A stretch of 64,000 nucleotides of DNA, from contig NZ_FNTQ01000001.1 of the NCBI RefSeq assembly GCF_900105755.1, positions 6,758,001-6,822,000 of the forward strand, read 5' to 3'. Below, one piece after another: positions 1 to 64,000 of the stretch. This DNA comes from Streptomyces sp. Ag109_O5-10. GTDB lineage: Bacteria > Actinomycetota > Actinomycetes > Streptomycetales > Streptomycetaceae. The notes beneath the pieces were generated by a model that searched no databases, had not been told where the DNA came from, and was given only the letters and a program-made list of their open reading frames with translations. The first letter of the stretch is position 1, and every line of letters starts with the position of its first letter. Position numbers and translations under genes: made by a program.

Positions 1-743
1 TCGGTGATGTCGAGGGCGTCGCAGTCGACGGTGACCGGCCCCACCACCGGGTGCCGGAAGGTCTTGACCAGGGTGGGCTCGGCGGACACGTCGTGCAGCT
101 CCCACAGTCGCCTGAACTCCTCGCTCCCGGCGAGGAGTTCGGCCACCAGGCCGGTCACCTCGGGCGAGTCCGGATACCGGCCGGCCGTGGCCCGCAGGCG
201 CCGCGCCGAGTGCCGGGCGAAGGCGTCCACGTCCGACACTCCGTACAGCCTGCTGCCCGCCGGGTGCGGCGTGAGGAAGGCGCGGCGCATGAGGTTGCGG
301 TCGCGCGGGGGCAGCGCCGAGAAGTCCTCCATGAGGGCGGCCGCCAGATCGTTCCAGGCCAGCACCTCGAAGGTCGCCGACGTCACGAACGCGGCGGCCT
401 GCGGAAGCCTGCGCAGCAGGTCGAGCAGGCTCTGCCGGACCTCGCGCGAGGGCCCGGCAGGCGGCCCGGGCGGCGCCCCGGCGAGGTGGTGCAGATGCCC
501 GCGCTCGGCGTCGGACAGCCGCAGCGCCCGCGCCAGCCCGCCCAGCACCTCACGCGAGGGCCGCGGCCCCCGCGCCTGCTCGAGACGCGTGTAGTACTCC
601 GTCGAGATGAACGCCAGCTGCGCCACCTCCTCGCGCCGCAGTCCCGGCGTCCGGCGGCGCGGGCCGCGCACCAGACCCACCTCGGCGGGGGAGATCCGCT
701 CGCGTCGGCTGCGCAGGAACGCCGCCAGCTCTTGCCTGTCCAC
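1..743 (-). CDS. XRE-family (MmyB-like) transcriptional regulator, C-terminus cut by window edge
   Basis: Translation from GTG at 743 gives an N-terminal helix-turn-helix of the XRE type (RRRTPGLRREEVAQLAFIS, then YYTRLEQARG), followed by the MmyB-like ligand-binding region (LAWNDLAAALMEDFSALP, then RRAFLTPHP). About 247 residues are visible and the stop lies beyond base 1. This family usually represses a neighbouring oxidoreductase gene. Here it is divergent from a short-chain dehydrogenase, with a 33-bp palindrome between them, so control of that gene and of itself is likely. The ligand is unknown. The family call is firm and the target is inferred. Confidence 0.85.
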   Translation of the reverse strand, partial: MDRQELAAFLRSRRERISPAEVGLVRGPRRRTPGLRREEVAQLAFISTEYYTRLEQARGPRPSREVLGGLARALRLSDAERGHLHHLAGAPPGPPAGPSREVRQSLLDLLRRLPQAAAFVTSATFEVLAWNDLAAALMEDFSALPPRDRNLMRRAFLTPHPAGSRLYGVSDVDAFARHSARRLRATAGRYPDSPEVTGLVAELLAGSEEFRRLWELHDVSAEPTLVKTFRHPVVGPVTVDCDALDIT

Positions 744-769
744 GCCTCCAGTGTGCGTCGACCGCCCGG

Positions 770-802
770 CCCCATCCAGGTACCGCCGGTGCCTGGATGG
801 GG
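770..802. promoter_or_regulatory. 33-bp inverted repeat, probable operator
   Basis: The arms CCCCATCCAGGTAC (770-783) and GTGCCTGGATGGGG (789-802) are inverted repeats with one mismatch in 14, around a 5-bp centre. The element sits 26 bp upstream of both the regulator's GTG and the dehydrogenase ATG. It is therefore the natural binding site for the divergent XRE regulator. Binding is inferred. Confidence 0.6.
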
Positions 803-828
803 CCGGCCCGCCGGCGCAGCCTCGAACC

Positions 829-1623
829 ATGGAGATCACAGCGAACACAGCGAACACGGCCGGCCCCGGCCTTCTGAGCGGCAAGGTCGCCTTCATCAGC
901 GGAGCCGGACGCGGGATCGGCGCGGCCGCCGCCCGGCTCTTCGCCCGCGAGGGCGCCCGGGTGCTGCTGGCGGCCCGTACGGAGGACCAGCTCAAGACGG
1001 TGACCGAGGAGATCCGCGCGGCCGGCGGGACCGCGGAGTACACGGTGTGCGACCTGGCCGACATGGCGAGCGTCCGGGCCGCCGTGGACCGCACGGTGGA
1101 GGTGTACGGCCGCCTGGACCTCGCCTTCAACAACGGCGCCACGATCCAGCACCCCGGCCCCCTGGACGAACTCCCCGAGGCCGCCTTCGACCACATCACC
1201 GACGTCAACCTCAAGAGCGTCTGGTTCGCCATGTCCGAGGAGGTCAGGGCCATCCGGGCCACCGCCGCCGGCGGTGCCGTCGTCAACAACTCGTCCGTCG
1301 GCAGCCTGGGCGCCAACCCCGTCCTGCCGGTCTACGGCGCCCTGAAACGGGCCGTCAACAGCCTCACCGAGTCGGCCGCCGTCACCTACGGCCCCGAGGG
1401 CATCCGCGTCAACGCCATCGCCCCCGGCGGCACCCTCACCGACATGGTGCGCGCCTGGGAGGAGGCCACCCCGGGCGTCGTCGACCGCATGCGGTCCACG
1501 ACCCCGCTGGGCCGCACGGCCGACCCCGCGGAGATCGCCGAGGCTGCCGCCTGGCTCCTCAGCGACCGTGCGTCCTACGTGACGGGCGCGGTGCTGCGGG
1601 TGGACGGCGGGGCGCGGCTCTAG
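829..1623 (+). CDS. Short-chain dehydrogenase/reductase (SDR)
   Basis: This is a 264-residue classical SDR, probably a cytosolic NAD(P)-dependent oxidoreductase. The cofactor motif GAGRGIG lies near residue 26, the conserved N-N-G motif appears as FNNGAT, the catalytic Ser is in NSSVGS, and the active-site pair appears as YGALK (Y-x-x-x-K). The C-terminal GGARL ending is typical of the family. The ATG at 829 is chosen because it follows the divergent operator and gives a normal SDR length; the open frame runs further upstream without family similarity. The substrate cannot be told from sequence. Confidence 0.88.
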   Translation: MEITANTANTAGPGLLSGKVAFISGAGRGIGAAAARLFAREGARVLLAARTEDQLKTVTEEIRAAGGTAEYTVCDLADMASVRAAVDRTVEVYGRLDLAFNNGATIQHPGPLDELPEAAFDHITDVNLKSVWFAMSEEVRAIRATAAGGAVVNNSSVGSLGANPVLPVYGALKRAVNSLTESAAVTYGPEGIRVNAIAPGGTLTDMVRAWEEATPGVVDRMRSTTPLGRTADPAEIAEAAAWLLSDRASYVTGAVLRVDGGARL

Positions 1624-1639
1624 GCAGGGCCGGCAAGGC

Positions 1640-1678
1640 GACCGGTGAGGGGCGCGGGACCTGCGCGACCAGCCACGA
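1640..1678 (+). repeat. Diverged copy of a dispersed extragenic repeat
   Basis: The stretch GGGGCGCGGGACCTGCGCGA followed by CCAGCC matches the core of the repeat at about 19615-19650 (AGGGGCGCGGGGAACTGCGC). It lies just after the dehydrogenase stop, in the gap to a convergent gene. Confidence 0.5.
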
Positions 1679-1731
1679 CGGCGCCGCGGCCGACAGGCGG
1701 CCTGCCCGGCCCCGCCCGCGGAGCACCCGGC

Positions 1732-2337
1732 TCAGTCGCTGACGTTGATGTGCCTGGCCAGCGCGGTCACGGAGAGGTCGGCGTGGTCGACCCACCGGGG
1801 GAACGCCAGGGTCTTGTGCTTGGTCGAGGCGGGCGGCGTGATCTCCAGGTAGGAGGCGTGCGCCGCACCCGAGGTGCCGGTGTTGGCGTGGGTCCAGGCG
1901 ACGACGGCCTCGGCGCTCTGGCCGTCCTTGAGGACGAGGGTCTTCTTGCCGGGGTCCTTGGCGTACCAGGTGTCGCCCCAGTGCGTGTGGGTGGTGATCG
2001 CCTTGTGCGCGGAGTTCTCCAGGCCCAGGCCGGGGTAGCCGCGCAGCGCGCAGGTCCTGCCGCTGAGGTTGCGCAGCGTGATGACGACACCCTCGTGGTT
2101 CATGCCACCGGCGAGCTGCTTGCCGAAGGTGGCCTTGAGCGCGGCCTCGGAGCAGGTGGGCGTGGTCTCGGCGGCGGCCGGGGTCGCCGCGTTGGCGGTG
2201 CCCGCCAAGACGAGGCCCAGACCGGCGAGGACGACCGCGCCGCCGGCGAGCCTGGCGCGGCCGAGCCCGCGGCGGCCACGGTGCCTGCCCGTGGACCCGG
2301 CGGTGTCGGTGCTGTGGGTGTTCAGGTCTTCGTTCAC
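1732..2337 (-). CDS. Secreted DUF4232-domain protein
   Basis: The gene encodes a 201-residue exported protein. The N-terminus has an Arg-rich stretch and a hydrophobic helix ending ANAATPAAAE, consistent with a signal peptide of about 50 residues. The mature part has the DUF4232 signature: an early Cys (PTCSEAALKATF), LRNLSGRTCALRGYPGL with the second Cys, and a C-terminal beta-rich segment (VDHADLSVTALARHI). This family is common and multicopy in streptomycetes. Its function is not established. It is convergent with the upstream dehydrogenase. Confidence 0.82.
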   Translation of the reverse strand: MNEDLNTHSTDTAGSTGRHRGRRGLGRARLAGGAVVLAGLGLVLAGTANAATPAAAETTPTCSEAALKATFGKQLAGGMNHEGVVITLRNLSGRTCALRGYPGLGLENSAHKAITTHTHWGDTWYAKDPGKKTLVLKDGQSAEAVVAWTHANTGTSGAAHASYLEITPPASTKHKTLAFPRWVDHADLSVTALARHINVSD

Positions 2338-2749
2338 GGCGACGACGCTCCACTCGTGTCGTGAGGCACGGGGCGTGGTCTGCGCCCCGTGCCGTCCTCT
2401 GGTGCCTTACACGAGGTTCGATGCACGACACCGCGGATTTGTTCGCGCCATGCCGCCGGAATCCTCGCGGGGCCACTTCCGGGTGTCACCGGTCGTGCGG
2501 CCGGAGGAGGTCCCCGCCGTGTACGACCGGTTCGTGCCCGACTCCCGGGTCAGGTTCCCCGAGCTGTCCTCTTTCACATATCCGTGTTCCGGGAGCCGAG
2601 GGAGCCGAGGGAGCCGAGGGAGCCGAGGGAGCCGACGACGTACGCGTTCGTGCCGGAGGGGGTCACGCGCGGCTCCGAAGCGCGAGGGACCGGCTTCAAC
2701 AAACGTGGAGCGTGGGCCAGTTGAGATGTCGCGTCAATACACCTGGTGA
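2338..2749. other. Gene-poor gap with possible decayed coding remnant
   Basis: No intact gene is evident. From 2450 to about 2580 one plus-strand frame has near-perfect GC third positions (reads VRPEEVPAVYDRFVPDSRV). After the 9-bp repeat array the coding-like bias continues in another frame (EPTTYAFVPEGVTRG, about 2629-2675). This suggests a short gene broken by the array. I do not recognise the protein. Confidence 0.3.
2592..2635 (+). repeat. 9-bp tandem repeat, about five copies
   Basis: The unit GGAGCCGAG is repeated four times perfectly plus a nearly complete fifth. Being a multiple of three it reads as repeated Arg-Glu-Pro in one frame. It sits between two coding-like stretches in different frames. 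Confidence 0.9.
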
Positions 2750-2754
2750 AAGTT

Positions 2755-2783
2755 CTTGCTGTGGGTTTCAAGCCTCTTGCTGT
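2755..2783 (+). promoter_or_regulatory. Paired CTTGCTGT elements upstream of the amylase-pullulanase gene
   Basis: CTTGCTGT occurs at 2755-2762 and again at 2776-2783, start to start 21 bp or two helical turns, with TTTCAAG between them. CTTGC-type repeats upstream of starch-degradation genes are typical targets of the LacI-family repressor MalR (Reg1) in Streptomyces. They lie about 75-100 bp before the start codon. MalR binding is inferred from position and motif. Confidence 0.5.
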
Positions 2784-2855
2784 AAACCTTTCGTTAGCGG
2801 TACGGTCGCGCCGGGTCGGACCCAAGAGAGCCGCTATCGCTAGGAGTTCACACCG

Positions 2856-5800
2856 GTGATACATGTCAGACGGGTCGCGGCCGTAGCCGTCGCCGCCCTC
2901 GCCGCCGCGCTCGTGCAGCCCCTCGCCGCACACGCCGCCGCCCCGCCCGCACCACCCTCCGACGCGCGGCTCGCCGCCGAGCCCGCCCGGCACGACGACA
3001 CCCGCGAGCAGTTCTACTTCGTCATGCCGGACCGTTTCGCCAACGGGGACAGGAAGAACGACAAGGGCGGTCTCACCGGCTCCCGCCTCTCCACCGGCTA
3101 CGACCCCACCGACAAGGGCTTCTACCAGGGCGGCGACCTCAAGGGCCTGACCCAGCGGCTCGACTACATCAAGGGGCTCGGCACCACCGCCATCTGGATG
3201 GCGCCGATCTTCAAGAACAGGCCCGTGCAGGGAACCGGGAGCAACGCCTCGGCCGGCTACCACGGGTACTGGATCACCGACTTCACCCAGGTCGACCCGC
3301 ACTTCGGGACCAACAAGGACCTGGAGACCCTCATCTCCAAGGCGCACGCCAAGGGCATGAAGGTCTTCTTCGACGTCATCACCAACCACACCGCCGACGT
3401 CGTCGACTACAAGGAGAAGTCGTACGACTACCTCTCCAAAGGTGCCTTCCCCTACCTGACCAAGGACGGTCAGCCGTTCGACGACGCGGACTACGCGGCC
3501 GGCGGCAGGAAGTTCCCTCCGGTGGACTCCGCCTCCTTCCCGCGCACCCCGACCGTGACCAGCGACAGCAAGGTGCCGTCGTGGCTCAACGACCCGACGA
3601 TGTACCACAACCGGGGCGACTCGACGTTCGCCGGCGAGTCCGCGACCTACGGCGACTTCTCCGGCCTGGACGACCTGTGGACCGAACGGCCCGAGGTCGT
3701 CAGCGGCATGGAGAAGATCTACGAGCGGTGGGTGAAGGACTTCGCCATCGACGGCTTCCGGATCGACACCGTCAAGAACGTCAACATGGAGTTCTGGACG
3801 CAGTGGGCGACCGCGCTGGACAAGTACGCGGCGGACCACGGCCGTAAGAACTTCTTCATGTTCGGCGAGACGTACTCCGCGGACACGTCCGTCACGTCGC
3901 CGTACGTCACCCAGGGGCGCCTCGACGCGACCCTCGACTTCCCCTTCCAGGACGCGGCCCGCTCCTACGCCTCCCAGGGCGGCAGCGCACAGAAGCTCGC
4001 GAGCGTCTTCGGCGACGACTACAAGTACACGACCGACAAGGCGAACGCCTACGAGCAGGTCACCTTCCTCGGCAACCACGACATGGGCCGGATCGGGTAC
4101 TTCCTGGAGCAGGACAACCCGAAGGCCACGGACGCCGAACTGCTCGCCAAGGACAGGCTCGCCAACGAGGTGATGTTCCTCAGCCGCGGCAACCCGGTCG
4201 TCTACTACGGCGACGAGCAGGGCTTCACCGGTTCCGGCGGCGACAAGGACGCCCGCCAGACCATGTTCGCGTCGAAGGTCGCCGACTACCTGGACGACGA
4301 CGAGATCGGCACCGACCGGACCGCCGCCACCGACTCCTACGACACCAGTGCACCGCTCTACAAGCAGATCGGTGCTCTCGGCAAGCTCCGCAAGGACAAT
4401 CCAGCCCTCGCCGACGGCGTCCAGACCGAGCGCTACGCGGCCGACGGCGCCGGTGTCTACGCGTTCACCCGGACGGACGCGAGGACCGGCCAGGAGTACG
4501 TCGTCGCCTTCAACAACGCCGACACGGCGAAGACGGCGACCTTCGCCACCGGTTCCGCCGGCATGCGCTACCTCGCCGCCTACGGCACGGACGGCACCCT
4601 CACCTCCGACGGCTCGGCGAAGCTGACCGTCACCGTCCCCGCCGAGTCCGCCGTCGTCTACAAGGCGGGCGGCCCCCTCGCCAAGCCCGTCACCACCCCC
4701 GCGATCACCCTGCAGGCCCCGGCCGCCGGCGCCACCGGCACCGTCGACCTCACCGCCGACGTCACCGGCGGGCAGCTCGACCGGGTCGTCTTCGCCGCCC
4801 AGGTCGGCAACGGCAAGTGGACCACCCTCGGCTCCGCCGACCACGCCCCCTACAAGGTCACCCAGACCCTCGGCAAGGACGTTCCGGCCGGTACCGCCCT
4901 GCGCTACAAGGCGGTCGTCGTCGACACCGCCGGGCACACCTCCAGCGCCCTGGCGGCGAGTACCAGCGGCACCCCGCCCGCCGCGGAGACGCCCACCGCC
5001 TCGTCCCGCGACTACGCGGTCGTCCACTACAAGCGCACCGACGGCGACTACGCCGACTGGAGCCTGTACGCCTGGGGCGACCTCGCCGACGGCGAGGCGA
5101 CCACCTGGCCCGCCGGGCACCCGTTCACCGGCCGGGACGCCTACGGCGCCTTCGCCTACGTCAAGCTGAAGCCCGGCGCCACGAACGTCGGCTTCCTCGT
5201 CGTCGACAAGGACGGCGACAAGGACGTCTCCGCCGACCGCTCCATCGACGTCAGCAAGACGGGCGAGGTGTGGATCGAGCAGGGGAAGGCCGACGTCCTC
5301 ACGACGAGACCGGCCGACGCCTACCCGGCCCAGGACACCACGAAGGCCGTCATCCACTACCACCGTGCCGACGGGGACTACGACGGCTGGGGCCTGCACG
5401 TCTGGACGGGCGCGGCCACTCCCACCGACTGGTCGAACCCCCTCGAGCCGGTGAAGACTGACGCCTATGGCGCGGTCTTCGAGGTGCCCCTCACCGAGGG
5501 TGCCACCAGCCTCAGCTACATCATCCACAAGGGCGACGAGAAGGATCTCCCCGCCGACCAGTCACTCGACCTCAAGTCCCGTGGCTACGAGGTGTGGCTG
5601 TTGAACGGCCAGGAGAAGTACCTGCTCCCGCAGCCGGCCGGCAGCGCGGCCGCCCTCGACCTGTCCACCTCCAAGGCGGTCTGGATCGACCGGGACACGG
5701 TCGCCTGGGACGGCGTCGACGGCGCGCTCTCCACCCAGCTGGTCTACTCCCACGACGGTTCGATCGCCGTCAAGGACGGGACCCTCACCAGCGACGACGA

Positions 5801-8228
5801 GCGGTGGCTGCGGCTGACGAGGACCACCCTCACCGACGCGCAGAAGGCGAAGTTCCCGTACCTGAAGGACTACACGGCCTGGTCGGTCGACCCGCGCGAC
5901 CGCGGCCGGGTGCGCGAGGCGCTCGGCGGACAGCTCGTCGCCTCCCAGCGCGCCGCCAACGGCGCGGTGCTGGCCGCGACCGGCGTGCAGGTCGCGGGCG
6001 TGCTGGACGACGTGTACGCCAAGGCGACGACGGCGGACCTCGGGCCGGTCTTCCGTCACGGAAGGCCCACGCTCTCCGTCTGGGCGCCGACCGCGCAGTC
6101 CGTCGCCCTCGAACTCGACGGCTCGCCGAAGACGATGCACCGCGACCCCGCCACCGGTGTCTGGTCCGTCACCGGGCCCGCGTCCTGGAAGAACAAGCCC
6201 TACCGGTACGTCGTGAAGGTCTGGGCGCCCACTGTCCAGAAGGTGGTCACCAACAAGGTCACCGACCCCTACTCGGTCGCCCTCACCGCGAACTCGGAGC
6301 GCAGCCTCGTCGTCGACCTGAACGACAAGTCCCTCGCCCCGGGCGGCTGGGCGACGTACACCAAGCCGAAGGCCGTCCCGATGAAGGACGCGCAGATCCA
6401 GGAGCTGCACGTCCGGGACTTCTCGGTGGCGGACGCCACGGTCCCGGCCGCCGACCGGGGCACCTACCTCGCCTTCACCGACAAGAACAGCGACGGCTCC
6501 AAGCACCTCAGGGCGCTCGCCAGGGCCGGGACCTCCTACGTCCATCTGCTCCCGGTCTTCGACTTCGCGACCGTGCCCGAGAGGAAGGCCGACCAGGCGA
6601 GCCCCGACTGCGACCTCGCCTCCTACCCGGCCGACTCGGAGCAGCAGCAGGCCTGCGTCTCCGCGGTGGCCGCGAAGGACGCCTACAACTGGGGCTACGA
6701 CCCCTACCACTTCACGGTCCCCGAGGGCTCGTACGCCACCGACCCGGACGGCACCGCGCGTACCGTGCAGTTCCGGAAGATGGTCAAGTCGCTCAACGAC
6801 GACGGGCTGCGGGTCGTCATGGACGTCGTCTACAACCACACGGCGGCCGGCGGTGAGGCGGACACCAGCGTCCTCGACCGGATCGTGCCCGGCTACTACC
6901 AGCGGCTGCTCGCCGACGGCAGCATCGCCAACAGCACCTGCTGCGCCAACACCGCGCCCGAGAACGCCATGATGGGCAAGCTGGTGGTGGACTCGATCGT
7001 CACCTGGGCGAAGGAGTACAAGGTCGACGGGTTCCGCTTCGACCTGATGGGCCACCACCCGAAGGCCAACATCCTGGCCGTGCGCAAGGCGCTCGACGCG
7101 CTCACCCTGAAGAAGGACGGCGTCGACGGCAAGAAGATCATCCTGTACGGGGAGGGCTGGAACTTCGGCGAGGTCGCGAACGACGCCCGGTTCGTGCAGG
7201 CCACCCAGCAGAACATGGCCGGCACCGGCATCGCCACCTTCTCCGACCGGGCCCGGGACGGCGTACGCGGCGGCAGTCCCTTCGACGACGACCCCGGCAT
7301 CCAGGGCTTCGCCTCCGGCCTCTACACCGATCCCAACTCCTCGACCGCCAACGGCACCGAGGCCGAGCAGAAGGCCCGCCTCCTGCACTACCAGGACCTG
7401 ATCAAGGTCGGGCTGACCGGCAACCTCGCCAAGTACCGGTTCACCGACAGCGACGGCAAGGAGGTCACCGGCGCGGAGATCGACTACAACGGCTCGCCCG
7501 CCGGATACGCCGACGCGCCCGGCGACGCCCTCGCCTACGTCGACGCGCACGACAACGAGTCGCTGTTCGACGCGTTGACGTACAAGCTGCCGGCCGGCAC
7601 CTCCGCGTCCGACCGGGCCCGGATGCAGGTCCTGGCGATGGCCACGGCCGCCCTCTCGCAGGGGCCCTCGCTCTCCCAGGCCGGCACCGACCTGCTGCGC
7701 TCCAAGTCCCTGGACCGCAACTCCTTCGACAGCGGCGACTGGTTCAACGCCATCCACTGGAACTGCGCCGACGGCAACGGCTTCGGCCGCGGGCTGCCGA
7801 CAGCCGCCGACAACCAGTCCAAGTGGTCCTACGCCAGGCCGCTGCTGACCTCGGTGAAGGTCGGGTGCCCGCAGATCGACGGGGCCTCGGCCGCCTACCA
7901 GGACCTGCTGCGGATCCGCACCACCGACAAGGCGTTCTCGCTCGGCACGGCCGCGCGGGTGCAGTCGAGGCTCTCCTTCCCGCTGTCCGGGAAGGACGAG
8001 ACGCCGGGCGTGATCACCATGGAACTCGGTGACCTCGTCGTCGTGTTCAACGCAAGCCCCGAGCAGCAGGAGCAGCGGGTGGGCACGCTGGCCGGAACCG
8101 GCTACCGGCTGCACCCGGTGCAGGCGTCGGGTGCGGACTCCGTCGTCAAATCGGCATCGTACGACCGCGAAACGGGTACGTTCGAGGTTCCGGGGCGCAC
8201 GGTGGCGGTGTTCTCGCGGACGACGTGA
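2856..8228 (+). CDS. pulA: Secreted bifunctional alpha-amylase/pullulanase
   Basis: This 1790-residue exported enzyme breaks down starch-type glucans and carries two GH13 catalytic modules. A signal peptide ends near AHAAAPPAPP. Module 1 (about 45-600) has DVITNH (about 173), GFRIDTVKN with nucleophile Asp (about 303), FGETY with the acid Glu (about 338) and FLGNHD (about 409), as in alpha-amylases. Two starch-binding PUD modules follow (DGDYADWSLYAW about 721, DGDYDGWGLHVW about 831), then a CBM48-like region. Module 2 (about 1200-1790) has DVVYNH, GFRFDLMGH, GEGW and VDAHDN, as in alpha-1,6-cleaving pullulanases. The GTG start has AGGAG nine bases upstream. Confidence 0.93.
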   Translation: MIHVRRVAAVAVAALAAALVQPLAAHAAAPPAPPSDARLAAEPARHDDTREQFYFVMPDRFANGDRKNDKGGLTGSRLSTGYDPTDKGFYQGGDLKGLTQRLDYIKGLGTTAIWMAPIFKNRPVQGTGSNASAGYHGYWITDFTQVDPHFGTNKDLETLISKAHAKGMKVFFDVITNHTADVVDYKEKSYDYLSKGAFPYLTKDGQPFDDADYAAGGRKFPPVDSASFPRTPTVTSDSKVPSWLNDPTMYHNRGDSTFAGESATYGDFSGLDDLWTERPEVVSGMEKIYERWVKDFAIDGFRIDTVKNVNMEFWTQWATALDKYAADHGRKNFFMFGETYSADTSVTSPYVTQGRLDATLDFPFQDAARSYASQGGSAQKLASVFGDDYKYTTDKANAYEQVTFLGNHDMGRIGYFLEQDNPKATDAELLAKDRLANEVMFLSRGNPVVYYGDEQGFTGSGGDKDARQTMFASKVADYLDDDEIGTDRTAATDSYDTSAPLYKQIGALGKLRKDNPALADGVQTERYAADGAGVYAFTRTDARTGQEYVVAFNNADTAKTATFATGSAGMRYLAAYGTDGTLTSDGSAKLTVTVPAESAVVYKAGGPLAKPVTTPAITLQAPAAGATGTVDLTADVTGGQLDRVVFAAQVGNGKWTTLGSADHAPYKVTQTLGKDVPAGTALRYKAVVVDTAGHTSSALAASTSGTPPAAETPTASSRDYAVVHYKRTDGDYADWSLYAWGDLADGEATTWPAGHPFTGRDAYGAFAYVKLKPGATNVGFLVVDKDGDKDVSADRSIDVSKTGEVWIEQGKADVLTTRPADAYPAQDTTKAVIHYHRADGDYDGWGLHVWTGAATPTDWSNPLEPVKTDAYGAVFEVPLTEGATSLSYIIHKGDEKDLPADQSLDLKSRGYEVWLLNGQEKYLLPQPAGSAAALDLSTSKAVWIDRDTVAWDGVDGALSTQLVYSHDGSIAVKDGTLTSDDERWLRLTRTTLTDAQKAKFPYLKDYTAWSVDPRDRGRVREALGGQLVASQRAANGAVLAATGVQVAGVLDDVYAKATTADLGPVFRHGRPTLSVWAPTAQSVALELDGSPKTMHRDPATGVWSVTGPASWKNKPYRYVVKVWAPTVQKVVTNKVTDPYSVALTANSERSLVVDLNDKSLAPGGWATYTKPKAVPMKDAQIQELHVRDFSVADATVPAADRGTYLAFTDKNSDGSKHLRALARAGTSYVHLLPVFDFATVPERKADQASPDCDLASYPADSEQQQACVSAVAAKDAYNWGYDPYHFTVPEGSYATDPDGTARTVQFRKMVKSLNDDGLRVVMDVVYNHTAAGGEADTSVLDRIVPGYYQRLLADGSIANSTCCANTAPENAMMGKLVVDSIVTWAKEYKVDGFRFDLMGHHPKANILAVRKALDALTLKKDGVDGKKIILYGEGWNFGEVANDARFVQATQQNMAGTGIATFSDRARDGVRGGSPFDDDPGIQGFASGLYTDPNSSTANGTEAEQKARLLHYQDLIKVGLTGNLAKYRFTDSDGKEVTGAEIDYNGSPAGYADAPGDALAYVDAHDNESLFDALTYKLPAGTSASDRARMQVLAMATAALSQGPSLSQAGTDLLRSKSLDRNSFDSGDWFNAIHWNCADGNGFGRGLPTAADNQSKWSYARPLLTSVKVGCPQIDGASAAYQDLLRIRTTDKAFSLGTAARVQSRLSFPLSGKDETPGVITMELGDLVVVFNASPEQQEQRVGTLAGTGYRLHPVQASGADSVVKSASYDRETGTFEVPGRTVAVFSRTT

Positions 8229-8243
8229 CCGAGGCCTTACGTT

Positions 8244-8278
8244 GGTGGGGCAGGCCCGGCATCGGGTACTGCCCCACC
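8244..8278 (+). terminator. Hairpin terminator after pulA
   Basis: GGTGGGGCAG (8244-8253) pairs perfectly with CTGCCCCACC (8269-8278) around a 15-base loop, directly after the pulA stop. Confidence 0.7.
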
Positions 8279-8301
8279 GGTGTTGTCCAGGGGCTGGAAG
8301 A

Positions 8302-9924
8302 ATGGACGTCAAGGGCAAGCTGACAGACACGACCGTGCTGGTCGTGGACGACGAGCCCGCGAGCCGGTACGCGCTGGGCACCGTGCTGCGCCGGGCCGGT
8401 CACCAGGTCGTCGCGGCCGCCGACGGCCGGCAGGCGCTCGCCGAACTCGACGTACGGCTGCGCAAGGGGTCCCTGCCCGACGTGGCCCTCGTCGACGTGA
8501 ACCTGCCGGACATGAGCGGCTTCGAGCTGTGCCGCCGGCTCAAGGAGCGGCCGCACATGGCCGCCCTGCCCGTCGTGCACTTCTCGGCCCTCCGGGTCCC
8601 CCCGGCGGACCGCTGCCCGGGCCTCGACACGGGGGCCGAGGCGTATCTGACGGTGCCCGCCGAGCCGGAGGAGATCGAGGCGGCGGTCCGGGCCGCGGTG
8701 CGCGCCGCCCGGCTCCGCGCCGACGACCAGGCGCTGCTGCGGCGGCTGAAGCTGCTGTCGGGGACGATCGTCACCATCCAGTCGGCGCGCTCGCTGCAGG
8801 AGCTGGCCGACGCCGCCGCGGACGGTGCCGCACGTCTCCTCGGCGGCCCCGCCGCCGTCTTCGTCCTCGACCAGGACGACGAGCTGTACCTCGGCCTGTA
8901 CCGGGAGCGCACCTCCCTCGCCCTGCCCGACGAGGGCGCCCACCGGGACGTGGCCGGCCTGCTGCGGCGGCTCACCCGCGGGCAGTCCGGGGTCCGGATC
9001 ACCACCGTGCCGACGCCGCTGTGGCCCACCGGGTTCTTCCGGCCCGGGGTGCAGCACGACGCCCGGCTGACGCTGGTCCTCACCCAGAACGGCAAGGTGC
9101 CGGTGTGCCTGGCCACCCCCACCCGCGGGCAGCGCAGGGTCGACCCCGAGAACGAGGCGCTGCTGGCCCAGCTGGCGCAGGCCGCCGCGCTCGCCGCCGA
9201 GCCGCTGCTCATGTACCAGGTGGAGCGGCACGTCGCGCTCACCCTCCAGCACAGCTTCCTGCCCCGCCCGCACCAGCTGCCCGAACTGCCGGGCGTCGAC
9301 ATAGCGGTACGGTACGAGCCCGCCTCCCAGGAGACCGAGATCGGGGGCGACTTCTACGCCGCGCTGCGGGTCGGCGACGGGGTGCTCACCGCGGTCGGGG
9401 ACGTCGTGGGGCACTCGCTGGACGCGGCCACCGTCATGGTGGAACTGCGGCACGCGCTGCGCGCCTACTGCCTCACCGAGAGCGACCCGGCCGCCCTCGC
9501 CGAACGGCTGGACAAGCTGCTCCAGCACTACCACGCCGACGTCACGGCCACCGTCTGCCTCGCCCTGATCGACCCCCGGACCGGGCGTACCCGCATCGCC
9601 AACGCCGGGCACATCCCGCCGCTGATACTGGGCGACGACGGCAGCGCCGAGTACGTGAAGGCGTCCGGTCCGCTGCTCGGCGTGGGCCTGCCCCACCCGC
9701 CGCCCACCGAGCTGGTCCTCGAACCCACCGACCGGCTCCTCATGGTCACCGACGGCCTCATCGAGACCCGCGGCACCGACCTCACGGTCTCCATGGAGCA
9801 CCTCCGGGCCGCCGCCGGCGGCGCCCTGCCCGGCCTGGAGGCGCTGTGCGACACCCTGCTGGCCTGCTTCGGCCAGGACCGCGAGGACGACGTCGCACTG
9901 CTCGCGCTGAGCCTGGCGAACTAG
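8302..9924 (+). CDS. Receiver-GAF-SpoIIE (PP2C-type) protein phosphatase
   Basis: The protein has 540 residues in three parts. An N-terminal receiver (VLVVDDEP; phospho-acceptor Asp in VALVDVNLPDMSG) is followed by a GAF-like middle (about 155-310), then a SpoIIE/PP2C phosphatase domain with metal-site motifs ETEIGGDFYAA, GDVVGHSLDAA, NAGHIPP and DRLLMVTDGLIE. Such proteins dephosphorylate Ser/Thr-phosphorylated partners, often anti-anti-sigma factors, under two-component control. The receiver lacks a nearby kinase gene. The ATG at 8302 gives a start directly before the receiver; the open frame runs further upstream into pulA but without family match. Confidence 0.88.
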   Translation: MDVKGKLTDTTVLVVDDEPASRYALGTVLRRAGHQVVAAADGRQALAELDVRLRKGSLPDVALVDVNLPDMSGFELCRRLKERPHMAALPVVHFSALRVPPADRCPGLDTGAEAYLTVPAEPEEIEAAVRAAVRAARLRADDQALLRRLKLLSGTIVTIQSARSLQELADAAADGAARLLGGPAAVFVLDQDDELYLGLYRERTSLALPDEGAHRDVAGLLRRLTRGQSGVRITTVPTPLWPTGFFRPGVQHDARLTLVLTQNGKVPVCLATPTRGQRRVDPENEALLAQLAQAAALAAEPLLMYQVERHVALTLQHSFLPRPHQLPELPGVDIAVRYEPASQETEIGGDFYAALRVGDGVLTAVGDVVGHSLDAATVMVELRHALRAYCLTESDPAALAERLDKLLQHYHADVTATVCLALIDPRTGRTRIANAGHIPPLILGDDGSAEYVKASGPLLGVGLPHPPPTELVLEPTDRLLMVTDGLIETRGTDLTVSMEHLRAAAGGALPGLEALCDTLLACFGQDREDDVALLALSLAN

Positions 9925-9958
9925 GCTGAGGCTCACCAGCCGTAGAACAGGAGTGCCG

Positions 9959-10315
9959 ATGCCGCTGATCACCGTCGACTACACCGCCACGGCGGGCCCC
10001 GCCTTCGACCGGCGGGGTTTCGCCACGGCCCTGCACCGCGCCGTGGTCGAGATCGCGGCGGCCAGGCCCGAGGCCTGCGAGACCCTGTTCCGCGCCGCCG
10101 AGGAGACCGCCTTCGGCTACGACTCCGACGGGGCGCACGTGATCGTCCACGTGACCTTCGGCCTGCTGGCCGGCCGCACCGACGAGACGAAGGCGAAGCT
10201 GACGGAGGCGGCGCTGGAGCTGCTGCGGGAGCATCTGAAGCCGGAGGGCTTCGTGCTGCACGCGTCGGCCGAGGTACGGGACCTGGATCCTTCGTACCGG
10301 AAGCACGAGGGCTAG
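9959..10315 (+). CDS. 5-carboxymethyl-2-hydroxymuconate delta-isomerase family protein (tautomerase-like)
   Basis: The protein has 118 residues. It begins MPLITVDYTA, so Pro follows the initiator Met as in the tautomerase superfamily, where Pro1 is the catalytic base. The body matches the CHMI family (HpcD type), for example RAAEETAFGYDSDGAHVIVH and LLAGRTDETKAKLTEAALEL. ATG at 9959 is used because AGGAG at 9949-9953 overlaps the alternative GTG at 9953. No homoprotocatechuate pathway genes are nearby, so the physiological substrate is uncertain. Confidence 0.8.
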   Translation: MPLITVDYTATAGPAFDRRGFATALHRAVVEIAAARPEACETLFRAAEETAFGYDSDGAHVIVHVTFGLLAGRTDETKAKLTEAALELLREHLKPEGFVLHASAEVRDLDPSYRKHEG

Positions 10316-10347
10316 GTCTGCATCTGCCGGTTGTCGTCCGGCTGCCG

Positions 10348-10386
10348 CGCCGGTCCCCGGCGTGTCGCAGCCGAAGGGGACCGGCG
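10348..10386. terminator. Hairpin between convergent genes
   Basis: CGCCGGTCCCC (10348-10358) pairs perfectly with GGGGACCGGCG (10376-10386). It ends three bases before the convergent TetR stop and can serve both directions. Confidence 0.7.
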
Positions 10387-10389
10387 GGC

Positions 10390-11079
10390 CTAGCCCGCCA
10401 GGGCGATCAGGCGGGCGGCCAGGTCGGCGAACGGCCCGTCGGCCGGCTCTCCCTGGACCATCCGCCTCACCAACGCCGTCATCTCCTCGTCGTACGCCGC
10501 ACTCACCGCCGTCAGCGCGGCGAAGTCGTGGACTAGCTGGATCTCCAGTTCCGCGCGCGGGATGCGCCGGCCGTCCAGCCAGATCAGGGCCGTCGACTCG
10601 GCCAGCGAGATCCAGGAGCGGACGACCAGTTCCAGGCGGGCCGGTGCCTCGGTGATGTCGAGGTGGGAGAGGATCTGCTCGTAGGCGGCCTGCCGTACGG
10701 AGTCGATGAGGGCGTTGGTCGCCGAGGAGCCGACGGCGGGACCGCCGCGCATCAACGCGGCGAAGCCGGGCCCGTGTTCGTCGACGAAGTCGAAGAAGCG
10801 CCGCATCACGCGCAGCAGCCTGGCCCCGAGCGGGCCCTCGTGCGGCTCGTGGAAGCGGCCCGCGAGATCCTCCGAGGCCCGCTTCAACGCGGCTTCGTAC
10901 AGGCTGAGTTTGCCGGGGAAGTAGTGGTAGACCAGCGGCCGCGAGATGCCCGCGGCCGAGGCTATCTCGTCGATGGAGACCTCGTCGGGCGAGCGACGGC
11001 TGAACAGTTCGAGGGCGACGCCGATCAACTGCTGCCGCCGCTCCTCGACTCCCATCCTGCGGCGTACCCCGGTTGTCAT
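10390..11079 (-). CDS. TetR/AcrR-family transcriptional regulator
   Basis: The protein has 229 residues. The N-terminal TetR helix-turn-helix is clear: RRQQLIGVALELFSRR, then IDEIASAAGISRPLVYHYFP and GKLSLYEAAL. The C-terminal part is a typical all-helical ligand-binding and dimerisation domain. The gene is the last of a minus-strand run with a predicted metal-dependent hydrolase and a ferredoxin reductase, so it probably represses that set. Palindromic sequence just upstream (11082-11137) is a candidate operator. Confidence 0.9.
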   Translation of the reverse strand: MTTGVRRRMGVEERRQQLIGVALELFSRRSPDEVSIDEIASAAGISRPLVYHYFPGKLSLYEAALKRASEDLAGRFHEPHEGPLGARLLRVMRRFFDFVDEHGPGFAALMRGGPAVGSSATNALIDSVRQAAYEQILSHLDITEAPARLELVVRSWISLAESTALIWLDGRRIPRAELEIQLVHDFAALTAVSAAYDEEMTALVRRMVQGEPADGPFADLAARLIALAG

Positions 11080-11081
11080 GC

Positions 11082-11137
11082 GAACACCTTACCGATCGGA
11101 TCCGGCCTTCCACGGATCCGACCCTTCACGGGTGTTC
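11082..11137. promoter_or_regulatory. Nested palindromes upstream of the tetR gene
   Basis: GAACACC (11082-11088) and GGTGTTC (11131-11137) form an outer inverted repeat. Inside it the self-palindrome CGGATCCG occurs twice, at 11097-11104 and 11113-11120, 16 bp apart. The block lies between the reductase stop and the tetR start and suits an autoregulatory operator. Confidence 0.4.
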
Positions 11138-12167
11138 ACAGATCCAGCACAAGTCTCCCACTTCGGGCCCGCGACACACAGATGAGCATCGAGTCGGCAC
11201 GCTCCGTGTCCGTGAGGAGCTCGTCCCGGTGCTCCACCTCCCCCTCCAGCACGCGCTGCAGGCAGGTCCCGCAGAACCCCTGTGCGCAGGAGTACGGCGT
11301 GTCCGGCAGCTCCGCACGTACCGCGGCCAGCACGGACGAGTCGGCCGGCACCGTCACCGTCCGTCCGGTGCGCCGGAGTTCCAGTTCGAAGGCGTGGTCG
11401 GCCCCGGTGTCGGTGCGCGGCGCGAAACGTTCGAGGCGGACCGCCGGGAAGCGCTCCTCCACCGCTGACATCAGCCCCTCCGGACCGCAGCAGTAGACCG
11501 CCGCGCCCTCCGGGACGGCCAGCGCGTCGAGGTCCGGGCGGCCGTCCTCGTCCTCCGTGACGACCGTGACCCGCTCGTCCCCGGCCAGCTCGTCCAGGAA
11601 CGGCGTGGATGCGCGGGTCCGCCCGCAGTACAGCAGCCGCCACGCCACCCCGTCCGGCACCGCCCGCACCATCGACAGGATCGGCGTGATGCCGATGCCC
11701 CCGGCCACGAACACGTACGAGGCGGCCTCGACGAGCGGGAAACGGTTGCGCGGCCCGCGCACCTCCAGCTCCATGCCCGCCACGACCTGCTCGTGGACCT
11801 CCCGGGAGCCGCCCCGCCCGTCCGCGACCAGCCGGGCGGCGATCGTGTACGACGAGGTGTCGGCCGGGTCCCCGCAGAGCGAGTACTGGCGCACCAGCCC
11901 GGACGGCAGCACCACGTCGAGATGGGCGCCGGGCTGCCAGGCGGGCAACCCCGTGCCCTCCAGGCGCAGCTGGACGACCCCGTCGGCGACCGTCCGGTGC
12001 GAGGCGACCAGGAGCCGCAGTGCCCGGGAGCGCGGCCGCCCGGAGGTCGGCGGGTCCAGGGCCGGCATCGGCCACAGCGGGGAGGCCTCGACACGGCGGC
12101 GCAGCGCCCGCCTGACCAGCAGCGCGGCGCCCGCGACGGCGACGACGGTCCGCAGCCTCGGCGTCAT
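11136..12167 (-). CDS. Ferredoxin reductase with C-terminal 2Fe-2S domain (phthalate dioxygenase reductase type)
   Basis: The protein has 343 residues and is a flavin- and iron-sulphur-dependent electron carrier. An N-terminal helix (VAVAGAALLVRRALRRR) may be membrane-associated. The flavin-binding motif is QYSLCGDP, and the nucleotide-binding part has FVAGGIGITPILSMV and YCCGPEGLM. The C-terminal plant-type 2Fe-2S ferredoxin domain has YSCAQGFCGTCLQRVLEGE with a fourth Cys in MLICVSRA. It overlaps the upstream hydrolase stop as TGATG, so the two are translationally coupled. It probably feeds electrons to an oxygenase or desaturase elsewhere. Confidence 0.9.
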   Translation of the reverse strand: MTPRLRTVVAVAGAALLVRRALRRRVEASPLWPMPALDPPTSGRPRSRALRLLVASHRTVADGVVQLRLEGTGLPAWQPGAHLDVVLPSGLVRQYSLCGDPADTSSYTIAARLVADGRGGSREVHEQVVAGMELEVRGPRNRFPLVEAASYVFVAGGIGITPILSMVRAVPDGVAWRLLYCGRTRASTPFLDELAGDERVTVVTEDEDGRPDLDALAVPEGAAVYCCGPEGLMSAVEERFPAVRLERFAPRTDTGADHAFELELRRTGRTVTVPADSSVLAAVRAELPDTPYSCAQGFCGTCLQRVLEGEVEHRDELLTDTERADSMLICVSRARSGRLVLDL

Positions 12168-13063
12168 CACTCGCCCTCCTGCTCGGCGGCGAGCGCGGCG
12201 GGGGAGGAGGCCAGGTAGGCGACGGCCTGCTCGGTGGAGCCCTCCTGGGAGGGGTGGTAGGTGCGGCTGAGGTAGCGCGGGATCGACCTCAGCATGTCGC
12301 CGGTGGCGGGCAGCGTGCCGCGCCGGCCGGCCAGGTAGAAGTCCCGGAACCGGGCCCGGCCCGCGTCGAGCGTCGGGTCGTTCGCCATGAAGAAGCGGGC
12401 GCCGCGCTGCCACAGGAACACGATCGCCGTGAACGCGGTCGCCCAGGTCCGTGCCCGGCGCGGGTAGCCGCCGTCGAGGTGCATGAACAGGTCGAAGGCG
12501 ACCGAGCGGTGTTCGACCTCCTCGGCGCCGTGCCAGCGCAGCAGGTCCAGCATCATCGGATCGGCGCCGCGCCGGTCCAGTTCCCCGGCGTTGAGCACCC
12601 AGTCGCCGAGGAAGGCGGTGTAGTGCTCGATGGCCGCGATCAGCGCGACCCGTTCGAGCAGCCACCAGCGCCTGGCCCTCCCGGGCGGCAGGGTCCGGTC
12701 GCCGAGCAGCTTCTCGAAGAACCAGTCGACCTGCGCGGTGTACGGCGTCGGGTCGAGACCCAGCTCCCTGAGGTGCGGCAGCACCTCGTCATGGGCCTGG
12801 GAGTGCATGGCCTCCTGCCCGATGAACCCGACGACGTCCGCACGCAGCCGCTCGTCGCGGATGAGCGGCAGCACCTGCTTGTAGACGTGCACGAACCAGC
12901 GCTCGCCGGCGGGCAGCAGCAGGTGCAGCACGTTGATGGTGTGCGTGGCGAAGGGGTCGCCCGGCACCCAGTGCAGAGGGGTGTCCTCCCAGGCGAAGGA
13001 CACGTTGCGGGCCTTGAGCGCGATGTGCTCGGACTGCACCGGCTGCGGCTGCTTGTTGGACAT
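12167..13063 (-). CDS. Predicted metal-dependent hydrolase (PF10118 family)
   Basis: The protein has 298 residues. Candidate metal-ligand motifs of the family are spread through the sequence: GFIGQEAMHSQAHDEVLP, ERVALIAAIEHYTAFLGD and WHGAEEVEHRSVAFDLF. This pattern of repeated E-x-x-H is ferritin- or oxygenase-like, so the name hydrolase is only historical. Coupling by a one-base overlap to a flavin/2Fe-2S reductase suggests the pair is a two-component diiron oxygenase-like system. That role is inference. Confidence 0.8.
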   Translation of the reverse strand: MSNKQPQPVQSEHIALKARNVSFAWEDTPLHWVPGDPFATHTINVLHLLLPAGERWFVHVYKQVLPLIRDERLRADVVGFIGQEAMHSQAHDEVLPHLRELGLDPTPYTAQVDWFFEKLLGDRTLPPGRARRWWLLERVALIAAIEHYTAFLGDWVLNAGELDRRGADPMMLDLLRWHGAEEVEHRSVAFDLFMHLDGGYPRRARTWATAFTAIVFLWQRGARFFMANDPTLDAGRARFRDFYLAGRRGTLPATGDMLRSIPRYLSRTYHPSQEGSTEQAVAYLASSPAALAAEQEGE

Positions 13064-13155
13064 GGCGTCAATGTACTGACGGGTAGGTGGCCTGAGAAGA
13101 CCCCTGACCCGCCTTGTTTACGCGAACGTCAGCAAGCCTCTCCGGCGGTGCCGGC

Positions 13156-15084
13156 TCACCGCAGCCCGCTGATCGCGCTCCCGTCCTCCAGAGTCCCCGA
13201 CAGCTCGGCCTGCGCCCCCTGCTTCGCCCTGGCCACCAGCTGGGCCCCCTGAGTCGACGCCGTGACCCCGCCGGTCGCCCGGACCGACGCGGTGTCGCGG
13301 CTGCCCGCGGCCAGCAGGTACCACTGGCCGCCGCCGGACTTCCACAACACCCCGGCCAGCACGTGCGGATCGCGCGGACCGCAGGCCGTCACGTCGGCGC
13401 CCCTGGCCGCGACCGCCCCGTACCGGCTGCCCGGCGTCCGGAACTGGGCCAGTGACACCGTCCCGTCGCCCCGCCAGGTCTCGGTGCGCGTGCACACCCA
13501 CGACCCGCTGCCACTGGCGTCCGGCAGCTCCTGCTCGGCGAACGCCCACGCGTTGACACCGCGCACCCCCGCCGACCGCTCCGAAGCCAGCGAGCAGGCG
13601 AACGGCGCCCACTCGCGCAGCGCCGCCGCCCCCGAGACCTCGCCGGCCTCGCCGGGCCGCCCGGCGGTGAGCCGGGCCGGCATCAGCTCGCCCAGGTCGG
13701 TCGAGACGTGCACACCCTGCGCGTCGGTCAGCTGGAGCGCGTTCCAGGACGTGCACGCCCCCTGCTGCAGCGCGGGGCTGGCCAGCGGCCCGGTCACCCC
13801 GTCGGTCAGCCCGAGGTCCAGCGCCCTTCCGTCCGGCTTCGTCAGGTCCCGCTCGGCCGCCCCGGTCACCCAGGGGGCGGTCAGATAGCGCACGTTGCCG
13901 TCGGAACGGCCGAGGACCAGGGCGCTCGCCTCCACGCCGGTCGCGCCGTCGGCACGGGCGAAGTCCAGGGCCGCGCCCTGGGTGCCGTCCTTCGGTTCGG
14001 CGTAGCGGGCGATGCGCAGTCCGTCGTAGAAGATCACCACCCGGGCGCTGTCGACCACGCCCGCGTAGAGCAGCTGGGGCGGTCCGGCCGGGCCGCCGGT
14101 CTGGGTGCCGGGGGTCGCGGAGACGCGGACGGTGTCGCCGGGGCGGGCCCAGACGGCGAGGGCGCGGCGCAGCAGCGCGGTGTCGCCGGTGAGGGCGCCA
14201 CGGGCCGGCCAGACGGAGAAGTCGGTGCGCGCGGCGGTCTTCCAGGCGGTGGCCGGGGTCTTCGTCAGCCGGGCCGGGTCCAGGGCGGCCTGGGCGGCAG
14301 GGTTCTGCGCGTACACCGGGGCGGCCGCGCCGTCGGCGCCCCAGCCGCCGCCCGGCAGCGCGACCAGTGCCCCGCACACCGCGAGCGCGGCGGCCGCGGC
14401 CAGTGCTGCCTTGGTGTGCTGGCGGCGGCGCATCAGGTCGGTGGGCCGGGCCTGCAGGGAACACGGGTCGAACTCGGGGGAGCCGAGCAGCGGGTACTCG
14501 GCCGGGACGCCGTTCGCCTCGGCGAGCGCGTCCTCGGGGTGCTGGACCCCCGCCGCCCGCAGCAGCCCGCGTACGTCGCCGTCGGGGAGCTGTTCGAGGC
14601 CGCGCAGCGCGTAGGCGGCGCGGGCCGGGGCGGAGAGTGCGGCGAGCCGCTGGTCCAGGGCGAGTTCGTCCGCGCCGCCGGAGCGCGGGAAGAGCCTCAG
14701 CCCCCGCACCTGGGGGAGCAGGGGCGGCAACTGGGCGCGCTTGGGCCAGGCGGTGAGCCGGAGCGGCAGGCCCGCCTCCAGCGCCGTCCGCACCACTTCG
14801 AGACGGACCAGGGAGTACCCGGGGTCGGTCTGCCGCCCGTTCGACTGGGCCGGGACCACCGGGACCTGCTTCCGGCCCCGCGGGAGCGCCCGCTGGACCA
14901 GGGCGTGCGCGGTCAGGACGCGGCGGCCGCGCGCGAGCCCCGGCGGCAGCACCAGGTAGGCCAGCCGGACCAGGCGGGGGTAGTGCTCGATGAGCGCGGC
15001 CTCGGCCTGCTCGACATCGACGGCCGGATGCGGGGCTCCGGCGGAGGCGGCTGCGTGACGCTGGGCTACATCCTGTGACTGCAC
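13156..15084 (-). CDS. Hypothetical membrane-anchored protein with sigma-factor-like N-terminus
   Basis: The protein has 642 residues. The N-terminal half resembles sigma-70 region 2 and region 4 organisation (AEAALIEHYPRLVRLAYLVL; later APARAAYALRGLEQLPDGDV) but lacks a clean helix-turn-helix. One transmembrane helix follows (TKAALAAAAALAVCGALVAL, about residue 225), then a long extracellular part of about 390 residues with paired Cys. Similar proteins are common in streptomycetes and unnamed. The start is GTG at 15084. A regulatory or surface-sensing role is only a guess. Confidence 0.7.
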   Translation of the reverse strand: MQSQDVAQRHAAASAGAPHPAVDVEQAEAALIEHYPRLVRLAYLVLPPGLARGRRVLTAHALVQRALPRGRKQVPVVPAQSNGRQTDPGYSLVRLEVVRTALEAGLPLRLTAWPKRAQLPPLLPQVRGLRLFPRSGGADELALDQRLAALSAPARAAYALRGLEQLPDGDVRGLLRAAGVQHPEDALAEANGVPAEYPLLGSPEFDPCSLQARPTDLMRRRQHTKAALAAAAALAVCGALVALPGGGWGADGAAAPVYAQNPAAQAALDPARLTKTPATAWKTAARTDFSVWPARGALTGDTALLRRALAVWARPGDTVRVSATPGTQTGGPAGPPQLLYAGVVDSARVVIFYDGLRIARYAEPKDGTQGAALDFARADGATGVEASALVLGRSDGNVRYLTAPWVTGAAERDLTKPDGRALDLGLTDGVTGPLASPALQQGACTSWNALQLTDAQGVHVSTDLGELMPARLTAGRPGEAGEVSGAAALREWAPFACSLASERSAGVRGVNAWAFAEQELPDASGSGSWVCTRTETWRGDGTVSLAQFRTPGSRYGAVAARGADVTACGPRDPHVLAGVLWKSGGGQWYLLAAGSRDTASVRATGGVTASTQGAQLVARAKQGAQAELSGTLEDGSAISGLR

Positions 15085-15257
15085 GTCCTGGAGAACGAGC
15101 GAACCGTTGGTTGGTCACCGCCACCCGGGTGACACTGCGGTGTCCGCTACGACGCGGGCCGACGCGGGCCGATGTGAGTGCTTCGCGGCCCACAGCCGTA
15201 TCGAAGGGGACGGGCCCCTGAAGGCACCCGGGGCCGGCAACGCGACCGGAGGAACAG

Positions 15258-15665
15258 ATGAGGACCACCCGACCGATGCTCGCCGTGGCCGGAGCCGTGG
15301 CCGTACTGGCGCTGGCGGGCTGTGGATCCGGCGACGGCAAGGCGGAGACCAGGATCCCGGTGACGGCCACCGGCAGCCTGGAGAGCCTGGCCGCCAAGGT
15401 GAAGTGCACCCCGGACATGCAGATCGACTCCGACGAGGTCCGGCAGGCGATCTGCAAGGTCCCCGCCGGCAAGTTCGTCTTCGCCACCTTCGCCACCGAC
15501 CGCGGCCAGCGCGAGTGGATCAACGACGCGAAGGACTACGGCGGTTTCTACCTCGTCGGCCGCAAGTGGGTCGCCGTCGGCACCGACAAGGTCGTCAAGG
15601 CGCTGCAGACCACGCTGGGCGGCGAGGAGGAGATCGGGGTCGACCACAGCAAGCACACCGGCTGA
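15258..15665 (+). CDS. Small secreted lipoprotein
   Basis: The protein has 135 residues. A signal peptide ends in the lipobox LAGC with Cys at residue 22, so the mature protein is lipid-anchored on the outer face of the membrane. The mature part is about 110 residues with two further Cys (KCTPDMQID and QAICKVPAG) likely forming a disulphide. The ATG has GGAGG six bases upstream. I do not recognise a functional family. Confidence 0.82.
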   Translation: MRTTRPMLAVAGAVAVLALAGCGSGDGKAETRIPVTATGSLESLAAKVKCTPDMQIDSDEVRQAICKVPAGKFVFATFATDRGQREWINDAKDYGGFYLVGRKWVAVGTDKVVKALQTTLGGEEEIGVDHSKHTG

Positions 15666-15695
15666 GGGCCACGGTCCTGCGTACGGCACACACGA

Positions 15696-15728
15696 GAGCG
15701 GGCGGTGGGAGATTCCCACCGCCCGCTC
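15696..15728. terminator. Strong bidirectional hairpin between convergent genes
   Basis: GAGCGGGCGGTGGGA (15696-15710) and TCCCACCGCCCGCTC (15714-15728) form a perfect 15-bp stem with a three-base loop between the lipoprotein gene and the convergent DUF1996 gene. Confidence 0.85.
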
Positions 15729-15759
15729 CGTGTCACCGGCGTCGCCGGTCAGTCACCGC

Positions 15760-17313
15760 TCACTGGCACTTGCGGCCGCTGTTGACGCAGTTGGCGATCT
15801 TCGCCGCCAGGTTGTTCTTGGTGACGCTGATGAAGTCGTCGTGGTCGGTCGCGGCCTTGTGCAGCTGCTCCGGGAAGCCGTCCACCGCGTAGGCGTTCTT
15901 GACCTGGCCGTTCACGATGCTCGGCTGGGCCAGGTTGTACACCAGGCGCATGGTCAGCTGCGGGATCGCCTTGAAGCCGTTCGGGCAGACACCGCTCGCC
16001 GGGTCCGCGAAGGCCACGTGCGTACGGTGGTTGGCGCTGTCGATGTTCACGCCGTCCCAGCAGCTCTGGAAGGCGAACGTCCGCACCACCTGGCTGCCCT
16101 GCGGGCAGATCGGGTACTGCTGGGTCAGCTGGACCTTGTTCTCGAAGCCGGTGCAGCTCCAGTGCGCGTTGGCGTTGGCCAGACCGTTGGTCGTGGTCTT
16201 GGCGTCACCGGTGATGATGCGCAGGAACTGGGGCATCGCGACGACCTTGCTGGCCGGGCTGCCGACGTACTTGATCTGCGCCTTGACCGGCGTGATGATC
16301 TTGCCGACGTTGCCTTCCTTGCCACCGCCGAGCGCGTTCGCGTCGAACTCCTGCGAACCGTCCTGCTCACGCACGACCGGCCAGTAGTACGCCGAGAGGT
16401 CACTCTGGTTCTGGCAGCTGGAGGGGGCGGCCAGCAGCGAGTCGTTCGTGGAGAACGCGTTGACCTTCTGGTTGCCGACGTAGTCGTGCTCGTGGTGCGC
16501 GCCGTTGGTCACGCCGGGCGCCACGATGACGTTGTCGGTGTTGTGGTTCTTGTTCTGGTTCGTACCGCAACGGGTGGTGAAGGAACCCGTCGAGGCCTGG
16601 CCGGTGTTCTGCGGCTTGGCCAGGACGTTCGGCGCGACCTTCGTGATGTCCACGAAGTCGGCCGCGGAGGGGCCGTTGCCCGCCTGGCCGCCGGCGCCGA
16701 CGTCGACCGGGGTGCTGGCGCTGGCGCTGGGGGCGGCGCTGGCCTGGCCGTTGTTCCCGTTGTTGTTGTTCTGGCCGCCGTTGTTCTGACCACCGTTGTT
16801 CTGGCCACCGTTGTTGTTGCCCTGTCCGGCGGTGGTCTGGTTGGCGGTCTGCGTGGTGCAGGCGGCGAGCTGCGACAGCGCGTTGTTGAACTGGCCGCCG
16901 ACCCGCGTGATGTCGATCCTGATCCGGTCGATCGTGGCCGCCCGCTTCTCCTTCAGGGGGCCGACGATCGCGTTCTGCACGAAGTTGGCGTCGTTCGCCT
17001 GCGCCTGGCGCGTGGAGGCGAGCCGGGAGTAGGCCTCGGTGATCTGCTTGTCGAGGTTCGCCAGCTCCCTCGCCACCCCCATCTTGGCCTTGTCCGGCAC
17101 GTTCGTCAGCTTCTGGCCGACGTCCGGGCAGGAGATGGTCGCCACCGTCGCGGAGGCGGCCTTGGTGTAGTTCTGCGCCGAGTTGTTCGACTCGTGAGCC
17201 GAAGCGTTCATCTGCGCATAGAGCAGCCCGCCCCCGCCGAGTGCGACAGCCGCCGATGCGGCTACGACCTTGACGGTCAGCGGCGAACGGCGTTTGCGTA
17301 TGTTGCGTCCCAT
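15760..17313 (-). CDS. Secreted DUF1996-domain protein
   Basis: The protein has 517 residues. A signal or anchor helix ([20 protein letters not shown]) leads to a helical region of about 120 residues, then an Asn/Gly/Gln-rich linker with repeated GGQNN units. The C-terminal DUF1996 domain has [31 protein letters not shown] and [22 protein letters not shown]1996 proteins occur in actinobacteria and fungi and are thought to act outside the cell; no reaction is established. ATG at 17313 is chosen for its GAGGAG site. The N-terminal helical region resembles that of the secreted protein at 23037-23747. Confidence 0.85.
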
Positions 17314-17486
17314 GGAACTCCTCAGACCTTCCTTGCGGGGCGGCATCGAGGCGCCCGACAGGAGTGAAGCGGCGTCCTTTCATACGCAGCCCGTCTCAGA
17401 CGTGTTCAGGCGTCTCACAAATTCATCAGAGATTTGTTACGCACTTGGGGCACAACTGCCGTTTGAGCAGGGCTGTTTCTGGAAAA

Positions 17487-18137
17487 TCAGCGGTCGCGGT
17501 CCAGATACGCGAGCACGGCGAGGACGCGCCGATTGTCGTCGTCCGACACCTCGAGTCCCAGTTTGGTGAAGATGTTGGAGGTGTGCTTGGCGATGGCCCG
17601 TTCCGTGACGACGAGCTGCCCGGCGATCGCCGCGTTCGACCTGCCCTGTGCCATCAGCTCCAGGACCTCCAGCTCCCGCGGTGTCAAGCCCCCCAGCGGC
17701 CGGTCGTCGGCCCGCCGGGACAGCAGCTGCTGGATCACCTGCGGGTCCATGGCCGTTCCGCCCGCCGCGACCCGCCGTACGGCGTCCACGAACTGGTCCG
17801 CGTCGAACACCCGGTCCTTCAGCAGGTACCCCACCGCGCCGCTGCCGTCGGCCAGCAGCTCGCGCGCGTACAGCTGCTCCACGTGCTGGGAGAGCACCAG
17901 CACCGGCAGTCCCGGCCGCGCCCGCCGCGCCCGGAGCGCGCACTGGAGCCCCTCGTCGGTGTGCGTGGGGGGCAGCCGTACGTCGACCACGGCCACATCC
18001 GGCTCCAACTCGGCCAGCGCACGGTCGAGTTCGGGACCGGATTCGACGGCGGCGGCGATCTCGAAGCCGTAGGCCTCCAGCAGCCGGACCAGCCCGTCGC
18101 GGAGCAGGAACAGGTCCTCGGCTAGGACAACGCGCAC
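17487..18137 (-). CDS. NarL/FixJ-type response regulator
   Basis: The protein has 216 residues. The receiver domain has the acidic pair AED near the start, phospho-acceptor Asp in VAVVDVRLPP and the conserved Lys in YLLKDRV. The C-terminal LuxR-type helix-turn-helix has LTPRELEVLELMAQGRSN and VTERAIAKHTSNIFTKLGL. Start GTG at 18137 overlaps the kinase gene by 16 bases, so kinase and regulator form one operon. Its target genes are unknown. Confidence 0.92.
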   Translation of the reverse strand: MRVVLAEDLFLLRDGLVRLLEAYGFEIAAAVESGPELDRALAELEPDVAVVDVRLPPTHTDEGLQCALRARRARPGLPVLVLSQHVEQLYARELLADGSGAVGYLLKDRVFDADQFVDAVRRVAAGGTAMDPQVIQQLLSRRADDRPLGGLTPRELEVLELMAQGRSNAAIAGQLVVTERAIAKHTSNIFTKLGLEVSDDDNRRVLAVLAYLDRDR

Positions 18138-19402
18138 GGAATCTCCATCGTGACCATGGTGGGACCGCCCGCGGGGCTGCTGACGGCCAGGACGCCGTCG
18201 AATGTACCCAGCCGCCGCTCCACCCCGGCCAGCCCCGACCCGGCCCCGACCGCCGCGCCGCCCCGGCCGTGGTCGGTGACCGAGATCCGCAGCATGCCGC
18301 CGCCGTCCGGCACGTGGTGCAGGTCCACCCAGATTCGGTCGGCCCCGGAGTGCTTCACCGCGTTGGTCAGCACCTCGCTCACCGCGAAGTACGCGGCCGA
18401 CTCCACCGGCGCGTCCGCCCGCCCCGGCAGCTCCACCGTCACCTCGGTCGGCACCGGCAGCCGCAGCGCCAGCGCCCGTACGGCGTCCCCGAGCCCGCGC
18501 TCGGCCAGCACCGGCGGGTGGATGCCCCGGACCAGGTCCCGCAGCTCGCCCAGCGCCTCCACGGACGCCTGCCGGGTCTGTGCGAGCAACTGCCTCGCCT
18601 TGTCCGGGTCCTTGTCCAGGAGCATCTCGATCGTCCCGAGGTCCATGCCCATGGCGACCAGCCGGGCCTGCGCCCCGTCGTGCAGGTCCCGCTCGATCCG
18701 GCGCAGCTCGGCCGCCGAGGCGTCCACCGCGTCCCTGCGGGTCTCGGTCAGCACCCGTACCCGCTCGACGAGTTCGCCCTTCCCGGGGTCGAGGACGGCG
18801 CGGGTGAGGCGGAAGTGGGCGGTCAGCAGGGCGGGGGTGTAGCGGAAGGCGCCGACGAGGACGACGGCGCCGAGCGCGGCGGCGGCGAAGGCGGTGGCCT
18901 GTCCGTCGACCGGCACGAAGCCGTACCAGTAGGTCTCGCCGTTCGCGACCGCCCGCCACAGCCCGGCCGCCAGCGCGAACCCCTCGAACGGGTAGAACAG
19001 CAGCACCGCCGGCAGCAGCGCGGTCAGGAACCCGGCCGTCATGTCGACGAACAGCCAGAGCACGTCCCGCCCGACCTGCGGGTCCCGCAGCATCCCGAAG
19101 GTCCTGGCCCACGGGTTGGCGTCCGCCGGGAGCGTCCGGTACGCCGACCGGATCCGCACCCCGCACCACTCGTACGCGAGCCGCCGCCGCACGTCCGCGA
19201 CGTCCCGGACCCCGCCCAGGATCCACGGCGTCGTGACGATGCCGACCCCGATCGGGATGAGCGCGACCGACACCGCGGTCAGCGCGAAGCAGAGCACCGA
19301 GACCGGCAGGATCACCATCGCCAGCACCAGCCCGCGCACGGCGGCGAGCAAGGTCTCCCGGGCCCTGGCCCGAAAGCCCCCGCTGTCTGTGTTCGTCGTC
19401 AT
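18122..19402 (-). CDS. NarL-type sensor histidine kinase
   Basis: The protein has 426 residues with about four to six membrane helices in the first 200 (for example LAMVILPVSVLCFALTAVSV). A cytoplasmic HisKA_3 dimerisation domain has the phospho-acceptor His in RRIERDLHDGAQARLVAMG, and the ATPase part has SEVLTNAVKHSGA and ISVTDHGRGG. The external part is short, so it probably senses membrane or intramembrane signals. It is the partner of the overlapping response regulator. ATG at 19402 is preferred over one twelve codons upstream. Confidence 0.92.
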   Translation of the reverse strand: MTTNTDSGGFRARARETLLAAVRGLVLAMVILPVSVLCFALTAVSVALIPIGVGIVTTPWILGGVRDVADVRRRLAYEWCGVRIRSAYRTLPADANPWARTFGMLRDPQVGRDVLWLFVDMTAGFLTALLPAVLLFYPFEGFALAAGLWRAVANGETYWYGFVPVDGQATAFAAAALGAVVLVGAFRYTPALLTAHFRLTRAVLDPGKGELVERVRVLTETRRDAVDASAAELRRIERDLHDGAQARLVAMGMDLGTIEMLLDKDPDKARQLLAQTRQASVEALGELRDLVRGIHPPVLAERGLGDAVRALALRLPVPTEVTVELPGRADAPVESAAYFAVSEVLTNAVKHSGADRIWVDLHHVPDGGGMLRISVTDHGRGGAAVGAGSGLAGVERRLGTFDGVLAVSSPAGGPTMVTMEIPCALS

Positions 19403-19507
19403 GCCGTCAGTCTCGCCGACCGCACGAGTGGGGGTCACTGGCCCGAGGCCCCGTGCCAGGGGGTGGTGCTGGATACACCCCCGGGAGTGCCGCGACCTGC
19501 CATGTGC

Positions 19508-19665
19508 CGGCTGCGGCGCCGTCGCGGCTGGTCGCGCACTTCCTCCCCCAGCCTTCGGCCGGGGGTGCCCCCAGCGTCCCTTACGGGGCGCTGCTCAGCG
19601 GCCTCGTCTGCAGCGCCCCGTAGGGGCGCGGGGAACTGCGCGACCAGCCCCCGCCGGCCCGCAGA
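19508..19665. repeat. Dispersed extragenic repeat copy
   Basis: The 267-base gap between the kinase start and the epimerase stop is filled by hairpin-forming sequence: CCCCCAGCCTTCGGCCGGGG, CAGCGTCCCTTACGGGGCGC, then CAGCGCCCCGTAGGGGCGCG and CTGCGCGACCAGCC. The first half is close to the copy at 60823-60907. The second half matches the core of the tandem array at 24831-25324 in reverse complement. Confidence 0.75.
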
Positions 19666-19669
19666 CTGA

Positions 19670-20671
19670 TCACGGTCCCTCCAGCGAAGCGCCGAGCACC
19701 CGCGCCTCGACAGCGGGGTCGAGCCCGATCCCCGCCCGCACCGGCGCCGCACCGTCGAGGCCCCGCAGCCACCCCCACGTGTCGGCCACCGTCGCCCCCA
19801 CCGGCCGGCACCGCAGTCCCGTCGCGACCGTCCGCGACACGTCCAGCCCGTGCACACCGTCGTGCAGCTCGCTGCCCGCCGGCACCCACACCGGCAGCTG
19901 CGTCCAGGGTTCGATCCCGGCCGCCAGGACCGTCTCCGCATCGGTCCACCGCAGCTCCGCGTCCGAGCCGGTGCTCCGCAGGCACGCCTCGAGGAGTTCG
20001 CCCATCGTGGCGTGCCCCGGCGGGCTCACCAGGTTGTACGGCCCGGACAGGCCCTGCTCCACCGCCCCGAGGGTCCACTCGGCGAGGTCGCGGGCGTCCA
20101 CGAACTGCACGGGCAGATCGCGCGGACCGGGGGCCAGCACCGGGCCGCCCCGGGCGATCCGGCTCAGCCACCAGGGCAGCCGGCCCACGTTCTCGTACGG
20201 TCCGAGGATCAGCCCGGCCCGCACCAGCACCGAGCCGTCCGCGCCGAAGGACTCCACGGCGGCCAGCTCACCGCCCACCTTGTCCTGCGGGTACGCGGTC
20301 GCCTCCGCGTCCGCCGCGGCCCCCGTCACCAGGGGGGTGTCCTCGGTGTACCCGGCCGGGCGCGGCCAGGCGTACACCGAGCAGCTCGACACGTACGTAT
20401 ACCGTCCGGTCCGGCCCCGGAGCAGCCGCGCGGTCGCCCGCACCGCCCGGGGCGCGGCCGACCAGGTGTCCACGACCGCGTCCCACTCGGTGCCGTCCGC
20501 GAGCGCGGCGAGGCCGTCGGGTGCGGTGCGGTCGCCGTGCAGCGACCGCACCCCGGCCGGGGGCCGGCGGGTGCCCCGGTGGAAGACGGTCACCTCCCAG
20601 CCGCGCCCGAGCGCCGCCTCGACGACCGCCCGCCCCACGAACTCCGTACCACCCAGCACCAGAAGCCTCAT
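19670..20671 (-). CDS. NAD-dependent epimerase/dehydratase family protein (extended SDR)
   Basis: The protein has 333 residues. The N-terminal Rossmann motif is GGTEFVG (residues 7-13), followed by a typical VSSCSVYAW region and RAGLILGPYENVGRLP. The family acts on nucleotide sugars or similar NAD(P)-linked substrates. The catalytic Tyr-x-x-x-Lys appears as YPQDK. No sugar-pathway genes are adjacent. Substrate unknown. Confidence 0.82.
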   Translation of the reverse strand: MRLLVLGGTEFVGRAVVEAALGRGWEVTVFHRGTRRPPAGVRSLHGDRTAPDGLAALADGTEWDAVVDTWSAAPRAVRATARLLRGRTGRYTYVSSCSVYAWPRPAGYTEDTPLVTGAAADAEATAYPQDKVGGELAAVESFGADGSVLVRAGLILGPYENVGRLPWWLSRIARGGPVLAPGPRDLPVQFVDARDLAEWTLGAVEQGLSGPYNLVSPPGHATMGELLEACLRSTGSDAELRWTDAETVLAAGIEPWTQLPVWVPAGSELHDGVHGLDVSRTVATGLRCRPVGATVADTWGWLRGLDGAAPVRAGIGLDPAVEARVLGASLEGP

Positions 20672-20754
20672 GCCGTTGATCGTGCCCCTGGGGGACGCCG
20701 GACGTAAGAGGGTTCAGCCGAGGGCGGAGCGGCCGTCCGGGGCCCGGCCGCCTG

Positions 20755-21333
20755 TCAGCGGCCCGTCGGCGGGGTGTACTTGTATCCCACCCGGCGGACC
20801 GTCTGGATCGCCCGGCGGTGCTCCGCGCCGAGCTTGCGGCGCAGCCGCGCGACATGGACGTCGACCGTGCGGCCGTCGCCGACGTGGCCGTAGCCCCAGA
20901 CCGTGGTGACCAGCTGGTCGCGGGTGTGCACCCGGTTCGGGTGCGCCACCAGATGGGCGAGCAGCTCGAACTCCAGGTAGGTGAGGTCGAGTTCACGCCC
21001 GTCGACCTGGGCGGTGCGCTCCACGGTGTCCACGGTGACGAGCGGCCGGGGGCCGGCGGCGGGCTCCGCGGCCGGCTCCTGCGGGTCGGGTACGGCGACC
21101 GGCAGGAAGGGCGGCTGCTGGTCCGCGGGGACCAGCACCAGGTAGCCGATCATCGGCGGCTGGCCCGGCAGGGTGGGCAGGGCGTGCTGCGGAGCGGGCA
21201 GCCAGGTGGCGCCCGGCGGCAGCAGCTCCGTCATGTCCACGACCTCGTCCCGGTCGACGGCACGCAGCCGGTGACGGCCGGGCGAGGAGGCGCCGAGGGC
21301 GGAGGAGGGGGAGAGAGAACGAGTGGTCGCCAT
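20755..21333 (-). CDS. Winged-helix (OmpR/PhoB-type) DNA-binding protein without receiver
   Basis: The protein has 192 residues. The C-terminal 100 are a clear OmpR-type winged helix (YLEFELLAHLVAHPNRVHTR, DQLVTTVWGYGHVGDGRTVD, HVARLRRKLGAEHRRAIQTV, GYKY). The N-terminal 90 residues are Pro-rich and lack a phospho-receiver. Placement next to glnII recalls the S. coelicolor gene called glnRII, an OmpR-type protein near glnII; I recall this and have not checked it. A role in nitrogen control is therefore possible but not shown by sequence. Confidence 0.85.
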   Translation of the reverse strand: MATTRSLSPSSALGASSPGRHRLRAVDRDEVVDMTELLPPGATWLPAPQHALPTLPGQPPMIGYLVLVPADQQPPFLPVAVPDPQEPAAEPAAGPRPLVTVDTVERTAQVDGRELDLTYLEFELLAHLVAHPNRVHTRDQLVTTVWGYGHVGDGRTVDVHVARLRRKLGAEHRRAIQTVRRVGYKYTPPTGR

Positions 21334-21454
21334 GAGACGTCAGCTCTTTCGCGCGAGGAGTCAGTCGGTCGGGGGCGACGGCCGCGATTCGTGGTCGGGC
21401 GCGCCGCGGGGACGTACTGCGTTCCGCGCTGGCCGAAGGCCGGGGTGTACGGCT

Positions 21455-21577
21455 TTAGAGGGCCCGCGCGTTCATCGCGCGGCAACACACCCGGTCGAAG
21501 TCGTGGTGCTGACGAGAAGGCCAGAACGGCTCGAGGTCCTGGCGACCCGTCGCGCTGCACTTCTGGAAGCTGGCCAT
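21455..21577 (-). CDS. Small Cys-rich peptide, possible regulatory leader
   Basis: This 40-codon ORF has high GC third positions. It ends in a motif like those of actinobacterial leader peptides (SRQHHDFDRVCCRAMNAR; compare R-x-H-x-D-x-x-R-V). It stops 121 bases before the winged-helix gene, on the same strand. There is no convincing ribosome binding site. It could be a leader controlling that gene, or a small protein, or chance. Confidence 0.4.
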   Translation of the reverse strand: MASFQKCSATGRQDLEPFWPSRQHHDFDRVCCRAMNARAL

Positions 21578-21666
21578 GCGCCCATTGAAGCAGACACGGC
21601 CGGGAAACAGGACCCTCCTCTCACTGCTTGGACGCTTCTTTGACACGACGCCGAGACGACGGCATG

Positions 21667-21705
21667 CCGAAGGGGCGCCCACCGTCACGGTGGGCGCCCC
21701 TTCGG
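21667..21705. terminator. Long hairpin terminator after glnII
   Basis: CCGAAGGGGCGCCCACCGT (21667-21685) and ACGGTGGGCGCCCCTTCGG (21687-21705) form a perfect 19-bp inverted repeat, 17 bases past the glnII stop. Confidence 0.85.
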
Positions 21706-21721
21706 GAGAGTCGTCCGCGGA

Positions 21722-22753
21722 TCAGACCTGGCCGGCCTTGTCCAGGGCGGTGCAGCAGGTGTCGACGATCAGCCGGGTCACGACGTACGGGTCGACGTTG
21801 GCGTTCGGACGGCGGTCCTCGATGTAGCCCTTGCCGTCCTTCTCGACCTGCCACGGGATACGGACCGAGGCACCGCGGTTGGAGACGCCGTAGGAGTACT
21901 TGTCCCACGGGGCGGTCTCGTGCAGACCGGTCAGGCGGTCGTCGATGCCCGCGCCGTAGTTCTTGACGTGGTCGAGCGGCTTGGAGCCCTCGCCGAGCGA
22001 CTCGCACGCGGTGATGATCGCGTCGTAGCCCTCGCGCATCGCCTTGGTGGAGAAGTTGGTGTGCGCGCCGGCGCCGTTCCAGTCGCCCTTGACCGGCTTC
22101 GGGTCGAGGGTGGCGGAGACGCCGAAGTCCTCGGCGGTGCGGTAGAGCAGCCAGCGGGCCACCCACAGGTGGTCGGAGACCTCCAGCGGGGAGACCGGGC
22201 CGACCTGGAACTCCCACTGGCCGGGCATGACCTCGGCGTTGATGCCGGAGATCGCGAGGCCCGCCTTAAGGCAGTTGTCCAGGTGCGCCTCGACGATCTC
22301 GCGGCCGAAGATCTCGTCCGCGCCGACACCGCAGTAGTAGCCGCCCTGGGGGGCCGGGAAGCCGCCCTCGGGGAAACCCAGCGGACGGGAGCCGTCGAAG
22401 AAGGTGTACTCCTGCTCGATGCCGAAGATCGGCTCCTGCGCGGCGAACTTCTCGGCGACCTCGACCAGCGCGGCACGCGTGTTGGAGGAGTGCGGGGTGA
22501 AGTCGATGTCCAGGACCTCGCACAGGACGAGGACGTCGTCGCCGCCGCGGATCGGGTCCGGACAGGTGAAGACCGGCTTCAGCACACGGTCCGAGGAGTG
22601 CCCCTCGGCCTGGTTCGTGGAGGACCCGTCGAAGCCCCAGATCGGCAGCGCGTCGAGACCGGCGGGGGCGCCCGCGATGATCTTCGTCTTCGAACGCAGC
22701 TTGGCCGTCGGCTCGGTGCCGTCGATCCAGATGTACTCAGCCTTGAAGGTCAC
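21722..22753 (-). CDS. glnII: Glutamine synthetase type II
   Basis: The protein has 343 residues, the usual bacterial GSII size. It makes glutamine from glutamate, ammonia and ATP in the cytosol. Family motifs are present: TFKAEYIWIDGT at the N-terminus, WGFDGSSTNQAEGHSSD, IFGIEQEYTFFDG, GQWEFQVGP and THTNFST-like AGAHTNFSTKAM. GTG at 22753 is chosen because the product then begins TFKAEYIW like other GSII proteins, with GAAGGA eight bases upstream. Upstream sequence carries an 11-bp-periodic set of GlnR-like half sites. Confidence 0.95.
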   Translation of the reverse strand: MTFKAEYIWIDGTEPTAKLRSKTKIIAGAPAGLDALPIWGFDGSSTNQAEGHSSDRVLKPVFTCPDPIRGGDDVLVLCEVLDIDFTPHSSNTRAALVEVAEKFAAQEPIFGIEQEYTFFDGSRPLGFPEGGFPAPQGGYYCGVGADEIFGREIVEAHLDNCLKAGLAISGINAEVMPGQWEFQVGPVSPLEVSDHLWVARWLLYRTAEDFGVSATLDPKPVKGDWNGAGAHTNFSTKAMREGYDAIITACESLGEGSKPLDHVKNYGAGIDDRLTGLHETAPWDKYSYGVSNRGASVRIPWQVEKDGKGYIEDRRPNANVDPYVVTRLIVDTCCTALDKAGQV

Positions 22754-22851
22754 GGGCCACATCCTTCGGGGTGGGTCGGGCGCACTTGCGGGTGCAGTGG
22801 CGCTACGGCACTGGGGCGCCTCGGTGTTGCCCGGAAGCCTGTCAACAGGCG

Positions 22852-22889
22852 ATTTCCCGATCATTGCTCGAATGTGAACCCGGTGTTAC
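22852..22889 (-). promoter_or_regulatory. Probable GlnR boxes upstream of glnII
   Basis: Reading the minus strand, half sites GTAAC, TTCAC, GCAAT and GAAAT occur at exact 11-base steps. This matches the GlnR pattern gTnAC-n6-GaAAc repeated twice, with the two inner half sites weak. GlnR is the known activator of glnII in Streptomyces. Binding here is inferred. Confidence 0.6.
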
Positions 22890-23036
22890 CTGGTGGTTCT
22901 GTGGTGCGACTCACGTTGTGGGAGTGCGGCGGGCGGGGTACAGAGCCCAATTCGGGCACCGTGCCCGCCCCTTCGCCGCGGCCGCCGGCCTTCCCTCCGT
23001 AAAGGCCGGCGGCCGAGCCCCGGTTCGTGTCTCCGG

Positions 23037-23747
23037 TCAGCCGACCTTCTCGATCAGCGCGCGGCGGATCAGGAACTTGCCGGGCTCGCGGACCTGTTCG
23101 AAGGCCGCGTTGTTGAGCAGCGCGCAGCTGCCGGAGACGGACGTGACCTTCACCGTGGTGGACTTGTTGTTGTCCAGGTTGGTGACCTTCAGCGTGGTCC
23201 CCGCCGGGAACTGGTTGCTGGAGGCGGCCGGCGCGCCGGCCTCGCCTGACAGGGTGACCGTGGAGCCCTTGCAGACCTGCTGCCCGGAGGCGGCACCGCC
23301 CGTGTTGCCGGCGTTACCGGTGTTGCCGGTTGCCGCGCTCTGCGACGGCGCCGCCGTGGCGGTCTGGCCGGTCTGCCCGGTCTGGCCCGTCTGCGTCCCG
23401 CTCGCCGCCTGGGAGCCCTGAGCCGACTCCCCAACGACGCAACCGGACGCCTTCTGCTGGACCTTGATCTGCTCGATGACCGCCTCGCGGTTGGCGATCC
23501 GGGCCGACGACTGCGCGTCCGGGTTCGCCTTCTGGTCCGCGATGAACTTCTGGTTGTTGCCGAGGGCCGTGGCCAGCCCCGAGCAGACGGTCGAGTCGGC
23601 GGCCGACGACAGCGTCTTCGCGCCCTGCGAGGGCTGTGCGGCGTTCGAGGTGGACGCCAGGACGAAGGCCCCGCCGCCGGCCACGGCTGCGGCGCCGACC
23701 AGCAGTGCGATCGTCTTCTTTGCGCCGAGAGTTCTCCTACGCGACAT
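23037..23747 (-). CDS. Secreted protein with helical N-domain and beta-barrel-like C-domain
   Basis: The protein has 236 residues. A signal helix (IALLVGAAAVAGGGAFVLA) precedes a helical segment of about 70 residues (KFIADQKANPDAQSSARIAN), a Gln/Thr/Gly-rich linker with repeated QTG units, and a C-terminal domain of about 90 residues resembling double-psi beta-barrel or expansin-like folds (FPAGTTLKVTNLDNNKSTTV, SGSCALLNNAAFEQV). GAGGAG precedes the ATG. Overall order matches the N-terminal half of the DUF1996 protein at 15760-17313. Likely cell-wall or extracellular; function unknown. Confidence 0.72.
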   Translation of the reverse strand: MSRRRTLGAKKTIALLVGAAAVAGGGAFVLASTSNAAQPSQGAKTLSSAADSTVCSGLATALGNNQKFIADQKANPDAQSSARIANREAVIEQIKVQQKASGCVVGESAQGSQAASGTQTGQTGQTGQTATAAPSQSAATGNTGNAGNTGGAASGQQVCKGSTVTLSGEAGAPAASSNQFPAGTTLKVTNLDNNKSTTVKVTSVSGSCALLNNAAFEQVREPGKFLIRRALIEKVG

Positions 23748-23867
23748 GCGCGCCTCCTCAAAGGGGTGGGGGAGCGTACGTCGGTAGGTACGAGATACCG
23801 AACGTCGTTACTCAGCGGTTACGGGAGTCACCGAAGTAACTTGCGTCACAGTGGAGTTGAGGGCTGT

Positions 23868-24236
23868 TCAGCTCTTGCTTCTGACCAGTGCTTCCTGTAC
23901 GGCCTCGTCGGTGCGGGCGACCACCGCCGTGCCGTCGTCGGCGGTGATGATCGGGCGCTGGATGAGCCGGGGGTGCTCGGCGAGGGCCGTGATCCACCGC
24001 TCGCGCGCGCCCGCGTCGCGCGGCCACTCCTTCAGTCCCAGCTCCTTGGCGACCGCCTCCTGGGTGCGGGTGATGTCCCACGGTTCGAGGCCGAGTCGTT
24101 CCAGTACCGCCCTGATCTCGTCCTCGGTCGGTACGTCCTCCAGGTAGCGGCGGACGGTGTAGTCCGCCCCTTCGGCATCGAGCAGGCCGATCGCGCTGCG
24201 GCACTTCGAGCAGGCGGGATTGATCCAGATCTCCAT
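23868..24236 (-). CDS. ArsC/Spx-family thioredoxin-fold protein
   Basis: The protein has 122 residues. It begins MEIWINPACSKCRSAIGLLD, so it has a Cys-x-x-Cys at the position of the ArsC catalytic Cys. The family's LEDVPTEDEIRAVLERLGL and RPIITADDGTAVVAR follow. Proteins of this type are annotated as arsenate reductase-like or glutaredoxin-dependent reductases. No arsenic resistance genes are nearby, so an arsenate role is not supported by context. Confidence 0.82.
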   Translation of the reverse strand: MEIWINPACSKCRSAIGLLDAEGADYTVRRYLEDVPTEDEIRAVLERLGLEPWDITRTQEAVAKELGLKEWPRDAGARERWITALAEHPRLIQRPIITADDGTAVVARTDEAVQEALVRSKS

Positions 24237-24467
24237 GCGGGGAACGGTACGCGAGCCCTCGCCCCGGCCGGTTCTGTTCGAATTCTGAGGGATGTCGTGC
24301 GGACCTCTCGCGCCCATCGTGCCCCATCTGAAAAACCGGCATCCACCTGGGAGTTCGGCGCCTCTGCGGTCTGTCTCGTTGTCAGTGACGGACGGTATAC
24401 TGGACGCAGTGTTCGAGAGGGTCGCCGGGAGGTCCGGGGGCGCTCCGACCGCGACAGGAGGATGCCC

Positions 24468-24782
24468 GTGCCCGCTGCCGCACTGAAGCCGAAGTCCCTG
24501 CCGACCCAGTCCACCGCGAAGCGTGCGGTGCTGCTCGACTCGCCGTACGCGCCGGCGGAGAAGCGTCCGCTGCCGGCCGGGCGGCCACGCGAGTGGTACG
24601 TCACCCACAACCGCCGCCTGAAGGCCATGCGCCTGGCCATCGCCCTGCTCGACTCCGGCGTCTACATGCCGGGCCAGGCGCGCAACGAGACGATACGGAG
24701 CACGGCGGAGAGCATCGGGATCCACCCGCCGTCGGACACGACGTGCCACATGGTGCGGGCTCTGATGCGATATTCACGGTGA
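24468..24782 (+). CDS. Conserved actinobacterial protein of unknown function
   Basis: The protein has 104 residues, is basic and has no signal peptide. It contains REWYVTHNRRLKAMRLAIAL and GIHPPSDTTCHMVRALM. GTG at 24468 is chosen because GGAGG lies six bases upstream; an ATG at 24462 directly abuts the ribosome binding site. I recognise the sequence style as a widespread streptomycete hypothetical, without known role. Confidence 0.7.
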   Translation: MPAAALKPKSLPTQSTAKRAVLLDSPYAPAEKRPLPAGRPREWYVTHNRRLKAMRLAIALLDSGVYMPGQARNETIRSTAESIGIHPPSDTTCHMVRALMRYSR

Positions 24783-24830
24783 GCCGGTGTGCCGGGTGCG
24801 GCGTGTTTCACGCGGCGCCCGGCACTTGGC

Positions 24831-25324
24831 GCCTGGGGGCCGTCGCCCCCAGGCCCCTGCATCAGGGGTGTGGCCTCCTGTGTTTCGGCTGCGGGCCGGT
24901 GGGGGTCGGCCGCGCAGTTCCCCGTGCCCCTTACGGGGGCCGGCAAGCGCCCCCGCCTGGGGGTCGTCGCCCCCAGGCCCCTGCATCAGGGGTGTGGCCT
25001 CCTGTGTTTCGGCTGCGGGCCGGTGGGGGTCGGCTGCGCGGTTCCCCGTGCCCCTTACGGGGGCCGGCGAGCGCCCCCGCCTGGGGGTCGTCGCCCCCAG
25101 GCCCCTGCATCAGGGGTGTGGCCTCCTGTGTTTCGGCTGCGGGCCGGTGGGGGTCGGCTGCGCGGTTCCCCGCGCTCCTTACGGGGGCCGGCAAGCGCCC
25201 CCGCCTGGGGGGCGCCGCCCCCAGGCCCCTGCATCAGGGGTGTGGCCTCCTGTGTTTCGGCTGCGGGCCGGTGGGGGCCGGCTGCGCGGTTCCCCGCGCC
25301 CCTTACGGGGGCCGGCAAGCGCCC
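24831..25324. repeat. Four-copy 124-bp tandem repeat
   Basis: Units start at 24831, 24955, 25079 and 25203 with exactly 124-bp spacing and only scattered differences. Each unit contains the hairpin GCCTGGGGG-n6-CCCCCAGGC, a second hairpin CCCCTG-CAT-CAGGGG, and the core CTGCGCGGTTCCCCGCGCCC seen elsewhere in the window. The array fills the 561-base gap between two convergent genes. Long open frames across it arise only because 124-bp units lack stops. Confidence 0.95.
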
Positions 25325-25343
25325 GTTAAGCGTCCCCCGGGCC

Positions 25344-26528
25344 TCACCCGCTCAGCTCCCGTTCCAGTGGCGTCCGGAACCGTGGCGTCACCTTGGCGGC
25401 TCCCGCCCAGCCCCGCAGCCGTTCCGCCTCCGCCGCGACCGCCTGCTCCGCCTCTCTCCGGATGCCCGGCTCGGGGATCCGCCAGACGATCTCGCCGTCC
25501 CGGCGCTGCGCCCAGCCGCCCACCACCAGCCCGTTCCACCACACCGTCGGTCCCACGTTGCCGCTTCTGTCGAAGAGCAGTGGCCGCAGCTCCGGCGGCA
25601 GGTACCAGTCCCGCCGCTGCCATGCCATGGCCGTCGGGTCGAGAGCGGGGAGCAGGGCCGCCCAGGGGCGGGACGGCGCGGTGACCGCCGGCAGGTCGCC
25701 GGCCGTCACGTACCCCGTCTCGTCCTCGTCCAGGGTCACCGGCTCCGCTCCGATCGCGGTCAGCGCCCGGCGGACCTCGGTCACCCGCCACCCCGTCCAC
25801 CACTTGAGGTCCGCCTCCGTGGCCGGGCCGCAGGCGTGCAGCCAGCGGTTCAGCAGGGTCGCCTGGGCCTCGGCCGGGTCCAGCTCCGGATGGTCCGGCG
25901 CCGCCGCCCAGCGGAACTGGCTCGACGTCCAGGAACCCAGCGGGCGGCCCCGCACCACCTTGCCCTCCACGCCCAGGACCCTCAGCAGGCGCGACGAGAC
26001 GGTGTGGACGCCCTCGTAACTCTTGCCGGCGGCGTACGGGAACTGCTCGCGCAGGCGTGGCTCGGCGGCCGTCAGTTCCGACGCCGTCGCCTGGCCGAGC
26101 CGGGCCAGCTCGGCCAGCGTCGCGGACTCGACCTCCGCGAGCCAGGCCGCGTCCGGGGCACCGGCCCGCGCCATGTCCTTCAGCAGCGCGGCGCGTTCGC
26201 GCGCGGCCACCGTCAGGCCCGTGGAGGCGTGGACCACCGCCGTGAGCTCCGCGGGGAAGACGAACACCGTGTGCCGCATGCCGTGCATCCGCACCAGGGC
26301 GCGGTCCTCGTACAGGGCCCGCTCCGTCTCCGGCACGGTCTTCACCGCGTCGGCCAGCCGTGCCCCCACCGCCAGGTACACCGTCGCCGGATCCGAGCCG
26401 TGCAGCGCCACCAGCGCCTCGGCGACCTCCTCCGGCGTCGTCGCCCGCGCCGCGCCCGCCAGCCGGTGGCGCAACGCCAGCCGGGCCCGCCGCTCCGCCA
26501 CCCCGATGTGCCGCCGCCCGCCGCTCAT
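25344..26528 (-). CDS. Winged-helix DNA-binding protein of the AlkZ/YcaQ-like family (PF06224)
   Basis: The protein has 394 residues. Family features are VALHGSDPATVYLAVGARL near the N-terminus, RMHGMRHTVFVFP, LLRVLGVEGKVVRGRPLGSW and a C-terminal VWWNGLVVGGWAQRRDGEIV. PF06224 includes DNA glycosylases (AlkZ, YcaQ) that act on interstrand crosslinks or alkylated bases, some of which confer self-resistance in antibiotic producers. The catalytic Q-x-Q or Q-x-D motif is not obvious here, so glycosylase activity is uncertain. Confidence 0.78.
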   Translation of the reverse strand: MSGGRRHIGVAERRARLALRHRLAGAARATTPEEVAEALVALHGSDPATVYLAVGARLADAVKTVPETERALYEDRALVRMHGMRHTVFVFPAELTAVVHASTGLTVAARERAALLKDMARAGAPDAAWLAEVESATLAELARLGQATASELTAAEPRLREQFPYAAGKSYEGVHTVSSRLLRVLGVEGKVVRGRPLGSWTSSQFRWAAAPDHPELDPAEAQATLLNRWLHACGPATEADLKWWTGWRVTEVRRALTAIGAEPVTLDEDETGYVTAGDLPAVTAPSRPWAALLPALDPTAMAWQRRDWYLPPELRPLLFDRSGNVGPTVWWNGLVVGGWAQRRDGEIVWRIPEPGIRREAEQAVAAEAERLRGWAGAAKVTPRFRTPLERELSG

Positions 26529-27001
26529 GCCGACCTCCCCGTGGACTCCGCCTGACCGCATCCTGCCCGACGCCACTGACAATCACCGGTTCGCCGGCGC
26601 AGGCTCACCTCCGCCGGCGCGCCGCTGCTTTCACCGTGGCCGGAGAAGCCGGAGGCCAGGGCGGGGCAGCCGAAGGCCAGGGCGGGGCAGCCGTGGCCGG
26701 CGAACTCCGCGGGCAGCGGGCGCAGTCGTACTCGTGGGTGAAGCCGGTGAGCTGGACCGTGCCGCCCCTTCACCCACGGCCGCGCCCTCGCGTGCCCGCA
26801 GGAAAACAGGATGCACGCCCAGTGACCGGCTCCCTACGCTGGAGAGGCGTTGCGGAGTGGTCGACCACCGCTTTCCGAGGGGCAGGCCGCGCCTCCGGGA
26901 CTCGGGACTACACTGCCGCGCACCGATGGACGGCCGCCCGTCCCCCGCGTGCCGTCGGATCCGTCGACCGCTCACACCACACCACGCCACGGAGGCCCGT
27001 C
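26529..27001. other. Gap without a convincing gene; contains a 21-bp direct repeat
   Basis: Nothing gene-like is seen on either strand. GGCCAGGGCGGGGCAGCCG is present at 26654-26672 and again at 26675-26693. The stretch just before 27002 holds the promoter and GGAGG site of the small membrane protein gene. Confidence 0.5.
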
Positions 27002-27286
27002 ATGGGCACCATCGTCATATCCGGAACCGTCGTTCTGGTCATCCTCGGATTCGGCAACCACAACTGGTGGCTCGCCGCCGTCGCCCTGCTCTTCCTGTAC
27101 GTGCAGTACGGGCGGGGCTCGTCGTCGGCCTCCTCGTCGGGCGGTTCGTCCGGCGGGGGCGGGGGCATGGCCGGCGACTACAAGACGTACCGCGACCGCC
27201 GCGACCAGCAGGCCAAGTGGGAGCGCCGCTACCGCCGCGAGCGCCCCCTGGAGTTCCGGCGCCAGCAGAAGGAGAAGGGGAAGTAG
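27002..27286 (+). CDS. Small membrane protein
   Basis: The protein has 94 residues. The N-terminal half is hydrophobic (TIVISGTVVLVILGFGNHNW, then WLAAVALLFLYVQYG) and forms one or two membrane helices. A Ser/Gly linker follows, then a very basic, charged tail (RRDQQAKWERRYRRERPLEF). GGAGG stands eight bases before the ATG. Function unknown; the tail would lie in the cytoplasm if positive-inside holds. Confidence 0.75.
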   Translation: MGTIVISGTVVLVILGFGNHNWWLAAVALLFLYVQYGRGSSSASSSGGSSGGGGGMAGDYKTYRDRRDQQAKWERRYRRERPLEFRRQQKEKGK

Positions 27287-27298
27287 GCGGGCCGCGGA

Positions 27299-27327
27299 TG
27301 CCCCTGGCCGGTCACAGGCCGGGGGCA
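27299..27327. terminator. Hairpin between convergent genes, overlapping the pspAB stop
   Basis: TGCCCCTGGCC (27299-27309) and GGCCGGGGGCA (27317-27327) pair over 11 bases with one T-G wobble. Confidence 0.6.
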
Positions 27328-27896
27328 CCCCAGACCGGGAACCAGCGGCTGAGGTCCTGCTCGATCCGCAGGTCGTTCGCGAGCGCCGCCTTCACCTGCA
27401 ACTCCAGTGCACTGTCGCGCCGCTGACCGGAACCCGGCAGCGGCGCGAAGGGGTAGAAAGTGCCCCGCTTGTAGAGGTAGACGAGCGCGAGCCTGCGCCC
27501 GCGCTCGTCCTCGAAGGCGGCCAGGGAACAGAGCAGCTGCGGGCCGAAGCCGTTGACCTCCATCGAGCTGTTCACCGCGTGCAGGTCGTTGACCAGCTGC
27601 GGAAGCTGCTCGGGGGAGCGCTGCGAGACCAGCCAGGAGTACCCGTAGTCGTCCTGCTGCAGCTCCACCGGGACCCCGGCGCGGTCCGAGTCCGCGTCGA
27701 GGAGTGCCTGGACCTCCCGGTGGGTCTGCTCGAAGGCCGCGCCCTCCACGGTGGCGAAGCACACCGCGCCCCCGCCGGTGGGCCGGAACCCGGCCGCCGC
27801 CTCCAGCGTCACCGCCGCCGACGGCAGTGCGAACAACTGGTCGAGATCGGGTGCGACCGGCTTCGTACGGCCCAGCAGGATGTCCAGGAACCCCAT
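27312..27896 (-). CDS. pspAB: PspA-associated protein PspAB
   Basis: The protein has 194 residues. It starts MGFLDILLGRTKP, characteristic of the actinobacterial PspAB family, and continues with LFALPSAAVTLEA, GYSWLVSQRSPEQLPQLVND and LVYLYKRGTFYPFAPLPG. The family is linked to the phage-shock-type envelope stress response with PspA, though its reaction is unknown. It lies directly downstream of htpX; an upstream GTG (27902) overlaps the htpX stop as GTGA and is an alternative start. The shared operon with a membrane protease fits envelope quality control. Confidence 0.85.
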   Translation of the reverse strand: MGFLDILLGRTKPVAPDLDQLFALPSAAVTLEAAAGFRPTGGGAVCFATVEGAAFEQTHREVQALLDADSDRAGVPVELQQDDYGYSWLVSQRSPEQLPQLVNDLHAVNSSMEVNGFGPQLLCSLAAFEDERGRRLALVYLYKRGTFYPFAPLPGSGQRRDSALELQVKAALANDLRIEQDLSRWFPVWGAPGL

Positions 27897-27898
27897 GC

Positions 27899-28819
27899 TC
27901 ACCCGGCCTTTCCGGGCGTCGCCGCCTCACCCAGCTCCGCCGAGATCCGCCCCAGCTGCTCAAGGCGCTGCTCCAGGGGCGGGTGGGTGGAGAAGAAGCG
28001 CTCGATGCCGGGCTCCTTGCCGGTCGCCGGGGTGAAGTAGAACGCGTTGAAGGCCTGGGCCGTGCGCAGGTCCTTGGTCGGGATCCGGGCGATGTCACCG
28101 GAGACCTTGGTCAGTGCCGACGCCAGCGCGGAGGGCCGGCCGGTGAGGTGGGCGGCGGCCCGGTCGGCGGCCAGCTCCCGGTACCGGGACAGCGCCCTGA
28201 TCAGCAGGAAGCTGATCGCGTACACGGCCGCGGAGACCCCGATGATCGCGGCGAACACCGCGGCGGTGTTCTGGTCCCGCCGGCCTCCGCCGAAGAGCTG
28301 CGAGTAGAACGCGAACCGCACGATGAGCCCGGCGATGACCCCCAGGAAGGACGCGACCGTGATCACGGCGACGTCCTTGTGCGCCACGTGCGACAGCTCG
28401 TGCGCGAGCACGCCCTCCAGCTCGGCGGGCTCCAGCCGCCGCAGCAGCCCCGTGGTCACGCACACCACGGCGTGGTCGGGGTTCCGCCCGGTCGCGAACG
28501 CGTTCGGCATGTCCATCTCGGAGACGGCGACGACCGGTTTCGGCATGTCCGCGATGGCGCACAGCCGGTCCACCACGGCGTGCAGCTCCGGGTACTCCTC
28601 CCGCTCCACGACCCGCCCGCGCATGGCGAACATCGCGATCCGGTCGGAGAACCAGAACTGCGCCACGAACATCGCGCCCACCAGCACGACGACCAGCAGC
28701 CACGACTTCAGCAACACGATCAACGCGGCAACGAAGCCGACGTACAACAGCCCGAGCAGGAACAGCGTGACCGTCATCCGTACGGTCAGCCGGCGGTCGC
28801 TCCGGAAGCGGCTCTGCAT
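27899..28819 (-). CDS. htpX: Membrane-bound zinc metalloprotease HtpX (M48 family)
   Basis: The protein has 306 residues. Two N-terminal membrane helices (MTVTLFLLGLLYVGFVAALI, then LLVVVLVGAMFVAQFWF) are followed by the zinc site HELSH in LEGVLAHELSHVAHKDV. Two more helices follow (ITVASFLGVIAGLIVRF and the segment near AAIIGVSAAVYAISFLLIRA). The downstream metal-ligand Glu is likely in RYRELAADRAAA. HtpX degrades misfolded membrane proteins. It is followed by pspAB with overlap or a very small gap. Confidence 0.93.
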   Translation of the reverse strand: MQSRFRSDRRLTVRMTVTLFLLGLLYVGFVAALIVLLKSWLLVVVLVGAMFVAQFWFSDRIAMFAMRGRVVEREEYPELHAVVDRLCAIADMPKPVVAVSEMDMPNAFATGRNPDHAVVCVTTGLLRRLEPAELEGVLAHELSHVAHKDVAVITVASFLGVIAGLIVRFAFYSQLFGGGRRDQNTAAVFAAIIGVSAAVYAISFLLIRALSRYRELAADRAAAHLTGRPSALASALTKVSGDIARIPTKDLRTAQAFNAFYFTPATGKEPGIERFFSTHPPLEQRLEQLGRISAELGEAATPGKAG

Positions 28820-30616
28820 CTTGCCTCACCCCGCAGTCAGGCACTCGTCCCGCTGTCCAGTGTGCACCTGCCAGGGGCAATGAGAAGGTTCCGAACATGC
28901 CTAGTAGCGGCAAAAGGTACCTGTGAGGGGTCGCGGCCCCGCGCGGCCCCGCCCCGCCCACGCGGCGGGGCCGCGTACATCGGATCCGGCCCCACGCCCC
29001 TTGCGGCGCGCCGGTGCGCGGTCCTCGTCAGTAGGGCGAACGCGGCCGGAATGCAACCCAGCAGTACGATCACCGCTGCCACACGCCCCGGTACCCTCCG
29101 TCGACACCCGGGACGACCCGCGCGGCACCACTGGATGACGACCTGCGCGGCGCGACCGGGTCTGGATCCGGCCGGAGCGGTACCGGGCCGGGCGGGTTCT
29201 CCCGCCACCTGGCGGCCGGCCCGCGCGGACGCGGACACCGCCCACGACTTCAGTCGGGCGACGCAGCGCACTTCCGGCGTCCGTGCCGCACACCTTGTAT
29301 ACACCGCCGCTCCGGCACCGGCCGTGGCCCCGTCCATGGCCGATTCCCGCCCTCCAGGAACGCCGGAATCGTCTACCGGCACAAATCCAAGGAATCACGT
29401 CCGGCTGAGACGGTTTCTGGTCCTTTATTTCACCGTTCATGGTGCGCGTGCTCATGAGAGGCGGTGAAGGGTGAGGATTCCCCCTATGTTAACGAGATGA
29501 TGCCGAAGGGCGGAAAGTTCACTGTTGCCCCTGTGTTGTCGGTCACTTGCGCATGCGAACACGGCGGATCTCGCATCGCATCATTTGGATCCACCCGTCC
29601 AACTGGATTGGCGGAGCCTTTGCTTCTTCATTGACGATCATTTGGTTTGGCTGTCGCACCGACCGGGCGGTAGGTCAACTCGGCCCTGGTGGAGGAGCGG
29701 GAGCGGGGGGTCGACGGCGCCGCGGACGGGCGGGACGCCGCCGGTCGCCGGGGGCCGGGATTGGCCTGATGGTGCTGTCATCTGCGGTTCGGGCGGGCGT
29801 CGTTGGTGTCGTTCGTCGGCCCGCTCCTCGAACCGGTGCCGATGCGGAAGAGCACCTCTCGTGCCCGCGCGCCGTCGGCTCCGCCGCGATCGCCGTGACG
29901 GCAGGGCGTGGTCCGGGACGGAGCGGGGGTGAGAAGGGTCTTCGCCGTGGTCTCGGTTCCGGAAGGGCTGGATGTCGGTCCAAAGGAATTTCGAGAAACT
30001 CTGCGCGCGTCGCGCGTGAACTCTGAGGGGTCGCCAGGTGCCTGTCGATGAGCGGAACGCCGCTACTTGGCCTTGTCAAGCCCGCTCCGCAGCACAGCGA
30101 TTCCGGACTGAAAGTGCATCATGTTGTGCCTATGGGGTGGAAGCCACCTCCGATGCGATCGTGGAGTTGACAGTCCGGGGAGGATGAGTGAAAGTTCATT
30201 TGCCTCAGAAAGCATGTTTGTCGCTCATGGAGTTCATATGCGGACTGCCGCAAGGGAATTCGGCTTGCCGGGGATGGCGAGGCGCAACAACCGGCCGGTC
30301 CGGGTGGGTACGTGAGCACTTCGTACGGTCGGGACGAGGACATCACCCTGGCTGGGTGCCTGCTCGACCATAACCGGTTCATGACCTTCGACGGCGAGCC
30401 GGGAGCCGGCGAGCACCGGCCGGCGGTGGAGTACGGCACGCCGCGAGCGGTCCACGACCGGAGCCGTCAACGTCCGTCTGCCGCAGAGCAGTCGGCGTTC
30501 TGCCGGCCGGCCGCCTTACCCGGGTCCTCCACGACCTCGCGCCCGCACCGGTACGGGCGCCGCCGTCGCACGCCCCTGGCCCTCTCGGGCTCCGGGAGCG
30601 GGCCGGTGATCCCCCC
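28820..30616. other. 1.8-kb stretch without recognisable genes at the left edge of the biosynthetic island
   Basis: Open frames here have erratic third-position composition and no recognisable domains. The part from about 29440 to 29680 is visibly less GC-rich than the surroundings, with TATGTTAACG and several AT-rich runs. A weak GTG-led frame at 30312 (STSYGRDEDITLAGCLLDHN) has coding-like beginnings but no family match. Possibly remnant or regulatory DNA. Confidence 0.5.
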
Positions 30617-30979
30617 ATGCCGTGCCGGCAGGGATGGCTGCGCACGTACACCGCCGCGGCCCGAGTCCTGGCAGGAAACCGTGTACGTGCCCAAGCGCGG
30701 GCCGGAGCGGCCCTGTCGGCACGACAGACCATCGCCTGCGCGCCGGACGGGGACGGTGCTGCCTGCGCCGGGCAGCGGTCCTCCCCGGCCGGCCGGGAAC
30801 GGCAGATCGTCGACCTGCTCGCCGAGGGCCCCGCAGACCAACGGATCGCGATGCGGCTGCAGAGCGCGGTCCACACCCCCGAGACCAGCGTCCGGCGCGT
30901 ACGTGAGCAGCACGGTCCGCACTCGCGGGCGCACGCGGCGGCCTGGTCGGTGCGGCAGTTCGCCCGCCCGGTGACCTGA
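30617..30979 (+). pseudogene. Truncated LuxR-type regulator remnant
   Basis: The last 65 codons have strong GC third positions. They read like a LuxR helix-turn-helix tail: SPAGRERQIVDLLAEGPADQ, RIAMRLQSAVHTPETSV, RRVREQHGPHSRAHAAAW. The upstream half shows no ATPase or receiver domain, and there is no ribosome binding site at the ATG. Key HTH positions differ from active family members. This is probably the 3' end of a decayed cluster regulator. Confidence 0.5.
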
Positions 30980-31634
30980 CCGTGCGGGAGCCGCCCCTGC
31001 GCACCGCCGGGCCGAGGAGGCTTGAGCAGCGCGTGAGCAGGAGCGCGGCCGTCGATGGCTACAAGGATGGCACCCCCCCCATGAACACCAGCAATTCCCC
31101 AGTGAGCCCTGGCCGCGCGCCTGGCCCCCACCCAGGTCCGGCCGCGACGCCCGACACGACGGACCGCTCGATCGCAGGAGTGGGCACGGCGGTACCGGAA
31201 CGCTTACTCCCGCACCCGGCGCGAGTGCCTGCGAAAGCAGGCCGGGTATGCCGTTCCCACCGGAAGTGCCGCGGACGGCGGGTGCCTGGCGGACTCCGGC
31301 CGGCCGTACGCCGACGTGGGCCACACCCGTGCCGTACCGGCCTGTCCGCTTCAGGCCTGAGCGCCCTGCTCAGCGCAGAACTCGGCGTCGGCCGCGTGGA
31401 CGGCAGTGCGTCAAGTGGCTCCGCCCGTCTCGCCGGAGCGGCCCCGCCGAGCCGACGTGGCTCCAACCGCTCTGCGGGCGCACGGACTTCACGGGGCGCC
31501 GGTAGGTGACAGCCGAGCTTCAGGGTGTGTCTGGCGAGGCAGCCGGTTACGGTCGAGCAGCCAGGCGCGGACGAGTATCTCCGACTTTGCAAGCCGGACT
31601 TCATCGCCTGGCTGGTACCACAGAAAGGGTATGC
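30980..31634. other. Gap upstream of the SARP gene; dubious ORF only
   Basis: An ATG at 31081 follows a run of eight C and opens a 143-codon frame (NTSNSPVSPGRAPGPHPGPA), but its composition becomes random and nothing matches a family. The last 100 bases hold the promoter region of the SARP gene. No clear direct repeats were seen. Confidence 0.4.
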
Positions 31635-34550
31635 ATGGCAGCCTCGTTCGGTTACGGCGGCAGCGGCGTAGCAGCGGTCCCGTTCCGGGTGCTCGGGCCG
31701 CTCGAGGTGAGCGGCGAGCGGGCGGCCGTGTCCGTGGCATCGGGGCGTCAGGAAATAGTCCTCGGAGCTCTGGTGCTCGAGCTGAACCGGATGGTGGAGA
31801 CCACCTATCTGGTGGACGCCATCTGGGCTCACCATCCGCCGAAGACCGCACGCGCCCAGGTGCAGATCTGCATCTCCCGGCTCCGCAGGGCGCTTTTGGA
31901 CGGGGGAGTCGACGCCACCATCGAGACCCGCGCCCGGGGCTACATCCTGAAGGCTCCGGAGGGCGCGACCGACGTCGGCAACTTCCGGCGCCTGGTCGCA
32001 GAGGCACACGCTCTGGCCCGTGACGGCCTGACGATGCCTGCGGTGGAGGCGCTTCGCTCGGCGACCGCCCTGTGGCGGGGGCGGTGCCTGGCCGGTGTAC
32101 CCAGCGAAGTCCTGGCCGGCACGGCAGCGCAGTGGGACGAGAGGCGCCTGGAGGCGGTGGAGACCTGCATGCGGCTGCAGCTGGAGCTGGGCCGTCACGA
32201 GCACCTGGTCGGTGAGCTGATGCAGCTCGTCGCGGGCCATCCGCTGCGTGAGCGGCTGCGCGGGTACCTCATGGTGGCGTTGTATCGTTCGGGCCGGCAG
32301 GCGGAGGCACTCGACGCCTACCACCAGGGCCGCGCGTTGCTCACCGAGGAACTCGGCCTGGACCCGGGCAGGGAACTGCAAGACCTCGCGCAAGCGATCC
32401 TCACCGACGACCCTGTCCTGGCACTGGCCGAACAACCCGAACCTCGTGCCGTCGTGGCGACGCAGGCCGCCCAGCCGGCGCAGGAGTCCGGTGCCGATCC
32501 CAACCCCGTCACCACCCCCCGGCAGCTGCCCGCCGACGTCTACGACTTCGTAGCCGACGACAAGATCGTCTCGGCGATCTGCGACGCCGTCACCGAAGGA
32601 CAGTGCAAAGGGCCGCTGAGCGTGGCCTTGGTACTCGGCGGGGCCGGTGTCGGCAAGAGCACGCTGGCCACGCACGTGGCGCACCGTCTGGCGGCCGAGT
32701 ACTTCCCGGACGGCCAGCTCTACTGTGATCTCGGAGGGCTGGGCGGCCGGCCGGTGGACCCGGCTCAGGCGCTGGGGCGATTCCTGCGGGCACTGGGCAT
32801 ACCCGGCGAGACCATCCCCGATTCACTCGACGAGCGCGCGGAGATGTATCGCAGCCTGCTGGCCGGTCGCCGGATCCTGGTGTTGCTGGACGACGCGGTG
32901 AGCGACTCGCAGGTGATGCCCCTGTTGCCCGGAACCGGCAGCAGCGGCGTGCTGGTCACCAGCCGCAGCCTGCACACGGCGTTGCCGGGTGCACACCGGT
33001 TCGACCTGGAGCCGCTGAGCACGGAGCAGGCCCTCCGACTGCTCGGAAGGATCGTCGGGGAGCGCCGGGTCGAGGGTGAGGCGGAGGCGGCGCGGGACCT
33101 CGTACGCCTGGTGGGCGGGCTGCCGCTCGCGCTGCGCATCGTCGGCGCGCGTCTGGCCGCGCGCCCGCACTGGTCACTGACCTTCATGCGGAACCGGCTC
33201 CAGAACGAGCACCGCGGGTTGGACGAGCTGGCACACGGAGAGCTGTCGATCCGGGCAAGTTTCTCCCTCAGCTACGAGGGCCTGACGGCGGCCGAACGTC
33301 GCCTTCTGTGCCTGCTCGGCCTGGCCGAGGGAACGGTGATTCCGAGCTGGCCGGGTGCCGCCCTCGCCGACGACCGCACGCCGTGCACCAACGACCTCTT
33401 GGAACGGCTCGTCGACACGCGGCTGCTCGACATCACGGCCATGGACCAGGACGGGGAGACCCGGTATGGGATGTCGCCCCTGGCGCGGACGTTCACCCGC
33501 GAACGGCTGGCCGCGGAGATTCCCGAGGCGGAACGTGTCGAAGCGGTGCGGCGCATGGTCGGTGGCTGGTTGGCACTCGCCGAGCGGGCGCACAAGGAGG
33601 TCTACGGCGGTCGGTACATGTTCGTGTCCGGCCGGGCCGAGCGCTGGCATCCGCCGGAGAACGTCGTGCTGCGGTGCCTCCGCGACCCGCTCGGGTGGCT
33701 GGAGAGCGAGCAGGAAAACCTTGTGGGCGCGGTGGAGTTGGCGGCCCGGTTCGGGCTGGACGAGCTGTGCTGGGAGTTGGCCACCAGTCTGGTGACGCTG
33801 TTCGAAGCCCGTGGCTGTCCCGACCTCTGGGAGCGCACCCATCGGGTGGCGCTGACCGCGGTGCAAGAGGCCGGCAACGAACGGGGCCGGGCGGCTGTTC
33901 TCGGCTCCTTGGGGACCCTGTACCTGCATCGGGGCGACTACAAGGCGGCGGGCCCTTACCTCAGCGCCGCCCTGGGGATGTTCGAGCGGGTCGGTGAGGT
34001 TCGTGGCCAGGCGCTGTCCTTGCGCGGCCTGGCGCGCATCGAGCGGCACCACGGTGACGACGACCGGGCCATGACCCTTTACGAGAGCGCCGAGCGGAAC
34101 TTCGGGCGGGTGGAGGACGTCATCGGTCGCGCGTATGTCCTTGGCGAGATGGCGCGCATCACGATGCGTCGAGCGGATTTCGCGCAGACCCGTACATATA
34201 TCGACGAAGCCCTCGGCATCTGCCGGTCGATCTGCTTCGACCGGGGCCAGGCCCTGTTGCTGCGGCGGCTGGGCCAGATGCTGATGTACCAGCAGCAGCA
34301 CGAGGCGGCGGAACGGATCCTGCTGGAAGTTCTCGCCATGGTCAGGGCGAGCGGCGATCTGGTCGTGGAGGGGTGTGTGCTGCACGACCTCGGCCGGGTC
34401 AATGCCGATCTGCGTCGCCCGGAACACGCCATCGAGTACTACTCGCAATCGGCCAGGATCCGGGAGCGGACCCTGGACCACGGCAAAGCCGCTGCTACAC
34501 GGGCCGACATCGTTGCCATCCTGGACAGGCCGGTGCCGTCGGTCGGCTGA
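31635..34550 (+). CDS. SARP-family activator with NB-ARC and TPR domains (AfsR-like)
   Basis: The protein has 971 residues. Domain order is winged helix plus bacterial transcriptional activator domain (about 10-260: FRVLGPLEVSGERAAVSVAS, AQVQICISRLRRALLDG, EELGLDPGRELQDL), an NTPase with Walker A GGAGVGKST (about 335) and VLLDDAVSD, then C-terminal TPR repeats (about 720-960). Such large SARPs are cluster-situated activators that bind 11-bp direct repeats near the -35 of biosynthetic promoters. ATG at 31635 follows GAAAGGG by five bases. Two matching operators occur at 45780 and 51501. Confidence 0.93.
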   Translation: MAASFGYGGSGVAAVPFRVLGPLEVSGERAAVSVASGRQEIVLGALVLELNRMVETTYLVDAIWAHHPPKTARAQVQICISRLRRALLDGGVDATIETRARGYILKAPEGATDVGNFRRLVAEAHALARDGLTMPAVEALRSATALWRGRCLAGVPSEVLAGTAAQWDERRLEAVETCMRLQLELGRHEHLVGELMQLVAGHPLRERLRGYLMVALYRSGRQAEALDAYHQGRALLTEELGLDPGRELQDLAQAILTDDPVLALAEQPEPRAVVATQAAQPAQESGADPNPVTTPRQLPADVYDFVADDKIVSAICDAVTEGQCKGPLSVALVLGGAGVGKSTLATHVAHRLAAEYFPDGQLYCDLGGLGGRPVDPAQALGRFLRALGIPGETIPDSLDERAEMYRSLLAGRRILVLLDDAVSDSQVMPLLPGTGSSGVLVTSRSLHTALPGAHRFDLEPLSTEQALRLLGRIVGERRVEGEAEAARDLVRLVGGLPLALRIVGARLAARPHWSLTFMRNRLQNEHRGLDELAHGELSIRASFSLSYEGLTAAERRLLCLLGLAEGTVIPSWPGAALADDRTPCTNDLLERLVDTRLLDITAMDQDGETRYGMSPLARTFTRERLAAEIPEAERVEAVRRMVGGWLALAERAHKEVYGGRYMFVSGRAERWHPPENVVLRCLRDPLGWLESEQENLVGAVELAARFGLDELCWELATSLVTLFEARGCPDLWERTHRVALTAVQEAGNERGRAAVLGSLGTLYLHRGDYKAAGPYLSAALGMFERVGEVRGQALSLRGLARIERHHGDDDRAMTLYESAERNFGRVEDVIGRAYVLGEMARITMRRADFAQTRTYIDEALGICRSICFDRGQALLLRRLGQMLMYQQQHEAAERILLEVLAMVRASGDLVVEGCVLHDLGRVNADLRRPEHAIEYYSQSARIRERTLDHGKAAATRADIVAILDRPVPSVG

Positions 34551-34553
34551 CAC

Positions 34554-35192
34554 CGTCCGGCGGCCTGCGTCACGTCCAGGGCGTGTCCTCGGTGGCCGGG
34601 CGGCCGGCAGGCGTCCGGGCAGCCGACGACTCCTGCCGGGCGTCTCGGCTCTCCTTCGACGAAGCCGTCGACCTTTCCCGGTGAGGACGATGTCCGGACG
34701 CCGTTGAGGACGAGGGCGGCTCCGCCACGGCCGCGTCGTCGGCTCAGGTGCCAGGGGCTTCCCCGCGCCTGCGGGGCTTCGCCGAAGCAGTCGTGCGTGA
34801 CCTTGCTTCCGGTCTCGTCGTCAGGAACGGAGCCGAAGGGACGGAACTCCGCGAGGTACGGGCACCCGGCGCGAGCGCGCGGTTCGGCGGTCACCGATGC
34901 CCGGCGGCCGCCGTCGGGAGGTCCGCTCGACGCCCCGAAGCCGGAGTGGACATCGCCGAAGGTGTCCCCTGACCGCCGAGACCGCGCCGTGGACGTCCGC
35001 GATCGGGAAGCGTGCGCCGATGCCTGATCGAACCAGCGTCGGCCAGGTCTCCATCGCGGCCGCATGCCCCCGCTATCACCGTGTTATCCCGGCCCTGTCC
35101 CCCATGGATGCCGGGTCGATAGGGCGACACCGGAGATTGGGTCCTGCCGACCTCAGCACCCCTTCAGCGGACGGCGCGCAAGGAGAAGTCCC
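34554..35192. other. Gap between SARP gene and first biosynthetic operon
   Basis: No recognisable gene is seen. A GTG-led 74-codon frame at 34748 (FAEAVVRDLASGLVVRNGAE) and an overlapping minus-strand frame have intermediate third-position GC and no family match. The lower-GC section around 35070-35150 (TATCACCGTGTTATCC) may contain the promoter for the small ORF and methyltransferase operon. Confidence 0.45.
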
Positions 35193-35258
35193 ATGACCGT
35201 AGTGACCGGGGACGCGGTGACGCCCGCCCTGATGGCTCCCTACCGACGACATTGTTGA
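35193..35258 (+). CDS. 21-residue peptide ORF (leader or precursor candidate)
   Basis: ATG at 35193 is preceded by AAGGAG with seven bases spacing, as good a ribosome binding site as any in the window. The product is 21 residues and ends APYRRHC, with a C-terminal Cys. The stop is followed immediately by a hairpin (35259-35290). It lies 105 bases before the methyltransferase gene on the same strand. It could be an attenuation leader for the operon, a ribosomal peptide substrate for the cluster's ATP-grasp ligases, or chance. The last five codons use non-preferred third bases, unlike neighbouring genes. Confidence 0.45.
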   Translation: MTVVTGDAVTPALMAPYRRHC

Positions 35259-35290
35259 CGCTGCCGGTTCGGCCAGGAACCGCCGCAGCG
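35259..35290 (+). terminator. Hairpin directly after the 21-codon ORF
   Basis: CGCTGCCGGTTC (35259-35270) pairs with GAACCG (35277-35282) and GCAGCG (35285-35290), a 12-bp stem with a two-base bulge and six-base loop. It begins at the base after the small ORF's TGA. It could be a terminator or attenuator ahead of the methyltransferase operon. Confidence 0.5.
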
Positions 35291-35363
35291 CCATCACAGC
35301 GTGTGGCCTGTGACCCTTCAAGCGGTTTTCCCTGCCGGATCGACCCAACCGAGTCAGGTGATC

Positions 35364-36119
35364 ATGAACCCCGAATTCTACTCGCGGGTTGCCGACGAGT
35401 TCGGCGAATATACCAGCGGCGGGCTTCGTACGGACGTCTTTCCGGACGGTGACCCGGAGGCTGCGTTCGACGAGCTGGCGAGGGCCCAGGGCGGCCCGGA
35501 CGGCCGGCTGGTCGACGTCGGCTGTGCCGACGGGCGCAGCCTGCTGAGGATCGCCCCGGCGTTCGGAAGCGTGCTCGGCATCGACATGTCGGCGTCGATG
35601 CTGGAGTCCGCCGAGCGGAGGCGCGCGGGGATGGGGCTGGAGCATGTCGGGTTCGAGCGGCGTGACGCGTCCCGTACCGGCCTTCCCGACGGGGAGGCCG
35701 ACGTGCTCACGTGCCGACGAGGGCCGTTGTTCCCCGCGGAGTTCCGCAGAGTGCTCAAGCCCGGCGGTCACCTGATCTACATGGGCATCGGCGAGACGGA
35801 TGTCCGCGAGCTGAAGGAGACCTTCGGCCGGGGGCAGCTCTACGGCCGCTGGGACGGCAGACCGGTGATGGACGAGGTGGTGTCGGAGCTCGTCGGAGCC
35901 GGTTTCACGGTGGTGCTGGAGAAGGCCTTCCGGACCGAGGAGTTCTACCACTCGCCGGTCGAACTCGACAGGTTCCTGCGCCAGGTGCCGATCTTCGAGG
36001 ACTACGACTCCGAGGCGGACCGCGTTCTGTTCGAACGCTATGTGGCATCGGCAAGCAGTGGTCGTGGTGTCCGGCTCGACCGGCACTGGTTCGTGGTCCA
36101 GGCGAGGAGGACGACATGA
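35364..36119 (+). CDS. Class I SAM-dependent methyltransferase
   Basis: The protein has 251 residues. SAM-binding motif I is LVDVGCADGRSLL, with the acidic ribose-binding residue in VLGIDMSASML. The post-II region has FRRVLKPGGHLIYMG. The start MNPEFYSRVADEFGEY fits the family; a GTG two codons upstream is possible. It is the first gene of the operon that contains the preQ0 genes, and its TGA overlaps the next ATG by four bases. The acceptor is unknown. Confidence 0.85.
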   Translation: MNPEFYSRVADEFGEYTSGGLRTDVFPDGDPEAAFDELARAQGGPDGRLVDVGCADGRSLLRIAPAFGSVLGIDMSASMLESAERRRAGMGLEHVGFERRDASRTGLPDGEADVLTCRRGPLFPAEFRRVLKPGGHLIYMGIGETDVRELKETFGRGQLYGRWDGRPVMDEVVSELVGAGFTVVLEKAFRTEEFYHSPVELDRFLRQVPIFEDYDSEADRVLFERYVASASSGRGVRLDRHWFVVQARRTT

Positions 36120-37375
36120 CGATCTTCGACGACCTCGAGTCCGAGGTCCGCAGCTACAGCCGGCTGTGGCCGGTCGTGTTCGACCGGGCACAGGGCAGCC
36201 GGCTGTTCTCCGAGGACGGCCGGCCCTACCTGGACTTCTTCGCCGGTGCGGGTGCGCTCAACTACGGTCACAACAACCCCTTCCTCAAGCAGGCCCTGCT
36301 GGACTACATCGTCCGGGACGGGGTCTCGCACGCGCTGGACATGTCCACCGTGGCGAAGCGGGACTTCCTGGAGACCTTCCAGGACCTCGTCCTGACGCCG
36401 CGGGAGCTGAGCTACAAGGTGGCGTTCCCCGGTCCGGGGGGCGCGAACGCGGTCGAGGCGGCGCTGAAGCTCGCCCGGCGGGTCACCGGACGGCAGTCGG
36501 TGGTGAGTTTCACCAACTCCTATCACGGGATGACCCTGGGGGCCCTCGCGGTCAGCGGCAACGCGACGAAGCGCGCGGCCGCCGGCGTGGCTCTGACCCT
36601 GACGACGGCGCTGCCCTACGACGGTTATCCGGGCATCGGGGAAACCGGCCCGCGCCACCTCGACCGGCTGTTGTCGGACCCGGGAAGCGGGCTGGACCGG
36701 CCGGCCGCCGTCATCGTGGAGACCGTTCAGGGCGAGGGCGGGCTGCGGGCCGCCGACGCGGACTGGCTGCGCGACCTCGCGGAGGTGTGCGAACGGCACG
36801 AGGTGCTGCTCGTCGTGGACGACGTCCAGATGGGCTGTGGCCGCACCGGGTCGTTCTTCAGCTTCGAGGACGCCGGGATCACCCCCGACCTGGTGTGTCT
36901 GTCCAAGTCCATCGGAGGGTTCGGCCTGCCGCTGGCTCTCACCCTCATACGGCCGGAGTTGGACGTCTGGAAACCGGGCGACCACAACGGGACGTTTCGC
37001 GGTGTCAGCGGGTCGTTCGTGACCGGGGCGCAGGCGCTGCGCTCCTACTGGAGCGACGGGACGCTGGAGAAGTCCACCCGCGAGCGAGCGGAGCGGATCG
37101 CGGCGGCCTTGGGCGCCGTCGCCGACGAGCACCCCGGGGAGGGAATGGAGGTCCGGGGCCGGGGATTCGCGGCCGGACTGCGGTTCACCACGCCCGGTGT
37201 GGCCCGCGCGGTGTGCGTCGCGGCCTTCGAGAACGGCCTGCTGATGGAGACCTCCGGTGCGGCCGGCGACGTGGTGAAACTGCTGCCCCCGCTGACCATC
37301 AGCGACGACGACCTGGACGAGGGTCTCGACATCATCCGTACCTGCGTGGCACGGGTGCTCAAGCGGACCAAGTGA
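36116..37375 (+). CDS. Class III PLP aminotransferase, EctB-like (diaminobutyrate aminotransferase type)
   Basis: The protein has 419 residues, the usual EctB length. Motifs: YLDFFAGAGALNYGHNNP, YKVAFPGPGGANAVEAALKL, SYHGMTLGALAVSGN, VDDVQMGCGRTGSFFSF (cofactor Asp) and the PLP Lys in CLSKSIGG. EctB converts aspartate semialdehyde to 2,4-diaminobutyrate. No ectA or ectC is present, so this copy probably supplies a diamino acid or aminates a related aldehyde for the cluster product. Coupled to the methyltransferase by ATGA. Confidence 0.85.
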   Translation: MTIFDDLESEVRSYSRLWPVVFDRAQGSRLFSEDGRPYLDFFAGAGALNYGHNNPFLKQALLDYIVRDGVSHALDMSTVAKRDFLETFQDLVLTPRELSYKVAFPGPGGANAVEAALKLARRVTGRQSVVSFTNSYHGMTLGALAVSGNATKRAAAGVALTLTTALPYDGYPGIGETGPRHLDRLLSDPGSGLDRPAAVIVETVQGEGGLRAADADWLRDLAEVCERHEVLLVVDDVQMGCGRTGSFFSFEDAGITPDLVCLSKSIGGFGLPLALTLIRPELDVWKPGDHNGTFRGVSGSFVTGAQALRSYWSDGTLEKSTRERAERIAAALGAVADEHPGEGMEVRGRGFAAGLRFTTPGVARAVCVAAFENGLLMETSGAAGDVVKLLPPLTISDDDLDEGLDIIRTCVARVLKRTK

Positions 37376-37387
37376 GAGGCCAAGGCT

Positions 37388-38386
37388 GTGCCAGGAAAGA
37401 TTCCCGAAGTCGACCTCGAGGCGTGGCACAAGGCGTCTGACGCCGAACGTGCGCTGATCTCCGCGGAGTTGGATGCCGCACTGCGCAACACCGGAATGTT
37501 CCTCGCGTCCGGGCACGGTGTGCCGCGAGCGGTGATCGACGACTTCCGGGACATCGCGAAGCGGTTCTTCGCGCTGCGCAAGGACGTCAAGGCCCGGTAC
37601 GCCATCGAGGCCGCGTACGACAGCGGGTGGCTGGAGATGCATCCCCCCGGCGGGGTCGGGGTGCCGGTGAGCGAGGGCGAGGACGCCCCGAGCGCGCCGG
37701 ATCTCCACGAGTCGTTCTACGTGGGGCCCGGTCACCGTACCGGCGACGAGCAGCGGGACCGCTTCAACTATCCGGCGAACCGCTGGCCGGTCGAGCTGCC
37801 GGAACTGCGGGTGGCGGCGGAGGCGTACACCACGCACATGGTGCGGGTGGTGCAGGCGGTCAACGAGGTGCTCGCGGTCACGCTGGGGCTGCCGGAGGAT
37901 TTCTTCACCTCGCGGGCGCGGCGGGCGACGTGGACGCAGAACGCCAGTTGGTACCCGTCGTACTCGAGCATCGGAGAGGTGGCCCGCGGTCAGTTCCGCA
38001 ACGGACCGCACACCGACCTGGGGACCGTCACGTTGCTGAGCCGGCAGCGCGGTGTGGGTGGGCTGCAGGCGTGGGACGAGGAGGGCTGGTTCTCCCCGCC
38101 CTACAGCCCGGACTCGCTCATCGTCAATCTCGGTGACCTGATGGAGCGGTGGACCGACGGCCGGTGGCGGGCGCTGAAGCACCGGGTGCTGCCGCCGAGC
38201 CCGTCGGCACCGGACGAGGAACTGCTCTCGCTGGTCTTCTTCTTCGAAACCGACCCCGACACGCTGATCGAGCCGTTGGCCGCTCCGATCGGCGGGGGCC
38301 GGGGGATGTCACCGGTGTACGCGCGGCGGAGCGTCCTGGAGACGCTCGGTGTCGCGCCCGACTCCATTCCGGGGGCCACGGCATGA
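37388..38386 (+). CDS. Isopenicillin N synthase-like Fe(II)/2-oxoglutarate oxygenase, altered 2OG site
   Basis: The protein has 332 residues. The N-terminal DIOX_N part has LRNTGMFLASGHGVP. The iron site is H-x-D in NGPHTDLGTVTLL with the distal His in RALKHRVL. Where the family has Arg-x-Ser to hold 2-oxoglutarate, this protein has Leu-Leu-Ser in EELLSLVFFFE. It may use another residue for the co-substrate or not use 2-oxoglutarate. Likely oxidises a cluster intermediate. GTG start at 37388, 12 bases after the aminotransferase stop. Confidence 0.85.
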   Translation: MPGKIPEVDLEAWHKASDAERALISAELDAALRNTGMFLASGHGVPRAVIDDFRDIAKRFFALRKDVKARYAIEAAYDSGWLEMHPPGGVGVPVSEGEDAPSAPDLHESFYVGPGHRTGDEQRDRFNYPANRWPVELPELRVAAEAYTTHMVRVVQAVNEVLAVTLGLPEDFFTSRARRATWTQNASWYPSYSSIGEVARGQFRNGPHTDLGTVTLLSRQRGVGGLQAWDEEGWFSPPYSPDSLIVNLGDLMERWTDGRWRALKHRVLPPSPSAPDEELLSLVFFFETDPDTLIEPLAAPIGGGRGMSPVYARRSVLETLGVAPDSIPGATA

Positions 38387-39063
38387 GCACAGTCGTCACC
38401 GTGGTGTCCGGCGGAATCGACTCGGTCACCATGGCGCATCACCTGGCCGCCGAGGGCCACGACCTTCAGGTGCTGGCCGTCGACTACGGCCAACGCCACC
38501 GCAAGGAGCTGCAGTTCGCCGCCGCCGCCGCACAGCGGCTCGGCGCGCCGTACGAAGAGGTCGATCTGCGCTCGCTGCGCGGCGTCATGCGCGGATCGTC
38601 GCTGACGGATCCGTCCGTGGCCGTGCCCCGCCCGGATCGGCCGGTCGGCGGGAACCCGAACATCGTGCCGAACCGCAACGCCGTACTGCTGTCGGTGGCC
38701 TTCGCGCTGGCGGTCACCGTGCGGGCCGATGCCGTCGCCTTCGGCGTCATGGCCGAGGACGTCGGCCCGTCCGACACCTCTCCGGAGTTCCTGCGGCTGT
38801 TCCTCGAGATGGAGCGGGTGGCGACGAGGGGTTCGCTCCGGCCCGAGGTCGAACTGCTCGCCCCGCTGATCGAACTGCCGAAGACCGGGGTCGTGGCTCT
38901 CGGCGAGAAGCTCGGCGTGCCCTGGGACCAGACCTGGACCTGCTTCCGCGGTGAGGACATCCACTGCGGCGCGTGCGCGGCGTGCGTGGAGCGACGCGGG
39001 GCTTTCGCGGACCTCGGCATCACGGACCCGACGGTCTACCGCGAAGCGTGGACACCGCGGTGA
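38383..39063 (+). CDS. queC: 7-cyano-7-deazaguanine (preQ0) synthase QueC
   Basis: The protein has 226 residues. It converts 7-carboxy-7-deazaguanine and ammonia, with ATP, to preQ0. PP-loop SGGIDS is near residue 9, VDYGQRH follows, NRNAVLLSVA is conserved, and zinc ligands are in CFRGEDIHCGACAACVERR. It overlaps the oxygenase stop by four bases, then QueE, QueD and FolE follow, giving the full pathway from GTP. A chromosomal housekeeping queuosine pathway is not expected in Streptomyces, so this copy serves secondary metabolism. Confidence 0.95.
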   Translation: MSTVVTVVSGGIDSVTMAHHLAAEGHDLQVLAVDYGQRHRKELQFAAAAAQRLGAPYEEVDLRSLRGVMRGSSLTDPSVAVPRPDRPVGGNPNIVPNRNAVLLSVAFALAVTVRADAVAFGVMAEDVGPSDTSPEFLRLFLEMERVATRGSLRPEVELLAPLIELPKTGVVALGEKLGVPWDQTWTCFRGEDIHCGACAACVERRGAFADLGITDPTVYREAWTPR

Positions 39064-39115
39064 CCGCCGCCGGCCGCCTCACCGGTGGCCCCGACACGGA
39101 AGGACGCGGTGCCGC

Positions 39116-39829
39116 GTGGAACCGGAACTCGTAGTCAACGAGATCTTCGGCCCGACCGTCCAGGGCGAGGGCCGGTCCCTCGGCCGCAGGTGCGCGTTCC
39201 TGCGGCTCGGCGGATGCAACCTGTCGTGCACATGGTGCGACACGCCCTACACCTGGGACTGGACCGGAGCGGGCGACTCCGGGGTCGCGTACGACCCCCA
39301 CCAGGAGTTGCACCGCCGTCCCGTCCGCGAGGTCGCCGAGGAACTCCTAGCGTTCGGCGTCGAGCTGATCGTCATCTCCGGCGGCGAGCCGCTCGGCCAG
39401 CAGCGCCGACTGGTCCCACTGGTCGAGCTGCTCACGGCGCGAGGCCTGGAGATCGAGATCGAGACCAACGGGACCCACGCGGCGGACCCGGCCCTGGTGG
39501 CCGCCGGAGTGCGCTTCAACGTCTCGCCGAAGCTGGCCCACTCGGGTGACGCGGCCCACCGGCGGATCGTGCCGGCCGCGCTGAAGAGCCTCGCGGCGAC
39601 CGACGGCACCACCTTCAAGTTCGTCTGCCGCGACACCCGAGACCTGGACGAAGTGGCCGCGCTGGTCTCGGAGTTCGGGCTCGACCCGGTCTGGATCATG
39701 CCGAAGGGGCAGACCGGCGCCGAGGTGGGCCGGCACATGGCCGAGCTGGCCGACGCGGTGATCGAACGGGGCTGGAACCTCACCACACGCCTGCACACCT
39801 TGTTGTGGGGCGACAAACGAGCTGTCTGA
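39116..39829 (+). CDS. queE: 7-carboxy-7-deazaguanine synthase QueE (radical SAM)
   Basis: The protein has 237 residues. It rearranges 6-carboxytetrahydropterin to 7-carboxy-7-deazaguanine. The 4Fe-4S cluster motif is C-x3-C-x2-C in GGCNLSCTWCDTPY. Substrate and SAM-binding parts include GPTVQGEGRSLG, VISGGEPL, IEIETNGT and NVSPKLAHSG. GTG at 39116 is used because the product then starts close to the family start (ELVVNEIFGPTVQGEG). It follows queC by 52 bases. Confidence 0.95.
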   Translation: MEPELVVNEIFGPTVQGEGRSLGRRCAFLRLGGCNLSCTWCDTPYTWDWTGAGDSGVAYDPHQELHRRPVREVAEELLAFGVELIVISGGEPLGQQRRLVPLVELLTARGLEIEIETNGTHAADPALVAAGVRFNVSPKLAHSGDAAHRRIVPAALKSLAATDGTTFKFVCRDTRDLDEVAALVSEFGLDPVWIMPKGQTGAEVGRHMAELADAVIERGWNLTTRLHTLLWGDKRAV

Positions 39830-39868
39830 ACGCACGGCCGAATCAAGCGAGAAGGACGAATCACGGAC

Positions 39869-40231
39869 ATGACGCTGCGCATCACGAAGAAGTTCGAGTT
39901 CTCCGCCAGCCATCGGCTCTCCGGCCTGGACGAGGGACACCAGTGCGCCCGGCTGCACGGCCACAACTACGTCGTCGAGCTGGAGCTGAGCGCCGATCTC
40001 ACCGAACTGACACCGACGGGATTCGTCCGCGACTACGGCGAGCTGGCCTCCTTCAAGTCGTGGCTCGACCAGACGCTCGACCACCGTCACCTCAACGACC
40101 TGGTGGACGACAACCCCACCGCCGAGAACCTCGCGGTGTGGCTCTACGAGTGCTGGTCGAAGGAGTTCCCGGAGCTGACCTCCGTGCGTGTCTCCGAGAC
40201 TCCCAAGACCTGGGCCGAGTACCGGCCCTGA
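39869..40231 (+). CDS. queD: 6-carboxy-5,6,7,8-tetrahydropterin synthase QueD
   Basis: The protein has 120 residues. It converts dihydroneopterin triphosphate to 6-carboxytetrahydropterin. Zinc His residues are in FSASHRL and LHGHNY, the catalytic Cys is in EGHQCARLHGHNY, the Asp-His pair is in LDHRHLN and the pterin-anchoring Glu in PTAENLAVWLY. A good GAGAAGGA ribosome site precedes the ATG. Confidence 0.95.
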   Translation: MTLRITKKFEFSASHRLSGLDEGHQCARLHGHNYVVELELSADLTELTPTGFVRDYGELASFKSWLDQTLDHRHLNDLVDDNPTAENLAVWLYECWSKEFPELTSVRVSETPKTWAEYRP

Positions 40232-40314
40232 AACGCCGGCCGGCTGACGAGAGCAGCCGCCCGTTCATCGGAATCGAGCAACGGCCGTGCCGGTCGGAAT
40301 GGAGAGGTGCCTGA

Positions 40315-40908
40315 ATGTCTGTGACGACGTGGATACCCGAGGGTGACGTCGACCCGGAGAAGCCCCGCGAGGAAGACCCACTGGTCGGACTCGCCCGGCA
40401 GCTCCTGAAAGAGATAGGGGAGGACCCCGACCGCGACGGGCTGCGCGACACACCGGCGCGGTTCGCCCGCTGGTGGCGCGAGTTCATCAACTACGAGCCG
40501 GGCTCGGTCGGCACCCTGTTCGAGGCGGTCGGCACCAAGCAGTTGGTGATCGTCTCGGACATCCAGGTGTGGTCCCTGTGCGAGCACCACCTGCTGCCGT
40601 TCAACTGCTCGGTGACGATCGCCTACCGGCCTGCCGACCGGTTGCTGGGTCTGTCGAAGTTCGCCCGGATCGCGCATCGGCACGCGCACAAGCTCCAGGT
40701 CCAGGAGCGGCTGGTCTCCGAGATCGCCGAGGCCGTCACCGCGCTCAGCGGGGCGCAGGACGTGGCCGTCATCGCCAAGGGCGAGCACCTGTGCATGACG
40801 ATGCGCGGCATCAAGGCGGCCGCCCAGATGACCTCGACGGCCTACCGCGGGGCCTTCGGCGAGGACGCCGGGCTGCGGGCCGAGATGTTCAGCCTGCTGC
40901 GCCCCTGA
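40315..40908 (+). CDS. folE: GTP cyclohydrolase I FolE
   Basis: The protein has 197 residues. It opens GTP to dihydroneopterin triphosphate, the first step to preQ0. Zinc ligands are in SLCEHHLLPF and the Cys of GEHLCMTMRGI. LGLSKFARI and the basic HRHAHKLQVQERL are typical. Its place directly after queD suggests it is a cluster-dedicated copy beside the housekeeping folE expected elsewhere in the genome. Confidence 0.95.
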   Translation: MSVTTWIPEGDVDPEKPREEDPLVGLARQLLKEIGEDPDRDGLRDTPARFARWWREFINYEPGSVGTLFEAVGTKQLVIVSDIQVWSLCEHHLLPFNCSVTIAYRPADRLLGLSKFARIAHRHAHKLQVQERLVSEIAEAVTALSGAQDVAVIAKGEHLCMTMRGIKAAAQMTSTAYRGAFGEDAGLRAEMFSLLRP

Positions 40909-40971
40909 ATCCGATCCGCCCCCCACGAGACCTATCCGGGGCCGCTCCCAGGGCCCCGAGGAGCATGTGCC

Positions 40972-42441
40972 ATGGAAACACCATCGGTGCCAGGAGTCGG
41001 CCGGATCGCCGCTTGGCCCTCGGAGCGGGAAACGCCGGTGACACTGCTCCGCGAACCGGCCGTCGCCGCCGGTGAGCCGCGCGAGCAGGACATTCCGCTC
41101 GGATTCCGCCAGGACCGGGCCGACGACGGCGGGACCGGCGCCGCGCCCTTCGGCCGGCGGCTGCGCGACCTGCGACTGCGGAGCGGACTGTCCCAGAAGC
41201 AGCTGGCGCGGTCCAGCACGCTCAGCGTTCGAGCGATACGTGATCTGGAGAACGGGAGGGTACGGCAGCCCAGGGCGGACTCCCTGCGCCTGCTCGCCGA
41301 GGCTCTTGGGCTCAGCGCCCCGCAGCTGAACCGGCTGACGAACGGCCACTCGCCAGGCTGTCCGGCGTCAGCCGCCGAGCCGGCCGTGAGCGGCCCGTTC
41401 ATCGGCCGGGAGCAGGAGCTGGCGGCGTTGACGACGATGCTCGGCGCCGATCACCACCGCCTGATCACGATCACCGGGATCGAGGGCGTCGGCAAGACCC
41501 GGCTCGCACGGGAGGTGACGCACGCACTGGAAGCGGCCGAGCACGCGACGGTCCTCTGGCTGCCCCTCGACGACGACCGGCTCCGGAGCGGAAGGGCACC
41601 GGTGGGGGCCCCGGACCAGCCCACGTGGTGGCGTGAGGTCGTGCACCGCGGGCCCGACAGCCGGCGGCGCCTCGCCGAGACGATCGGGGATGCGGACAGC
41701 ATCCTCGTCCTCGACGGTGCCCGGCCGGAGGACGAGCTGACGGACCTCACAGCCCATCTCCTGGCCGTCTGCCCCCGGCTGCGCATCCTCGTCACGACGA
41801 GAAACCCCGGCGGCATGCCCCTCGACACCCTCTTCCCGCTCGCGCCGCTCCCGGTGCCCTCGCCGGACATCGAGCCGGAGGACCTGGACGCGGTCGCGTC
41901 GGTGGCCCTGCTGCTCGCGCAGACGAAGCGCATCCGGCCGGCCTTCCGTCCCGACCCGCACGTCCTCGCGGACGTCGCCCGGATCTGCCACGCGCTCGAC
42001 GGCCTTCCCGCCGCTCTCGAATCCGTCGCCCACTGGAGCCTGATCTACTCCCTGCGGCAGCTCGCCCGGCAACTTGCCGTCGAGCCGCTCACCGTGGCAC
42101 GGCGGCCCCTGGGCGGCCCCCAGCGGCCGGACGCCTACGCGTCGGTCCACCACACCGTCGCCACGCTGAGCAGCCGCCAACGCGACCTGCTGTCGATCAT
42201 GTCCCAGAAGCCGTCCCGCGAGTCCGACGGCTACTGGTCGGTGGCGGAGGTGGCGGACCAGATGGGCCTGCCGGCCGCGGAGTGCGCCGACGACGTCTAC
42301 CACCTCGTCATCCTCGGCATCCTGCGCCGCGTCGACCGTCACGACGTGGCGATGTTCAAGGTGCTCAACATCGTCGGCATCGTCGGGCAGCACGCGACCG
42401 CAGGGCGGAACGGCATCGCGGGACAGCACACCGCCGCATGA
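40972..42441 (+). CDS. XRE helix-turn-helix regulator with NB-ARC-type ATPase domain
   Basis: The protein has 489 residues. An HTH of the XRE type (FGRRLRDLRLRSGLSQKQLA, then LSVRAIRDLENGRVRQP, about residues 60-115) is followed by a STAND-like ATPase with Walker A GIEGVGKTRLA (about 165-175) and DSILVLDGA. The C-terminal 150 residues hold a winged-helix-like segment (RQRDLLSIMS, YWSVAEVADQMGL). No TPR tail is present. It is probably a second cluster-situated regulator. Confidence 0.85.
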   Translation: METPSVPGVGRIAAWPSERETPVTLLREPAVAAGEPREQDIPLGFRQDRADDGGTGAAPFGRRLRDLRLRSGLSQKQLARSSTLSVRAIRDLENGRVRQPRADSLRLLAEALGLSAPQLNRLTNGHSPGCPASAAEPAVSGPFIGREQELAALTTMLGADHHRLITITGIEGVGKTRLAREVTHALEAAEHATVLWLPLDDDRLRSGRAPVGAPDQPTWWREVVHRGPDSRRRLAETIGDADSILVLDGARPEDELTDLTAHLLAVCPRLRILVTTRNPGGMPLDTLFPLAPLPVPSPDIEPEDLDAVASVALLLAQTKRIRPAFRPDPHVLADVARICHALDGLPAALESVAHWSLIYSLRQLARQLAVEPLTVARRPLGGPQRPDAYASVHHTVATLSSRQRDLLSIMSQKPSRESDGYWSVAEVADQMGLPAAECADDVYHLVILGILRRVDRHDVAMFKVLNIVGIVGQHATAGRNGIAGQHTAA

Positions 42442-42470
42442 ACTCGGAACCACCAGAAAGGAATTGACCA

Positions 42471-43328
42471 TTGCGCCTCTGCACTCTTCGCACTGAGACC
42501 GGTGAGGACGTCGGCGTGTCGGTACCCGGCGGAATCGCCGTACTGAGCCTCGTCAACGCGACCGAGGGAACCAGCTACGGCCCCACCCTGCTCGACATCA
42601 TCCAGAAGGACGAGGCCGCGGCGCTCGCGGCCACGGTCGCCGCCCTGTCCGACCCCGGCGGGCACGGCCTGCGGGGCGAGCCGGTGTTCGGGCCGCTGTA
42701 CCGGTGCCCCCCGAAGCTGTGGGGCGTGGGCCTGAACTACCGGCGGCACGCCGACGACCTGGGCGTACTGCAGCCGACCGACGCCCCCGGCTCCTACCTG
42801 CGGCCCTCCTCCACGGTGATCGGCTACGGTGACGACATCCTGCTTCCCGCGCAGTCGCAGCGCGTCACCGCCGAGGCCGAGCTCGGCGTGGTCATCGGCA
42901 CCACCTGCCGCGACGTCTCGGCCGCGGACGCACCGTCCGTCATCTTCGGCTACACCAGCATCCTGGACATGACCGCCGAGGACGCGATCAGGGTCAACCC
43001 CCGCCACATTCCGTGGGCGAAGGCTTTCGACACCTTCTGCAGCCTCGGCCCCTGGGTCGTCACCCCCGACGAGATCCCCGACCTGTCCGCCGTGCGGATC
43101 TCCACCGTCGTCAATGGGCGGCCGATCGCGTCCAACCAGGTGTCCGCGATGAAGTACGACCCCTACTGGCAGGTCGGCTACTTCTCCGGCGGCATGGTCC
43201 TCGAAGCCGGTTCCGTGATCGCCACGGGTACCCCCGGCGCCGGCGTGATCGAGGACGGGGACACGGTGGAGGCCCTTGTCGAGGGCGTCGGTGCCCTCCG
43301 CAACACCGTCAGGCTCAAAGCCGCCTAG
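42471..43328 (+). CDS. Fumarylacetoacetase-family hydrolase/lyase
   Basis: The protein has 285 residues. The family signature is clear: GVGLNYRRHADDLG, AEAELGVVIGTTCRDVS (metal-site Glu), GYTSILDMTAED, FDTFCSLGPWVV, and GSVIATGTPGAGV near the end. FAH-family enzymes act on beta-diketo or 2-oxo acids as hydrolases, decarboxylases, hydratases or isomerases. With an aldolase of the 4-hydroxy-2-oxo acid type in the same cluster, a 2-oxo acid substrate is likely. The TTG start follows AAAGGA by eight bases. Confidence 0.87.
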   Translation: MRLCTLRTETGEDVGVSVPGGIAVLSLVNATEGTSYGPTLLDIIQKDEAAALAATVAALSDPGGHGLRGEPVFGPLYRCPPKLWGVGLNYRRHADDLGVLQPTDAPGSYLRPSSTVIGYGDDILLPAQSQRVTAEAELGVVIGTTCRDVSAADAPSVIFGYTSILDMTAEDAIRVNPRHIPWAKAFDTFCSLGPWVVTPDEIPDLSAVRISTVVNGRPIASNQVSAMKYDPYWQVGYFSGGMVLEAGSVIATGTPGAGVIEDGDTVEALVEGVGALRNTVRLKAA

Positions 43329-43359
43329 CAGTACCCGCACCGCCCGTCCTGGGTGGGCA

Positions 43360-43392
43360 GCTCGGCGCCGCGACGGGGTCACGGCGCCGAGC
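43360..43392. terminator. Hairpin between convergent operons
   Basis: GCTCGGCGCCG (43360-43370) and CGGCGCCGAGC (43382-43392) form a perfect 11-bp stem with an 11-base loop. Confidence 0.75.
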
Positions 43393-43407
43393 ACGTTCGT
43401 CCGACGG

Positions 43408-44670
43408 TCAGGTCAGGACGGCGGGGTCGGACGTGATCTCCAACCTGACCGTCTCCCGCGCGACGGCCAAGGTGCGGAGCACGGTCGCTCGGTCCGGACC
43501 GTGCACCGAGGCGCTGACCGGAATGCACATGTTGTGGTTGGTGGTCGGCACATGGTCACCGGGCTCGAACTCCACGAGCACATCGGCGACGCCGGGCAGC
43601 GCGCGCAGCTCGTCCAGCCCGTGCATGGCCACCAGGGTGCCGGGCGGGCCGTCGTTGCGAATGACGACGGAGCCGAGCACGGCCCGGAACCCGTGGTCCC
43701 CGTCGATCATCTTCGGACGGCGGCCGAGGAAGCACTCCACGGCATCGTGGAACGGTCGCAGATCGGAGTGTCTCGTCCACATCGGTACCGCGGGGCCGCC
43801 CGAGAACCGGGCCGCGAGTTCGATCAGGTGGACGTCGTCCCCGTCGTCACTGCATTTGACCTCGATGTGGCCGGGTCCGTAATGGATGCCGAACGCGTCG
43901 AGCACGCGCTTGCAAAACCGCTCCACCCGTTCGTAGTCGGGATGCGAACCGTCGATCTGGACGATGTCCCAGAGGGGAAAGTCGTAGTCGCGGTCGTCGG
44001 GCCGTCGGTATTCCCAGACGTCGATCAGCCGGTGTTCACCGTCGGCGCTGCAGAAATTCACCGCGTACTCGCGCCCGCGTATGTATTGCTCCACCAGCCA
44101 TTCGGTGACCGGTCGGTCGTGCCGGTCAACCGCCAGATCCTTGGTCGCCGCGTCCAGATCCGCCGCGTCACCGATGACCGTGACGCCGTAGGAGCCCGAG
44201 CCCATCGTCTGTTTCACGATGACGGGAAAGCCGATGTCCCGGGCGGCCTCCGCCACCGCGTCGAGGGAGTCGACCAGCCGGAACTCCGGAACGCGGACCC
44301 CTGTCTGTACGGCCCTGGTCCGCATCGCCGCTTTGTTGCGCCGGGCCCAGCCCAGAGCGGGGTCGTTCCCTGGCAGGCCGAGCCGCGCCGCGATCTCGTC
44401 GGCCAGGTGGAGGGTCGACCCCCGGGACGGGACGACAGCCCGCAGGTCGAACCCGGCCGCACGGACCTGCCGGACGGCGTCGTCCACCCCGTCGGCCTGG
44501 AGCGACATCTCGCCGGCGGGGTCGGCCGGCAGGTCCGCGGCCGTGGACGACGGGCTCGTGGACAGCGAGACCACGTCGAAACCCAGCTCGCGGACGGCGG
44601 CCTTGTACGCGTGTCCGTTCCGGCTGTCCGCGGGGTCCACCAGCAGGACCACCGGGTTGTTCGATTCCAC
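43408..44670 (-). CDS. ATP-grasp ligase (carboxylate-amine ligase type), paralogue of the one at 52675
   Basis: The protein has 420 residues. The ATP-grasp core has the ATP-binding Lys and Gly-rich loop in FPVIVKQTMGSGSYGVTV, EWLVEQYIRGREYAVNF, and metal-binding Glu residues in HIEVKC and HLIELAARFSGGP. Preceding residues include a RLGLPGNDP motif shared with the ligase at 52675. Such enzymes activate a carboxylate as acyl phosphate and join it to an amine. GTG start with AGAGGAG upstream. Last gene of the minus-strand operon. Confidence 0.88.
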   Translation of the reverse strand: MESNNPVVLLVDPADSRNGHAYKAAVRELGFDVVSLSTSPSSTAADLPADPAGEMSLQADGVDDAVRQVRAAGFDLRAVVPSRGSTLHLADEIAARLGLPGNDPALGWARRNKAAMRTRAVQTGVRVPEFRLVDSLDAVAEAARDIGFPVIVKQTMGSGSYGVTVIGDAADLDAATKDLAVDRHDRPVTEWLVEQYIRGREYAVNFCSADGEHRLIDVWEYRRPDDRDYDFPLWDIVQIDGSHPDYERVERFCKRVLDAFGIHYGPGHIEVKCSDDGDDVHLIELAARFSGGPAVPMWTRHSDLRPFHDAVECFLGRRPKMIDGDHGFRAVLGSVVIRNDGPPGTLVAMHGLDELRALPGVADVLVEFEPGDHVPTTNHNMCIPVSASVHGPDRATVLRTLAVARETVRLEITSDPAVLT

Positions 44671-44704
44671 CGAAGCTCCTCTCCGTAGCGACGACGGGTG
44701 ACGA

Positions 44705-45739
44705 CTAGCGCGCGGCCATGGCGTTGGCGGCCGCCAGCACCATGGCCTCCGCGGGGTGCACCCGGTCGATGTCGGCGACCGCGGCCATCAGCTCGAAGAC
44801 GTCGACGTTCGCGGTCTTCGCGCACCTGCTGATCAGCGGGAAGAAGCTGGAGTGCGTGCGCGTGACGCCGCCGACGAGCTGGTATGTGCGATCGTCGTGC
44901 AGTCGCTCCAACGGGCGGACGACGGACTCGCTCAACTCCGCGAGAGCCCGGAAGTCGTACGTGTCGCGACAGCCCTGGGCATGCAGGGCCGCCGCGAACG
45001 TCTCTGTCACGGTGTTGCCGGCCCCGCGGCCGATGCCGTCGAGCGTGGTGTCGACGAACCGTGCGCCGCTCGACGTCGCCGCGAGCGCGTTGGCGTTGGC
45101 CAGGCTCAGGTTGTCGTGCCCGTGGAAGCCGAGCGGAACGGTCACCGACTGGCCGACCTTCTCGAACAGCTCGGTGACGTCCGACGGCAGGTAACCACCC
45201 ACCGAGTCGACGAGGTACACGACATCGGCACCGTACTCCGTGCACTGACGGACCGCGTCCGTGACACCGTCGGCTTCGAGGACGTTCGTCTTCATGAGGT
45301 TGGCGAACGCCGTGATGCCGAGGTCCTTGGCGAGGGTGAGGAAGGCCTCGGCCGGCGCGACGGAAGAGATGTCCACGCCGACCCGGACGAACTGCATGCC
45401 GGCGGCCACGGCTTGCCTCAGGTGATCCAGCTCGGCGATTCCCGGGATGCAGAACATCCCCCAACTCGCGCTCGTCAGCGTCTCGGACGCGATCCCGAAG
45501 CACCGTGCGTCGGAGACCAGCATGGGATGAGCCGTGCGCTCGGCGGCGTTGAGGCCCAGTCCGTGACCCAGCTCGACGTACCGGACACCTGCTCCTTCAA
45601 GACCGCTCAGAACGCTCCTGATCGTGCTTTCGGTGAACTTGAAGTCCACGGCATAACTACCGTCACGGAGTGTGCAGTCCAGGATTTCGACTGCGGATGG
45701 CCGCCCGTCCTCGGCAACCATCGGCGATGTCTCTGACAT
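44705..45739 (-). CDS. HMGL-type aldolase, DmpG/MhpE-like (4-hydroxy-2-oxovalerate aldolase family)
   Basis: The protein has 344 residues. The TIM-barrel signature is ILDCTLRDGSYAVDF; metal-binding His pair is in PLGFHGHDNLSLANA; LDGIGRGAGNTVTE follows as in DmpG (compare LAGLGAGAGN). These enzymes make or break 4-hydroxy-2-oxo acids with pyruvate. The acetaldehyde dehydrogenase partner DmpF is absent. It probably builds or cleaves a carbon chain of a cluster-specific amino acid. It is the first gene after the operator at 45780. Confidence 0.85.
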   Translation of the reverse strand: MSETSPMVAEDGRPSAVEILDCTLRDGSYAVDFKFTESTIRSVLSGLEGAGVRYVELGHGLGLNAAERTAHPMLVSDARCFGIASETLTSASWGMFCIPGIAELDHLRQAVAAGMQFVRVGVDISSVAPAEAFLTLAKDLGITAFANLMKTNVLEADGVTDAVRQCTEYGADVVYLVDSVGGYLPSDVTELFEKVGQSVTVPLGFHGHDNLSLANANALAATSSGARFVDTTLDGIGRGAGNTVTETFAAALHAQGCRDTYDFRALAELSESVVRPLERLHDDRTYQLVGGVTRTHSSFFPLISRCAKTANVDVFELMAAVADIDRVHPAEAMVLAAANAMAAR

Positions 45740-45779
45740 TGAACACCTCAAGCAGAGAAGTATGGGGAAAACGGTGTTT

Positions 45780-45830
45780 CGACACTAGCCGAGAAGTGCC
45801 CGTCCGCCAGCGGCAGAAGCCCGGCAGAAA
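45780..45830 (-). promoter_or_regulatory. SARP-type operator and -10 region, site A
   Basis: On the minus strand CTTCTGCCG occurs twice in 11-bp register (plus strand CGGCAGAAG at 45811 and CGGCAGAAA at 45822). It is followed after 23 bases by TAGTGT as -10 within CTAGTGTCG. The same elements with identical spacing occur at site B. SARP activators are known to bind such 11-bp direct repeats. It drives the aldolase and ATP-grasp genes. Confidence 0.72.
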
Positions 45831-45909
45831 AGAGCGGATCGACGGGCGTAAATGCCCCCCGAAGCAACCCGGAATGACAGCGGAAAAGAAAGAGCTGGAC
45901 GTCGCGTTG

Positions 45910-46896
45910 TCAGCGCGCGCCCTCCGCTCGCAGATCGCGGACGAACGTGTCGAAGCGGGAGCGGAAGGAGCCGAAGCGTGCCTTGTTGAGATCCGGGTCA
46001 CGCGCTGCGGAGCCGTCGACCTCGATCTCGGAGAACCACCATCGCCCGTCGGCACGGAGGAAGTCGACGCAGAGGTAGGGCAGCCCGATGTCACGGGCCA
46101 CCGCCCGCGCCGGGGCGAGCAGCGCATCGGGGATGGCGTTCCACGCCGCCGAGCCGCCCTGGGCGGTGTTGCCCGCGAGCGCGTCGCCGCGCAGTTCGCG
46201 CGTCAGCACGCGGTGCGGCTCACCGTCGAGGCAGTACACGCGGTAGTCGACCACGTCGCGCCCCAGCCACGGCTGTATCAGGACCGTCAGCTCGGTGGCG
46301 GCCGCCCAGGTGAGCACGGCGTCCAGTTCCCCGACGGTGGAGGCGACGAACACGCCGTTCCCGCCTCCCCAGCTGGCGGGTTTGACCACCACCGGAAGAC
46401 CGATGTCGCTCGCGCGCATCGCGGCGGTGCACCAGTCGAGGTGGTCCCGGTCGTATCCGCGGGTGCACAGGCGCACCGACGGCAGCCGCTGCACCACACT
46501 GCCGAACCGCTGTAGCGCGGTGAGCTGCTTCTCGTTGTTGACCAGGCTGAGCCCGACGGGGACCGTGGTGAAGAAGCCGGCCGCTGACAGGGCGGCGTAG
46601 GTCGTCAAGTGCCGCCAGTAGTCGAACCGGTCGACCGGCCACGTGACCAGCTTCGTGTGGAAGACGGTCGCGTCCGGTGCGACGAGCGCGCCGCGCACGC
46701 GGACCGAGGCACAGTCCTTCGTGGTGCCCACGACGACGTCGTCGACGCTGATCCGGGTCAGCCGCATCCCGACCGCGCGCGCGGCGTCGTCGTAGCCCGT
46801 GTTGATCGCGGCGTCATAGGGATTCGGTGACTTGCTCTCGCGCTCCGAGCGGATCCAGAACATGGTGATCGCGTCGCTGTCGTGCGCTGTCGTCAT
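45910..46896 (-). CDS. ATP-grasp ligase (RimK/glutathione synthetase-like)
   Basis: The protein has 328 residues. It has LVNNEKQLTALQRFG, LPSVRLCTRGYDRD, the ATP-binding Lys and glycine loop in LPVVVKPASWGGGNGVFVA, TVLIQPWLGRDVVDYRVYCL, and metal residues in WWFSEIEVDGSAARDPDLNK. It is likely an amide or ester-bond-forming ligase. Its ATG overlaps the stop of the upstream paralogue at 46893-47819 (ATGA), so both are made together. Only this member of the pair keeps the catalytic residues. Confidence 0.85.
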   Translation of the reverse strand: MTTAHDSDAITMFWIRSERESKSPNPYDAAINTGYDDAARAVGMRLTRISVDDVVVGTTKDCASVRVRGALVAPDATVFHTKLVTWPVDRFDYWRHLTTYAALSAAGFFTTVPVGLSLVNNEKQLTALQRFGSVVQRLPSVRLCTRGYDRDHLDWCTAAMRASDIGLPVVVKPASWGGGNGVFVASTVGELDAVLTWAAATELTVLIQPWLGRDVVDYRVYCLDGEPHRVLTRELRGDALAGNTAQGGSAAWNAIPDALLAPARAVARDIGLPYLCVDFLRADGRWWFSEIEVDGSAARDPDLNKARFGSFRSRFDTFVRDLRAEGAR

Positions 46897-47819
46897 GCTC
46901 CGACTCCGGCTGCCGAGGGCGAAACCGCGTCGCGCGCGGCACGGAACCGACGGAACGCCTCGCGGTAGGCGACGAGTTGGACTTCCAGGGCGTCGGCGTC
47001 GGCGTCGGGCGCGAAACCCGTGCAGTCCACGTGCGACAGCCAGAACCGATCGGCGTCCTGGACGAAGCCGATCCGGACGTAGGCGAGTCCGAGCGCGGTC
47101 GCGACCGTCCGCGCGGGGCCGGACAGCCGCTCGGCGAGCGCCCCTTCCAGACCGGCCGGCTCGCCGTCGACGCACACCACGGTGTGTTCGACGACGTGTT
47201 CGCCGAGCCATGGCTGCACGAGGACGGTCACCTCGGACGCACCCGCCAACTGCAGGAGGGTGGTCAGCCTGCGTTCGTTCTCCGCGACGAACGGCCGGTC
47301 GCCGGGCCGGCGGACCGCCGGGCGCACCGCCACCGGGAACTCCAGCCCCCAGTCGGAGAGGCGCAGCCGGTCGCGATGGACCTCGATCTCGCGGGTACAC
47401 AGCCGCACCGACGGCAGGGTGCGCACCTCGCCGAGATCGAAACTCAGGAGCGGCACGATCGTGTCTGTCCAGGTGATCGAGTGAACGGCGGGCACGGTGA
47501 CCATGAACCCGGCGGCTTCGAGGATCCCGATGGTGCTCAACAGCCGCCAGGCGTCCGCCGCCTGCGTGGACCCGCCGAGCGAGCCGGTGTGGAAGAAGGT
47601 GTCGCGCGGGTCCACGCGGTCGCCCCGCACCCGCACGACGGCCGTCTGCCCCGTCTGGGTCAGGACCAGGTCGTCGACCGTGGCCGTGCGCAGGGCGACA
47701 CCGAGGCTCGCGGCCGCCGCGGTCAGGTCCGCCACGCGCGCGTGGTCGGCCGTCGCGACCGAGATGTGGTCGCGTTCCGAGCGCAGCCAGACGAGGCCGG
47801 GGGGAGAGGGAGTGGGCAT
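46893..47819 (-). CDS. Degenerate ATP-grasp paralogue (probable pseudoenzyme)
   Basis: The protein has 308 residues and aligns along its length with the ligase at 45910-46896: FHTGSLGGSTQAADAWRLLS, LPSVRLCTREIEVHRDR and TVLVQPWLGEHVVEHTVVCV. The ATP-binding Lys is replaced by Arg (VAVRPAVRRPGDRP), the glycine loop WGGGNG is gone, and the metal-site Glu region reads LSHVDCTGF. It probably lost ligase activity and acts as a partner or carrier-binding subunit of its coupled neighbour. Role inferred. Confidence 0.8.
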   Translation of the reverse strand: MPTPSPPGLVWLRSERDHISVATADHARVADLTAAAASLGVALRTATVDDLVLTQTGQTAVVRVRGDRVDPRDTFFHTGSLGGSTQAADAWRLLSTIGILEAAGFMVTVPAVHSITWTDTIVPLLSFDLGEVRTLPSVRLCTREIEVHRDRLRLSDWGLEFPVAVRPAVRRPGDRPFVAENERRLTTLLQLAGASEVTVLVQPWLGEHVVEHTVVCVDGEPAGLEGALAERLSGPARTVATALGLAYVRIGFVQDADRFWLSHVDCTGFAPDADADALEVQLVAYREAFRRFRAARDAVSPSAAGVGA

Positions 47820-47909
47820 GGATCTCGCTCCTGGATCGGGGGCGCGCGGCGAAGGGGCTGACGGGCCGGCGCCCGAAATCGTTCGTGCGGGCGGAGGTGC
47901 CGAAAGGAC

Positions 47910-48563
47910 TCAGTCGTCCAGTACGGCCAGCGCCCGCGCGGGCGCGCCGTCTCCACCGCTGACGTTGAGCACACCGACGAAGAGCGTGCTCCATCGGTCC
48001 GCGATCTCGCGCAGTACGAGGTTCTCCACGATCAGCATGCCGGCGCCCAGCAGCGTGCGGTGCACGTCGTAGGGGAAGTTCGCCGGACGCATGCTCATCG
48101 GCAGGTCCGGGCTGATGGTGTCCATGCCGATGAGGCGAAGCCCCGTGTCCACGGCCCAGCGGGCCGCGTCGACCGCGAGGTAGGGGTGGCTGTCCACATA
48201 GGCCGGCTCGCCGTAGCGGTCGTCCCAGCCGGTGCGGATCAGCAGCGCGTCACCGGGTTCGAGGTCGACGGCGGACTTCAGGTCGGCCGCCGTGATCGGC
48301 ACGGGATCGTCCCGCAGCACCTCGATGCAGTACGCCCGGCCGACCAGCGTCGACACCGGCACCTGGTCGAGCGTGGCGCCGTCCTCGACGAAGTGCGACG
48401 GGGCGTCCACGTGGGTGCCGATGTGGGTCGGTATGTTCAGGCGCATGACCCGCATCCGGTCGTCCGCCCAGGTGCTGGTGGGCGTGAATTCGGGTGCCTG
48501 GATCGTGCGCGCGTGCGGCATACCCGTTTCCAGCGGGCGGGAGAGATCAACTGTACGTGGCAT
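47910..48563 (-). CDS. Cyclase/kynurenine formamidase-family metal hydrolase (PF04199)
   Basis: The protein has 217 residues. The family motif H-x-G-T-H-x-D-x-P-x-H is seen in IPTHIGTHVDAPSHF. The latter part has GDALLIRTGWDDRYG, RLIGMDTISPDLP and the late AGMLIVENLVLREI. PF04199 members hydrolyse amides or close rings using divalent metals. In the cluster it could open or close a lactam or remove a formyl group. It lies between the TauD-like oxygenase and the ATP-grasp pair on one operon. Confidence 0.85.
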   Translation of the reverse strand: MPRTVDLSRPLETGMPHARTIQAPEFTPTSTWADDRMRVMRLNIPTHIGTHVDAPSHFVEDGATLDQVPVSTLVGRAYCIEVLRDDPVPITAADLKSAVDLEPGDALLIRTGWDDRYGEPAYVDSHPYLAVDAARWAVDTGLRLIGMDTISPDLPMSMRPANFPYDVHRTLLGAGMLIVENLVLREIADRWSTLFVGVLNVSGGDGAPARALAVLDD

Positions 48564-48588
48564 GAGGTGCCCACTCCTTCGCTTCGGC

Positions 48589-49476
48589 TTAGTTGGCTCG
48601 TCCGTCTTCCTGCACCCCGTAGATTCGGCGCAGCCTGCGGTGGGAGGTGGTCTCCTGGAACGGCCGGCGGCCGTGCAGCATGCGCCGGTTGTCCCACAGC
48701 AGGCCGACGCCGCGTTCGAGGAGCACGGCTTCCGCGTTCACCGCCGCGGCAGCGGAGACCTGGTCGAATGCGTCCATGGCCGCCAGAAGCTCCGGCGGAA
48801 CCGGCGTACCTTCGGCGGCAAAGGCCTGCTCGATGTACATGCGGACGTAACGCAGTTCGTAGCCGTTGTCCGTGCGCGTCAGCACCGGCTGCCGTTTGAT
48901 CTTGACTCCGGCCATCTGGTCCTTCACGTCGAACGGTACGGGTCGGCTCAGTTCGGCGACGTGGGCCGGGTCGATCCGGTCGAGCTCCCGAACCAGGTTC
49001 TCGACGTCCATCAGCAGCGTCTCCCCGCCCGTCGCCGCGGACAGGCCGAACAGGAAGGCGACGTCGGGCAGTTGCGGCAGCAGGGTGCCGTCGGTGTGAT
49101 AGTTGCCCGTCTTGTTCGAGTTCGAGTAGTGGCTGGTGGCCGCGGCCGCGGCCTTGACCTCGACGGGATAGATGAGTTCGCCGGAGCTGTACTGCGGAAC
49201 CGGGCGGAAAAGCAGCGTGAAGAAATTCCAGTAGACGGTGCTGATGTCCTGGTCGCTGAGTCCCTCCGGGGCGACCCGCACGACGGCGCCCCCCGCGTCC
49301 TTGCGGATGGCCGAGACTATGTCGCCACGCAGCGCCTGGATCTCCGTGTCGGCCGTCGGGAAGGTCTCCGTCGGCCACTTGTCCAGAGGCGTTTCAGCGT
49401 CTATTTCTCGCGTCAGCAGTGCCGAGACCGCCGAGCTGGATATCTTGAACTCCGGGATCGTGAATTCCGTTGCCAT
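48589..49476 (-). CDS. TauD/TfdA-family Fe(II)/2-oxoglutarate oxygenase
   Basis: The protein has about 295 residues. The iron site H-x-D is in KTGNYHTDGTLLP and the distal His in RRMLHGRRPF with the 2-oxoglutarate Arg following in SHRRLRRIYG. Related enzymes (clavaminate synthase-like) hydroxylate free or tethered amino acids. Start ATG at 49476 (MATEFTIPEF) is preferred; an ATG five codons upstream at 49491 is possible. It follows the glutamate mutase gene and may act on its product. Confidence 0.85.
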   Translation of the reverse strand: MATEFTIPEFKISSSAVSALLTREIDAETPLDKWPTETFPTADTEIQALRGDIVSAIRKDAGGAVVRVAPEGLSDQDISTVYWNFFTLLFRPVPQYSSGELIYPVEVKAAAAATSHYSNSNKTGNYHTDGTLLPQLPDVAFLFGLSAATGGETLLMDVENLVRELDRIDPAHVAELSRPVPFDVKDQMAGVKIKRQPVLTRTDNGYELRYVRMYIEQAFAAEGTPVPPELLAAMDAFDQVSAAAAVNAEAVLLERGVGLLWDNRRMLHGRRPFQETTSHRRLRRIYGVQEDGRAN

Positions 49477-49536
49477 CGTGACTCTGCCCATTTCTGTGAG
49501 GAGATCGGTGCGGCTTGGTCGGCGATCAGGGGTTTT

Positions 49537-51456
49537 TCACGCGTCGAGCGGCCACTTACGGTAATGGCCCGATGGAATGCGCAGCACATCTCGCTCGACG
49601 AGTTGCCATTCGCTTCGCACGGGCGGCTGCTCCGTCCTGCGACGCTCGCTCATCCGGCTCCGATGGAACTCGATCACATCGGAGGAGAACCTCAGCCGGC
49701 CGGTGTTCAGGTAGCGCACCGCGCCCTGGACGTCCCGGGCCGTCAGGACCTCGCCACGGTTGTAGACGCTGGGGGAGAAGGGCACGTCCAGATAGCCGAG
49801 CGCGAATGCCTTCACCACGCCGTCCGTGAGGCTGCCGTCGCCGGCCAGGAGGACGCTCTCGAGGATCTGATCAACCTCGGCCCGCAGGACGGTGGCCTCC
49901 TCGCGGACCGTCCGCTCGTCCACCTCGACGCCGTTCGCCTCCAACGCGCCCAGCCGGCTCAGCTGCAGGCCCTCCTGGTTGTCGGACACCGACGGAATGG
50001 AGGTCGCCTCGACCGGTGTCTTGGTGATCAGCCGCGAGGCACCGGACAGCCGGCCGGTGGCCGCGGAGGCCACGATCAACTGCGCCGCCCGCGCCCGGTC
50101 CTGCGGAAACGCCGCCATGTGCTGGTGGAACACGACGTTGACCTGAACTCCTGGATATCCCAGGTTCGCCAGATACTTCTGGCCCAGTTCGCGCAGGACC
50201 CTGACCGCCGCGATGTCCTGGGACCGGTTTCCTTGTTCGGCGTATCCGAGTGAAACCGATCCCACGCCCTGGCCGGCCGCCAGCATGGCCTCGATCACAT
50301 TGACGACGATCGCCAGACTCGGCGGGATCAGGACCGCGGTGAGAGTGCCGAAGAATTCACGGTCGATGACCACTCCGAACTTCTCGCGGTAGAGACCGAC
50401 CAGCCGATCGACGTACTGCCATCTCCTGAGGGACTGGGCCGGTGAGTAGTCCTTGAAATAGGGGATGTTGTACGTGATCGCGCCCCCCTCGAAACCGGTG
50501 ACGCCACCGGCGCACGAGATCTCGGCGAGGAGCCGTGGGTCGCGAGTGCTGTGTCGGGTCTGCAGCGGTGTCCGCACCTCCGATATCAGCTCGCGGAGAA
50601 CGTCGACCCCGTGATTCACCATGGGGAATCCGTTGAGCGTGGAGGCACCGCTTTCCCGACTCTCCGCGATCGCGTCGTGGGCCTTCCGGTAGTCGTTGTT
50701 CCTGGTGAGCGAATCGATCTGGTAGGACAGCACGTCCGCGCCGGCCCGGCGCAGGGCCACGAAGGCCGTGCGCTGCTCGGCGGCAAGCGCCACGCCCGAG
50801 CGCGGCTGCACCAGGAACGGTCGCGCCCCCCGGGGGCCCGGTGCGTGCGCGTGCGCGAAGGACGGCTGCCGCAGCAGGAAAGCCGCGTTGTCCGCCAGGT
50901 CCCGCGCACGAGCGCCGGTCGGCCAGGACTCCAGCACCGCGGGCCGCTGTTTGAGCAGGTCCTCTTCGGTGAGCCGCTGGTCGGGCGGTGCGGTGCCCGG
51001 CTGGGCGGGCCGGAAGGCGGCGACCGGTCTGGCGCGTACCGCCGGAGGCCTGGTCAGGAGATCCTCGGCCAGCACCGAGAGAATCGTCGGAATGTCGACG
51101 TACGTCGGAAAGACCCGCCGGAAGCCGAGCCGGCGCGCTTCACCGCGTATCCGCTCGGAATTGCCCACGTCCAGGTTCCCACCGGCATACCAGAGCGCGT
51201 CGATGTCGGGATACCTGAGCAGCAGGTCCGGAAACTGCCTCAGATAATGGCGCAGATGCCCGTCCATGCACGAAATCATCACGACATCCACGTCGCCCGC
51301 ATGCCGGAAAAAGTCGTCGAGGTTGTTCTGCGTGCCCATGAAATGGACCGCGTGGCCGGCCTCCGTGATGGCGTGTTTCAGCAGTGTCAGACCCACTGAA
51401 TGGGCATCGGCGCCGATCCCGCCGAGTGCGATCGACCGTGGCGTCGGCAATGGCAT
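49537..51456 (-). CDS. Fused adenosylcobalamin-dependent glutamate mutase (GlmS-GlmE type)
   Basis: The protein has 639 residues. Residues 1-140 form a cobalamin-binding domain with D17-x-H19-x-x-G22 in GADAHSVG, and YAGGNLDVGN and later GFRRVFPTYVDI as in the sigma subunit. Residues about 165-639 match the epsilon catalytic subunit (STLNGFPMVNHGVDVLREL, PQDRARAAQLIVASA, STLNGFP motif). The enzyme interconverts L-glutamate and threo-3-methylaspartate. Elsewhere the two parts are usually separate proteins. It heads the minus-strand operon under operator site B. Confidence 0.9.
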   Translation of the reverse strand: MPLPTPRSIALGGIGADAHSVGLTLLKHAITEAGHAVHFMGTQNNLDDFFRHAGDVDVVMISCMDGHLRHYLRQFPDLLLRYPDIDALWYAGGNLDVGNSERIRGEARRLGFRRVFPTYVDIPTILSVLAEDLLTRPPAVRARPVAAFRPAQPGTAPPDQRLTEEDLLKQRPAVLESWPTGARARDLADNAAFLLRQPSFAHAHAPGPRGARPFLVQPRSGVALAAEQRTAFVALRRAGADVLSYQIDSLTRNNDYRKAHDAIAESRESGASTLNGFPMVNHGVDVLRELISEVRTPLQTRHSTRDPRLLAEISCAGGVTGFEGGAITYNIPYFKDYSPAQSLRRWQYVDRLVGLYREKFGVVIDREFFGTLTAVLIPPSLAIVVNVIEAMLAAGQGVGSVSLGYAEQGNRSQDIAAVRVLRELGQKYLANLGYPGVQVNVVFHQHMAAFPQDRARAAQLIVASAATGRLSGASRLITKTPVEATSIPSVSDNQEGLQLSRLGALEANGVEVDERTVREEATVLRAEVDQILESVLLAGDGSLTDGVVKAFALGYLDVPFSPSVYNRGEVLTARDVQGAVRYLNTGRLRFSSDVIEFHRSRMSERRRTEQPPVRSEWQLVERDVLRIPSGHYRKWPLDA

Positions 51457-51500
51457 TGGCTACCTCGATCGAGCGGAGGAGTGCGGGGCAAGTGTTGTGT

Positions 51501-51562
51501 CGACACTAGCGAAGAAGCGCACCCGTATCAGCGGCAGAAGTGCGGCAGAAACCCGGCAGAAG
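51501..51562 (-). promoter_or_regulatory. SARP-type operator and -10 region, site B
   Basis: On the minus strand CTTCTGCCG or TTCTGCCG occurs three times in exact 11-bp register (plus strand starts at 51532, 51543, 51554). It is followed after 23 bases by TAGTGT in GCTAGTGTCG. The distance from CGACACTAGC (51501) to the first repeat is 31 bp, the same as in site A. It lies in the divergent gap and is oriented toward the glutamate mutase operon. Confidence 0.78.
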
Positions 51563-51694
51563 AGTGCGCGTTTAGTGGCTCAACTGCCTCTCCGAACAGC
51601 AATGGACGCCTTGCGGCACGTGACAGTGACGTGTACGAATTGAACCGTAGGAATCTGCGGGAGCAACCAGGTTATGGTGAGGAAGGGTTACCCG

Positions 51695-52609
51695 ATGGCC
51701 GGCATACTCAGCGATAGTCAGGTCGATTTCTACCGTGAGAACGGGTTCTGTGTCGTCGACGGAATTTTCGACACCGAACTGGTCGAGAAGGCGCGATCCG
51801 TGGTCGACGGCCTGCTCTCCTCCGCCGACCTCGCCCGGGTGGCCGAGGCGGAGCCGGAGGACAGCTCCAAGGCTCGCCGTATCTGGGCCCCGACCTCGCG
51901 GGACGAGCTCTTCTCCGACATCGCGGAGGACCCCCGGCTCCTCGACGCGGTCGAGCAACTGATCGGTTCCGACATCGTGCTGCAGTACTCGAAGCTCAAC
52001 GTGAAGCCGCCGCGCGTGGGCAGCGTCGTCGAGTGGCACCAGGACTTCGCGTTCTACCCGCACACGAACACCGATCTGGTCGCCACGCTGATCTATCTCG
52101 ACGACGCGACCAGGGCGAACGCCTGCCTGCGGGTGGTCGCCGGGTCGCACCGGCACGGCCTTCTCCCGCACGAGGCGGAGGGTTATTTCGTGGGCAAGGT
52201 CTCGTCGCCGGCGGAGGTGGGCCTGGACGAGTCGGCGATCGTCGACTGCGAGGGGCCCGCCGGATCGGTGGTGTTCATCCACCCCCTCCTCCTGCACTCC
52301 TCGGAGAAGAACCTCTCGGACATGTACCGCCGCGTCTTCATCCCCTCCTACCGCGCGGCCGACGCCCTTCCCGTCTACTACGGCCCGCACGCCGCGCACA
52401 ACGAGCCGACGGCGAAGCTCGTGCGCGGCAGTGCCTCCAGGACCGTGCGCAGCGAGGCCGGCCAGTGGCGACTCCCGATCGCGGCCGCGGAGTTCAACTC
52501 GTTGTACCAGGTTCAGGAAGGCTCTCACGTGAGCGACGGAACGAAGCTGTCCACCGGCTACTTCTCCCACGAGTACGACACGAAGGACGCGGTGCGCACC
52601 TCGATGTGA
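51695..52609 (+). CDS. PhyH-family Fe(II)/2-oxoglutarate oxygenase
   Basis: The protein has 304 residues. Iron ligands are in EWHQDFAFYPH (H-x-D) and in IHPLLLHSSEKN, with the 2-oxoglutarate Arg in DMYRRVFIPSYR. It starts MAGILSDSQVDFYRENGFCV, a normal family start. ATG at 51695 is chosen because GGAAGGG lies eight bases upstream, seven codons inside a longer frame. Relatives hydroxylate or halogenate amino acids and ectoine; no halide-type site (Ala or Gly for Asp) is seen, so hydroxylation is likely. Confidence 0.87.
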   Translation: MAGILSDSQVDFYRENGFCVVDGIFDTELVEKARSVVDGLLSSADLARVAEAEPEDSSKARRIWAPTSRDELFSDIAEDPRLLDAVEQLIGSDIVLQYSKLNVKPPRVGSVVEWHQDFAFYPHTNTDLVATLIYLDDATRANACLRVVAGSHRHGLLPHEAEGYFVGKVSSPAEVGLDESAIVDCEGPAGSVVFIHPLLLHSSEKNLSDMYRRVFIPSYRAADALPVYYGPHAAHNEPTAKLVRGSASRTVRSEAGQWRLPIAAAEFNSLYQVQEGSHVSDGTKLSTGYFSHEYDTKDAVRTSM

Positions 52610-52674
52610 GCCGCCTCCGGCATACGGCGCAGCACAGTTCCCCCCGCATCGGACGAGAAAGCACAAGGAGCATC

Positions 52675-53928
52675 ATGACCAGCTCGCTCGGCGCAACGCC
52701 CGCTGTCGTGCTCATGGACCCCTGCGGGCCGAGCATGGGTTTCAAACCCCAGGTGGCCGAGCGCGGAATGGCCGTGATCTCCGTGTACACGATGCCCCGC
52801 GAGCACCTCGGGACCCGGTACCCCGACCACACCGTCGGTGACACGGTCAGCCTGTACGCCGCGGAACTCGACGACATCCGGGCCCAACTCGCCGCACTGG
52901 GTGCCGACATTCGCGCGGTGGTGCCCGCCAACGACGTGGCCGTGGACAAGGCGGACACGCTGGCCGAGGAGTTCGGCCTGCCCGGCAACGGCGCGCGGCT
53001 GGCCCTCGCCCGCCGGGACAAGTCCGCGATGCGGGAGACCGCCGCGCGGTCGGGAGTTCGCATTCCCCGTTACGTGATGGTCGAGGACGCGGCCGGCATC
53101 GCCCGAGCCGCGCGCGACGTGGGCTTCCCCGCCATCGCCAAGCACACGGGCGGGGCCGGGTCGCACGGTATCCGGCTGCTGAGCGGACCGGGGGACGTCG
53201 AGGACCTTTCGGCCCTGCACCGGACCGACCACTTCGGACGGCCGGTCGAGGCCTGGCTCGTCGAGCAGTACGTGCGCGGGCGGGAGTTGGGCGTGAACTT
53301 CTTCTCGCACGACGGCACGCACCACGTCCTGGACATCTGGGAGTACCGGCAACCCGACGACCGGGACTACTCGTTCCCGTACTGGGAGTGGGCGCAGATC
53401 TCCCAGGACGACCCCGACTGGCAGACCGCGGTCGACTACGTACGGCAGGTGCTCGACACGTTCGGCGTGCGCCTGGGCCCCAGCCACACCGAGATCAAGA
53501 TGTCGGCCGGCGAGCCCTACCTCATCGAACTGGGCGCCCGGCTGCCCGCCTACCCCATGATCGACGCGTGGCTCGCGCACAGCGATCTCGACCCGCACCG
53601 CCAGACCCTGGCCGGCCGGCTCGGCGAGGTGCCGAAGATCGCGACCGAGCCGGTGAAGTTCGACGGCTACTGCGGCGCCAACGCCATTCGCAACGACGGA
53701 CCGGCCGGCCGGCTGGTGGAGATCCGCGGGCTGGACGAGGTGGAGCGACTGCCCGGTGTGGACAAGCTGGTGGTGCGCTACCGGCCGGGCGACATGGTGC
53801 CGACCACCACCAGTATCGCGACCATTCCGCTCAGGGTGAGTGTCTCCGCGCCGGACCGCCGGACGCTGATCCAGCGCATGGCCGCGGTCCGCGACACCGT
53901 GGAACCAGTGATCGAACCGGTCTGCTGA
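52675..53928 (+). CDS. ATP-grasp ligase, paralogue of the one at 43408
   Basis: The protein has 417 residues. It shares with the 43408-44670 product the segments GLPGN, the ATP-binding loop in FPAIAKHTGGAGSHGIRLL, AWLVEQYVRGRELGVNFF, IWEYRQPDDRDYSFPYW and the metal Glu region EPYLIELGARLPAYP. It probably forms a peptide-type bond in the product. Strong AAGGAG before the ATG. Followed by an exporter and another ATP-grasp gene in one operon. Confidence 0.88.
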   Translation: MTSSLGATPAVVLMDPCGPSMGFKPQVAERGMAVISVYTMPREHLGTRYPDHTVGDTVSLYAAELDDIRAQLAALGADIRAVVPANDVAVDKADTLAEEFGLPGNGARLALARRDKSAMRETAARSGVRIPRYVMVEDAAGIARAARDVGFPAIAKHTGGAGSHGIRLLSGPGDVEDLSALHRTDHFGRPVEAWLVEQYVRGRELGVNFFSHDGTHHVLDIWEYRQPDDRDYSFPYWEWAQISQDDPDWQTAVDYVRQVLDTFGVRLGPSHTEIKMSAGEPYLIELGARLPAYPMIDAWLAHSDLDPHRQTLAGRLGEVPKIATEPVKFDGYCGANAIRNDGPAGRLVEIRGLDEVERLPGVDKLVVRYRPGDMVPTTTSIATIPLRVSVSAPDRRTLIQRMAAVRDTVEPVIEPVC

Positions 53929-53933
53929 TCCCG

Positions 53934-55175
53934 ATGAAGTTCTTGTCCTCGTACCGCGAGCTCTTCGCTCTGCCCAAGTTCGGCTCGTCCCTGTTCGCCG
54001 CTGTCGCGGGCAAGCTGAAGCCAGGAATCTCCTCGGTCGCCCTCCTGCTCGAGGTCGCGCACTACCGGGGCCTCGGCCAGGCGGCCGTGGTGGTCTCGGT
54101 GTCCGCCCTGGCCGGTGCCACCGTCCCGCTGCGGGGCAGGCTCATGGACCGCCACGGCTATGTCCGGGTGATGTGTCCGGGGCTCGTGGTGTACCTGGGC
54201 GCGCTGACCGTCCTGGTGTGGAACGAGAGCGCCCGTGGACCGTCCGCCACCACGATGGTCTGCGCGTTCGTCGCCTCGGCGTCGCTCCCGCCCATCCATA
54301 TCGTGACCCGGCTGATGTGGCGCGCGATGACCACGGACGACCTGAGGAGATCGATCCTGTCGCTGGACGCCGTGCTGACCGACGTGGGATACATCGTGGG
54401 TCCCACCATCGCCGCCTTCCTGGTGGTGGCCGTGGCGCCCTGGGCCGGCCTGGCCGCCTCCGCGCTGCTGACCACCAGCGCGACCCTCCTGCTGCTCTCC
54501 CGCAAGCTGCCGCACCAGCGCCGGCAGCCGCGGTCCGCGGAGCGCCACTGGCTGGGCCCGCTGCGCGACCGGGCGGTGCGCCGGACCATGGTGGCGGTGG
54601 TGGCCTTCTTCGTGGCGGTCCGCGCGATCGAACTGGCCTTCCCCGCCTGGGCCCAGCAGCACCACGCACCGCTGATGAGCGGAGTGCTCCTCAGCTGCAT
54701 GTCGGTGGGGAGTATGGCGGGCGGCCTCGCCCTGGGCGCCCTGCCGGCCGGGAGGGCGAGCCGGGCCACGTTCCCGGTCACGCTGGCCGTGCTGTCCGTG
54801 GGAACTCTGCTGGTGGCGGCGGCCACCTTCACCTGGACGGCACTCCTGGTCGTGGCCGCGGCGGTCATGGGCATCGCGGTGGGGCCCAGTTTCGTGGCCC
54901 TGTGGGCGACGGTCGGTGATCTGTCTCCGGAGAACCTGGCCGCGGAGACCCAGTCGTGGATCAGTTCGTTCATGTCGTTGGGCGGCGCTGTCGGGGCGGC
55001 GGCCAGCGGTCTGGTCATCCAGGCGCTGGGGCCGGGGGCGCTGCTGCTTCTCGCGGGGCTGGCCCTCGCCCTGGCCTCCGGGCTGGCGCGCCTGGCGATC
55101 AGCGGCAGACCGATGACGTCGGAACAGGTGCCGGGAGTCGATACCCGTCGCGCCGTGAATGCGGAGGTGCAGTGA
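53934..55175 (+). CDS. MFS exporter
   Basis: The protein has 413 residues with about 12 membrane helices (for example GLAASALLTTSATLLLLS, TMVAVVAFFVAVRAIEL, VLLSCMSVGSMAGGLALGAL). The loop LRGRLMDRHGYVRVM resembles the conserved G-x-x-x-D-R-x-G-R-R motif of the family. It sits between two ATP-grasp ligase genes, and its stop overlaps the next GTG by four bases. It most likely exports the cluster product and gives self-protection. Confidence 0.88.
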   Translation: MKFLSSYRELFALPKFGSSLFAAVAGKLKPGISSVALLLEVAHYRGLGQAAVVVSVSALAGATVPLRGRLMDRHGYVRVMCPGLVVYLGALTVLVWNESARGPSATTMVCAFVASASLPPIHIVTRLMWRAMTTDDLRRSILSLDAVLTDVGYIVGPTIAAFLVVAVAPWAGLAASALLTTSATLLLLSRKLPHQRRQPRSAERHWLGPLRDRAVRRTMVAVVAFFVAVRAIELAFPAWAQQHHAPLMSGVLLSCMSVGSMAGGLALGALPAGRASRATFPVTLAVLSVGTLLVAAATFTWTALLVVAAAVMGIAVGPSFVALWATVGDLSPENLAAETQSWISSFMSLGGAVGAAASGLVIQALGPGALLLLAGLALALASGLARLAISGRPMTSEQVPGVDTRRAVNAEVQ

Positions 55176-56389
55176 CTCGTCAACGGGTAGTCCTGGTCAG
55201 CCATGTCGATTACGGCGCCTACCGCTTCGACGACGGCACCCCCTTCTTCCCCCCGGACGAATACGACATCACCCTGCTCGCGCGAGCTCGCGACCTCGCC
55301 CAGGTGACACCCGGTCAGGTGACGCGCTGTATCCCGGTGGACATCCACCCCTCCGGCGAACTCGCGGGGTCGCTGCCGGAACTGGTCGGTGACCTCGAGT
55401 TCGACTGGGTGGTGGCGACCCAGGAGCGGCTGCTGCTGCCGGCCGCCCGCCTGCGCGAGACCGTGGGCGTCGGCGGCATGGGCACGGAGCACACGCTGCT
55501 GCTCCGCGACAAGGTGGCGATGAAGCGCCATTTCTCCGCGCACGGGATCCGGGTTCCGGAATACATGGAGATCTCCGAACCCGTCCAGGCGGCAGAGCTT
55601 CTCGACAAGTTCGGTCACATCGTCGTCAAGCCAGTCCTCGGCTCCTCTTCCCTGGACGTGCGCATCGTCCGCGACAGGAGCGAGCTGATGCGCTTGCAGC
55701 AACAAGGGTTCGCCGGTCCAGGCCGGTACGAGGCCGAGGAATTCATCGCGGGCCGCCAGTTCCACATCGACAGCGTCGTCGACAACGGTGTGCCGGTCGC
55801 CGTCTCCGTCTCGCAGTATCTGGACTCGCACGAGGAGTTTCCGCTGGACGGGCAGGTCCGGTCGCACACCCTCGACGACGGGCCGGACCTCGAAGTCCTG
55901 CTGGAGTTCAACCGCGCGGTACTCGCGTGCATCTCCTGGTTCAGTGGCGCCGCACACCTCGAAGCGTTCCTCGACGACCGGGGGAGGGCGGTGTTCTGCG
56001 AGTTGGCCGGCCGTCCCGGCGGCGCCGGAATAGACACCACATTTCGGTATCGGCACGGGGTCTCGCTGCTTTTCGCCAGCATCCTGCCGCAGATCGGGCG
56101 CGCTGTCCCTCACAGCGGTCGTCAGGCGCCCGTGGACCAGCCGGCGACCGGTTGGTCCATGATCTATCCGCCGAGGCTGGGGCGCTTCGACGGGTTCGAC
56201 GCGCTTCCGCGGGCCGAGTGGTTGCTGCAGCTCACGGCGCCGTACCGCCCGGGCGAACTCGTCAGGCCGCCCAGGCAGGCCAAGGACGCGGTCGCGGTCG
56301 CATCCGTCTGCGGCAAGGACGCAGCCGAGGTCGTCGGCCGGCTCGCCGAGGTCAAGAGCGAGCTCGTCGTGTCCATCACCCCGGAGTGA
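55172..56389 (+). CDS. ATP-grasp ligase (carnosine synthase-like subfamily)
   Basis: The protein has 405 residues. The ATP-binding Lys and loop are in GHIVVKPVLGSSSLDVRIV, preceded by LLRDKVAMKRHFSAHGI. RYEAEEFIAGRQFHIDSVVD and the metal site VFCELAGRPGGAGID are typical of peptide-forming ATP-grasp enzymes. It is not close to the other four in the cluster, so at least three ligase subfamilies are present. Last clear member of the plus-strand operon. Confidence 0.88.
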   Translation: MTRQRVVLVSHVDYGAYRFDDGTPFFPPDEYDITLLARARDLAQVTPGQVTRCIPVDIHPSGELAGSLPELVGDLEFDWVVATQERLLLPAARLRETVGVGGMGTEHTLLLRDKVAMKRHFSAHGIRVPEYMEISEPVQAAELLDKFGHIVVKPVLGSSSLDVRIVRDRSELMRLQQQGFAGPGRYEAEEFIAGRQFHIDSVVDNGVPVAVSVSQYLDSHEEFPLDGQVRSHTLDDGPDLEVLLEFNRAVLACISWFSGAAHLEAFLDDRGRAVFCELAGRPGGAGIDTTFRYRHGVSLLFASILPQIGRAVPHSGRQAPVDQPATGWSMIYPPRLGRFDGFDALPRAEWLLQLTAPYRPGELVRPPRQAKDAVAVASVCGKDAAEVVGRLAEVKSELVVSITPE

Positions 56390-56738
56390 TCTGTCGCGAC
56401 ACCGACGCGCCGCCGCCGTCTCGGGCACGGCGCAGCCGGCGGTGAGGCGGAGAGCGTCCGCTGCGGCACCGAACGCGGCAGGTGTGCCCATCGTCGTGCC
56501 AGGATTGCCGCCGCGGACGCGGTCCGCTCCCGGCCGGATTCGACGAGCGGGGCGGGCGACCCCGGTGGCCGCCACGTTCAAGTCGTCCACCGGTCGCTTC
56601 TCCCACGGGGCCGGCGCCGAGGCGAAGCCGAACCTGGCCGGGTGACCGGCCACGAGTCGCCGATCCGGCAGGGTGAGGTGATCGCGTCCCCCTCCGCCCC
56701 GGACGGCCGCCCACCCCGTCACCTCGAAAGGAACCGCC
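56390..56738. other. 349-base gap, probable right boundary of the core cluster
   Basis: No convincing gene on either strand and no long hairpin. AAAGGA before the next GTG is the only clear signal. Confidence 0.5.
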
Positions 56739-57542
56739 GTGCCGCACGCCAAGACCTCGGACGGAGTCCGCGTCGCCTACCAGGTGCGCGGTGCCGGTCC
56801 CCCGCTCGTGTTGCTCGCCGGCCAGGCGAACGACCACCACTGGTGGGACGGTGTCCGCGACGACTTCGCCGACTCCCGCAGCACGATCACGATCGACTAC
56901 CGGGGCACGGGGGAGAGCGACAAGCCTCAGCTGTCCTACTCCACCGAGCGGTTCGCCGACGACGTGGTCGCGGTCCTCGACGAACTGGCCGTGGACCGGG
57001 CGGACGTGTACGGCACGTCCATGGGCGGTCGCGTCGCCCAGTGTCTGGCCGTCCGCCACTCCCGGCGGGTGCGTGCCCTGGTACTCGGCTGCACCTCGCC
57101 CGGCGGCCGGCACGGCGTCGAGCGCAGCGGCGAAGTCCGCAGATCCCTGGCCCAGCCCGATCCGGCCGAGACGCGACAGGCCCTGCTGGAGCTGATGTAC
57201 ACCCCGGGCTGGCTCGCCACACACCCCGGCCCGTACCACACGCTCGGCGACCCGGGCATGCCGGCGCATGCCCGGCGCGGGCACCTGGTCGCGAGCGACA
57301 GGCACGACGCATGGGACGCGCTGCCCGGCATCGTCGCCCCGACCCTCGTGCTGCACGGCACCGACGACCTGCTCAATCCCACCGCCAACGCACCGCTCCT
57401 GGCGGCCCGCATCCCGGACGCCCGGCTGGAGCTGATCCAGGGCGCCCGCCACGCCTACTTCGAGGAGTGCCGCGACCTCGCCGGCCCGCTCGTCCTCGAA
57501 TTCCTCGACCAGAAAGTACCCCCCGGTGACCCGCATCGATGA
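56739..57542 (+). CDS. Alpha/beta hydrolase
   Basis: The protein has 267 residues. The nucleophile elbow is G-T-S-M-G-G in [13 protein letters not shown], the acid Asp is in [10 protein letters not shown] and the catalytic His in GARHAYFEE; the oxyanion region [15 protein letters not shown] is unusual in carrying two His. Family members hydrolyse esters, amides or lactones. It overlaps the aminotransferase gene by 17 bases, so the two are coupled. It may release or trim the cluster product, or be unrelated. Confidence 0.85.
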
Positions 57543-58650
57543 TCTGCCCGTCCGGGACGAGCTGCGCGGCCGGACACCCTACGGAGCTCCCGAACTGGAC
57601 GCTCCGGTACGCCTGAACGTCAACGAGAACCCCTATCCGCTGCCGGAGCCGCTGGTGCGGGCGATGACGGAACGGGTGCGCGAGGTCGCGGGCGGCCTCA
57701 ACCGCTATCCGGACCGGAACGCGCTCGAGCTGAGGGCCGGGCTGGCCGGGTACGTGACACGGGCCACGGGTCACCCCGTGGACGCCCGGCAGGTGTGGGC
57801 CGCCAACGGGTCCAACGAGGTGATCCAGCAGCTGCTCCAGGCGTTCGGCGGCCCGGGCCGCGGCGCCCTCGGCTTCGAGCCGTCGTACACCATGCACAGC
57901 TTGATCGCCCGCAACACCGGTACGACGTGGATCCCCTGCCTGCGGGACGAGGGCTTCGGCATCGATCTGCGCGCCGCCCGCCGCACTCTCGCCGAGCAAC
58001 GCCCCCACCTCGTCCTCATCACCTCGCCGAACAATCCGACCGGTGCGGCCGTCCCCGCGGAGGCCGTGCTCGAGTTGTACGACACGGCACAGCAGGCCCG
58101 TCCGTGCATGGTCGTCGTGGACGAGGCGTACGGGGAGTTCTCCGACCGGCCGTCCCTGGTGCCCCTGGTCGAGGGACGTCCCCACCTCGTGGTCACCCGC
58201 ACGATGTCCAAGGCCTTCGGCGCCGCGGGGCTGCGTGTGGGATACCTGGTCGCCGACCCCGCCGTGGTCGACGCGGTACAACTCGTGCGGCTGCCCTACC
58301 ACTTGTCGTCCGTGACCCAGGCACTCGCCCTGGCCGCGCTCGAACACTCCGGCACGCTGTTGGCCTACGTGGAACAGCTCAAGGACGAACGTCGGCGCAT
58401 GGTCGGCGAGTTGACGGCGATCGGCTACGACGTCGACGAATCCGACGCTCCGTTCGTGCAGTTCGGCCCCTTCGCCGACACCGGCCGGGCGTGGCAGGCC
58501 CTGCTCGACCACGGAGTCCTGGTCCGCGACAACGGTGTACCGCGTCGCTTGCGCGCCTCGGTGGGGACGCCGGCGGAGAACGACGCCTTCCTGCGGGCGG
58601 CCCGAGCGGTGCGGCAGGAAACGCCGGCAGGGGCGAGCACACCCCACTGA
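57526..58650 (+). CDS. HisC-like PLP aminotransferase
   Basis: The protein has 374 residues. It resembles histidinol-phosphate aminotransferases: [72 protein letters not shown] and the PLP Lys in [16 protein letters not shown]. No other histidine genes are here, so it is either a duplicate used for the cluster (amination of a 2-oxo or imidazole-type substrate) or a flanking gene. GTG start. Confidence 0.85.
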
Positions 58651-58675
58651 GACGACGCGCGGCGTCCGGACGCGT

Positions 58676-58713
58676 CAGGCGGTGTGCCCCTGAGGTCAGG
58701 GGCACACCGCCTG
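58676..58713. terminator. Long bidirectional hairpin between hisC-like gene and glnA
   Basis: CAGGCGGTGTGCCCCTGA (58676-58693) and TCAGGGGCACACCGCCTG (58696-58713) form a perfect 18-bp inverted repeat, seven bases before the glnA stop. Confidence 0.9.
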
Positions 58714-58719
58714 TGCGGA

Positions 58720-60129
58720 TCACACGTCGAAGTACAGCTCGAACTCGTGCGGGTGCGGGCGCAGCTGGAGCGGGGCGATCTCGTTGGTGCGCTTGAAGTC
58801 GATCCACGTCTCGATCAGGTCGGGCGTGAAGACGTCACCGGCGAGCAGGAACTCGTGGTCGCGCTCCAGGGAGTCGAGGACGGCCGGGAGGGACGTCGGG
58901 ACCTGGGCGACGTTGGCGTGCTCCTCGGGAGCCAGCTCGTAGAGGTCCTTGTCGATCGGCTCGGCCGGCTCGATCTTGTTCTTGATGCCGTCCAGGCCCG
59001 CGAGGAGCAGGGCGGAGAAGGCCAGGTACGGGTTGCCGGAGGAGTCGGGCGCGCGGAACTCGACGCGCTTGGCCTTCGGGTTCGAACCCGTGATCGGGAT
59101 ACGCATCGCGGCGGAGCGGTTGCGCTGCGAGTACACCAGGTTGATCGGCGCCTCGAAGCCCGGGACCAGACGGTGGTACGAGTTCACCGTCGGGTTGGTG
59201 AAGGCGAGCAGCGACGGGGCGTGCTTGAGGATGCCGCCGATGTAGTAGCGGGCGGTGTCCGAGAGGCCCGCGTAGCCGGCCTCGTCGTAGAACAGCGGGT
59301 CGCCGTTGGCCCACAGGGACTGGTGGACGTGCATGCCCGAGCCGTTGTCGCCGAAGATCGGCTTCGGCATGAAGGTCGCGGTCTTGCCGTTGCGCCAGGC
59401 CACGTTCTTCACGATGTACTTGAAGAGCTGCAGGTCGTCGGCGGCCGCGAGCAGCGTGTTGAACTTGTAGTTGATCTCCGCCTGGCCGGCGGTGCCCACC
59501 TCGTGGTGCTGGCGCTCGACCTTCAGGCCGTTCTTCTCCAGCTCCAGGGAGATCTCGGCGCGCAGGTCGGCGAAGTGGTCGACCGGCGGGACCGGGAAGT
59601 AGCCGCCCTTGTAGCGGACCTTGTAACCACGGTTGTCCTCCAGCGCGCCCGTGTTCCAGGCACCCGCCTCGGAGTCGATGTGGTAGAAGCTCTCGTTCGC
59701 CGAGGTGGCGAAACGGACGCTGTCGAAGACGTAGAACTCGGCCTCGGGGCCGAAGTACGCGGTGTCGGCGATACCGGTCGACGCCAGGTACGCCTCCGCC
59801 TTCTTCGCCACGTTGCGCGGGTCGCGGGAGTACTGCTCGCCCGTGATCGGGTCGTGGATGAAGAAGTTGATGTTGAGCGTCTTGTCCCGGCGGAAGGGGT
59901 CCACCCGAGCCGTCGACAGGTCGGCGCGCAGCGCCATGTCGGACTCGTGGATCGCCTGGAAACCGCGGATCGAGGATCCGTCGAAGGCGAGCTCGTCGTC
60001 CGGGTCGAACGCCTCGACGGGCACCGTGAAGTGCTGCATGACGCCCGGCAGGTCGCAGAACCGGACGTCGACGAACTTGACTTCCTCGTCCGCGATGAAC
60101 TTCTTGGCCTCGTCGGCGTTCTGGAACAT
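58720..60129 (-). CDS. glnA: Glutamine synthetase type I
   Basis: The protein has 469 residues, the standard GSI length. It makes glutamine from glutamate and ammonia with ATP. Motifs: [69 protein letters not shown] and the adenylylation-site Tyr in [13 protein letters not shown] at 60129 begins [15 protein letters not shown] as in other actinobacterial GlnA. It lies on the right flank of the biosynthetic island. Confidence 0.97.
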
Positions 60130-60228
60130 CCAGCTCCTCCTACTCCCGGCCGTTCCCGTGCCGGGGTGGTAGTTCGTTCGTGCGGCCAGTGCGGTGGCAC
60201 ACGTTGTCCTCGACCCTAGGGACGGGTG

Positions 60229-60267
60229 ATTTCTCGGGCGTGACCCATTTGTTTCGCTGAAGTTAAC
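60229..60267 (-). promoter_or_regulatory. GlnR boxes upstream of glnA
   Basis: On the minus strand TTAAC-n6-GAAAC-n6-GTCAC-n6-GAAAT occurs at perfect 11-base steps about 100-140 bases upstream of the glnA start. This is the known GlnR consensus (gTnAC-n6-GaAAc) in tandem. Confidence 0.85.
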
Positions 60268-60340
60268 CGGCCTCGGTTCCACCGTAGCCCGTGGCACCCC
60301 GCCGACCCAGGGGCCCGGCCGGGCCCAGTACCGTGGACGG

Positions 60341-60808
60341 GTGGACAACAGGCAAGCAATCGGATCGTGGCTCTCCGGACCCCGCGCGGCCATGGAGGAC
60401 GCGGGTGCCGAGTTCGGGTACCGGGGCGAGCAGCTCGGTCTGCCGGAGCAGGGGCCGGGCTCCATCGCCCGCCCGGGGCGGCGGCTCGGGGCGCTGGTCG
60501 TGGACTGGGCGCTGTGCGTCTTGATCGCATACGGCCTGATCACGCGCGGCTACACCCCGGCGACCAGCAACTGGGCGCTGCTCATCTTCTTCGTCCTCGG
60601 GGTCCTCACGGTGGGCACGATCGGCTTCACGCCGGGTAAGCGGCTGTTCCGGCTGCGGGTGGTCGGCGTCGGGACGGGCCGGGTGCAGCCGCTGCGCGCC
60701 CTGGCCCGCACGGTGCTGCTGTGCCTCGCGATCCCGGCGCTGGTCTGGGACCGGGACGGCAGGGGGCTGCACGACCGGCTGGCGAGGACCGTCGAGGTCC
60801 GTACGTGA
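60341..60808 (+). CDS. RDD-family membrane protein
   Basis: The protein has 155 residues. The RDD domain begins [20 protein letters not shown] and has [15 protein letters not shown] and [16 protein letters not shown], with about three membrane helices. Function of the family is unsettled; it often accompanies glnA in streptomycetes. GTG start at 60341; the basic N-terminus lacks a signal peptide. Confidence 0.85.
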
Positions 60809-60822
60809 GGTAGCGGTTCGGC

Positions 60823-60907
60823 TGCGGGCCGGTGGGGAGCTGGTCGCGCAGTTCCTCCCCCAGCCTTCGGCCGGGGGTGCCCCCAGCGCCCCTGACGGGG
60901 CGCTGCG
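60823..60907. repeat. Dispersed extragenic repeat copy
   Basis: GGCTGCGGGCCGGTGGGG, then CTGGTCGCGCAGTTCCTCCC, CCAGCCTTCGGCCGGGGGTG and CCCCAGCGCCCCTGACGGGG match the repeat at 19508-19600 closely and share the CTGCGGGCCGGTGGGG part with the 124-bp array. It fills the gap after the RDD gene. Confidence 0.8.
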
Positions 60908-61027
60908 GCCGGGTCGGCCACATGGCTGCACAGCCGTGGGCAGGCGTGCCGCAGGGCGGCACGGGCGGGCGCGGCGGCAGCCGGCAAGCGCCGGTGAGCG
61001 CCGTCCCCACCCCCGCCCCACCCCGGC

Positions 61028-62674
61028 TCACCTCCTCCGCAGTACCCGCGCCAGTACCTCCCGCAGCTCTCCCTCCGGGTCGGGCACGGCGCCTTCCGAG
61101 CGCCAGGCCACGAAACCGTCAGGCCTGACCAGGACCGCGCCGTCCTCCGTCGTCCCGTGCGCCGCCGTCCAGCCGCCGTCGCCCTCCTCCGTGTCGTACA
61201 CGAGATCGCCCGTCACCCCGATCCGGTACGTGTCCAGCCGCAGCCGTTCCGTGTCCGCGATCCGCCGGGCGGCCGCGTGCCAGGCGGCGCCGCCCGCCGA
61301 GCCCGCGTCGCTCAGCAGCACCATGGACCGCTCGTACAGGTCGAGCGTGGACACCCGCTCCCCCTCCCGGCGCAGCCACAGGTGCGGGGCCCGGCTGCCC
61401 GGCTGGCCGGTGAGGTTCATCCCATTGGGTACCAGCGGCTGGTCAGGGTCGGCGCCGAGGACCGCGCCCTTCGGGTAGCGGTAGCCGAGGACGATGTTGA
61501 GGATGCCGCCGCGCCGGTCGGCGCCGACGCCGGGGGCGGGCGCGAAGCCGGGGTGGCTGTGCTCCACGGAGCGGGCGGAGGCGCGGGCGCTGGTGGCGAG
61601 GGCGACCGGGCGGCGCTCGGCGTCGTAGGACTCGAGGAGCCCGGGACCGGCCCAGCCGTCGAGGACCGCCGCCAGCTTCCAGGCGAGGTTGTGGGCGTCC
61701 TGGATGCCGGTGTTGGAGCCGAAGGCCCCCGTCGGAGACATCTCGTGCGCGGAGTCGCCGGCCAGGAAGACCCGCCGGTCGGCATAGCGTTCCGCGACCC
61801 GTTCGGCCGCCCGCCAGGAGGCCCGGCCGGTGACCTCCACGTCGAGATCGGGGACGCCGACGGCACGGCGGATGTGCCGGGTGAGCCGCTCTTCCGTGAA
61901 CTCGTCGAGGGTCTCGCCGCGTTCGGGGTGCCAGGGCGCGTGGAAGACCCAGCGCTCCTTGTTGTCGACGGGGAGCAGGGCGCCGTCGGCCTCCGGGTCG
62001 GTGAGGTAGCAGCAGATGAAGCGGCGGTCCCCGACCGTGTGCTGGAGCAGCTTGGAGCGGAAGGTGATGCTGACGTTCGCGAACAGGTCGCCGGGGCCCG
62101 TCTGGCCGATGCCGAGCCGGCCGCGGACCGGGGAGCGCGGGCCGTCGGCCGCCACCAGGTAGTCCGCCCGGACGGTGTACATCCGGTCGGAGTCACGGTC
62201 GCGGACGTACGCCGTCACTCCTTCGGGGTCCTGTTCGAAGGACTCCATCTCGTGGAAGTAGCGCAGCTCGCCGGTGAGTGACTCGGCCGCCCGGCGGAGC
62301 ACCGGTTCGAGGTCGTTCTGGCTGCACAGGCACCAACCCGTAGGGCTGAACCTGGCGAGTCCACCGCCCGGGTCGATCTCCTTGAACAGCCAGTCGCCGG
62401 CGTCGCCGACCAGCGTCGGGGTCTGCAGGATGCCGTGGTTGTCGGCGAGGAGGGAGGCCGCGGCCTTGATGTCCGGCTCGATGCCCGCTCTCCGGAACAG
62501 CTCCATCGTCCGCACGTTGTTGCCCCGCCCGCGTGGGTGGATCGAGGTACCGGAGTGTCTCTCGACGAGCATGTGGCGGACGCCCAGTCGGCCCAGGAAG
62601 AGGGACATGGACAGGCCCACGAGGGAGCCGCCCACCACGAGGACGGGGACCTGGTGATCGGTTTTCTGGTGCAT
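61028..62674 (-). CDS. FAD-dependent aromatic hydroxylase (spore-pigment type, WhiE ORFVIII-like)
   Basis: The protein has 548 residues. FAD-binding GGSLVG is in VLVVGGSLVGLSMSLFLGRL, the DG motif is in DYLVAADGPRSPVRG and the GD motif in RRVFLAGDSAHEMSPTGAFG. A C-terminal thioredoxin-like domain of about 130 residues follows, as in PHBH-type polyketide hydroxylases. It is divergent from a SchA/CurD-like gene, the arrangement of the spore-pigment hydroxylase in known whiE-type clusters. It likely hydroxylates the spore-pigment polyketide. Confidence 0.87.
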   Translation of the reverse strand: MHQKTDHQVPVLVVGGSLVGLSMSLFLGRLGVRHMLVERHSGTSIHPRGRGNNVRTMELFRRAGIEPDIKAAASLLADNHGILQTPTLVGDAGDWLFKEIDPGGGLARFSPTGWCLCSQNDLEPVLRRAAESLTGELRYFHEMESFEQDPEGVTAYVRDRDSDRMYTVRADYLVAADGPRSPVRGRLGIGQTGPGDLFANVSITFRSKLLQHTVGDRRFICCYLTDPEADGALLPVDNKERWVFHAPWHPERGETLDEFTEERLTRHIRRAVGVPDLDVEVTGRASWRAAERVAERYADRRVFLAGDSAHEMSPTGAFGSNTGIQDAHNLAWKLAAVLDGWAGPGLLESYDAERRPVALATSARASARSVEHSHPGFAPAPGVGADRRGGILNIVLGYRYPKGAVLGADPDQPLVPNGMNLTGQPGSRAPHLWLRREGERVSTLDLYERSMVLLSDAGSAGGAAWHAAARRIADTERLRLDTYRIGVTGDLVYDTEEGDGGWTAAHGTTEDGAVLVRPDGFVAWRSEGAVPDPEGELREVLARVLRRR

Positions 62675-62889
62675 CGGGCACTCCAGAGGCGGGTGTTGGT
62701 GCGGCAGGTGCGTGTCGCAACGTCCATGCCCCGTCCGGGCCCCCTCGGGAGGGGTTCCGCGGACTCAATCACCCACCTGGTTCACGCGAGTCGCGCGCTT
62801 CGGAGGACCGGCACAGGATCAAGAAGCGCTGACGCCGCGTCATCGGCGAAGGCGCAGGCCGCTGCCCCAGCGAAGGAGATGTGCGAAGC

Positions 62890-63960
62890 ATGACGACGAT
62901 CTCGGAAAAGGTTTCGGCAAAGCCGACCCGAACGACCCGCCCGGTCTCGACACGGGTCTCCCAGTCCGTCTTCGACGGCTCCCGGCTCCGGGTCGTCCTG
63001 CTGGTGGACGTCTACGACGGCGCACAGCAGCAGTTCCTGGAGGCCTACGAGCAGCTGTGCAGCCAGGTCGCCCAGGTGCCGGGCCACGTCAGCGACCAGC
63101 TCTGCCAGTCGATCGAGAACCCCTCCCAGTGGCTGATCACCAGCGAGTGGGAGAGCGCCCCGCCGTTCCTCGCCTGGGTGAACAGCGAGGAGCACGTGGA
63201 GATGGTGAAGCCACTGCACAACTGCGTCCGCGACACCCGCTCGCTCCGCTTCCACGTCGTACGGGAGACCGGCGGCCCGTCGGCGGACGCCGTCCGTGTC
63301 CTGCAGGCCCAGCCGCGGATGGGCGACGGCGTGATCCGCCACGCGCTCACCTTCACGGTCACCCCCGGCAGTGAGGCCAAGGTCGCGAAGATCCTCGCGG
63401 ACTACGCCTCGCCCGAGGCGAAGGTCGACGACTCCACCCGGCTCTGCCGCACCTCCCTGTTCATGCACGGCAACCGGGTCGTGCGGGCCATCGAGGTGCG
63501 CGGCGACCTGATGGCCGCCCTGCGCCACGTCGCCCGGCAGCCCGAGGTCCGGGCCGTCGAGGAGGCCATCAACCCCTACCTGGAGCAGGAGCGCGACCTC
63601 AACGACCAGGAGTCCGCGCGGGTGTTCTTCACCCGGGCCGCGCTGCCGGCCGTCCACCACGTCGCCGCCGAGGAACTGGCCGAGGGCGAGCGGCACGCGC
63701 TGTACTACCCGGCACGCCCGGGCTGCGGGATGCGGCTCGCGGAGCTGCTCGCGCAGCAGGACGAGGCCGCGGCCGAGGACCCGGCGAGCCCGGTGCTGCA
63801 CAGCACGGTCTTCCAGCGCGACGACGTGGTCGTCCGCCTGCTCGAGCAGCGGCCCGGCACACCCGTGGACGTCACCCCGGCCCACGCGCTGACCGCCCTG
63901 CTGGACGGCGACGCGGTGCGCATGAAGCTCCTCACCGACCGCCGCTCCCCGGACGCCTGA
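62890..63960 (+). CDS. SchA/CurD-like domain protein (spore-pigment cluster, first gene)
   Basis: The protein has 356 residues with two copies of an ABM-like ferredoxin-fold module (RVVLLVDVYDGAQQQFLEAY; HALTFTVTPGSEAKVAKILA) and a C-terminal cupin-like or DUF part. SchA/CurD proteins are encoded at the start of spore-pigment type II PKS clusters; their role is not settled. ATG at 62890 is preferred; a GTG at 62881 lies only two bases after AAGGAG. Confidence 0.85.
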   Translation: MTTISEKVSAKPTRTTRPVSTRVSQSVFDGSRLRVVLLVDVYDGAQQQFLEAYEQLCSQVAQVPGHVSDQLCQSIENPSQWLITSEWESAPPFLAWVNSEEHVEMVKPLHNCVRDTRSLRFHVVRETGGPSADAVRVLQAQPRMGDGVIRHALTFTVTPGSEAKVAKILADYASPEAKVDDSTRLCRTSLFMHGNRVVRAIEVRGDLMAALRHVARQPEVRAVEEAINPYLEQERDLNDQESARVFFTRAALPAVHHVAAEELAEGERHALYYPARPGCGMRLAELLAQQDEAAAEDPASPVLHSTVFQRDDVVVRLLEQRPGTPVDVTPAHALTALLDGDAVRMKLLTDRRSPDA

Positions 63961-63990
63961 CGCCTGACCCTTCCCTGTTGCATCACCCCC

Positions 63991-64000
63991 ACGGAGGAAC
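63991..64000 (+). promoter_or_regulatory. Ribosome binding site of the next gene beyond the window
   Basis: ACGGAGGAAC at the very end lies 30 bases after the SchA/CurD-like stop. It points to a further gene of the same operon starting just outside the window. Confidence 0.7.

Follow-up and report, generated by a model that had tools for sequence, protein, structure and literature searches.

A Streptomyces gene cluster with a remodelled QueC that probably attaches unusual amino acids to a guanine-like ring

What would a Streptomyces make from a set of deazaguanine genes that lies beside amino-acid ligases, a glutamate mutase and Fe(II) oxygenases? Our analysis of a 64,000-nucleotide stretch of the genome of Streptomyces sp. 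Ag109_O5-10 (hereafter the window, to whose positions and strands all coordinates refer) indicates that the cluster probably makes a small molecule in which unusual amino acids are attached to a guanine-like ring. A preliminary description of the locus had placed folE, queD, queE and queC in one operon, and profile searches (Pfam and TIGRFAM equivalogs) of the open reading frames tested in 31.5-58.6 kb of the window confirm it. The genes for a remodelled QueC (38383-39063, +), for QueE, the radical SAM 7-carboxy-7-deazaguanine (CDG) synthase with the motif CNLSCTWC (39098-39829, +), for the 6-carboxytetrahydropterin synthase QueD (39869-40231, +) and for the GTP cyclohydrolase I FolE (40315-40908, +) follow, in the same direction and with ends that overlap or nearly abut, those for a SAM-dependent methyltransferase (35364-36119, +), the diaminobutyrate-2-oxoglutarate transaminase EctB (36116-37375, +) and an isopenicillin-N-synthase-like Fe(II) oxygenase (37388-38386, +). 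This operon adjoins five ATP-grasp genes, a fused glutamate mutase gene and three Fe(II)-oxygenase genes, and none of the reading frames tested in this interval encodes an NRPS, a PKS, a phosphoribosyltransferase or a nitrile hydratase, as had been claimed. The core of the cluster spans about 35.4-56.4 kb. The co-occurrence of que, fused glutamate mutase and ATP-grasp genes, proposed earlier as a check, was found again in two other genomes (G080 and G676), which carry the whole set apart from ATP-grasps B and C at about 70-94% protein identity; this recurrence excludes a chance grouping.

Several further genes complete the locus. An AfsR/SARP-type regulator with BTAD, NB-ARC and TPR domains (31506-34550, +) lies upstream, and a regulator 77-80% identical to it adjoins the remodelled QueC in five genomes (G137, G194, G266, G705 and G746). 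Downstream of folE are an HTH and AAA regulator (40972-42441, +; 72-77% identity in G080 and G676) and the fumarylacetoacetate-hydrolase-family enzyme already recognised in the preliminary description (42471-43328, +; 82-85% in the same genomes). A PF04199 cyclase/arylformamidase-like hydrolase (47910-48563, -) and an MFS exporter (53952-55175, +) were assigned by profile; of the 13 clusters with a remodelled QueC, 8 have an MFS gene close to que or ATP-grasp genes and 9 have a methyltransferase gene. Two probable accessory genes lie beyond the core: an alpha/beta hydrolase (56739-57542, +), kept in G080 and with no match in the 40 kb surveyed in G676, and a HisC-like aminotransferase (57526-58650, +), of which the genome has a second copy. 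The aldolase (44705-45751, -) described as DmpG-like is indeed HMGL/DmpG-like and keeps the metal-binding His pair, but the profile search found no DmpG communication domain (PF07836), and a Tyr stands where the solved DmpG structures (1nvm, 8ih7 and 4lrs) have the catalytic His.

In a motif alignment the QueC of the window cluster keeps SGGIDS, YGQRHRKE, VPNRN, the Lys and the zinc cysteines C(x7)CxxCxxC. With these ATP and zinc motifs, the ATP pocket and the Asp that reads guanine all preserved, the protein should still bind ATP and CDG. Its YPDC motif has become PSDT and its Tyr189 (E. coli numbering) is Phe. Among all 13 members of its clade, which is a single one (94/94, 95% of bootstraps), the Tyr131 position, that is, the Tyr of YPDC, is occupied by Pro, Ala or Gly and the Tyr189 position, at the zinc site, by Phe or, once, Met; 49 other QueC loci keep Tyr131 in 46 cases and Tyr189 in 47. 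Each of these tyrosines is essential for preQ0 (7-cyano-7-deazaguanine) formation in E. coli in vivo (PMC13329287), where a Tyr131Phe change retains part of the activity. Their replacement throughout the clade makes preQ0 formation by the remodelled QueC doubtful. The four enzymes had been credited with making preQ0 from GTP: the four genes are all present, but the nitrile step has become questionable, and the QueC scores 139.6 against the TIGR00364 cut-off of 150.3. Compensating changes could nevertheless bring back nitrile formation. The predicted structure (pLDDT 91.6), read for its fold and not for the position of a ligand, confirms membership of the QueC family and has Cap9 as its second-best fold match.

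The remodelled QueC keeps particular company. Among 393 Streptomyces genomes sampled, 13 carry it, always together with folE, queD and queE, and an L-amino-acid-ligase (LAL)-type ATP-grasp lies within 10-15 kb of it in all 13 clusters, against 1 of the 49 other QueC loci. This pairing rule was drawn from nine clusters and then held in four new ones; the 13 proteins have one common ancestor, so the link does not amount to 13 independent events. A phosphoribosyltransferase occurs near none of the 13 and near 10 of the 49. The smallest cluster, in G005, comprises a methyltransferase, the remodelled QueC, EctB, an oxygenase, QueD, QueE, FolE, one ATP-grasp and an MFS protein, and the amino-acid supply genes vary from one cluster to another. 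The same core occurs with other amino-acid modules in other Streptomyces, and we therefore regard these loci as a modular cluster family. A role in the queuosine pathway was rejected because the Streptomyces sp. Ag109_O5-10 genome has no tRNA-guanine transglycosylase (no PF01702 match, with 14/14 controls positive).

All five ATP-grasps of the preliminary description are present, but only three belong to the core. ATP-grasps A (43408-44670, -), D (52675-53928, +) and E (55175-56389, +) are of the LAL type (PF13535 and/or LAL_C2, E falling slightly short of the LAL_C2 cut-off at 29.1 against 29.4), have L-amino-acid ligases as their best solved relatives and look catalytically intact from their sequences; an orthologue of A is the sole ATP-grasp of the G005 cluster. 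ATP-grasps B (45910-46881, -) and C (46893-47819, -) form a RimK-like pair with 42% identity to each other, of which C is a degenerate paralogue that no longer has either the ATP-binding Lys or the Gly-rich loop. Neither was found in the orthologous clusters of G080 and G676, so a core of five was rejected and the full number is peculiar to this strain. Outside the window, C as a query gave only weak RimK-like matches (27-31% identity), in genomes without the remodelled QueC.

EctB, which the earlier gene inventory had overlooked, scores 613 bits against the TIGR02407 cut-off of 552 and has a solved homologue (6rl5); it is a dedicated second copy, 62% identical to the one elsewhere in the same genome (C1:7230618). 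The fused glutamate mutase GlmS-GlmE (49537-51456, -), which would make 3-methylaspartate, had been correctly recognised: it scores 448 bits against the TIGR01503 (MutE) cut-off of 390 and has the B12-binding DxHxxG motif as DAHSVG at residue 17. A scan for this mutase gave five loci. The only close ones, at 63-64% identity, are those of Actinosynnema and Actinocrispum, both of them NRPS loci in which no homologue of the que genes of the window could be recognised. We therefore view the mutase as a shared amino-acid module and rejected it as a marker of the family. A TauD-type oxygenase lies near GlmS-GlmE in Actinocrispum too. The three Fe(II) oxygenases announced earlier were all recovered, the TauD-type (48589-49491, -) and PhyH-type (51674-52609, +) Fe(II)/2OG enzymes joining the isopenicillin-N-synthase-like one, which was placed by Pfam, alignment and solved homologues and keeps HxD..H; the Arg of its RxS is Leu in the window cluster, G080 and G005.

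Together, these observations suggest a route. FolE, QueD and QueE, with steps assigned by family membership, would convert GTP to CDG, whose carboxylate the remodelled QueC would activate using ATP. It would then either free the primary amide or hand the acyl group to the amine of an amino acid, for example diaminobutyrate made by EctB, skipping the second, nitrile-forming turn. Ligases A, D and E could attach more amino acids, such as diaminobutyrate, 3-methylaspartate from the mutase and forms oxidised by the Fe(II) oxygenases, before tailoring by the methyltransferase and export by the MFS protein; we infer the substrates of every ligase from the neighbouring genes. On balance we favour, with reasonable confidence, a product in which a 7-deazaguanine-7-carboxamide carries at least one non-protein amino acid, made by a QueC without the nitrile step within a modular family. 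More tentatively, and with distinctly less conviction, we suggest that this QueC works as a small-molecule deazaguanylase, a free-standing amide ligase moving activated CDG onto free amino acids (here with diaminobutyrate as the likely acceptor), and that it defines a new modular family of ATP-grasp-assembled deazaguanine-amino-acid natural products. The preliminary description, which had the deazaguanine joined to amino acids by ATP-grasps and not made into a nucleoside, thus stands in its conjugate idea, supported by the survey, and gives way on preQ0, on the number of core ATP-grasps and on EctB; the amide may be made from CDG by QueC itself and not by the ATP-grasps.

Other readings must be weighed against this. 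It is unlikely, in our view, that the enzyme is a normal preQ0 synthase whose product carries a 7-cyano- or 7-aminomethyl-deazaguanine with amino acids joined elsewhere: most QueC motifs are intact and the four preQ0 genes stay together in every cluster, yet the two tyrosines essential in E. coli are replaced clade-wide, and we recognised nothing QueF-like or nitrile-processing among the annotated cluster genes. Because the carboxylate of CDG is free, an ATP-grasp could also form the amide by itself, LAL-type enzymes being couplers of carboxylate to amine and A, D and E looking catalytically intact; QueC would then do something else, for instance go no further than the primary carboxamide or give a thio- or ester-linked form. 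This account leaves a CDG-activating enzyme unexplained in 13 of 13 clusters, and we consider it rather improbable.

A ribosomal peptide or protein as the acceptor, deazaguanylated as by Cap9, with the ATP-grasps as peptide-modifying ligases, has a precedent (PMC11996544), but A, D and E resemble ligases of free amino acids and many of the clusters contain amino-acid-making enzymes, and we think it very improbable. Least credible of all, by a little, is the toyocamycin- or tubercidin-like nucleoside that automatic annotation suggests, a S. lydicus 103 region with this type of QueC being listed as toyocamycin at 30% (PMC5357945). FolE, QueD, QueE and QueC are common to both types of cluster, but a toyocamycin-like locus in our sample (L072) has IMPDH-like, adenylosuccinate lyase, PurA-like and phosphoribosyltransferase genes and a canonical YPDC QueC, with no ATP-grasp. 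The window cluster has neither the phosphoribosyltransferase nor the purine-type tailoring genes, and the lack of the former in all 13 clusters led us to reject a nucleoside product.

If the carboxamide conjugate is correct, the QueC scaffold, lately found joining deazaguanine to proteins in phage defence, has been redirected to secondary metabolism, and the loss of Tyr131 and Tyr189 offers a clear two-residue signature for locating such redirected enzymes. It would also direct attention to an uncharacterised metabolite family in Streptomyces, encoded by 13 of the 393 sampled genomes and at least once labelled automatically as toyocamycin-like. Which residues separate nitrile from amide synthesis in QueC becomes a directly testable question. 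In agreement with the preliminary description, we found in the open-access literature no described compound with this gene set and no cluster pairing deazaguanine genes with an ATP-grasp or amino-acid ligase; subscription journals lay mostly outside this search, which could thus have missed the product.

Known systems resemble the cluster in parts. The toyocamycin, sangivamycin, tubercidin and huimycin clusters likewise use FolE, QueD, QueE and QueC to make a 7-deazaguanine core, giving preQ0-derived pyrrolopyrimidines, but with a canonical QueC (its motif checked only at L072) and phosphoribosyl or sugar transfer, where the window cluster has the remodelled enzyme, LAL-type ATP-grasps and amino-acid enzymes. 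BacD of bacilysin, RizA of rhizocticin and DdaF of dapdiamide biosynthesis are LAL-type ATP-grasps that couple unusual amino acids with no NRPS involved, a feature shared with the window cluster; we know of no deazaguanine enzymes in those clusters. Echiguanine is a 7-deazaguanine 7-carboxamide. Echiguanines A and B of Streptomyces sp. MI698-50F1 are classed with tubercidin and cadeguomycin in a figure legend (PMC6112128, Fig. 1); no echiguanine gene cluster was found in open-access sources, and we treat identity with the window cluster's product as no more than a lead. QatC (PMC13279940) shares the QueC-family fold, and Cap9 of type IV CBASS activates CDG and links the deazaguanine acid to an amine through an amide bond, thereby deazaguanylating protein (PMC11996544). 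Both Cap9 and the remodelled QueC lack the Tyr189 equivalent. Cap9 is truncated, keeps YxDC and targets a protein N-terminus (Gly) in defence, whereas the remodelled QueC is full length (226 aa), reads PSDT where Cap9 has YxDC and belongs to metabolite clusters, with no CBASS-type genes among its profiled neighbours. Since Cap9 forms its amide while retaining the Tyr of YxDC, its chemistry does not account for the loss of Tyr131.

Our analysis showed that the QueC protein encoded in the window (38383-39063, plus strand) belongs to a remodelled clade, here called QueC*. Searches for QueC covered two overlapping samples from the genus, first of 296 and later of 393 genomes, as well as 395 genomes from the class. 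The regions around 62 QueC genes, including that of the window, were compared; one clade with 94/94 support takes in 13 of them. In E. coli, a mutational study found that preQ0 (7-cyano-7-deazaguanine) formation requires each of Tyr131, in the YPDC motif, and Tyr189, beside the zinc site (PMC13329287). Tyr131 is replaced by Pro, Ala or Gly in all 13 clade members, and Tyr189 by Phe in 12 and Met in one, while the guanine-reading Asp, ATP loop, YxQxHxxE, VPxRN and zinc cysteines are kept, apart from an SGGVES in genome G761. Elsewhere Tyr131 is present in 46/49 and Tyr189 in 47/49 QueC loci, the exceptions including two divergent QueC-like proteins, L105 and L106. Both are from the window's genus, have SGGIDS, lack YGQRH, VPxRN and YPDC, and sit on a very long branch. 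In an alignment to solved structures the QueC* Pro lies opposite the Tyr of QueC, and the best fold matches of the predicted QueC* model (pLDDT 91.6) are QueC and Cap9, a QueC relative of type IV CBASS.

With an HMM derived from the three L-amino-acid-ligase (LAL)-type proteins of the window, a LAL-type ATP-grasp gene was detected near QueC at 13/13 clade loci versus 1/49 others, within retrieved stretches of 13-40 kb and thus with a search radius that differs between loci. The rule was drawn from nine clusters and held in four further ones from newly drawn genomes; nine new canonical QueC loci also fitted it. Since the 13 share one ancestor, these counts represent conserved linkage, not repeated independent gain, and a Fisher value calculated from them is not to be taken as a probability. 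The sole control with such a gene (L094:9550-12939, another actinomycete family) has a canonical-motif QueC (YPDC, SCY) about 1.3 kb from the LAL-like gene, and is possibly a separate deazaguanine-ligase cluster. Phosphoribosyltransferases show the opposite pattern (0/13 versus 10/49), and QueC of the toyocamycin-like locus L072 is canonical.

Profile searches bore out every gene class named in the preliminary description, which had left out EctB. The operon at 35364-40908 encodes, in order, a methyltransferase, EctB, an isopenicillin-N-synthase-like oxygenase, QueC, QueE, QueD and FolE. The EctB match passes the equivalog threshold of the ectoine enzyme; another gene of this Streptomyces-type genome of 9.46 Mb is 62% identical to it, so that EctB is present here as a second copy, as is the HisC-like aminotransferase at 57526. 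Queuosine is ruled out as the purpose of the que genes because the source genome has no tRNA-guanine transglycosylase. Two glutamine-synthetase-like genes lie near the cluster (58720-60543 and 21722-22864), the latter matching only part of the catalytic domain. The FAD hydroxylase and SchA/CurD-like cyclase genes at 61028-63960 look like the start of a separate, spore-pigment type II polyketide cluster.

Proteins about 70-94% identical to those of the window make up the whole cluster in two genomes, G080 and G676, where blocks are inverted and ATP-grasps B and C are absent. This tandem RimK-like pair (45910-47819) occurs, among the three orthologous clusters, only in the window strain, and one member is probably inactive; no solved relative of B was found by sequence. 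A minimal form in G005 has a methyltransferase, QueC, EctB, an oxygenase, QueD, QueE, FolE, an MFS exporter and one ATP-grasp, the orthologue of A (43408-44670, minus strand). Other clade clusters carry DapD-like, aminotransferase and LysA-like genes (G199), a beta-eliminating lyase/threonine-aldolase-type gene (G036), or an aspartyl-hydroxylase-type gene and a PF10014 oxygenase (G137 type). Across the clade, therefore, the deazaguanine core is constant and the amino-acid genes vary.

Four enzymes had been proposed to make preQ0. From family membership, FolE, QueD and QueE would indeed yield 7-carboxy-7-deazaguanine (CDG), but the nitrile step is doubtful: the loss of both tyrosines argues against QueC* being a normal nitrile synthase. 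Its product is most likely a 7-carboxamide, whether the primary amide or one with an amino acid already attached, and ligases A, D (52675-53928, plus strand) and E (55175-56389, plus strand) would then extend it. Cap9 shows that an amide with an amine can be formed on the QueC fold (PMC11996544); Cap9, however, retains the Tyr of YxDC, which counts against the 7-carboxamide reading, as does the alternative that an ATP-grasp could amidate CDG alone.

Among the other enzymes, the DmpG-like protein carries Tyr in place of the catalytic His and lacks the communication domain, so that an aldolase reaction should not be assumed. The oxygenase at 37388-38386 retains HxD..H, and its RxS Arg is Leu, also in G080 and G005; its co-substrate use may be unusual. 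In Actinocrispum, too, the genes for the fused glutamate mutase GlmSE and for TauD lie near each other, there at an NRPS locus; this points to 3-methylaspartate, or a derivative of it, as the TauD substrate. The A. wychmicini locus (L040:6192-13492), which adjoins NRPS-type genes and whose amino-acid module is partly common to the window, encodes acetaldehyde dehydrogenase, a true DmpG, a methyltransferase, a FAH-like protein, fused glutamate mutase, an Asp/Glu racemase-like protein and TauD.

We found no description of a deazaguanine and ATP-grasp cluster in a search that covered mainly the openly available literature. The sole named compound lead is echiguanine, a 7-deazaguanine 7-carboxamide. 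In S. lydicus 103, region 5150871-5208226 has been listed as toyocamycin, at 30% (PMC5357945); G137, probably the genome of this strain, carries QueC* at 5185314.

Follow-up and report, generated by a model that had tools for sequence, protein, structure and literature searches.

In the canonical SARP site, heptameric direct repeats lie one helical turn (11 bp) apart, the 5′ repeat overlapping the -35 and the 3′ repeat being 8 bp upstream of the -10, a distance taken from the promoter descriptions in PMC10936776 and PMC4393881. According to the passages on operators in PMC3367932 and PMC5930380, the PimR operator at pimM contains three heptamers with 4-bp spacers and those of SanG and PolR contain two; the consensus is CGGCAAG, and one PimR copy reads CGGCAGG. 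The afsS promoter, seen with AfsR in a cryo-EM SARP initiation complex, has 11-bp direct repeats with TTC on the non-template strand, a poor -35 and an afs box centred at -29.5 (promoter description in PMC10936776). A similar system outside the SARPs is that of MilO, a LuxR-family protein whose milA site, as summarised in PMC11784345, has three imperfect direct repeats at a single biosynthetic promoter and is unique in its host.

Geometry of the two promoters

The window, a stretch of 64,000 nucleotides from Streptomyces sp. Ag109_O5-10, contains an uncharacterised, antibiotic-like cluster with preQ0-type genes, a glutamate mutase gene and several ATP-grasp ligase genes (Table 1). A literature search for clusters of this composition found no product. 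The HMGL and mutase promoters each head a minus-strand operon, the fused mutase S-E gene being first in the second of these. The HMGL-like gene starts with the ATG at 45739, a start conserved in four genomes.

Analysis of the two promoters revealed TTCTGCCG on the coding strand as a tandem 8-mer with exact 11-bp steps. Read on the plus strand, CGGCAGAA begins at 45811 and 45822 before the HMGL-like gene and at 51532, 51543 and 51554 before the mutase gene, letter for letter as originally predicted. The predicted equality of spacing also held: CGACACTAGC, which occurs in the window at 45780 and 51501 and nowhere else, is 31 bp from the array at both promoters, with the same 23-base gap between array and minus-strand TAGTGT. 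The -35 sequences are poor in both cases (CTGATA and CTGGCG). One isolated 8-mer is present at 30498 on the minus strand; since shuffles of the window gave a mean of 2.29 single copies, such copies are uninformative and only the 11-bp arrays are informative.

Table 1. Positions of genes and promoter features in the window
Feature	Position	Strand	Remarks
AfsR-like large SARP, 971 aa	31635..34550 (ORF opens 31506)	+	PF00486, PF03704, PF00931, PF13424
Conserved upstream block of plus-strand operon	35248..35315 (ends approximate)	+	In 4/4 clusters; array-free
HTH_3-AAA (STAND-type) regulator, 489 aa	40972..42441	+	PF01381, PF13560, PF13191 above cut-offs
HMGL-like / 4-hydroxy-2-oxovalerate aldolase-like gene	44705..45739	-	PF00682, NF006049; first gene of one target operon
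TAGTGT, putative -10 of HMGL promoter	45782..45787	-	23 bases from array
HMGL-like-gene operator array	45811..45829	-	Two TTCTGCCG 8-mers, 11-bp step
Fused glutamate (methylaspartate) mutase S-E gene	49537..51456	-	PF06368, PF02310, TIGR01503, PRK02261
TAGTGT, putative -10 of mutase promoter	51503..51508	-	23 bases from array
TTCTTCGC just upstream of mutase -10	51509..51516	-	Partly conserved (alignment of 8 promoters)
Mutase-gene operator array	51532..51561	-	Three TTCTGCCG: 51561-51554, 51550-51543, 51539-51532; 11-bp steps
PhyH-type dioxygenase gene	51674..52609	+	Divergent from mutase gene

The two sites had been described as sharing SARP-operator geometry. This is correct for the heptameric direct repeats one helical turn apart but not for their placement: the gap to the -10 measures 23 instead of the canonical 8, the 5′ repeat does not overlap the -35, and no TAnnnT lies 8 bp from an array in the window. 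The copy numbers, three and two, are those described for PimR and for SanG and PolR, and the heptamers are likewise separated by 4 bp. The heptamer CGGCAGA agrees with the published consensus in 5/7 positions and with the middle PimR copy in 6/7. Like the reported PimR operator, the array is not on top of the -35; it abuts this element, whereas the PimR site is about 55 nt further upstream, and its orientation, with TTCTGCC on the coding strand, is opposite to that given for pimM. The cluster was not found to encode a SARP-LAL resembling PimR.

The likeness to the afsS promoter as described extends to the 11-bp direct repeats, the non-template TTC and the poor -35, and the SARP encoded beside the cluster has AfsR's domain order. 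The repeat letters differ from the CGTT(T/C)ATCGNN given in PMC10972967, and the two-box centre in the window would be at about -43.5, against -29.5 for the afs box, if the assumed start is right. The MilO repeats, as reported, are 11 bp long with 2-nt spacers (13-bp period) and lie 142 bp upstream of the start (PMC11784345).

The divergent PhyH-type dioxygenase gene might share the mutase array. No 8-mer array was found upstream of the plus-strand operon (35364), and a different conserved block is present there; both observations bear out the suggestion that this operon is under a second mode of control.

Rarity and conservation of the arrays

The genome-wide motif search proposed with the original prediction found the combined pattern (array, 23-base gap and TAGTGT) exactly twice in 9.46 Mb, at the two promoters of the cluster; about 3e-7 occurrences were expected from base composition and the reversed control gave none. 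Among 698 scanned genomes the full pattern was present in three and confined to this cluster, and a fourth genome (G088) retains the arrays with both -10s altered. Ten further genomes had one TTCTGCCGNNNTTCTGCCG, none with a correctly placed TAnnnT by eye; these are close to chance, since the reversed control gave six matches in five genomes. Outside the cluster, the exact pair TTCTGCC-N4-TTCTGCC was absent from G305 and G449 and occurred once in G000, within an ORF; no pair of the 8-mer form was found outside the cluster in G088. A plasmid search gave one irrelevant match with cluster DNA and distant mutases only with the mutase. Scanning of named genomes for the mutase gave five loci, of which the nearest, in Actinosynnema pretiosum (64%) and Actinocrispum wychmicini (63%), have different gene contexts and no array.

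Four orthologous clusters were compared: those of the window, G305, G449 and G088. All 20 copies of the 8-mer are identical, and every cluster has two copies at the HMGL promoter and three at the mutase promoter. At the mutase promoter 24/24 array columns are invariant as against 27/99 in spacers and flanks, and at the HMGL promoter 16/16 as against 14/107, a contrast inflated in its significance by the gapless alignment of the remainder and prior knowledge of the motif. Other upstream blocks are also conserved. The mutase -10 is TAGTGT in three genomes and, in G088, TAGTCT at a gap of 24 bases; the HMGL -10 is TAGTGT in the window and G449, TAATGT in G305 and GAGTGT in G088. The gap is thus 23 in seven of eight promoters (GAGTGT included) and 24 in one. 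Because the pattern is restricted to the cluster, all 8-mers are identical and their number is constant, we conclude on comparative grounds that the tandem array with 11-bp period is a real, selected operator.

Duplication of a promoter

The two regions had been stated to differ apart from the motifs. Within the window this is nearly so: the promoters are 75% identical over 85 bp, and once the motifs were masked no match was obtained at E 0.01. Across orthologous clusters, both promoters align outside the motifs. With masking, the window HMGL promoter matched the G305 mutase promoter (81% over 72 nt, E 2e-7) and the window mutase promoter matched the G449 HMGL promoter (70% over 64 nt, E 3e-7). 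In addition, the mutase leaders of G305 and G449 carry the HMGL start (MSVTSPM and MSETSPM) as stubs of 30 and 33 codons, respectively; the start is lost in G088 and the stub is gone in the window. These alignments and stubs demonstrate that the promoters are not independent, and their comparison identifies them as diverged copies of one promoter. Selection for the match is upheld by the invariant 8-mers of four genomes; independent convergence is not supported.

The HMGL promoter would have been copied ahead of the mutase gene, so that the mutase operon joined the same regulon. The copied cassette would originally have comprised the tandem operator, the weak -35, the TAGTGT -10, the leader, the ribosome site and the first HMGL codons; its coding stub would then have decayed (G305, G449, G088) or been deleted (window), while the array was retained. 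This order of events is inferred; the arrays, their conservation, the duplication and the co-occurrence were observed.

Candidate readers of the array

The HTH_3-AAA protein, in which a Cro/CI-type HTH is followed by an AAA/NB-ARC-like NTPase, is encoded inside the plus-strand operon. Among the regulators found, it alone recurs in all four clusters (77% identity in G305, 75% in G449, 72% in G088). Proteins at least 72% identical to it were found, among 101 genomes, in the window's own and in G088 only, both array-bearing; the next homologue has 43%. The lack of another clear target for the array in these genomes fits a regulator travelling with the cluster. From this co-occurrence, which is no proof of binding, we tentatively regard the HTH_3-AAA protein as the likeliest reader, activating the pair of copied promoter cassettes, at just short of an even chance.

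In the predicted scheme (-10s, start site, activation and identity of the reader alike), a start assumed 7 bases after the -10 would put the proximal 8-mer at positions -43 to -36, immediately before the -35, where a bound protein could act as a class II-like activator contacting sigma region 4. The plus-strand operon would be switched on first and its HTH_3-AAA product would then activate the two minus-strand operons; the level above it would be occupied by flanking regulators that differ from genome to genome, the SARP in the window and LuxR types in G305 and G088.

Several observations count against the HTH_3-AAA protein. Direct heptamers spaced by one helical turn are characteristic of winged helices of the OmpR type (SARPs, PhoB/PhoP) and not of Cro/CI-type HTHs. 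In G108, the related cluster encodes a homologue at 38-43% identity and shows three irregular CTGCCG without any 11-bp array, and the deviating -10s of G088 also speak against this explanation. SinR, a Cro/CI-type HTH protein with a 7-bp site, prefers inverted repeats tenfold in the comparison given in PMC3163267, which likewise argues against such a reader. The HTH_3-AAA protein and a large SARP may act together, since a large SARP is encoded beside a diverged HTH_3-AAA gene at four of nine diverged loci (G083, G092, G004, G086). In G083 and G004, CGGGAAC arrays are present beside the SARP, in an orientation to the downstream gene opposite to that in the window; other 11-bp repeats at the diverged loci look like chance. 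The fuller proposal, that a Cro/CI-type HTH-STAND ATPase reads a SARP/OmpR-type array and that a whole cassette was copied to recruit a second operon, is less probable still.

The next likeliest reader, though in itself unlikely, is an unlinked SARP or OmpR-type protein such as a response regulator or an AfsR-like global SARP. Direct heptamers at 11 bp are typical of SARPs in the operator descriptions of PMC3367932, PMC5930380 and PMC4393881, the sequence reported for PimR, SanG and PolR is close to that of the array, and the coding-strand TTC is oriented as in the AfsR repeat (TTCAGC). Candidates are numerous, with 8 to 21 BTAD places in each of the four genomes, and one large-SARP group (linked at 57-77% identity) has a member in all of them, but its recognition helix, of the GALQALVGRLRRALG type, does not resemble that of the SARP beside the cluster. 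For AfsR itself, a match at 55% or more was obtained in three of the four genomes but not in G449. Neither the absence of another clear target for the exact array in these genomes nor the 23-base distance to the -10 is in keeping with such a reader.

The obvious activator, according to the original prediction, was the SARP of the cluster itself. This protein, with OmpR-type DNA-binding, BTAD, NB-ARC and TPR domains, is encoded outside the conserved block; against the AfsR orthologue model NF053617 it scores 541.7 bits (cut-off 1430), and another SARP domain of the same genome is 87% identical to AfsR. No SARP was found within the 60 kb examined around the G305, G449 and G088 clusters, and none of 43 SARP DNA-binding/BTAD domains examined in these genomes is at least 55% identical to the adjacent one. 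The SARP is present at one of four clusters, the array in all. Because the adjacent SARP is missing from three genomes that keep the array, the comparison indicates that the array is probably read by another protein, and that the adjacent SARP is unlikely to be the sole activator. It would be the activator if the other clusters had lost it or use a SARP of like specificity, which we consider quite improbable in spite of its full domain architecture 0.8 kb from the conserved block, the SARP and HTH_3-AAA gene pairs at four diverged loci, and the similar recognition helices of G449 and G088 SARPs. No SARP with this helix was seen by eye in G305, G086, which has the closest SARP seen (53%), has no array, and the spacing from array to -10 is non-canonical for a SARP.

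A LuxR-type flanking regulator was rejected as common reader: G305 has two and G088 has such a gene, with no positional match in the window and none in the G449 stretch, and the four clusters were found to share no LuxR-type gene. That the array is a repressor site, a mere DNA structure or a likeness left by duplication is very improbable: duplicate promoters need no function to look alike and an operator abutting the -35 could equally suit a repressor, but the 8-mers stayed invariant while spacers and flanks diverged, and the poor -35s are as expected of activated promoters.

Overall, the two promoters would represent a natural case of regulon growth inside a biosynthetic cluster, by copying of a working promoter together with its operator, and the decaying promoter copies form a series over four genomes. 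They also caution that a SARP-like operator need not be read by the nearest SARP. The HTH_3-AAA protein belongs to a little-studied class of cluster regulators and may provide a lead for switching on this cluster.

Tandem 8-mers at the HMGL and mutase promoters

The repeat letters, positions and 11-bp steps of the original prediction were verified in the window sequence (Table). On the minus-strand reading, both putative operators consist of TTCTGCCG copies, two before the HMGL-like gene and three before the fused glutamate mutase S-E gene, followed by 23 bases and a putative -10, TAGTGT, so the predicted identity of the two gaps was borne out. The start codons lie 43 and 47 bases beyond TAGTGT, respectively. 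Allowing one mismatch reveals no third CGACACTAGC in the window. The proposed genome-wide search returned two matches to the combined pattern (array and TAGTGT) in 9.46 Mb and none to the reversed control; the base-composition expectation is about 3e-7.

Table. Positions of features in the window
Feature	Position	Strand	Remark
CGGCAGAA, before HMGL-like gene	45811, 45822	+ reading	exact 11-bp step
CGGCAGAA, before mutase gene	51532, 51543, 51554	+ reading	exact 11-bp steps
CGACACTAGC	45780, 51501	+ reading	
ATG, HMGL-like and mutase genes	45739, 51456	-	
TTCTnnGC, abutting -10	45788-45795, 51509-51516		partly conserved; 8-mer-like, yet one base off the 11-bp phase
GACATTGTTG.CG, CGGT.CG, ATCACAGCG, in order	around 35248-35315		upstream of plus-strand operon; varies between genomes
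Conserved blocks, e.g. AATTCGTACACG, CGCAGATTC	51562-51674	-	PhyH side of divergent region; likely a separate promoter

The pattern with the -10 was scanned in 392 genomes of the genus and, with one -10 base left free, in 393 of the family (306 new by handle), a total of 698. It is present in three: the window's own, G305 and G449. The latter two have two sites each, the TAATGT one of G305 being recovered only by the freer pattern. A search of 101 genomes with the 489-aa HTH_3-AAA protein added a fourth, G088 (72% identity), which keeps the arrays with altered -10s. The array without the -10, scanned in 379 genomes of the genus, was found in G088, G305 and ten lone places elsewhere that on inspection did not resemble these promoters; the reversed pattern gave six matches. 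The cluster is shared by all four genomes. It extends from the methyltransferase at 35364 to the third ATP-grasp ligase near 56390 or beyond, and identity is 72-94% for most of its proteins (minimum 66%).

The number of 8-mers at each promoter is fixed in the four genomes and all 20 copies are TTCTGCCG. TAGTGT or TAATGT follows at a gap of 23 in 6 of 8 promoters; G088 deviates at both (GAGTGT at 23, TAGTCT at 24). In ungapped four-genome alignments, invariant columns were 24/24 in the array versus 27/99 in the rest for the mutase promoter (P 1e-11) and 16/16 versus 14/107 for the HMGL promoter (P 3e-12), values that are too strong because the motif was known beforehand and the flanks were kept in their ungapped form. 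Within the gap next to the array, whose alignment is certain, 12/23 and 9/23 columns are invariant. Even allowing for the inflated P values, the alignments clearly point to selection on the array. This kind of site is already known; the array, its conserved use in the cluster and the promoter copying described below were not found in the papers that the literature searches returned, among them PMC3367932, PMC5930380, PMC10936776, PMC10972967, PMC11784345, PMC4393881 and PMC3163267.

Copying of the promoter

The two promoters are copies of one another. The window HMGL promoter matches the mutase promoter of G305 (86% over 116 bp) and that of G449 (84% over 112 bp), and HMGL-to-mutase matches across genomes persist when arrays and -10s are masked. 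The claim that the rest of the two regions differs was therefore not upheld; it arose because the masked comparison of the window's own two promoters gives no match. The mutase leader retains the HMGL start as a stub of 30 codons in G305 (MSVTSPM) and 33 in G449 (MSETSPM). The G088 stub lacks its ATG. The window has lost the stub altogether, and there the ribosome site of the copy runs straight into the mutase ATG. Since the stub encodes HMGL and not mutase, copying most likely proceeded from the HMGL-like gene to the mutase gene.

Candidate readers of the array

If transcription starts 7 bases after the putative -10, the 8-mers occupy -43/-36, -54/-47 and -65/-58, with a poor -35 (CTGATA, CTGGCG) directly after the array. 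The two-box centre then falls near -43.5, not far from the -41.5 seen with class II activators. The predicted SARP-operator geometry did not hold: the gap to the -10 is 23 bp here versus 8 bp from the 3' repeat at SARP sites (PMC10936776, PMC4393881), and AfsR binds a box whose centre is at -29.5 (PMC10936776). Sites of PimR, a SARP-LAL, show that placement farther upstream exists, and its heptamer CGGCAAG (one copy CGGCAGG) is similar to that of the array; their orientation towards pimM is opposite (PMC3367932, PMC5930380).

We rank first, tentatively, the HTH_3-AAA protein. Its gene is within the cluster in 4/4 genomes, and exact heptamer pairs are almost confined to the cluster, so a dedicated regulator fits. 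However, heptamers arranged head to tail one turn apart are characteristic of SARP/OmpR proteins, and the Cro/CI-type protein SinR, whose site is 7 bp long, favours inverted repeats (PMC3163267). An unlinked protein of SARP/OmpR type, which this arrangement would suit, is a less probable reader.

The adjacent SARP (1014-codon ORF; 971 aa when read from its ATG at 31635), named as the obvious activator, is less probable still. Its domains are AfsR-like but the protein is not AfsR, and it lies outside the block aligned between genomes, which begins near 35237 (G305) or 35332 (G449). The array is kept in the G305, G449 and G088 clusters, around which no SARP is encoded in the 60 kb fetched. Best whole-protein matches are 37% (G305) and 41% (G449) identical, and no other SARP is at least 55% identical over the DNA-binding and BTAD part in the 55 of 60 BTAD places compared in the four genomes plus the window's own.

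Flanking regulators vary as well. G305 has two LuxR/GerE-type genes, 97% alike and in inverted orientation, one per cluster end (L016:5757-6668, L017:8796-9608); its part matching window 43411-56393 is itself inverted relative to the window. G088 has a LuxR-type gene 45% related to these and a large LuxR-type ATPase, and the five genes inspected next to the G449 cluster include none of LuxR type. A more distant cluster, in G108 (HMGL, PhyH, FAA hydrolase and alpha/beta hydrolase 65-70%; HTH_3-AAA 38-43%), lacks both the 11-bp TTCTGCC array and, within the 20 kb, a SARP; three irregular CTGCCG precede HMGL, a number reached in 1/2000 shuffles for a motif chosen after the fact. Clusters in G083 (L100 near 6357) and G004 (L102 near 6591) that combine a SARP with an HTH_3-AAA gene and a mutase homologue show direct repeats of CGGGAAC type every 11 bp, which those SARPs may bind.

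Cluster content and the plus-strand operon

The span 35364-58650 encodes homologues of FolE, QueD, QueE and QueC (preQ0-type), an EctB-like aminotransferase, the fused mutase, the aldolase-like HMGL, several Fe(II) dioxygenases and, apart from a 694-aa ATP-grasp protein, three ATP-grasp ligases; its product was not found in the literature searched. The interval separating the cyclase gene from the HMGL promoter is a place of gene gain: it holds the 694-aa gene in the window (45910-47994) and a second EctB-like aminotransferase on the opposite strand in G449 (stretch 26428-27706), whereas G305 and G088 have neither there. At 58720-63960, outside the cluster, lie genes for a glutamine synthetase and an aromatic-ring hydroxylase together with a SchA/CurD-type polyketide gene, possibly the start of a type II polyketide (spore-pigment-like) cluster.

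A search upstream of the plus-strand operon at 35364 found no array, as predicted, and a different conserved block stands there (Table), which supports the suggested second mode of control. As this operon encodes the HTH_3-AAA protein, a two-step order in which it would come first is plausible.
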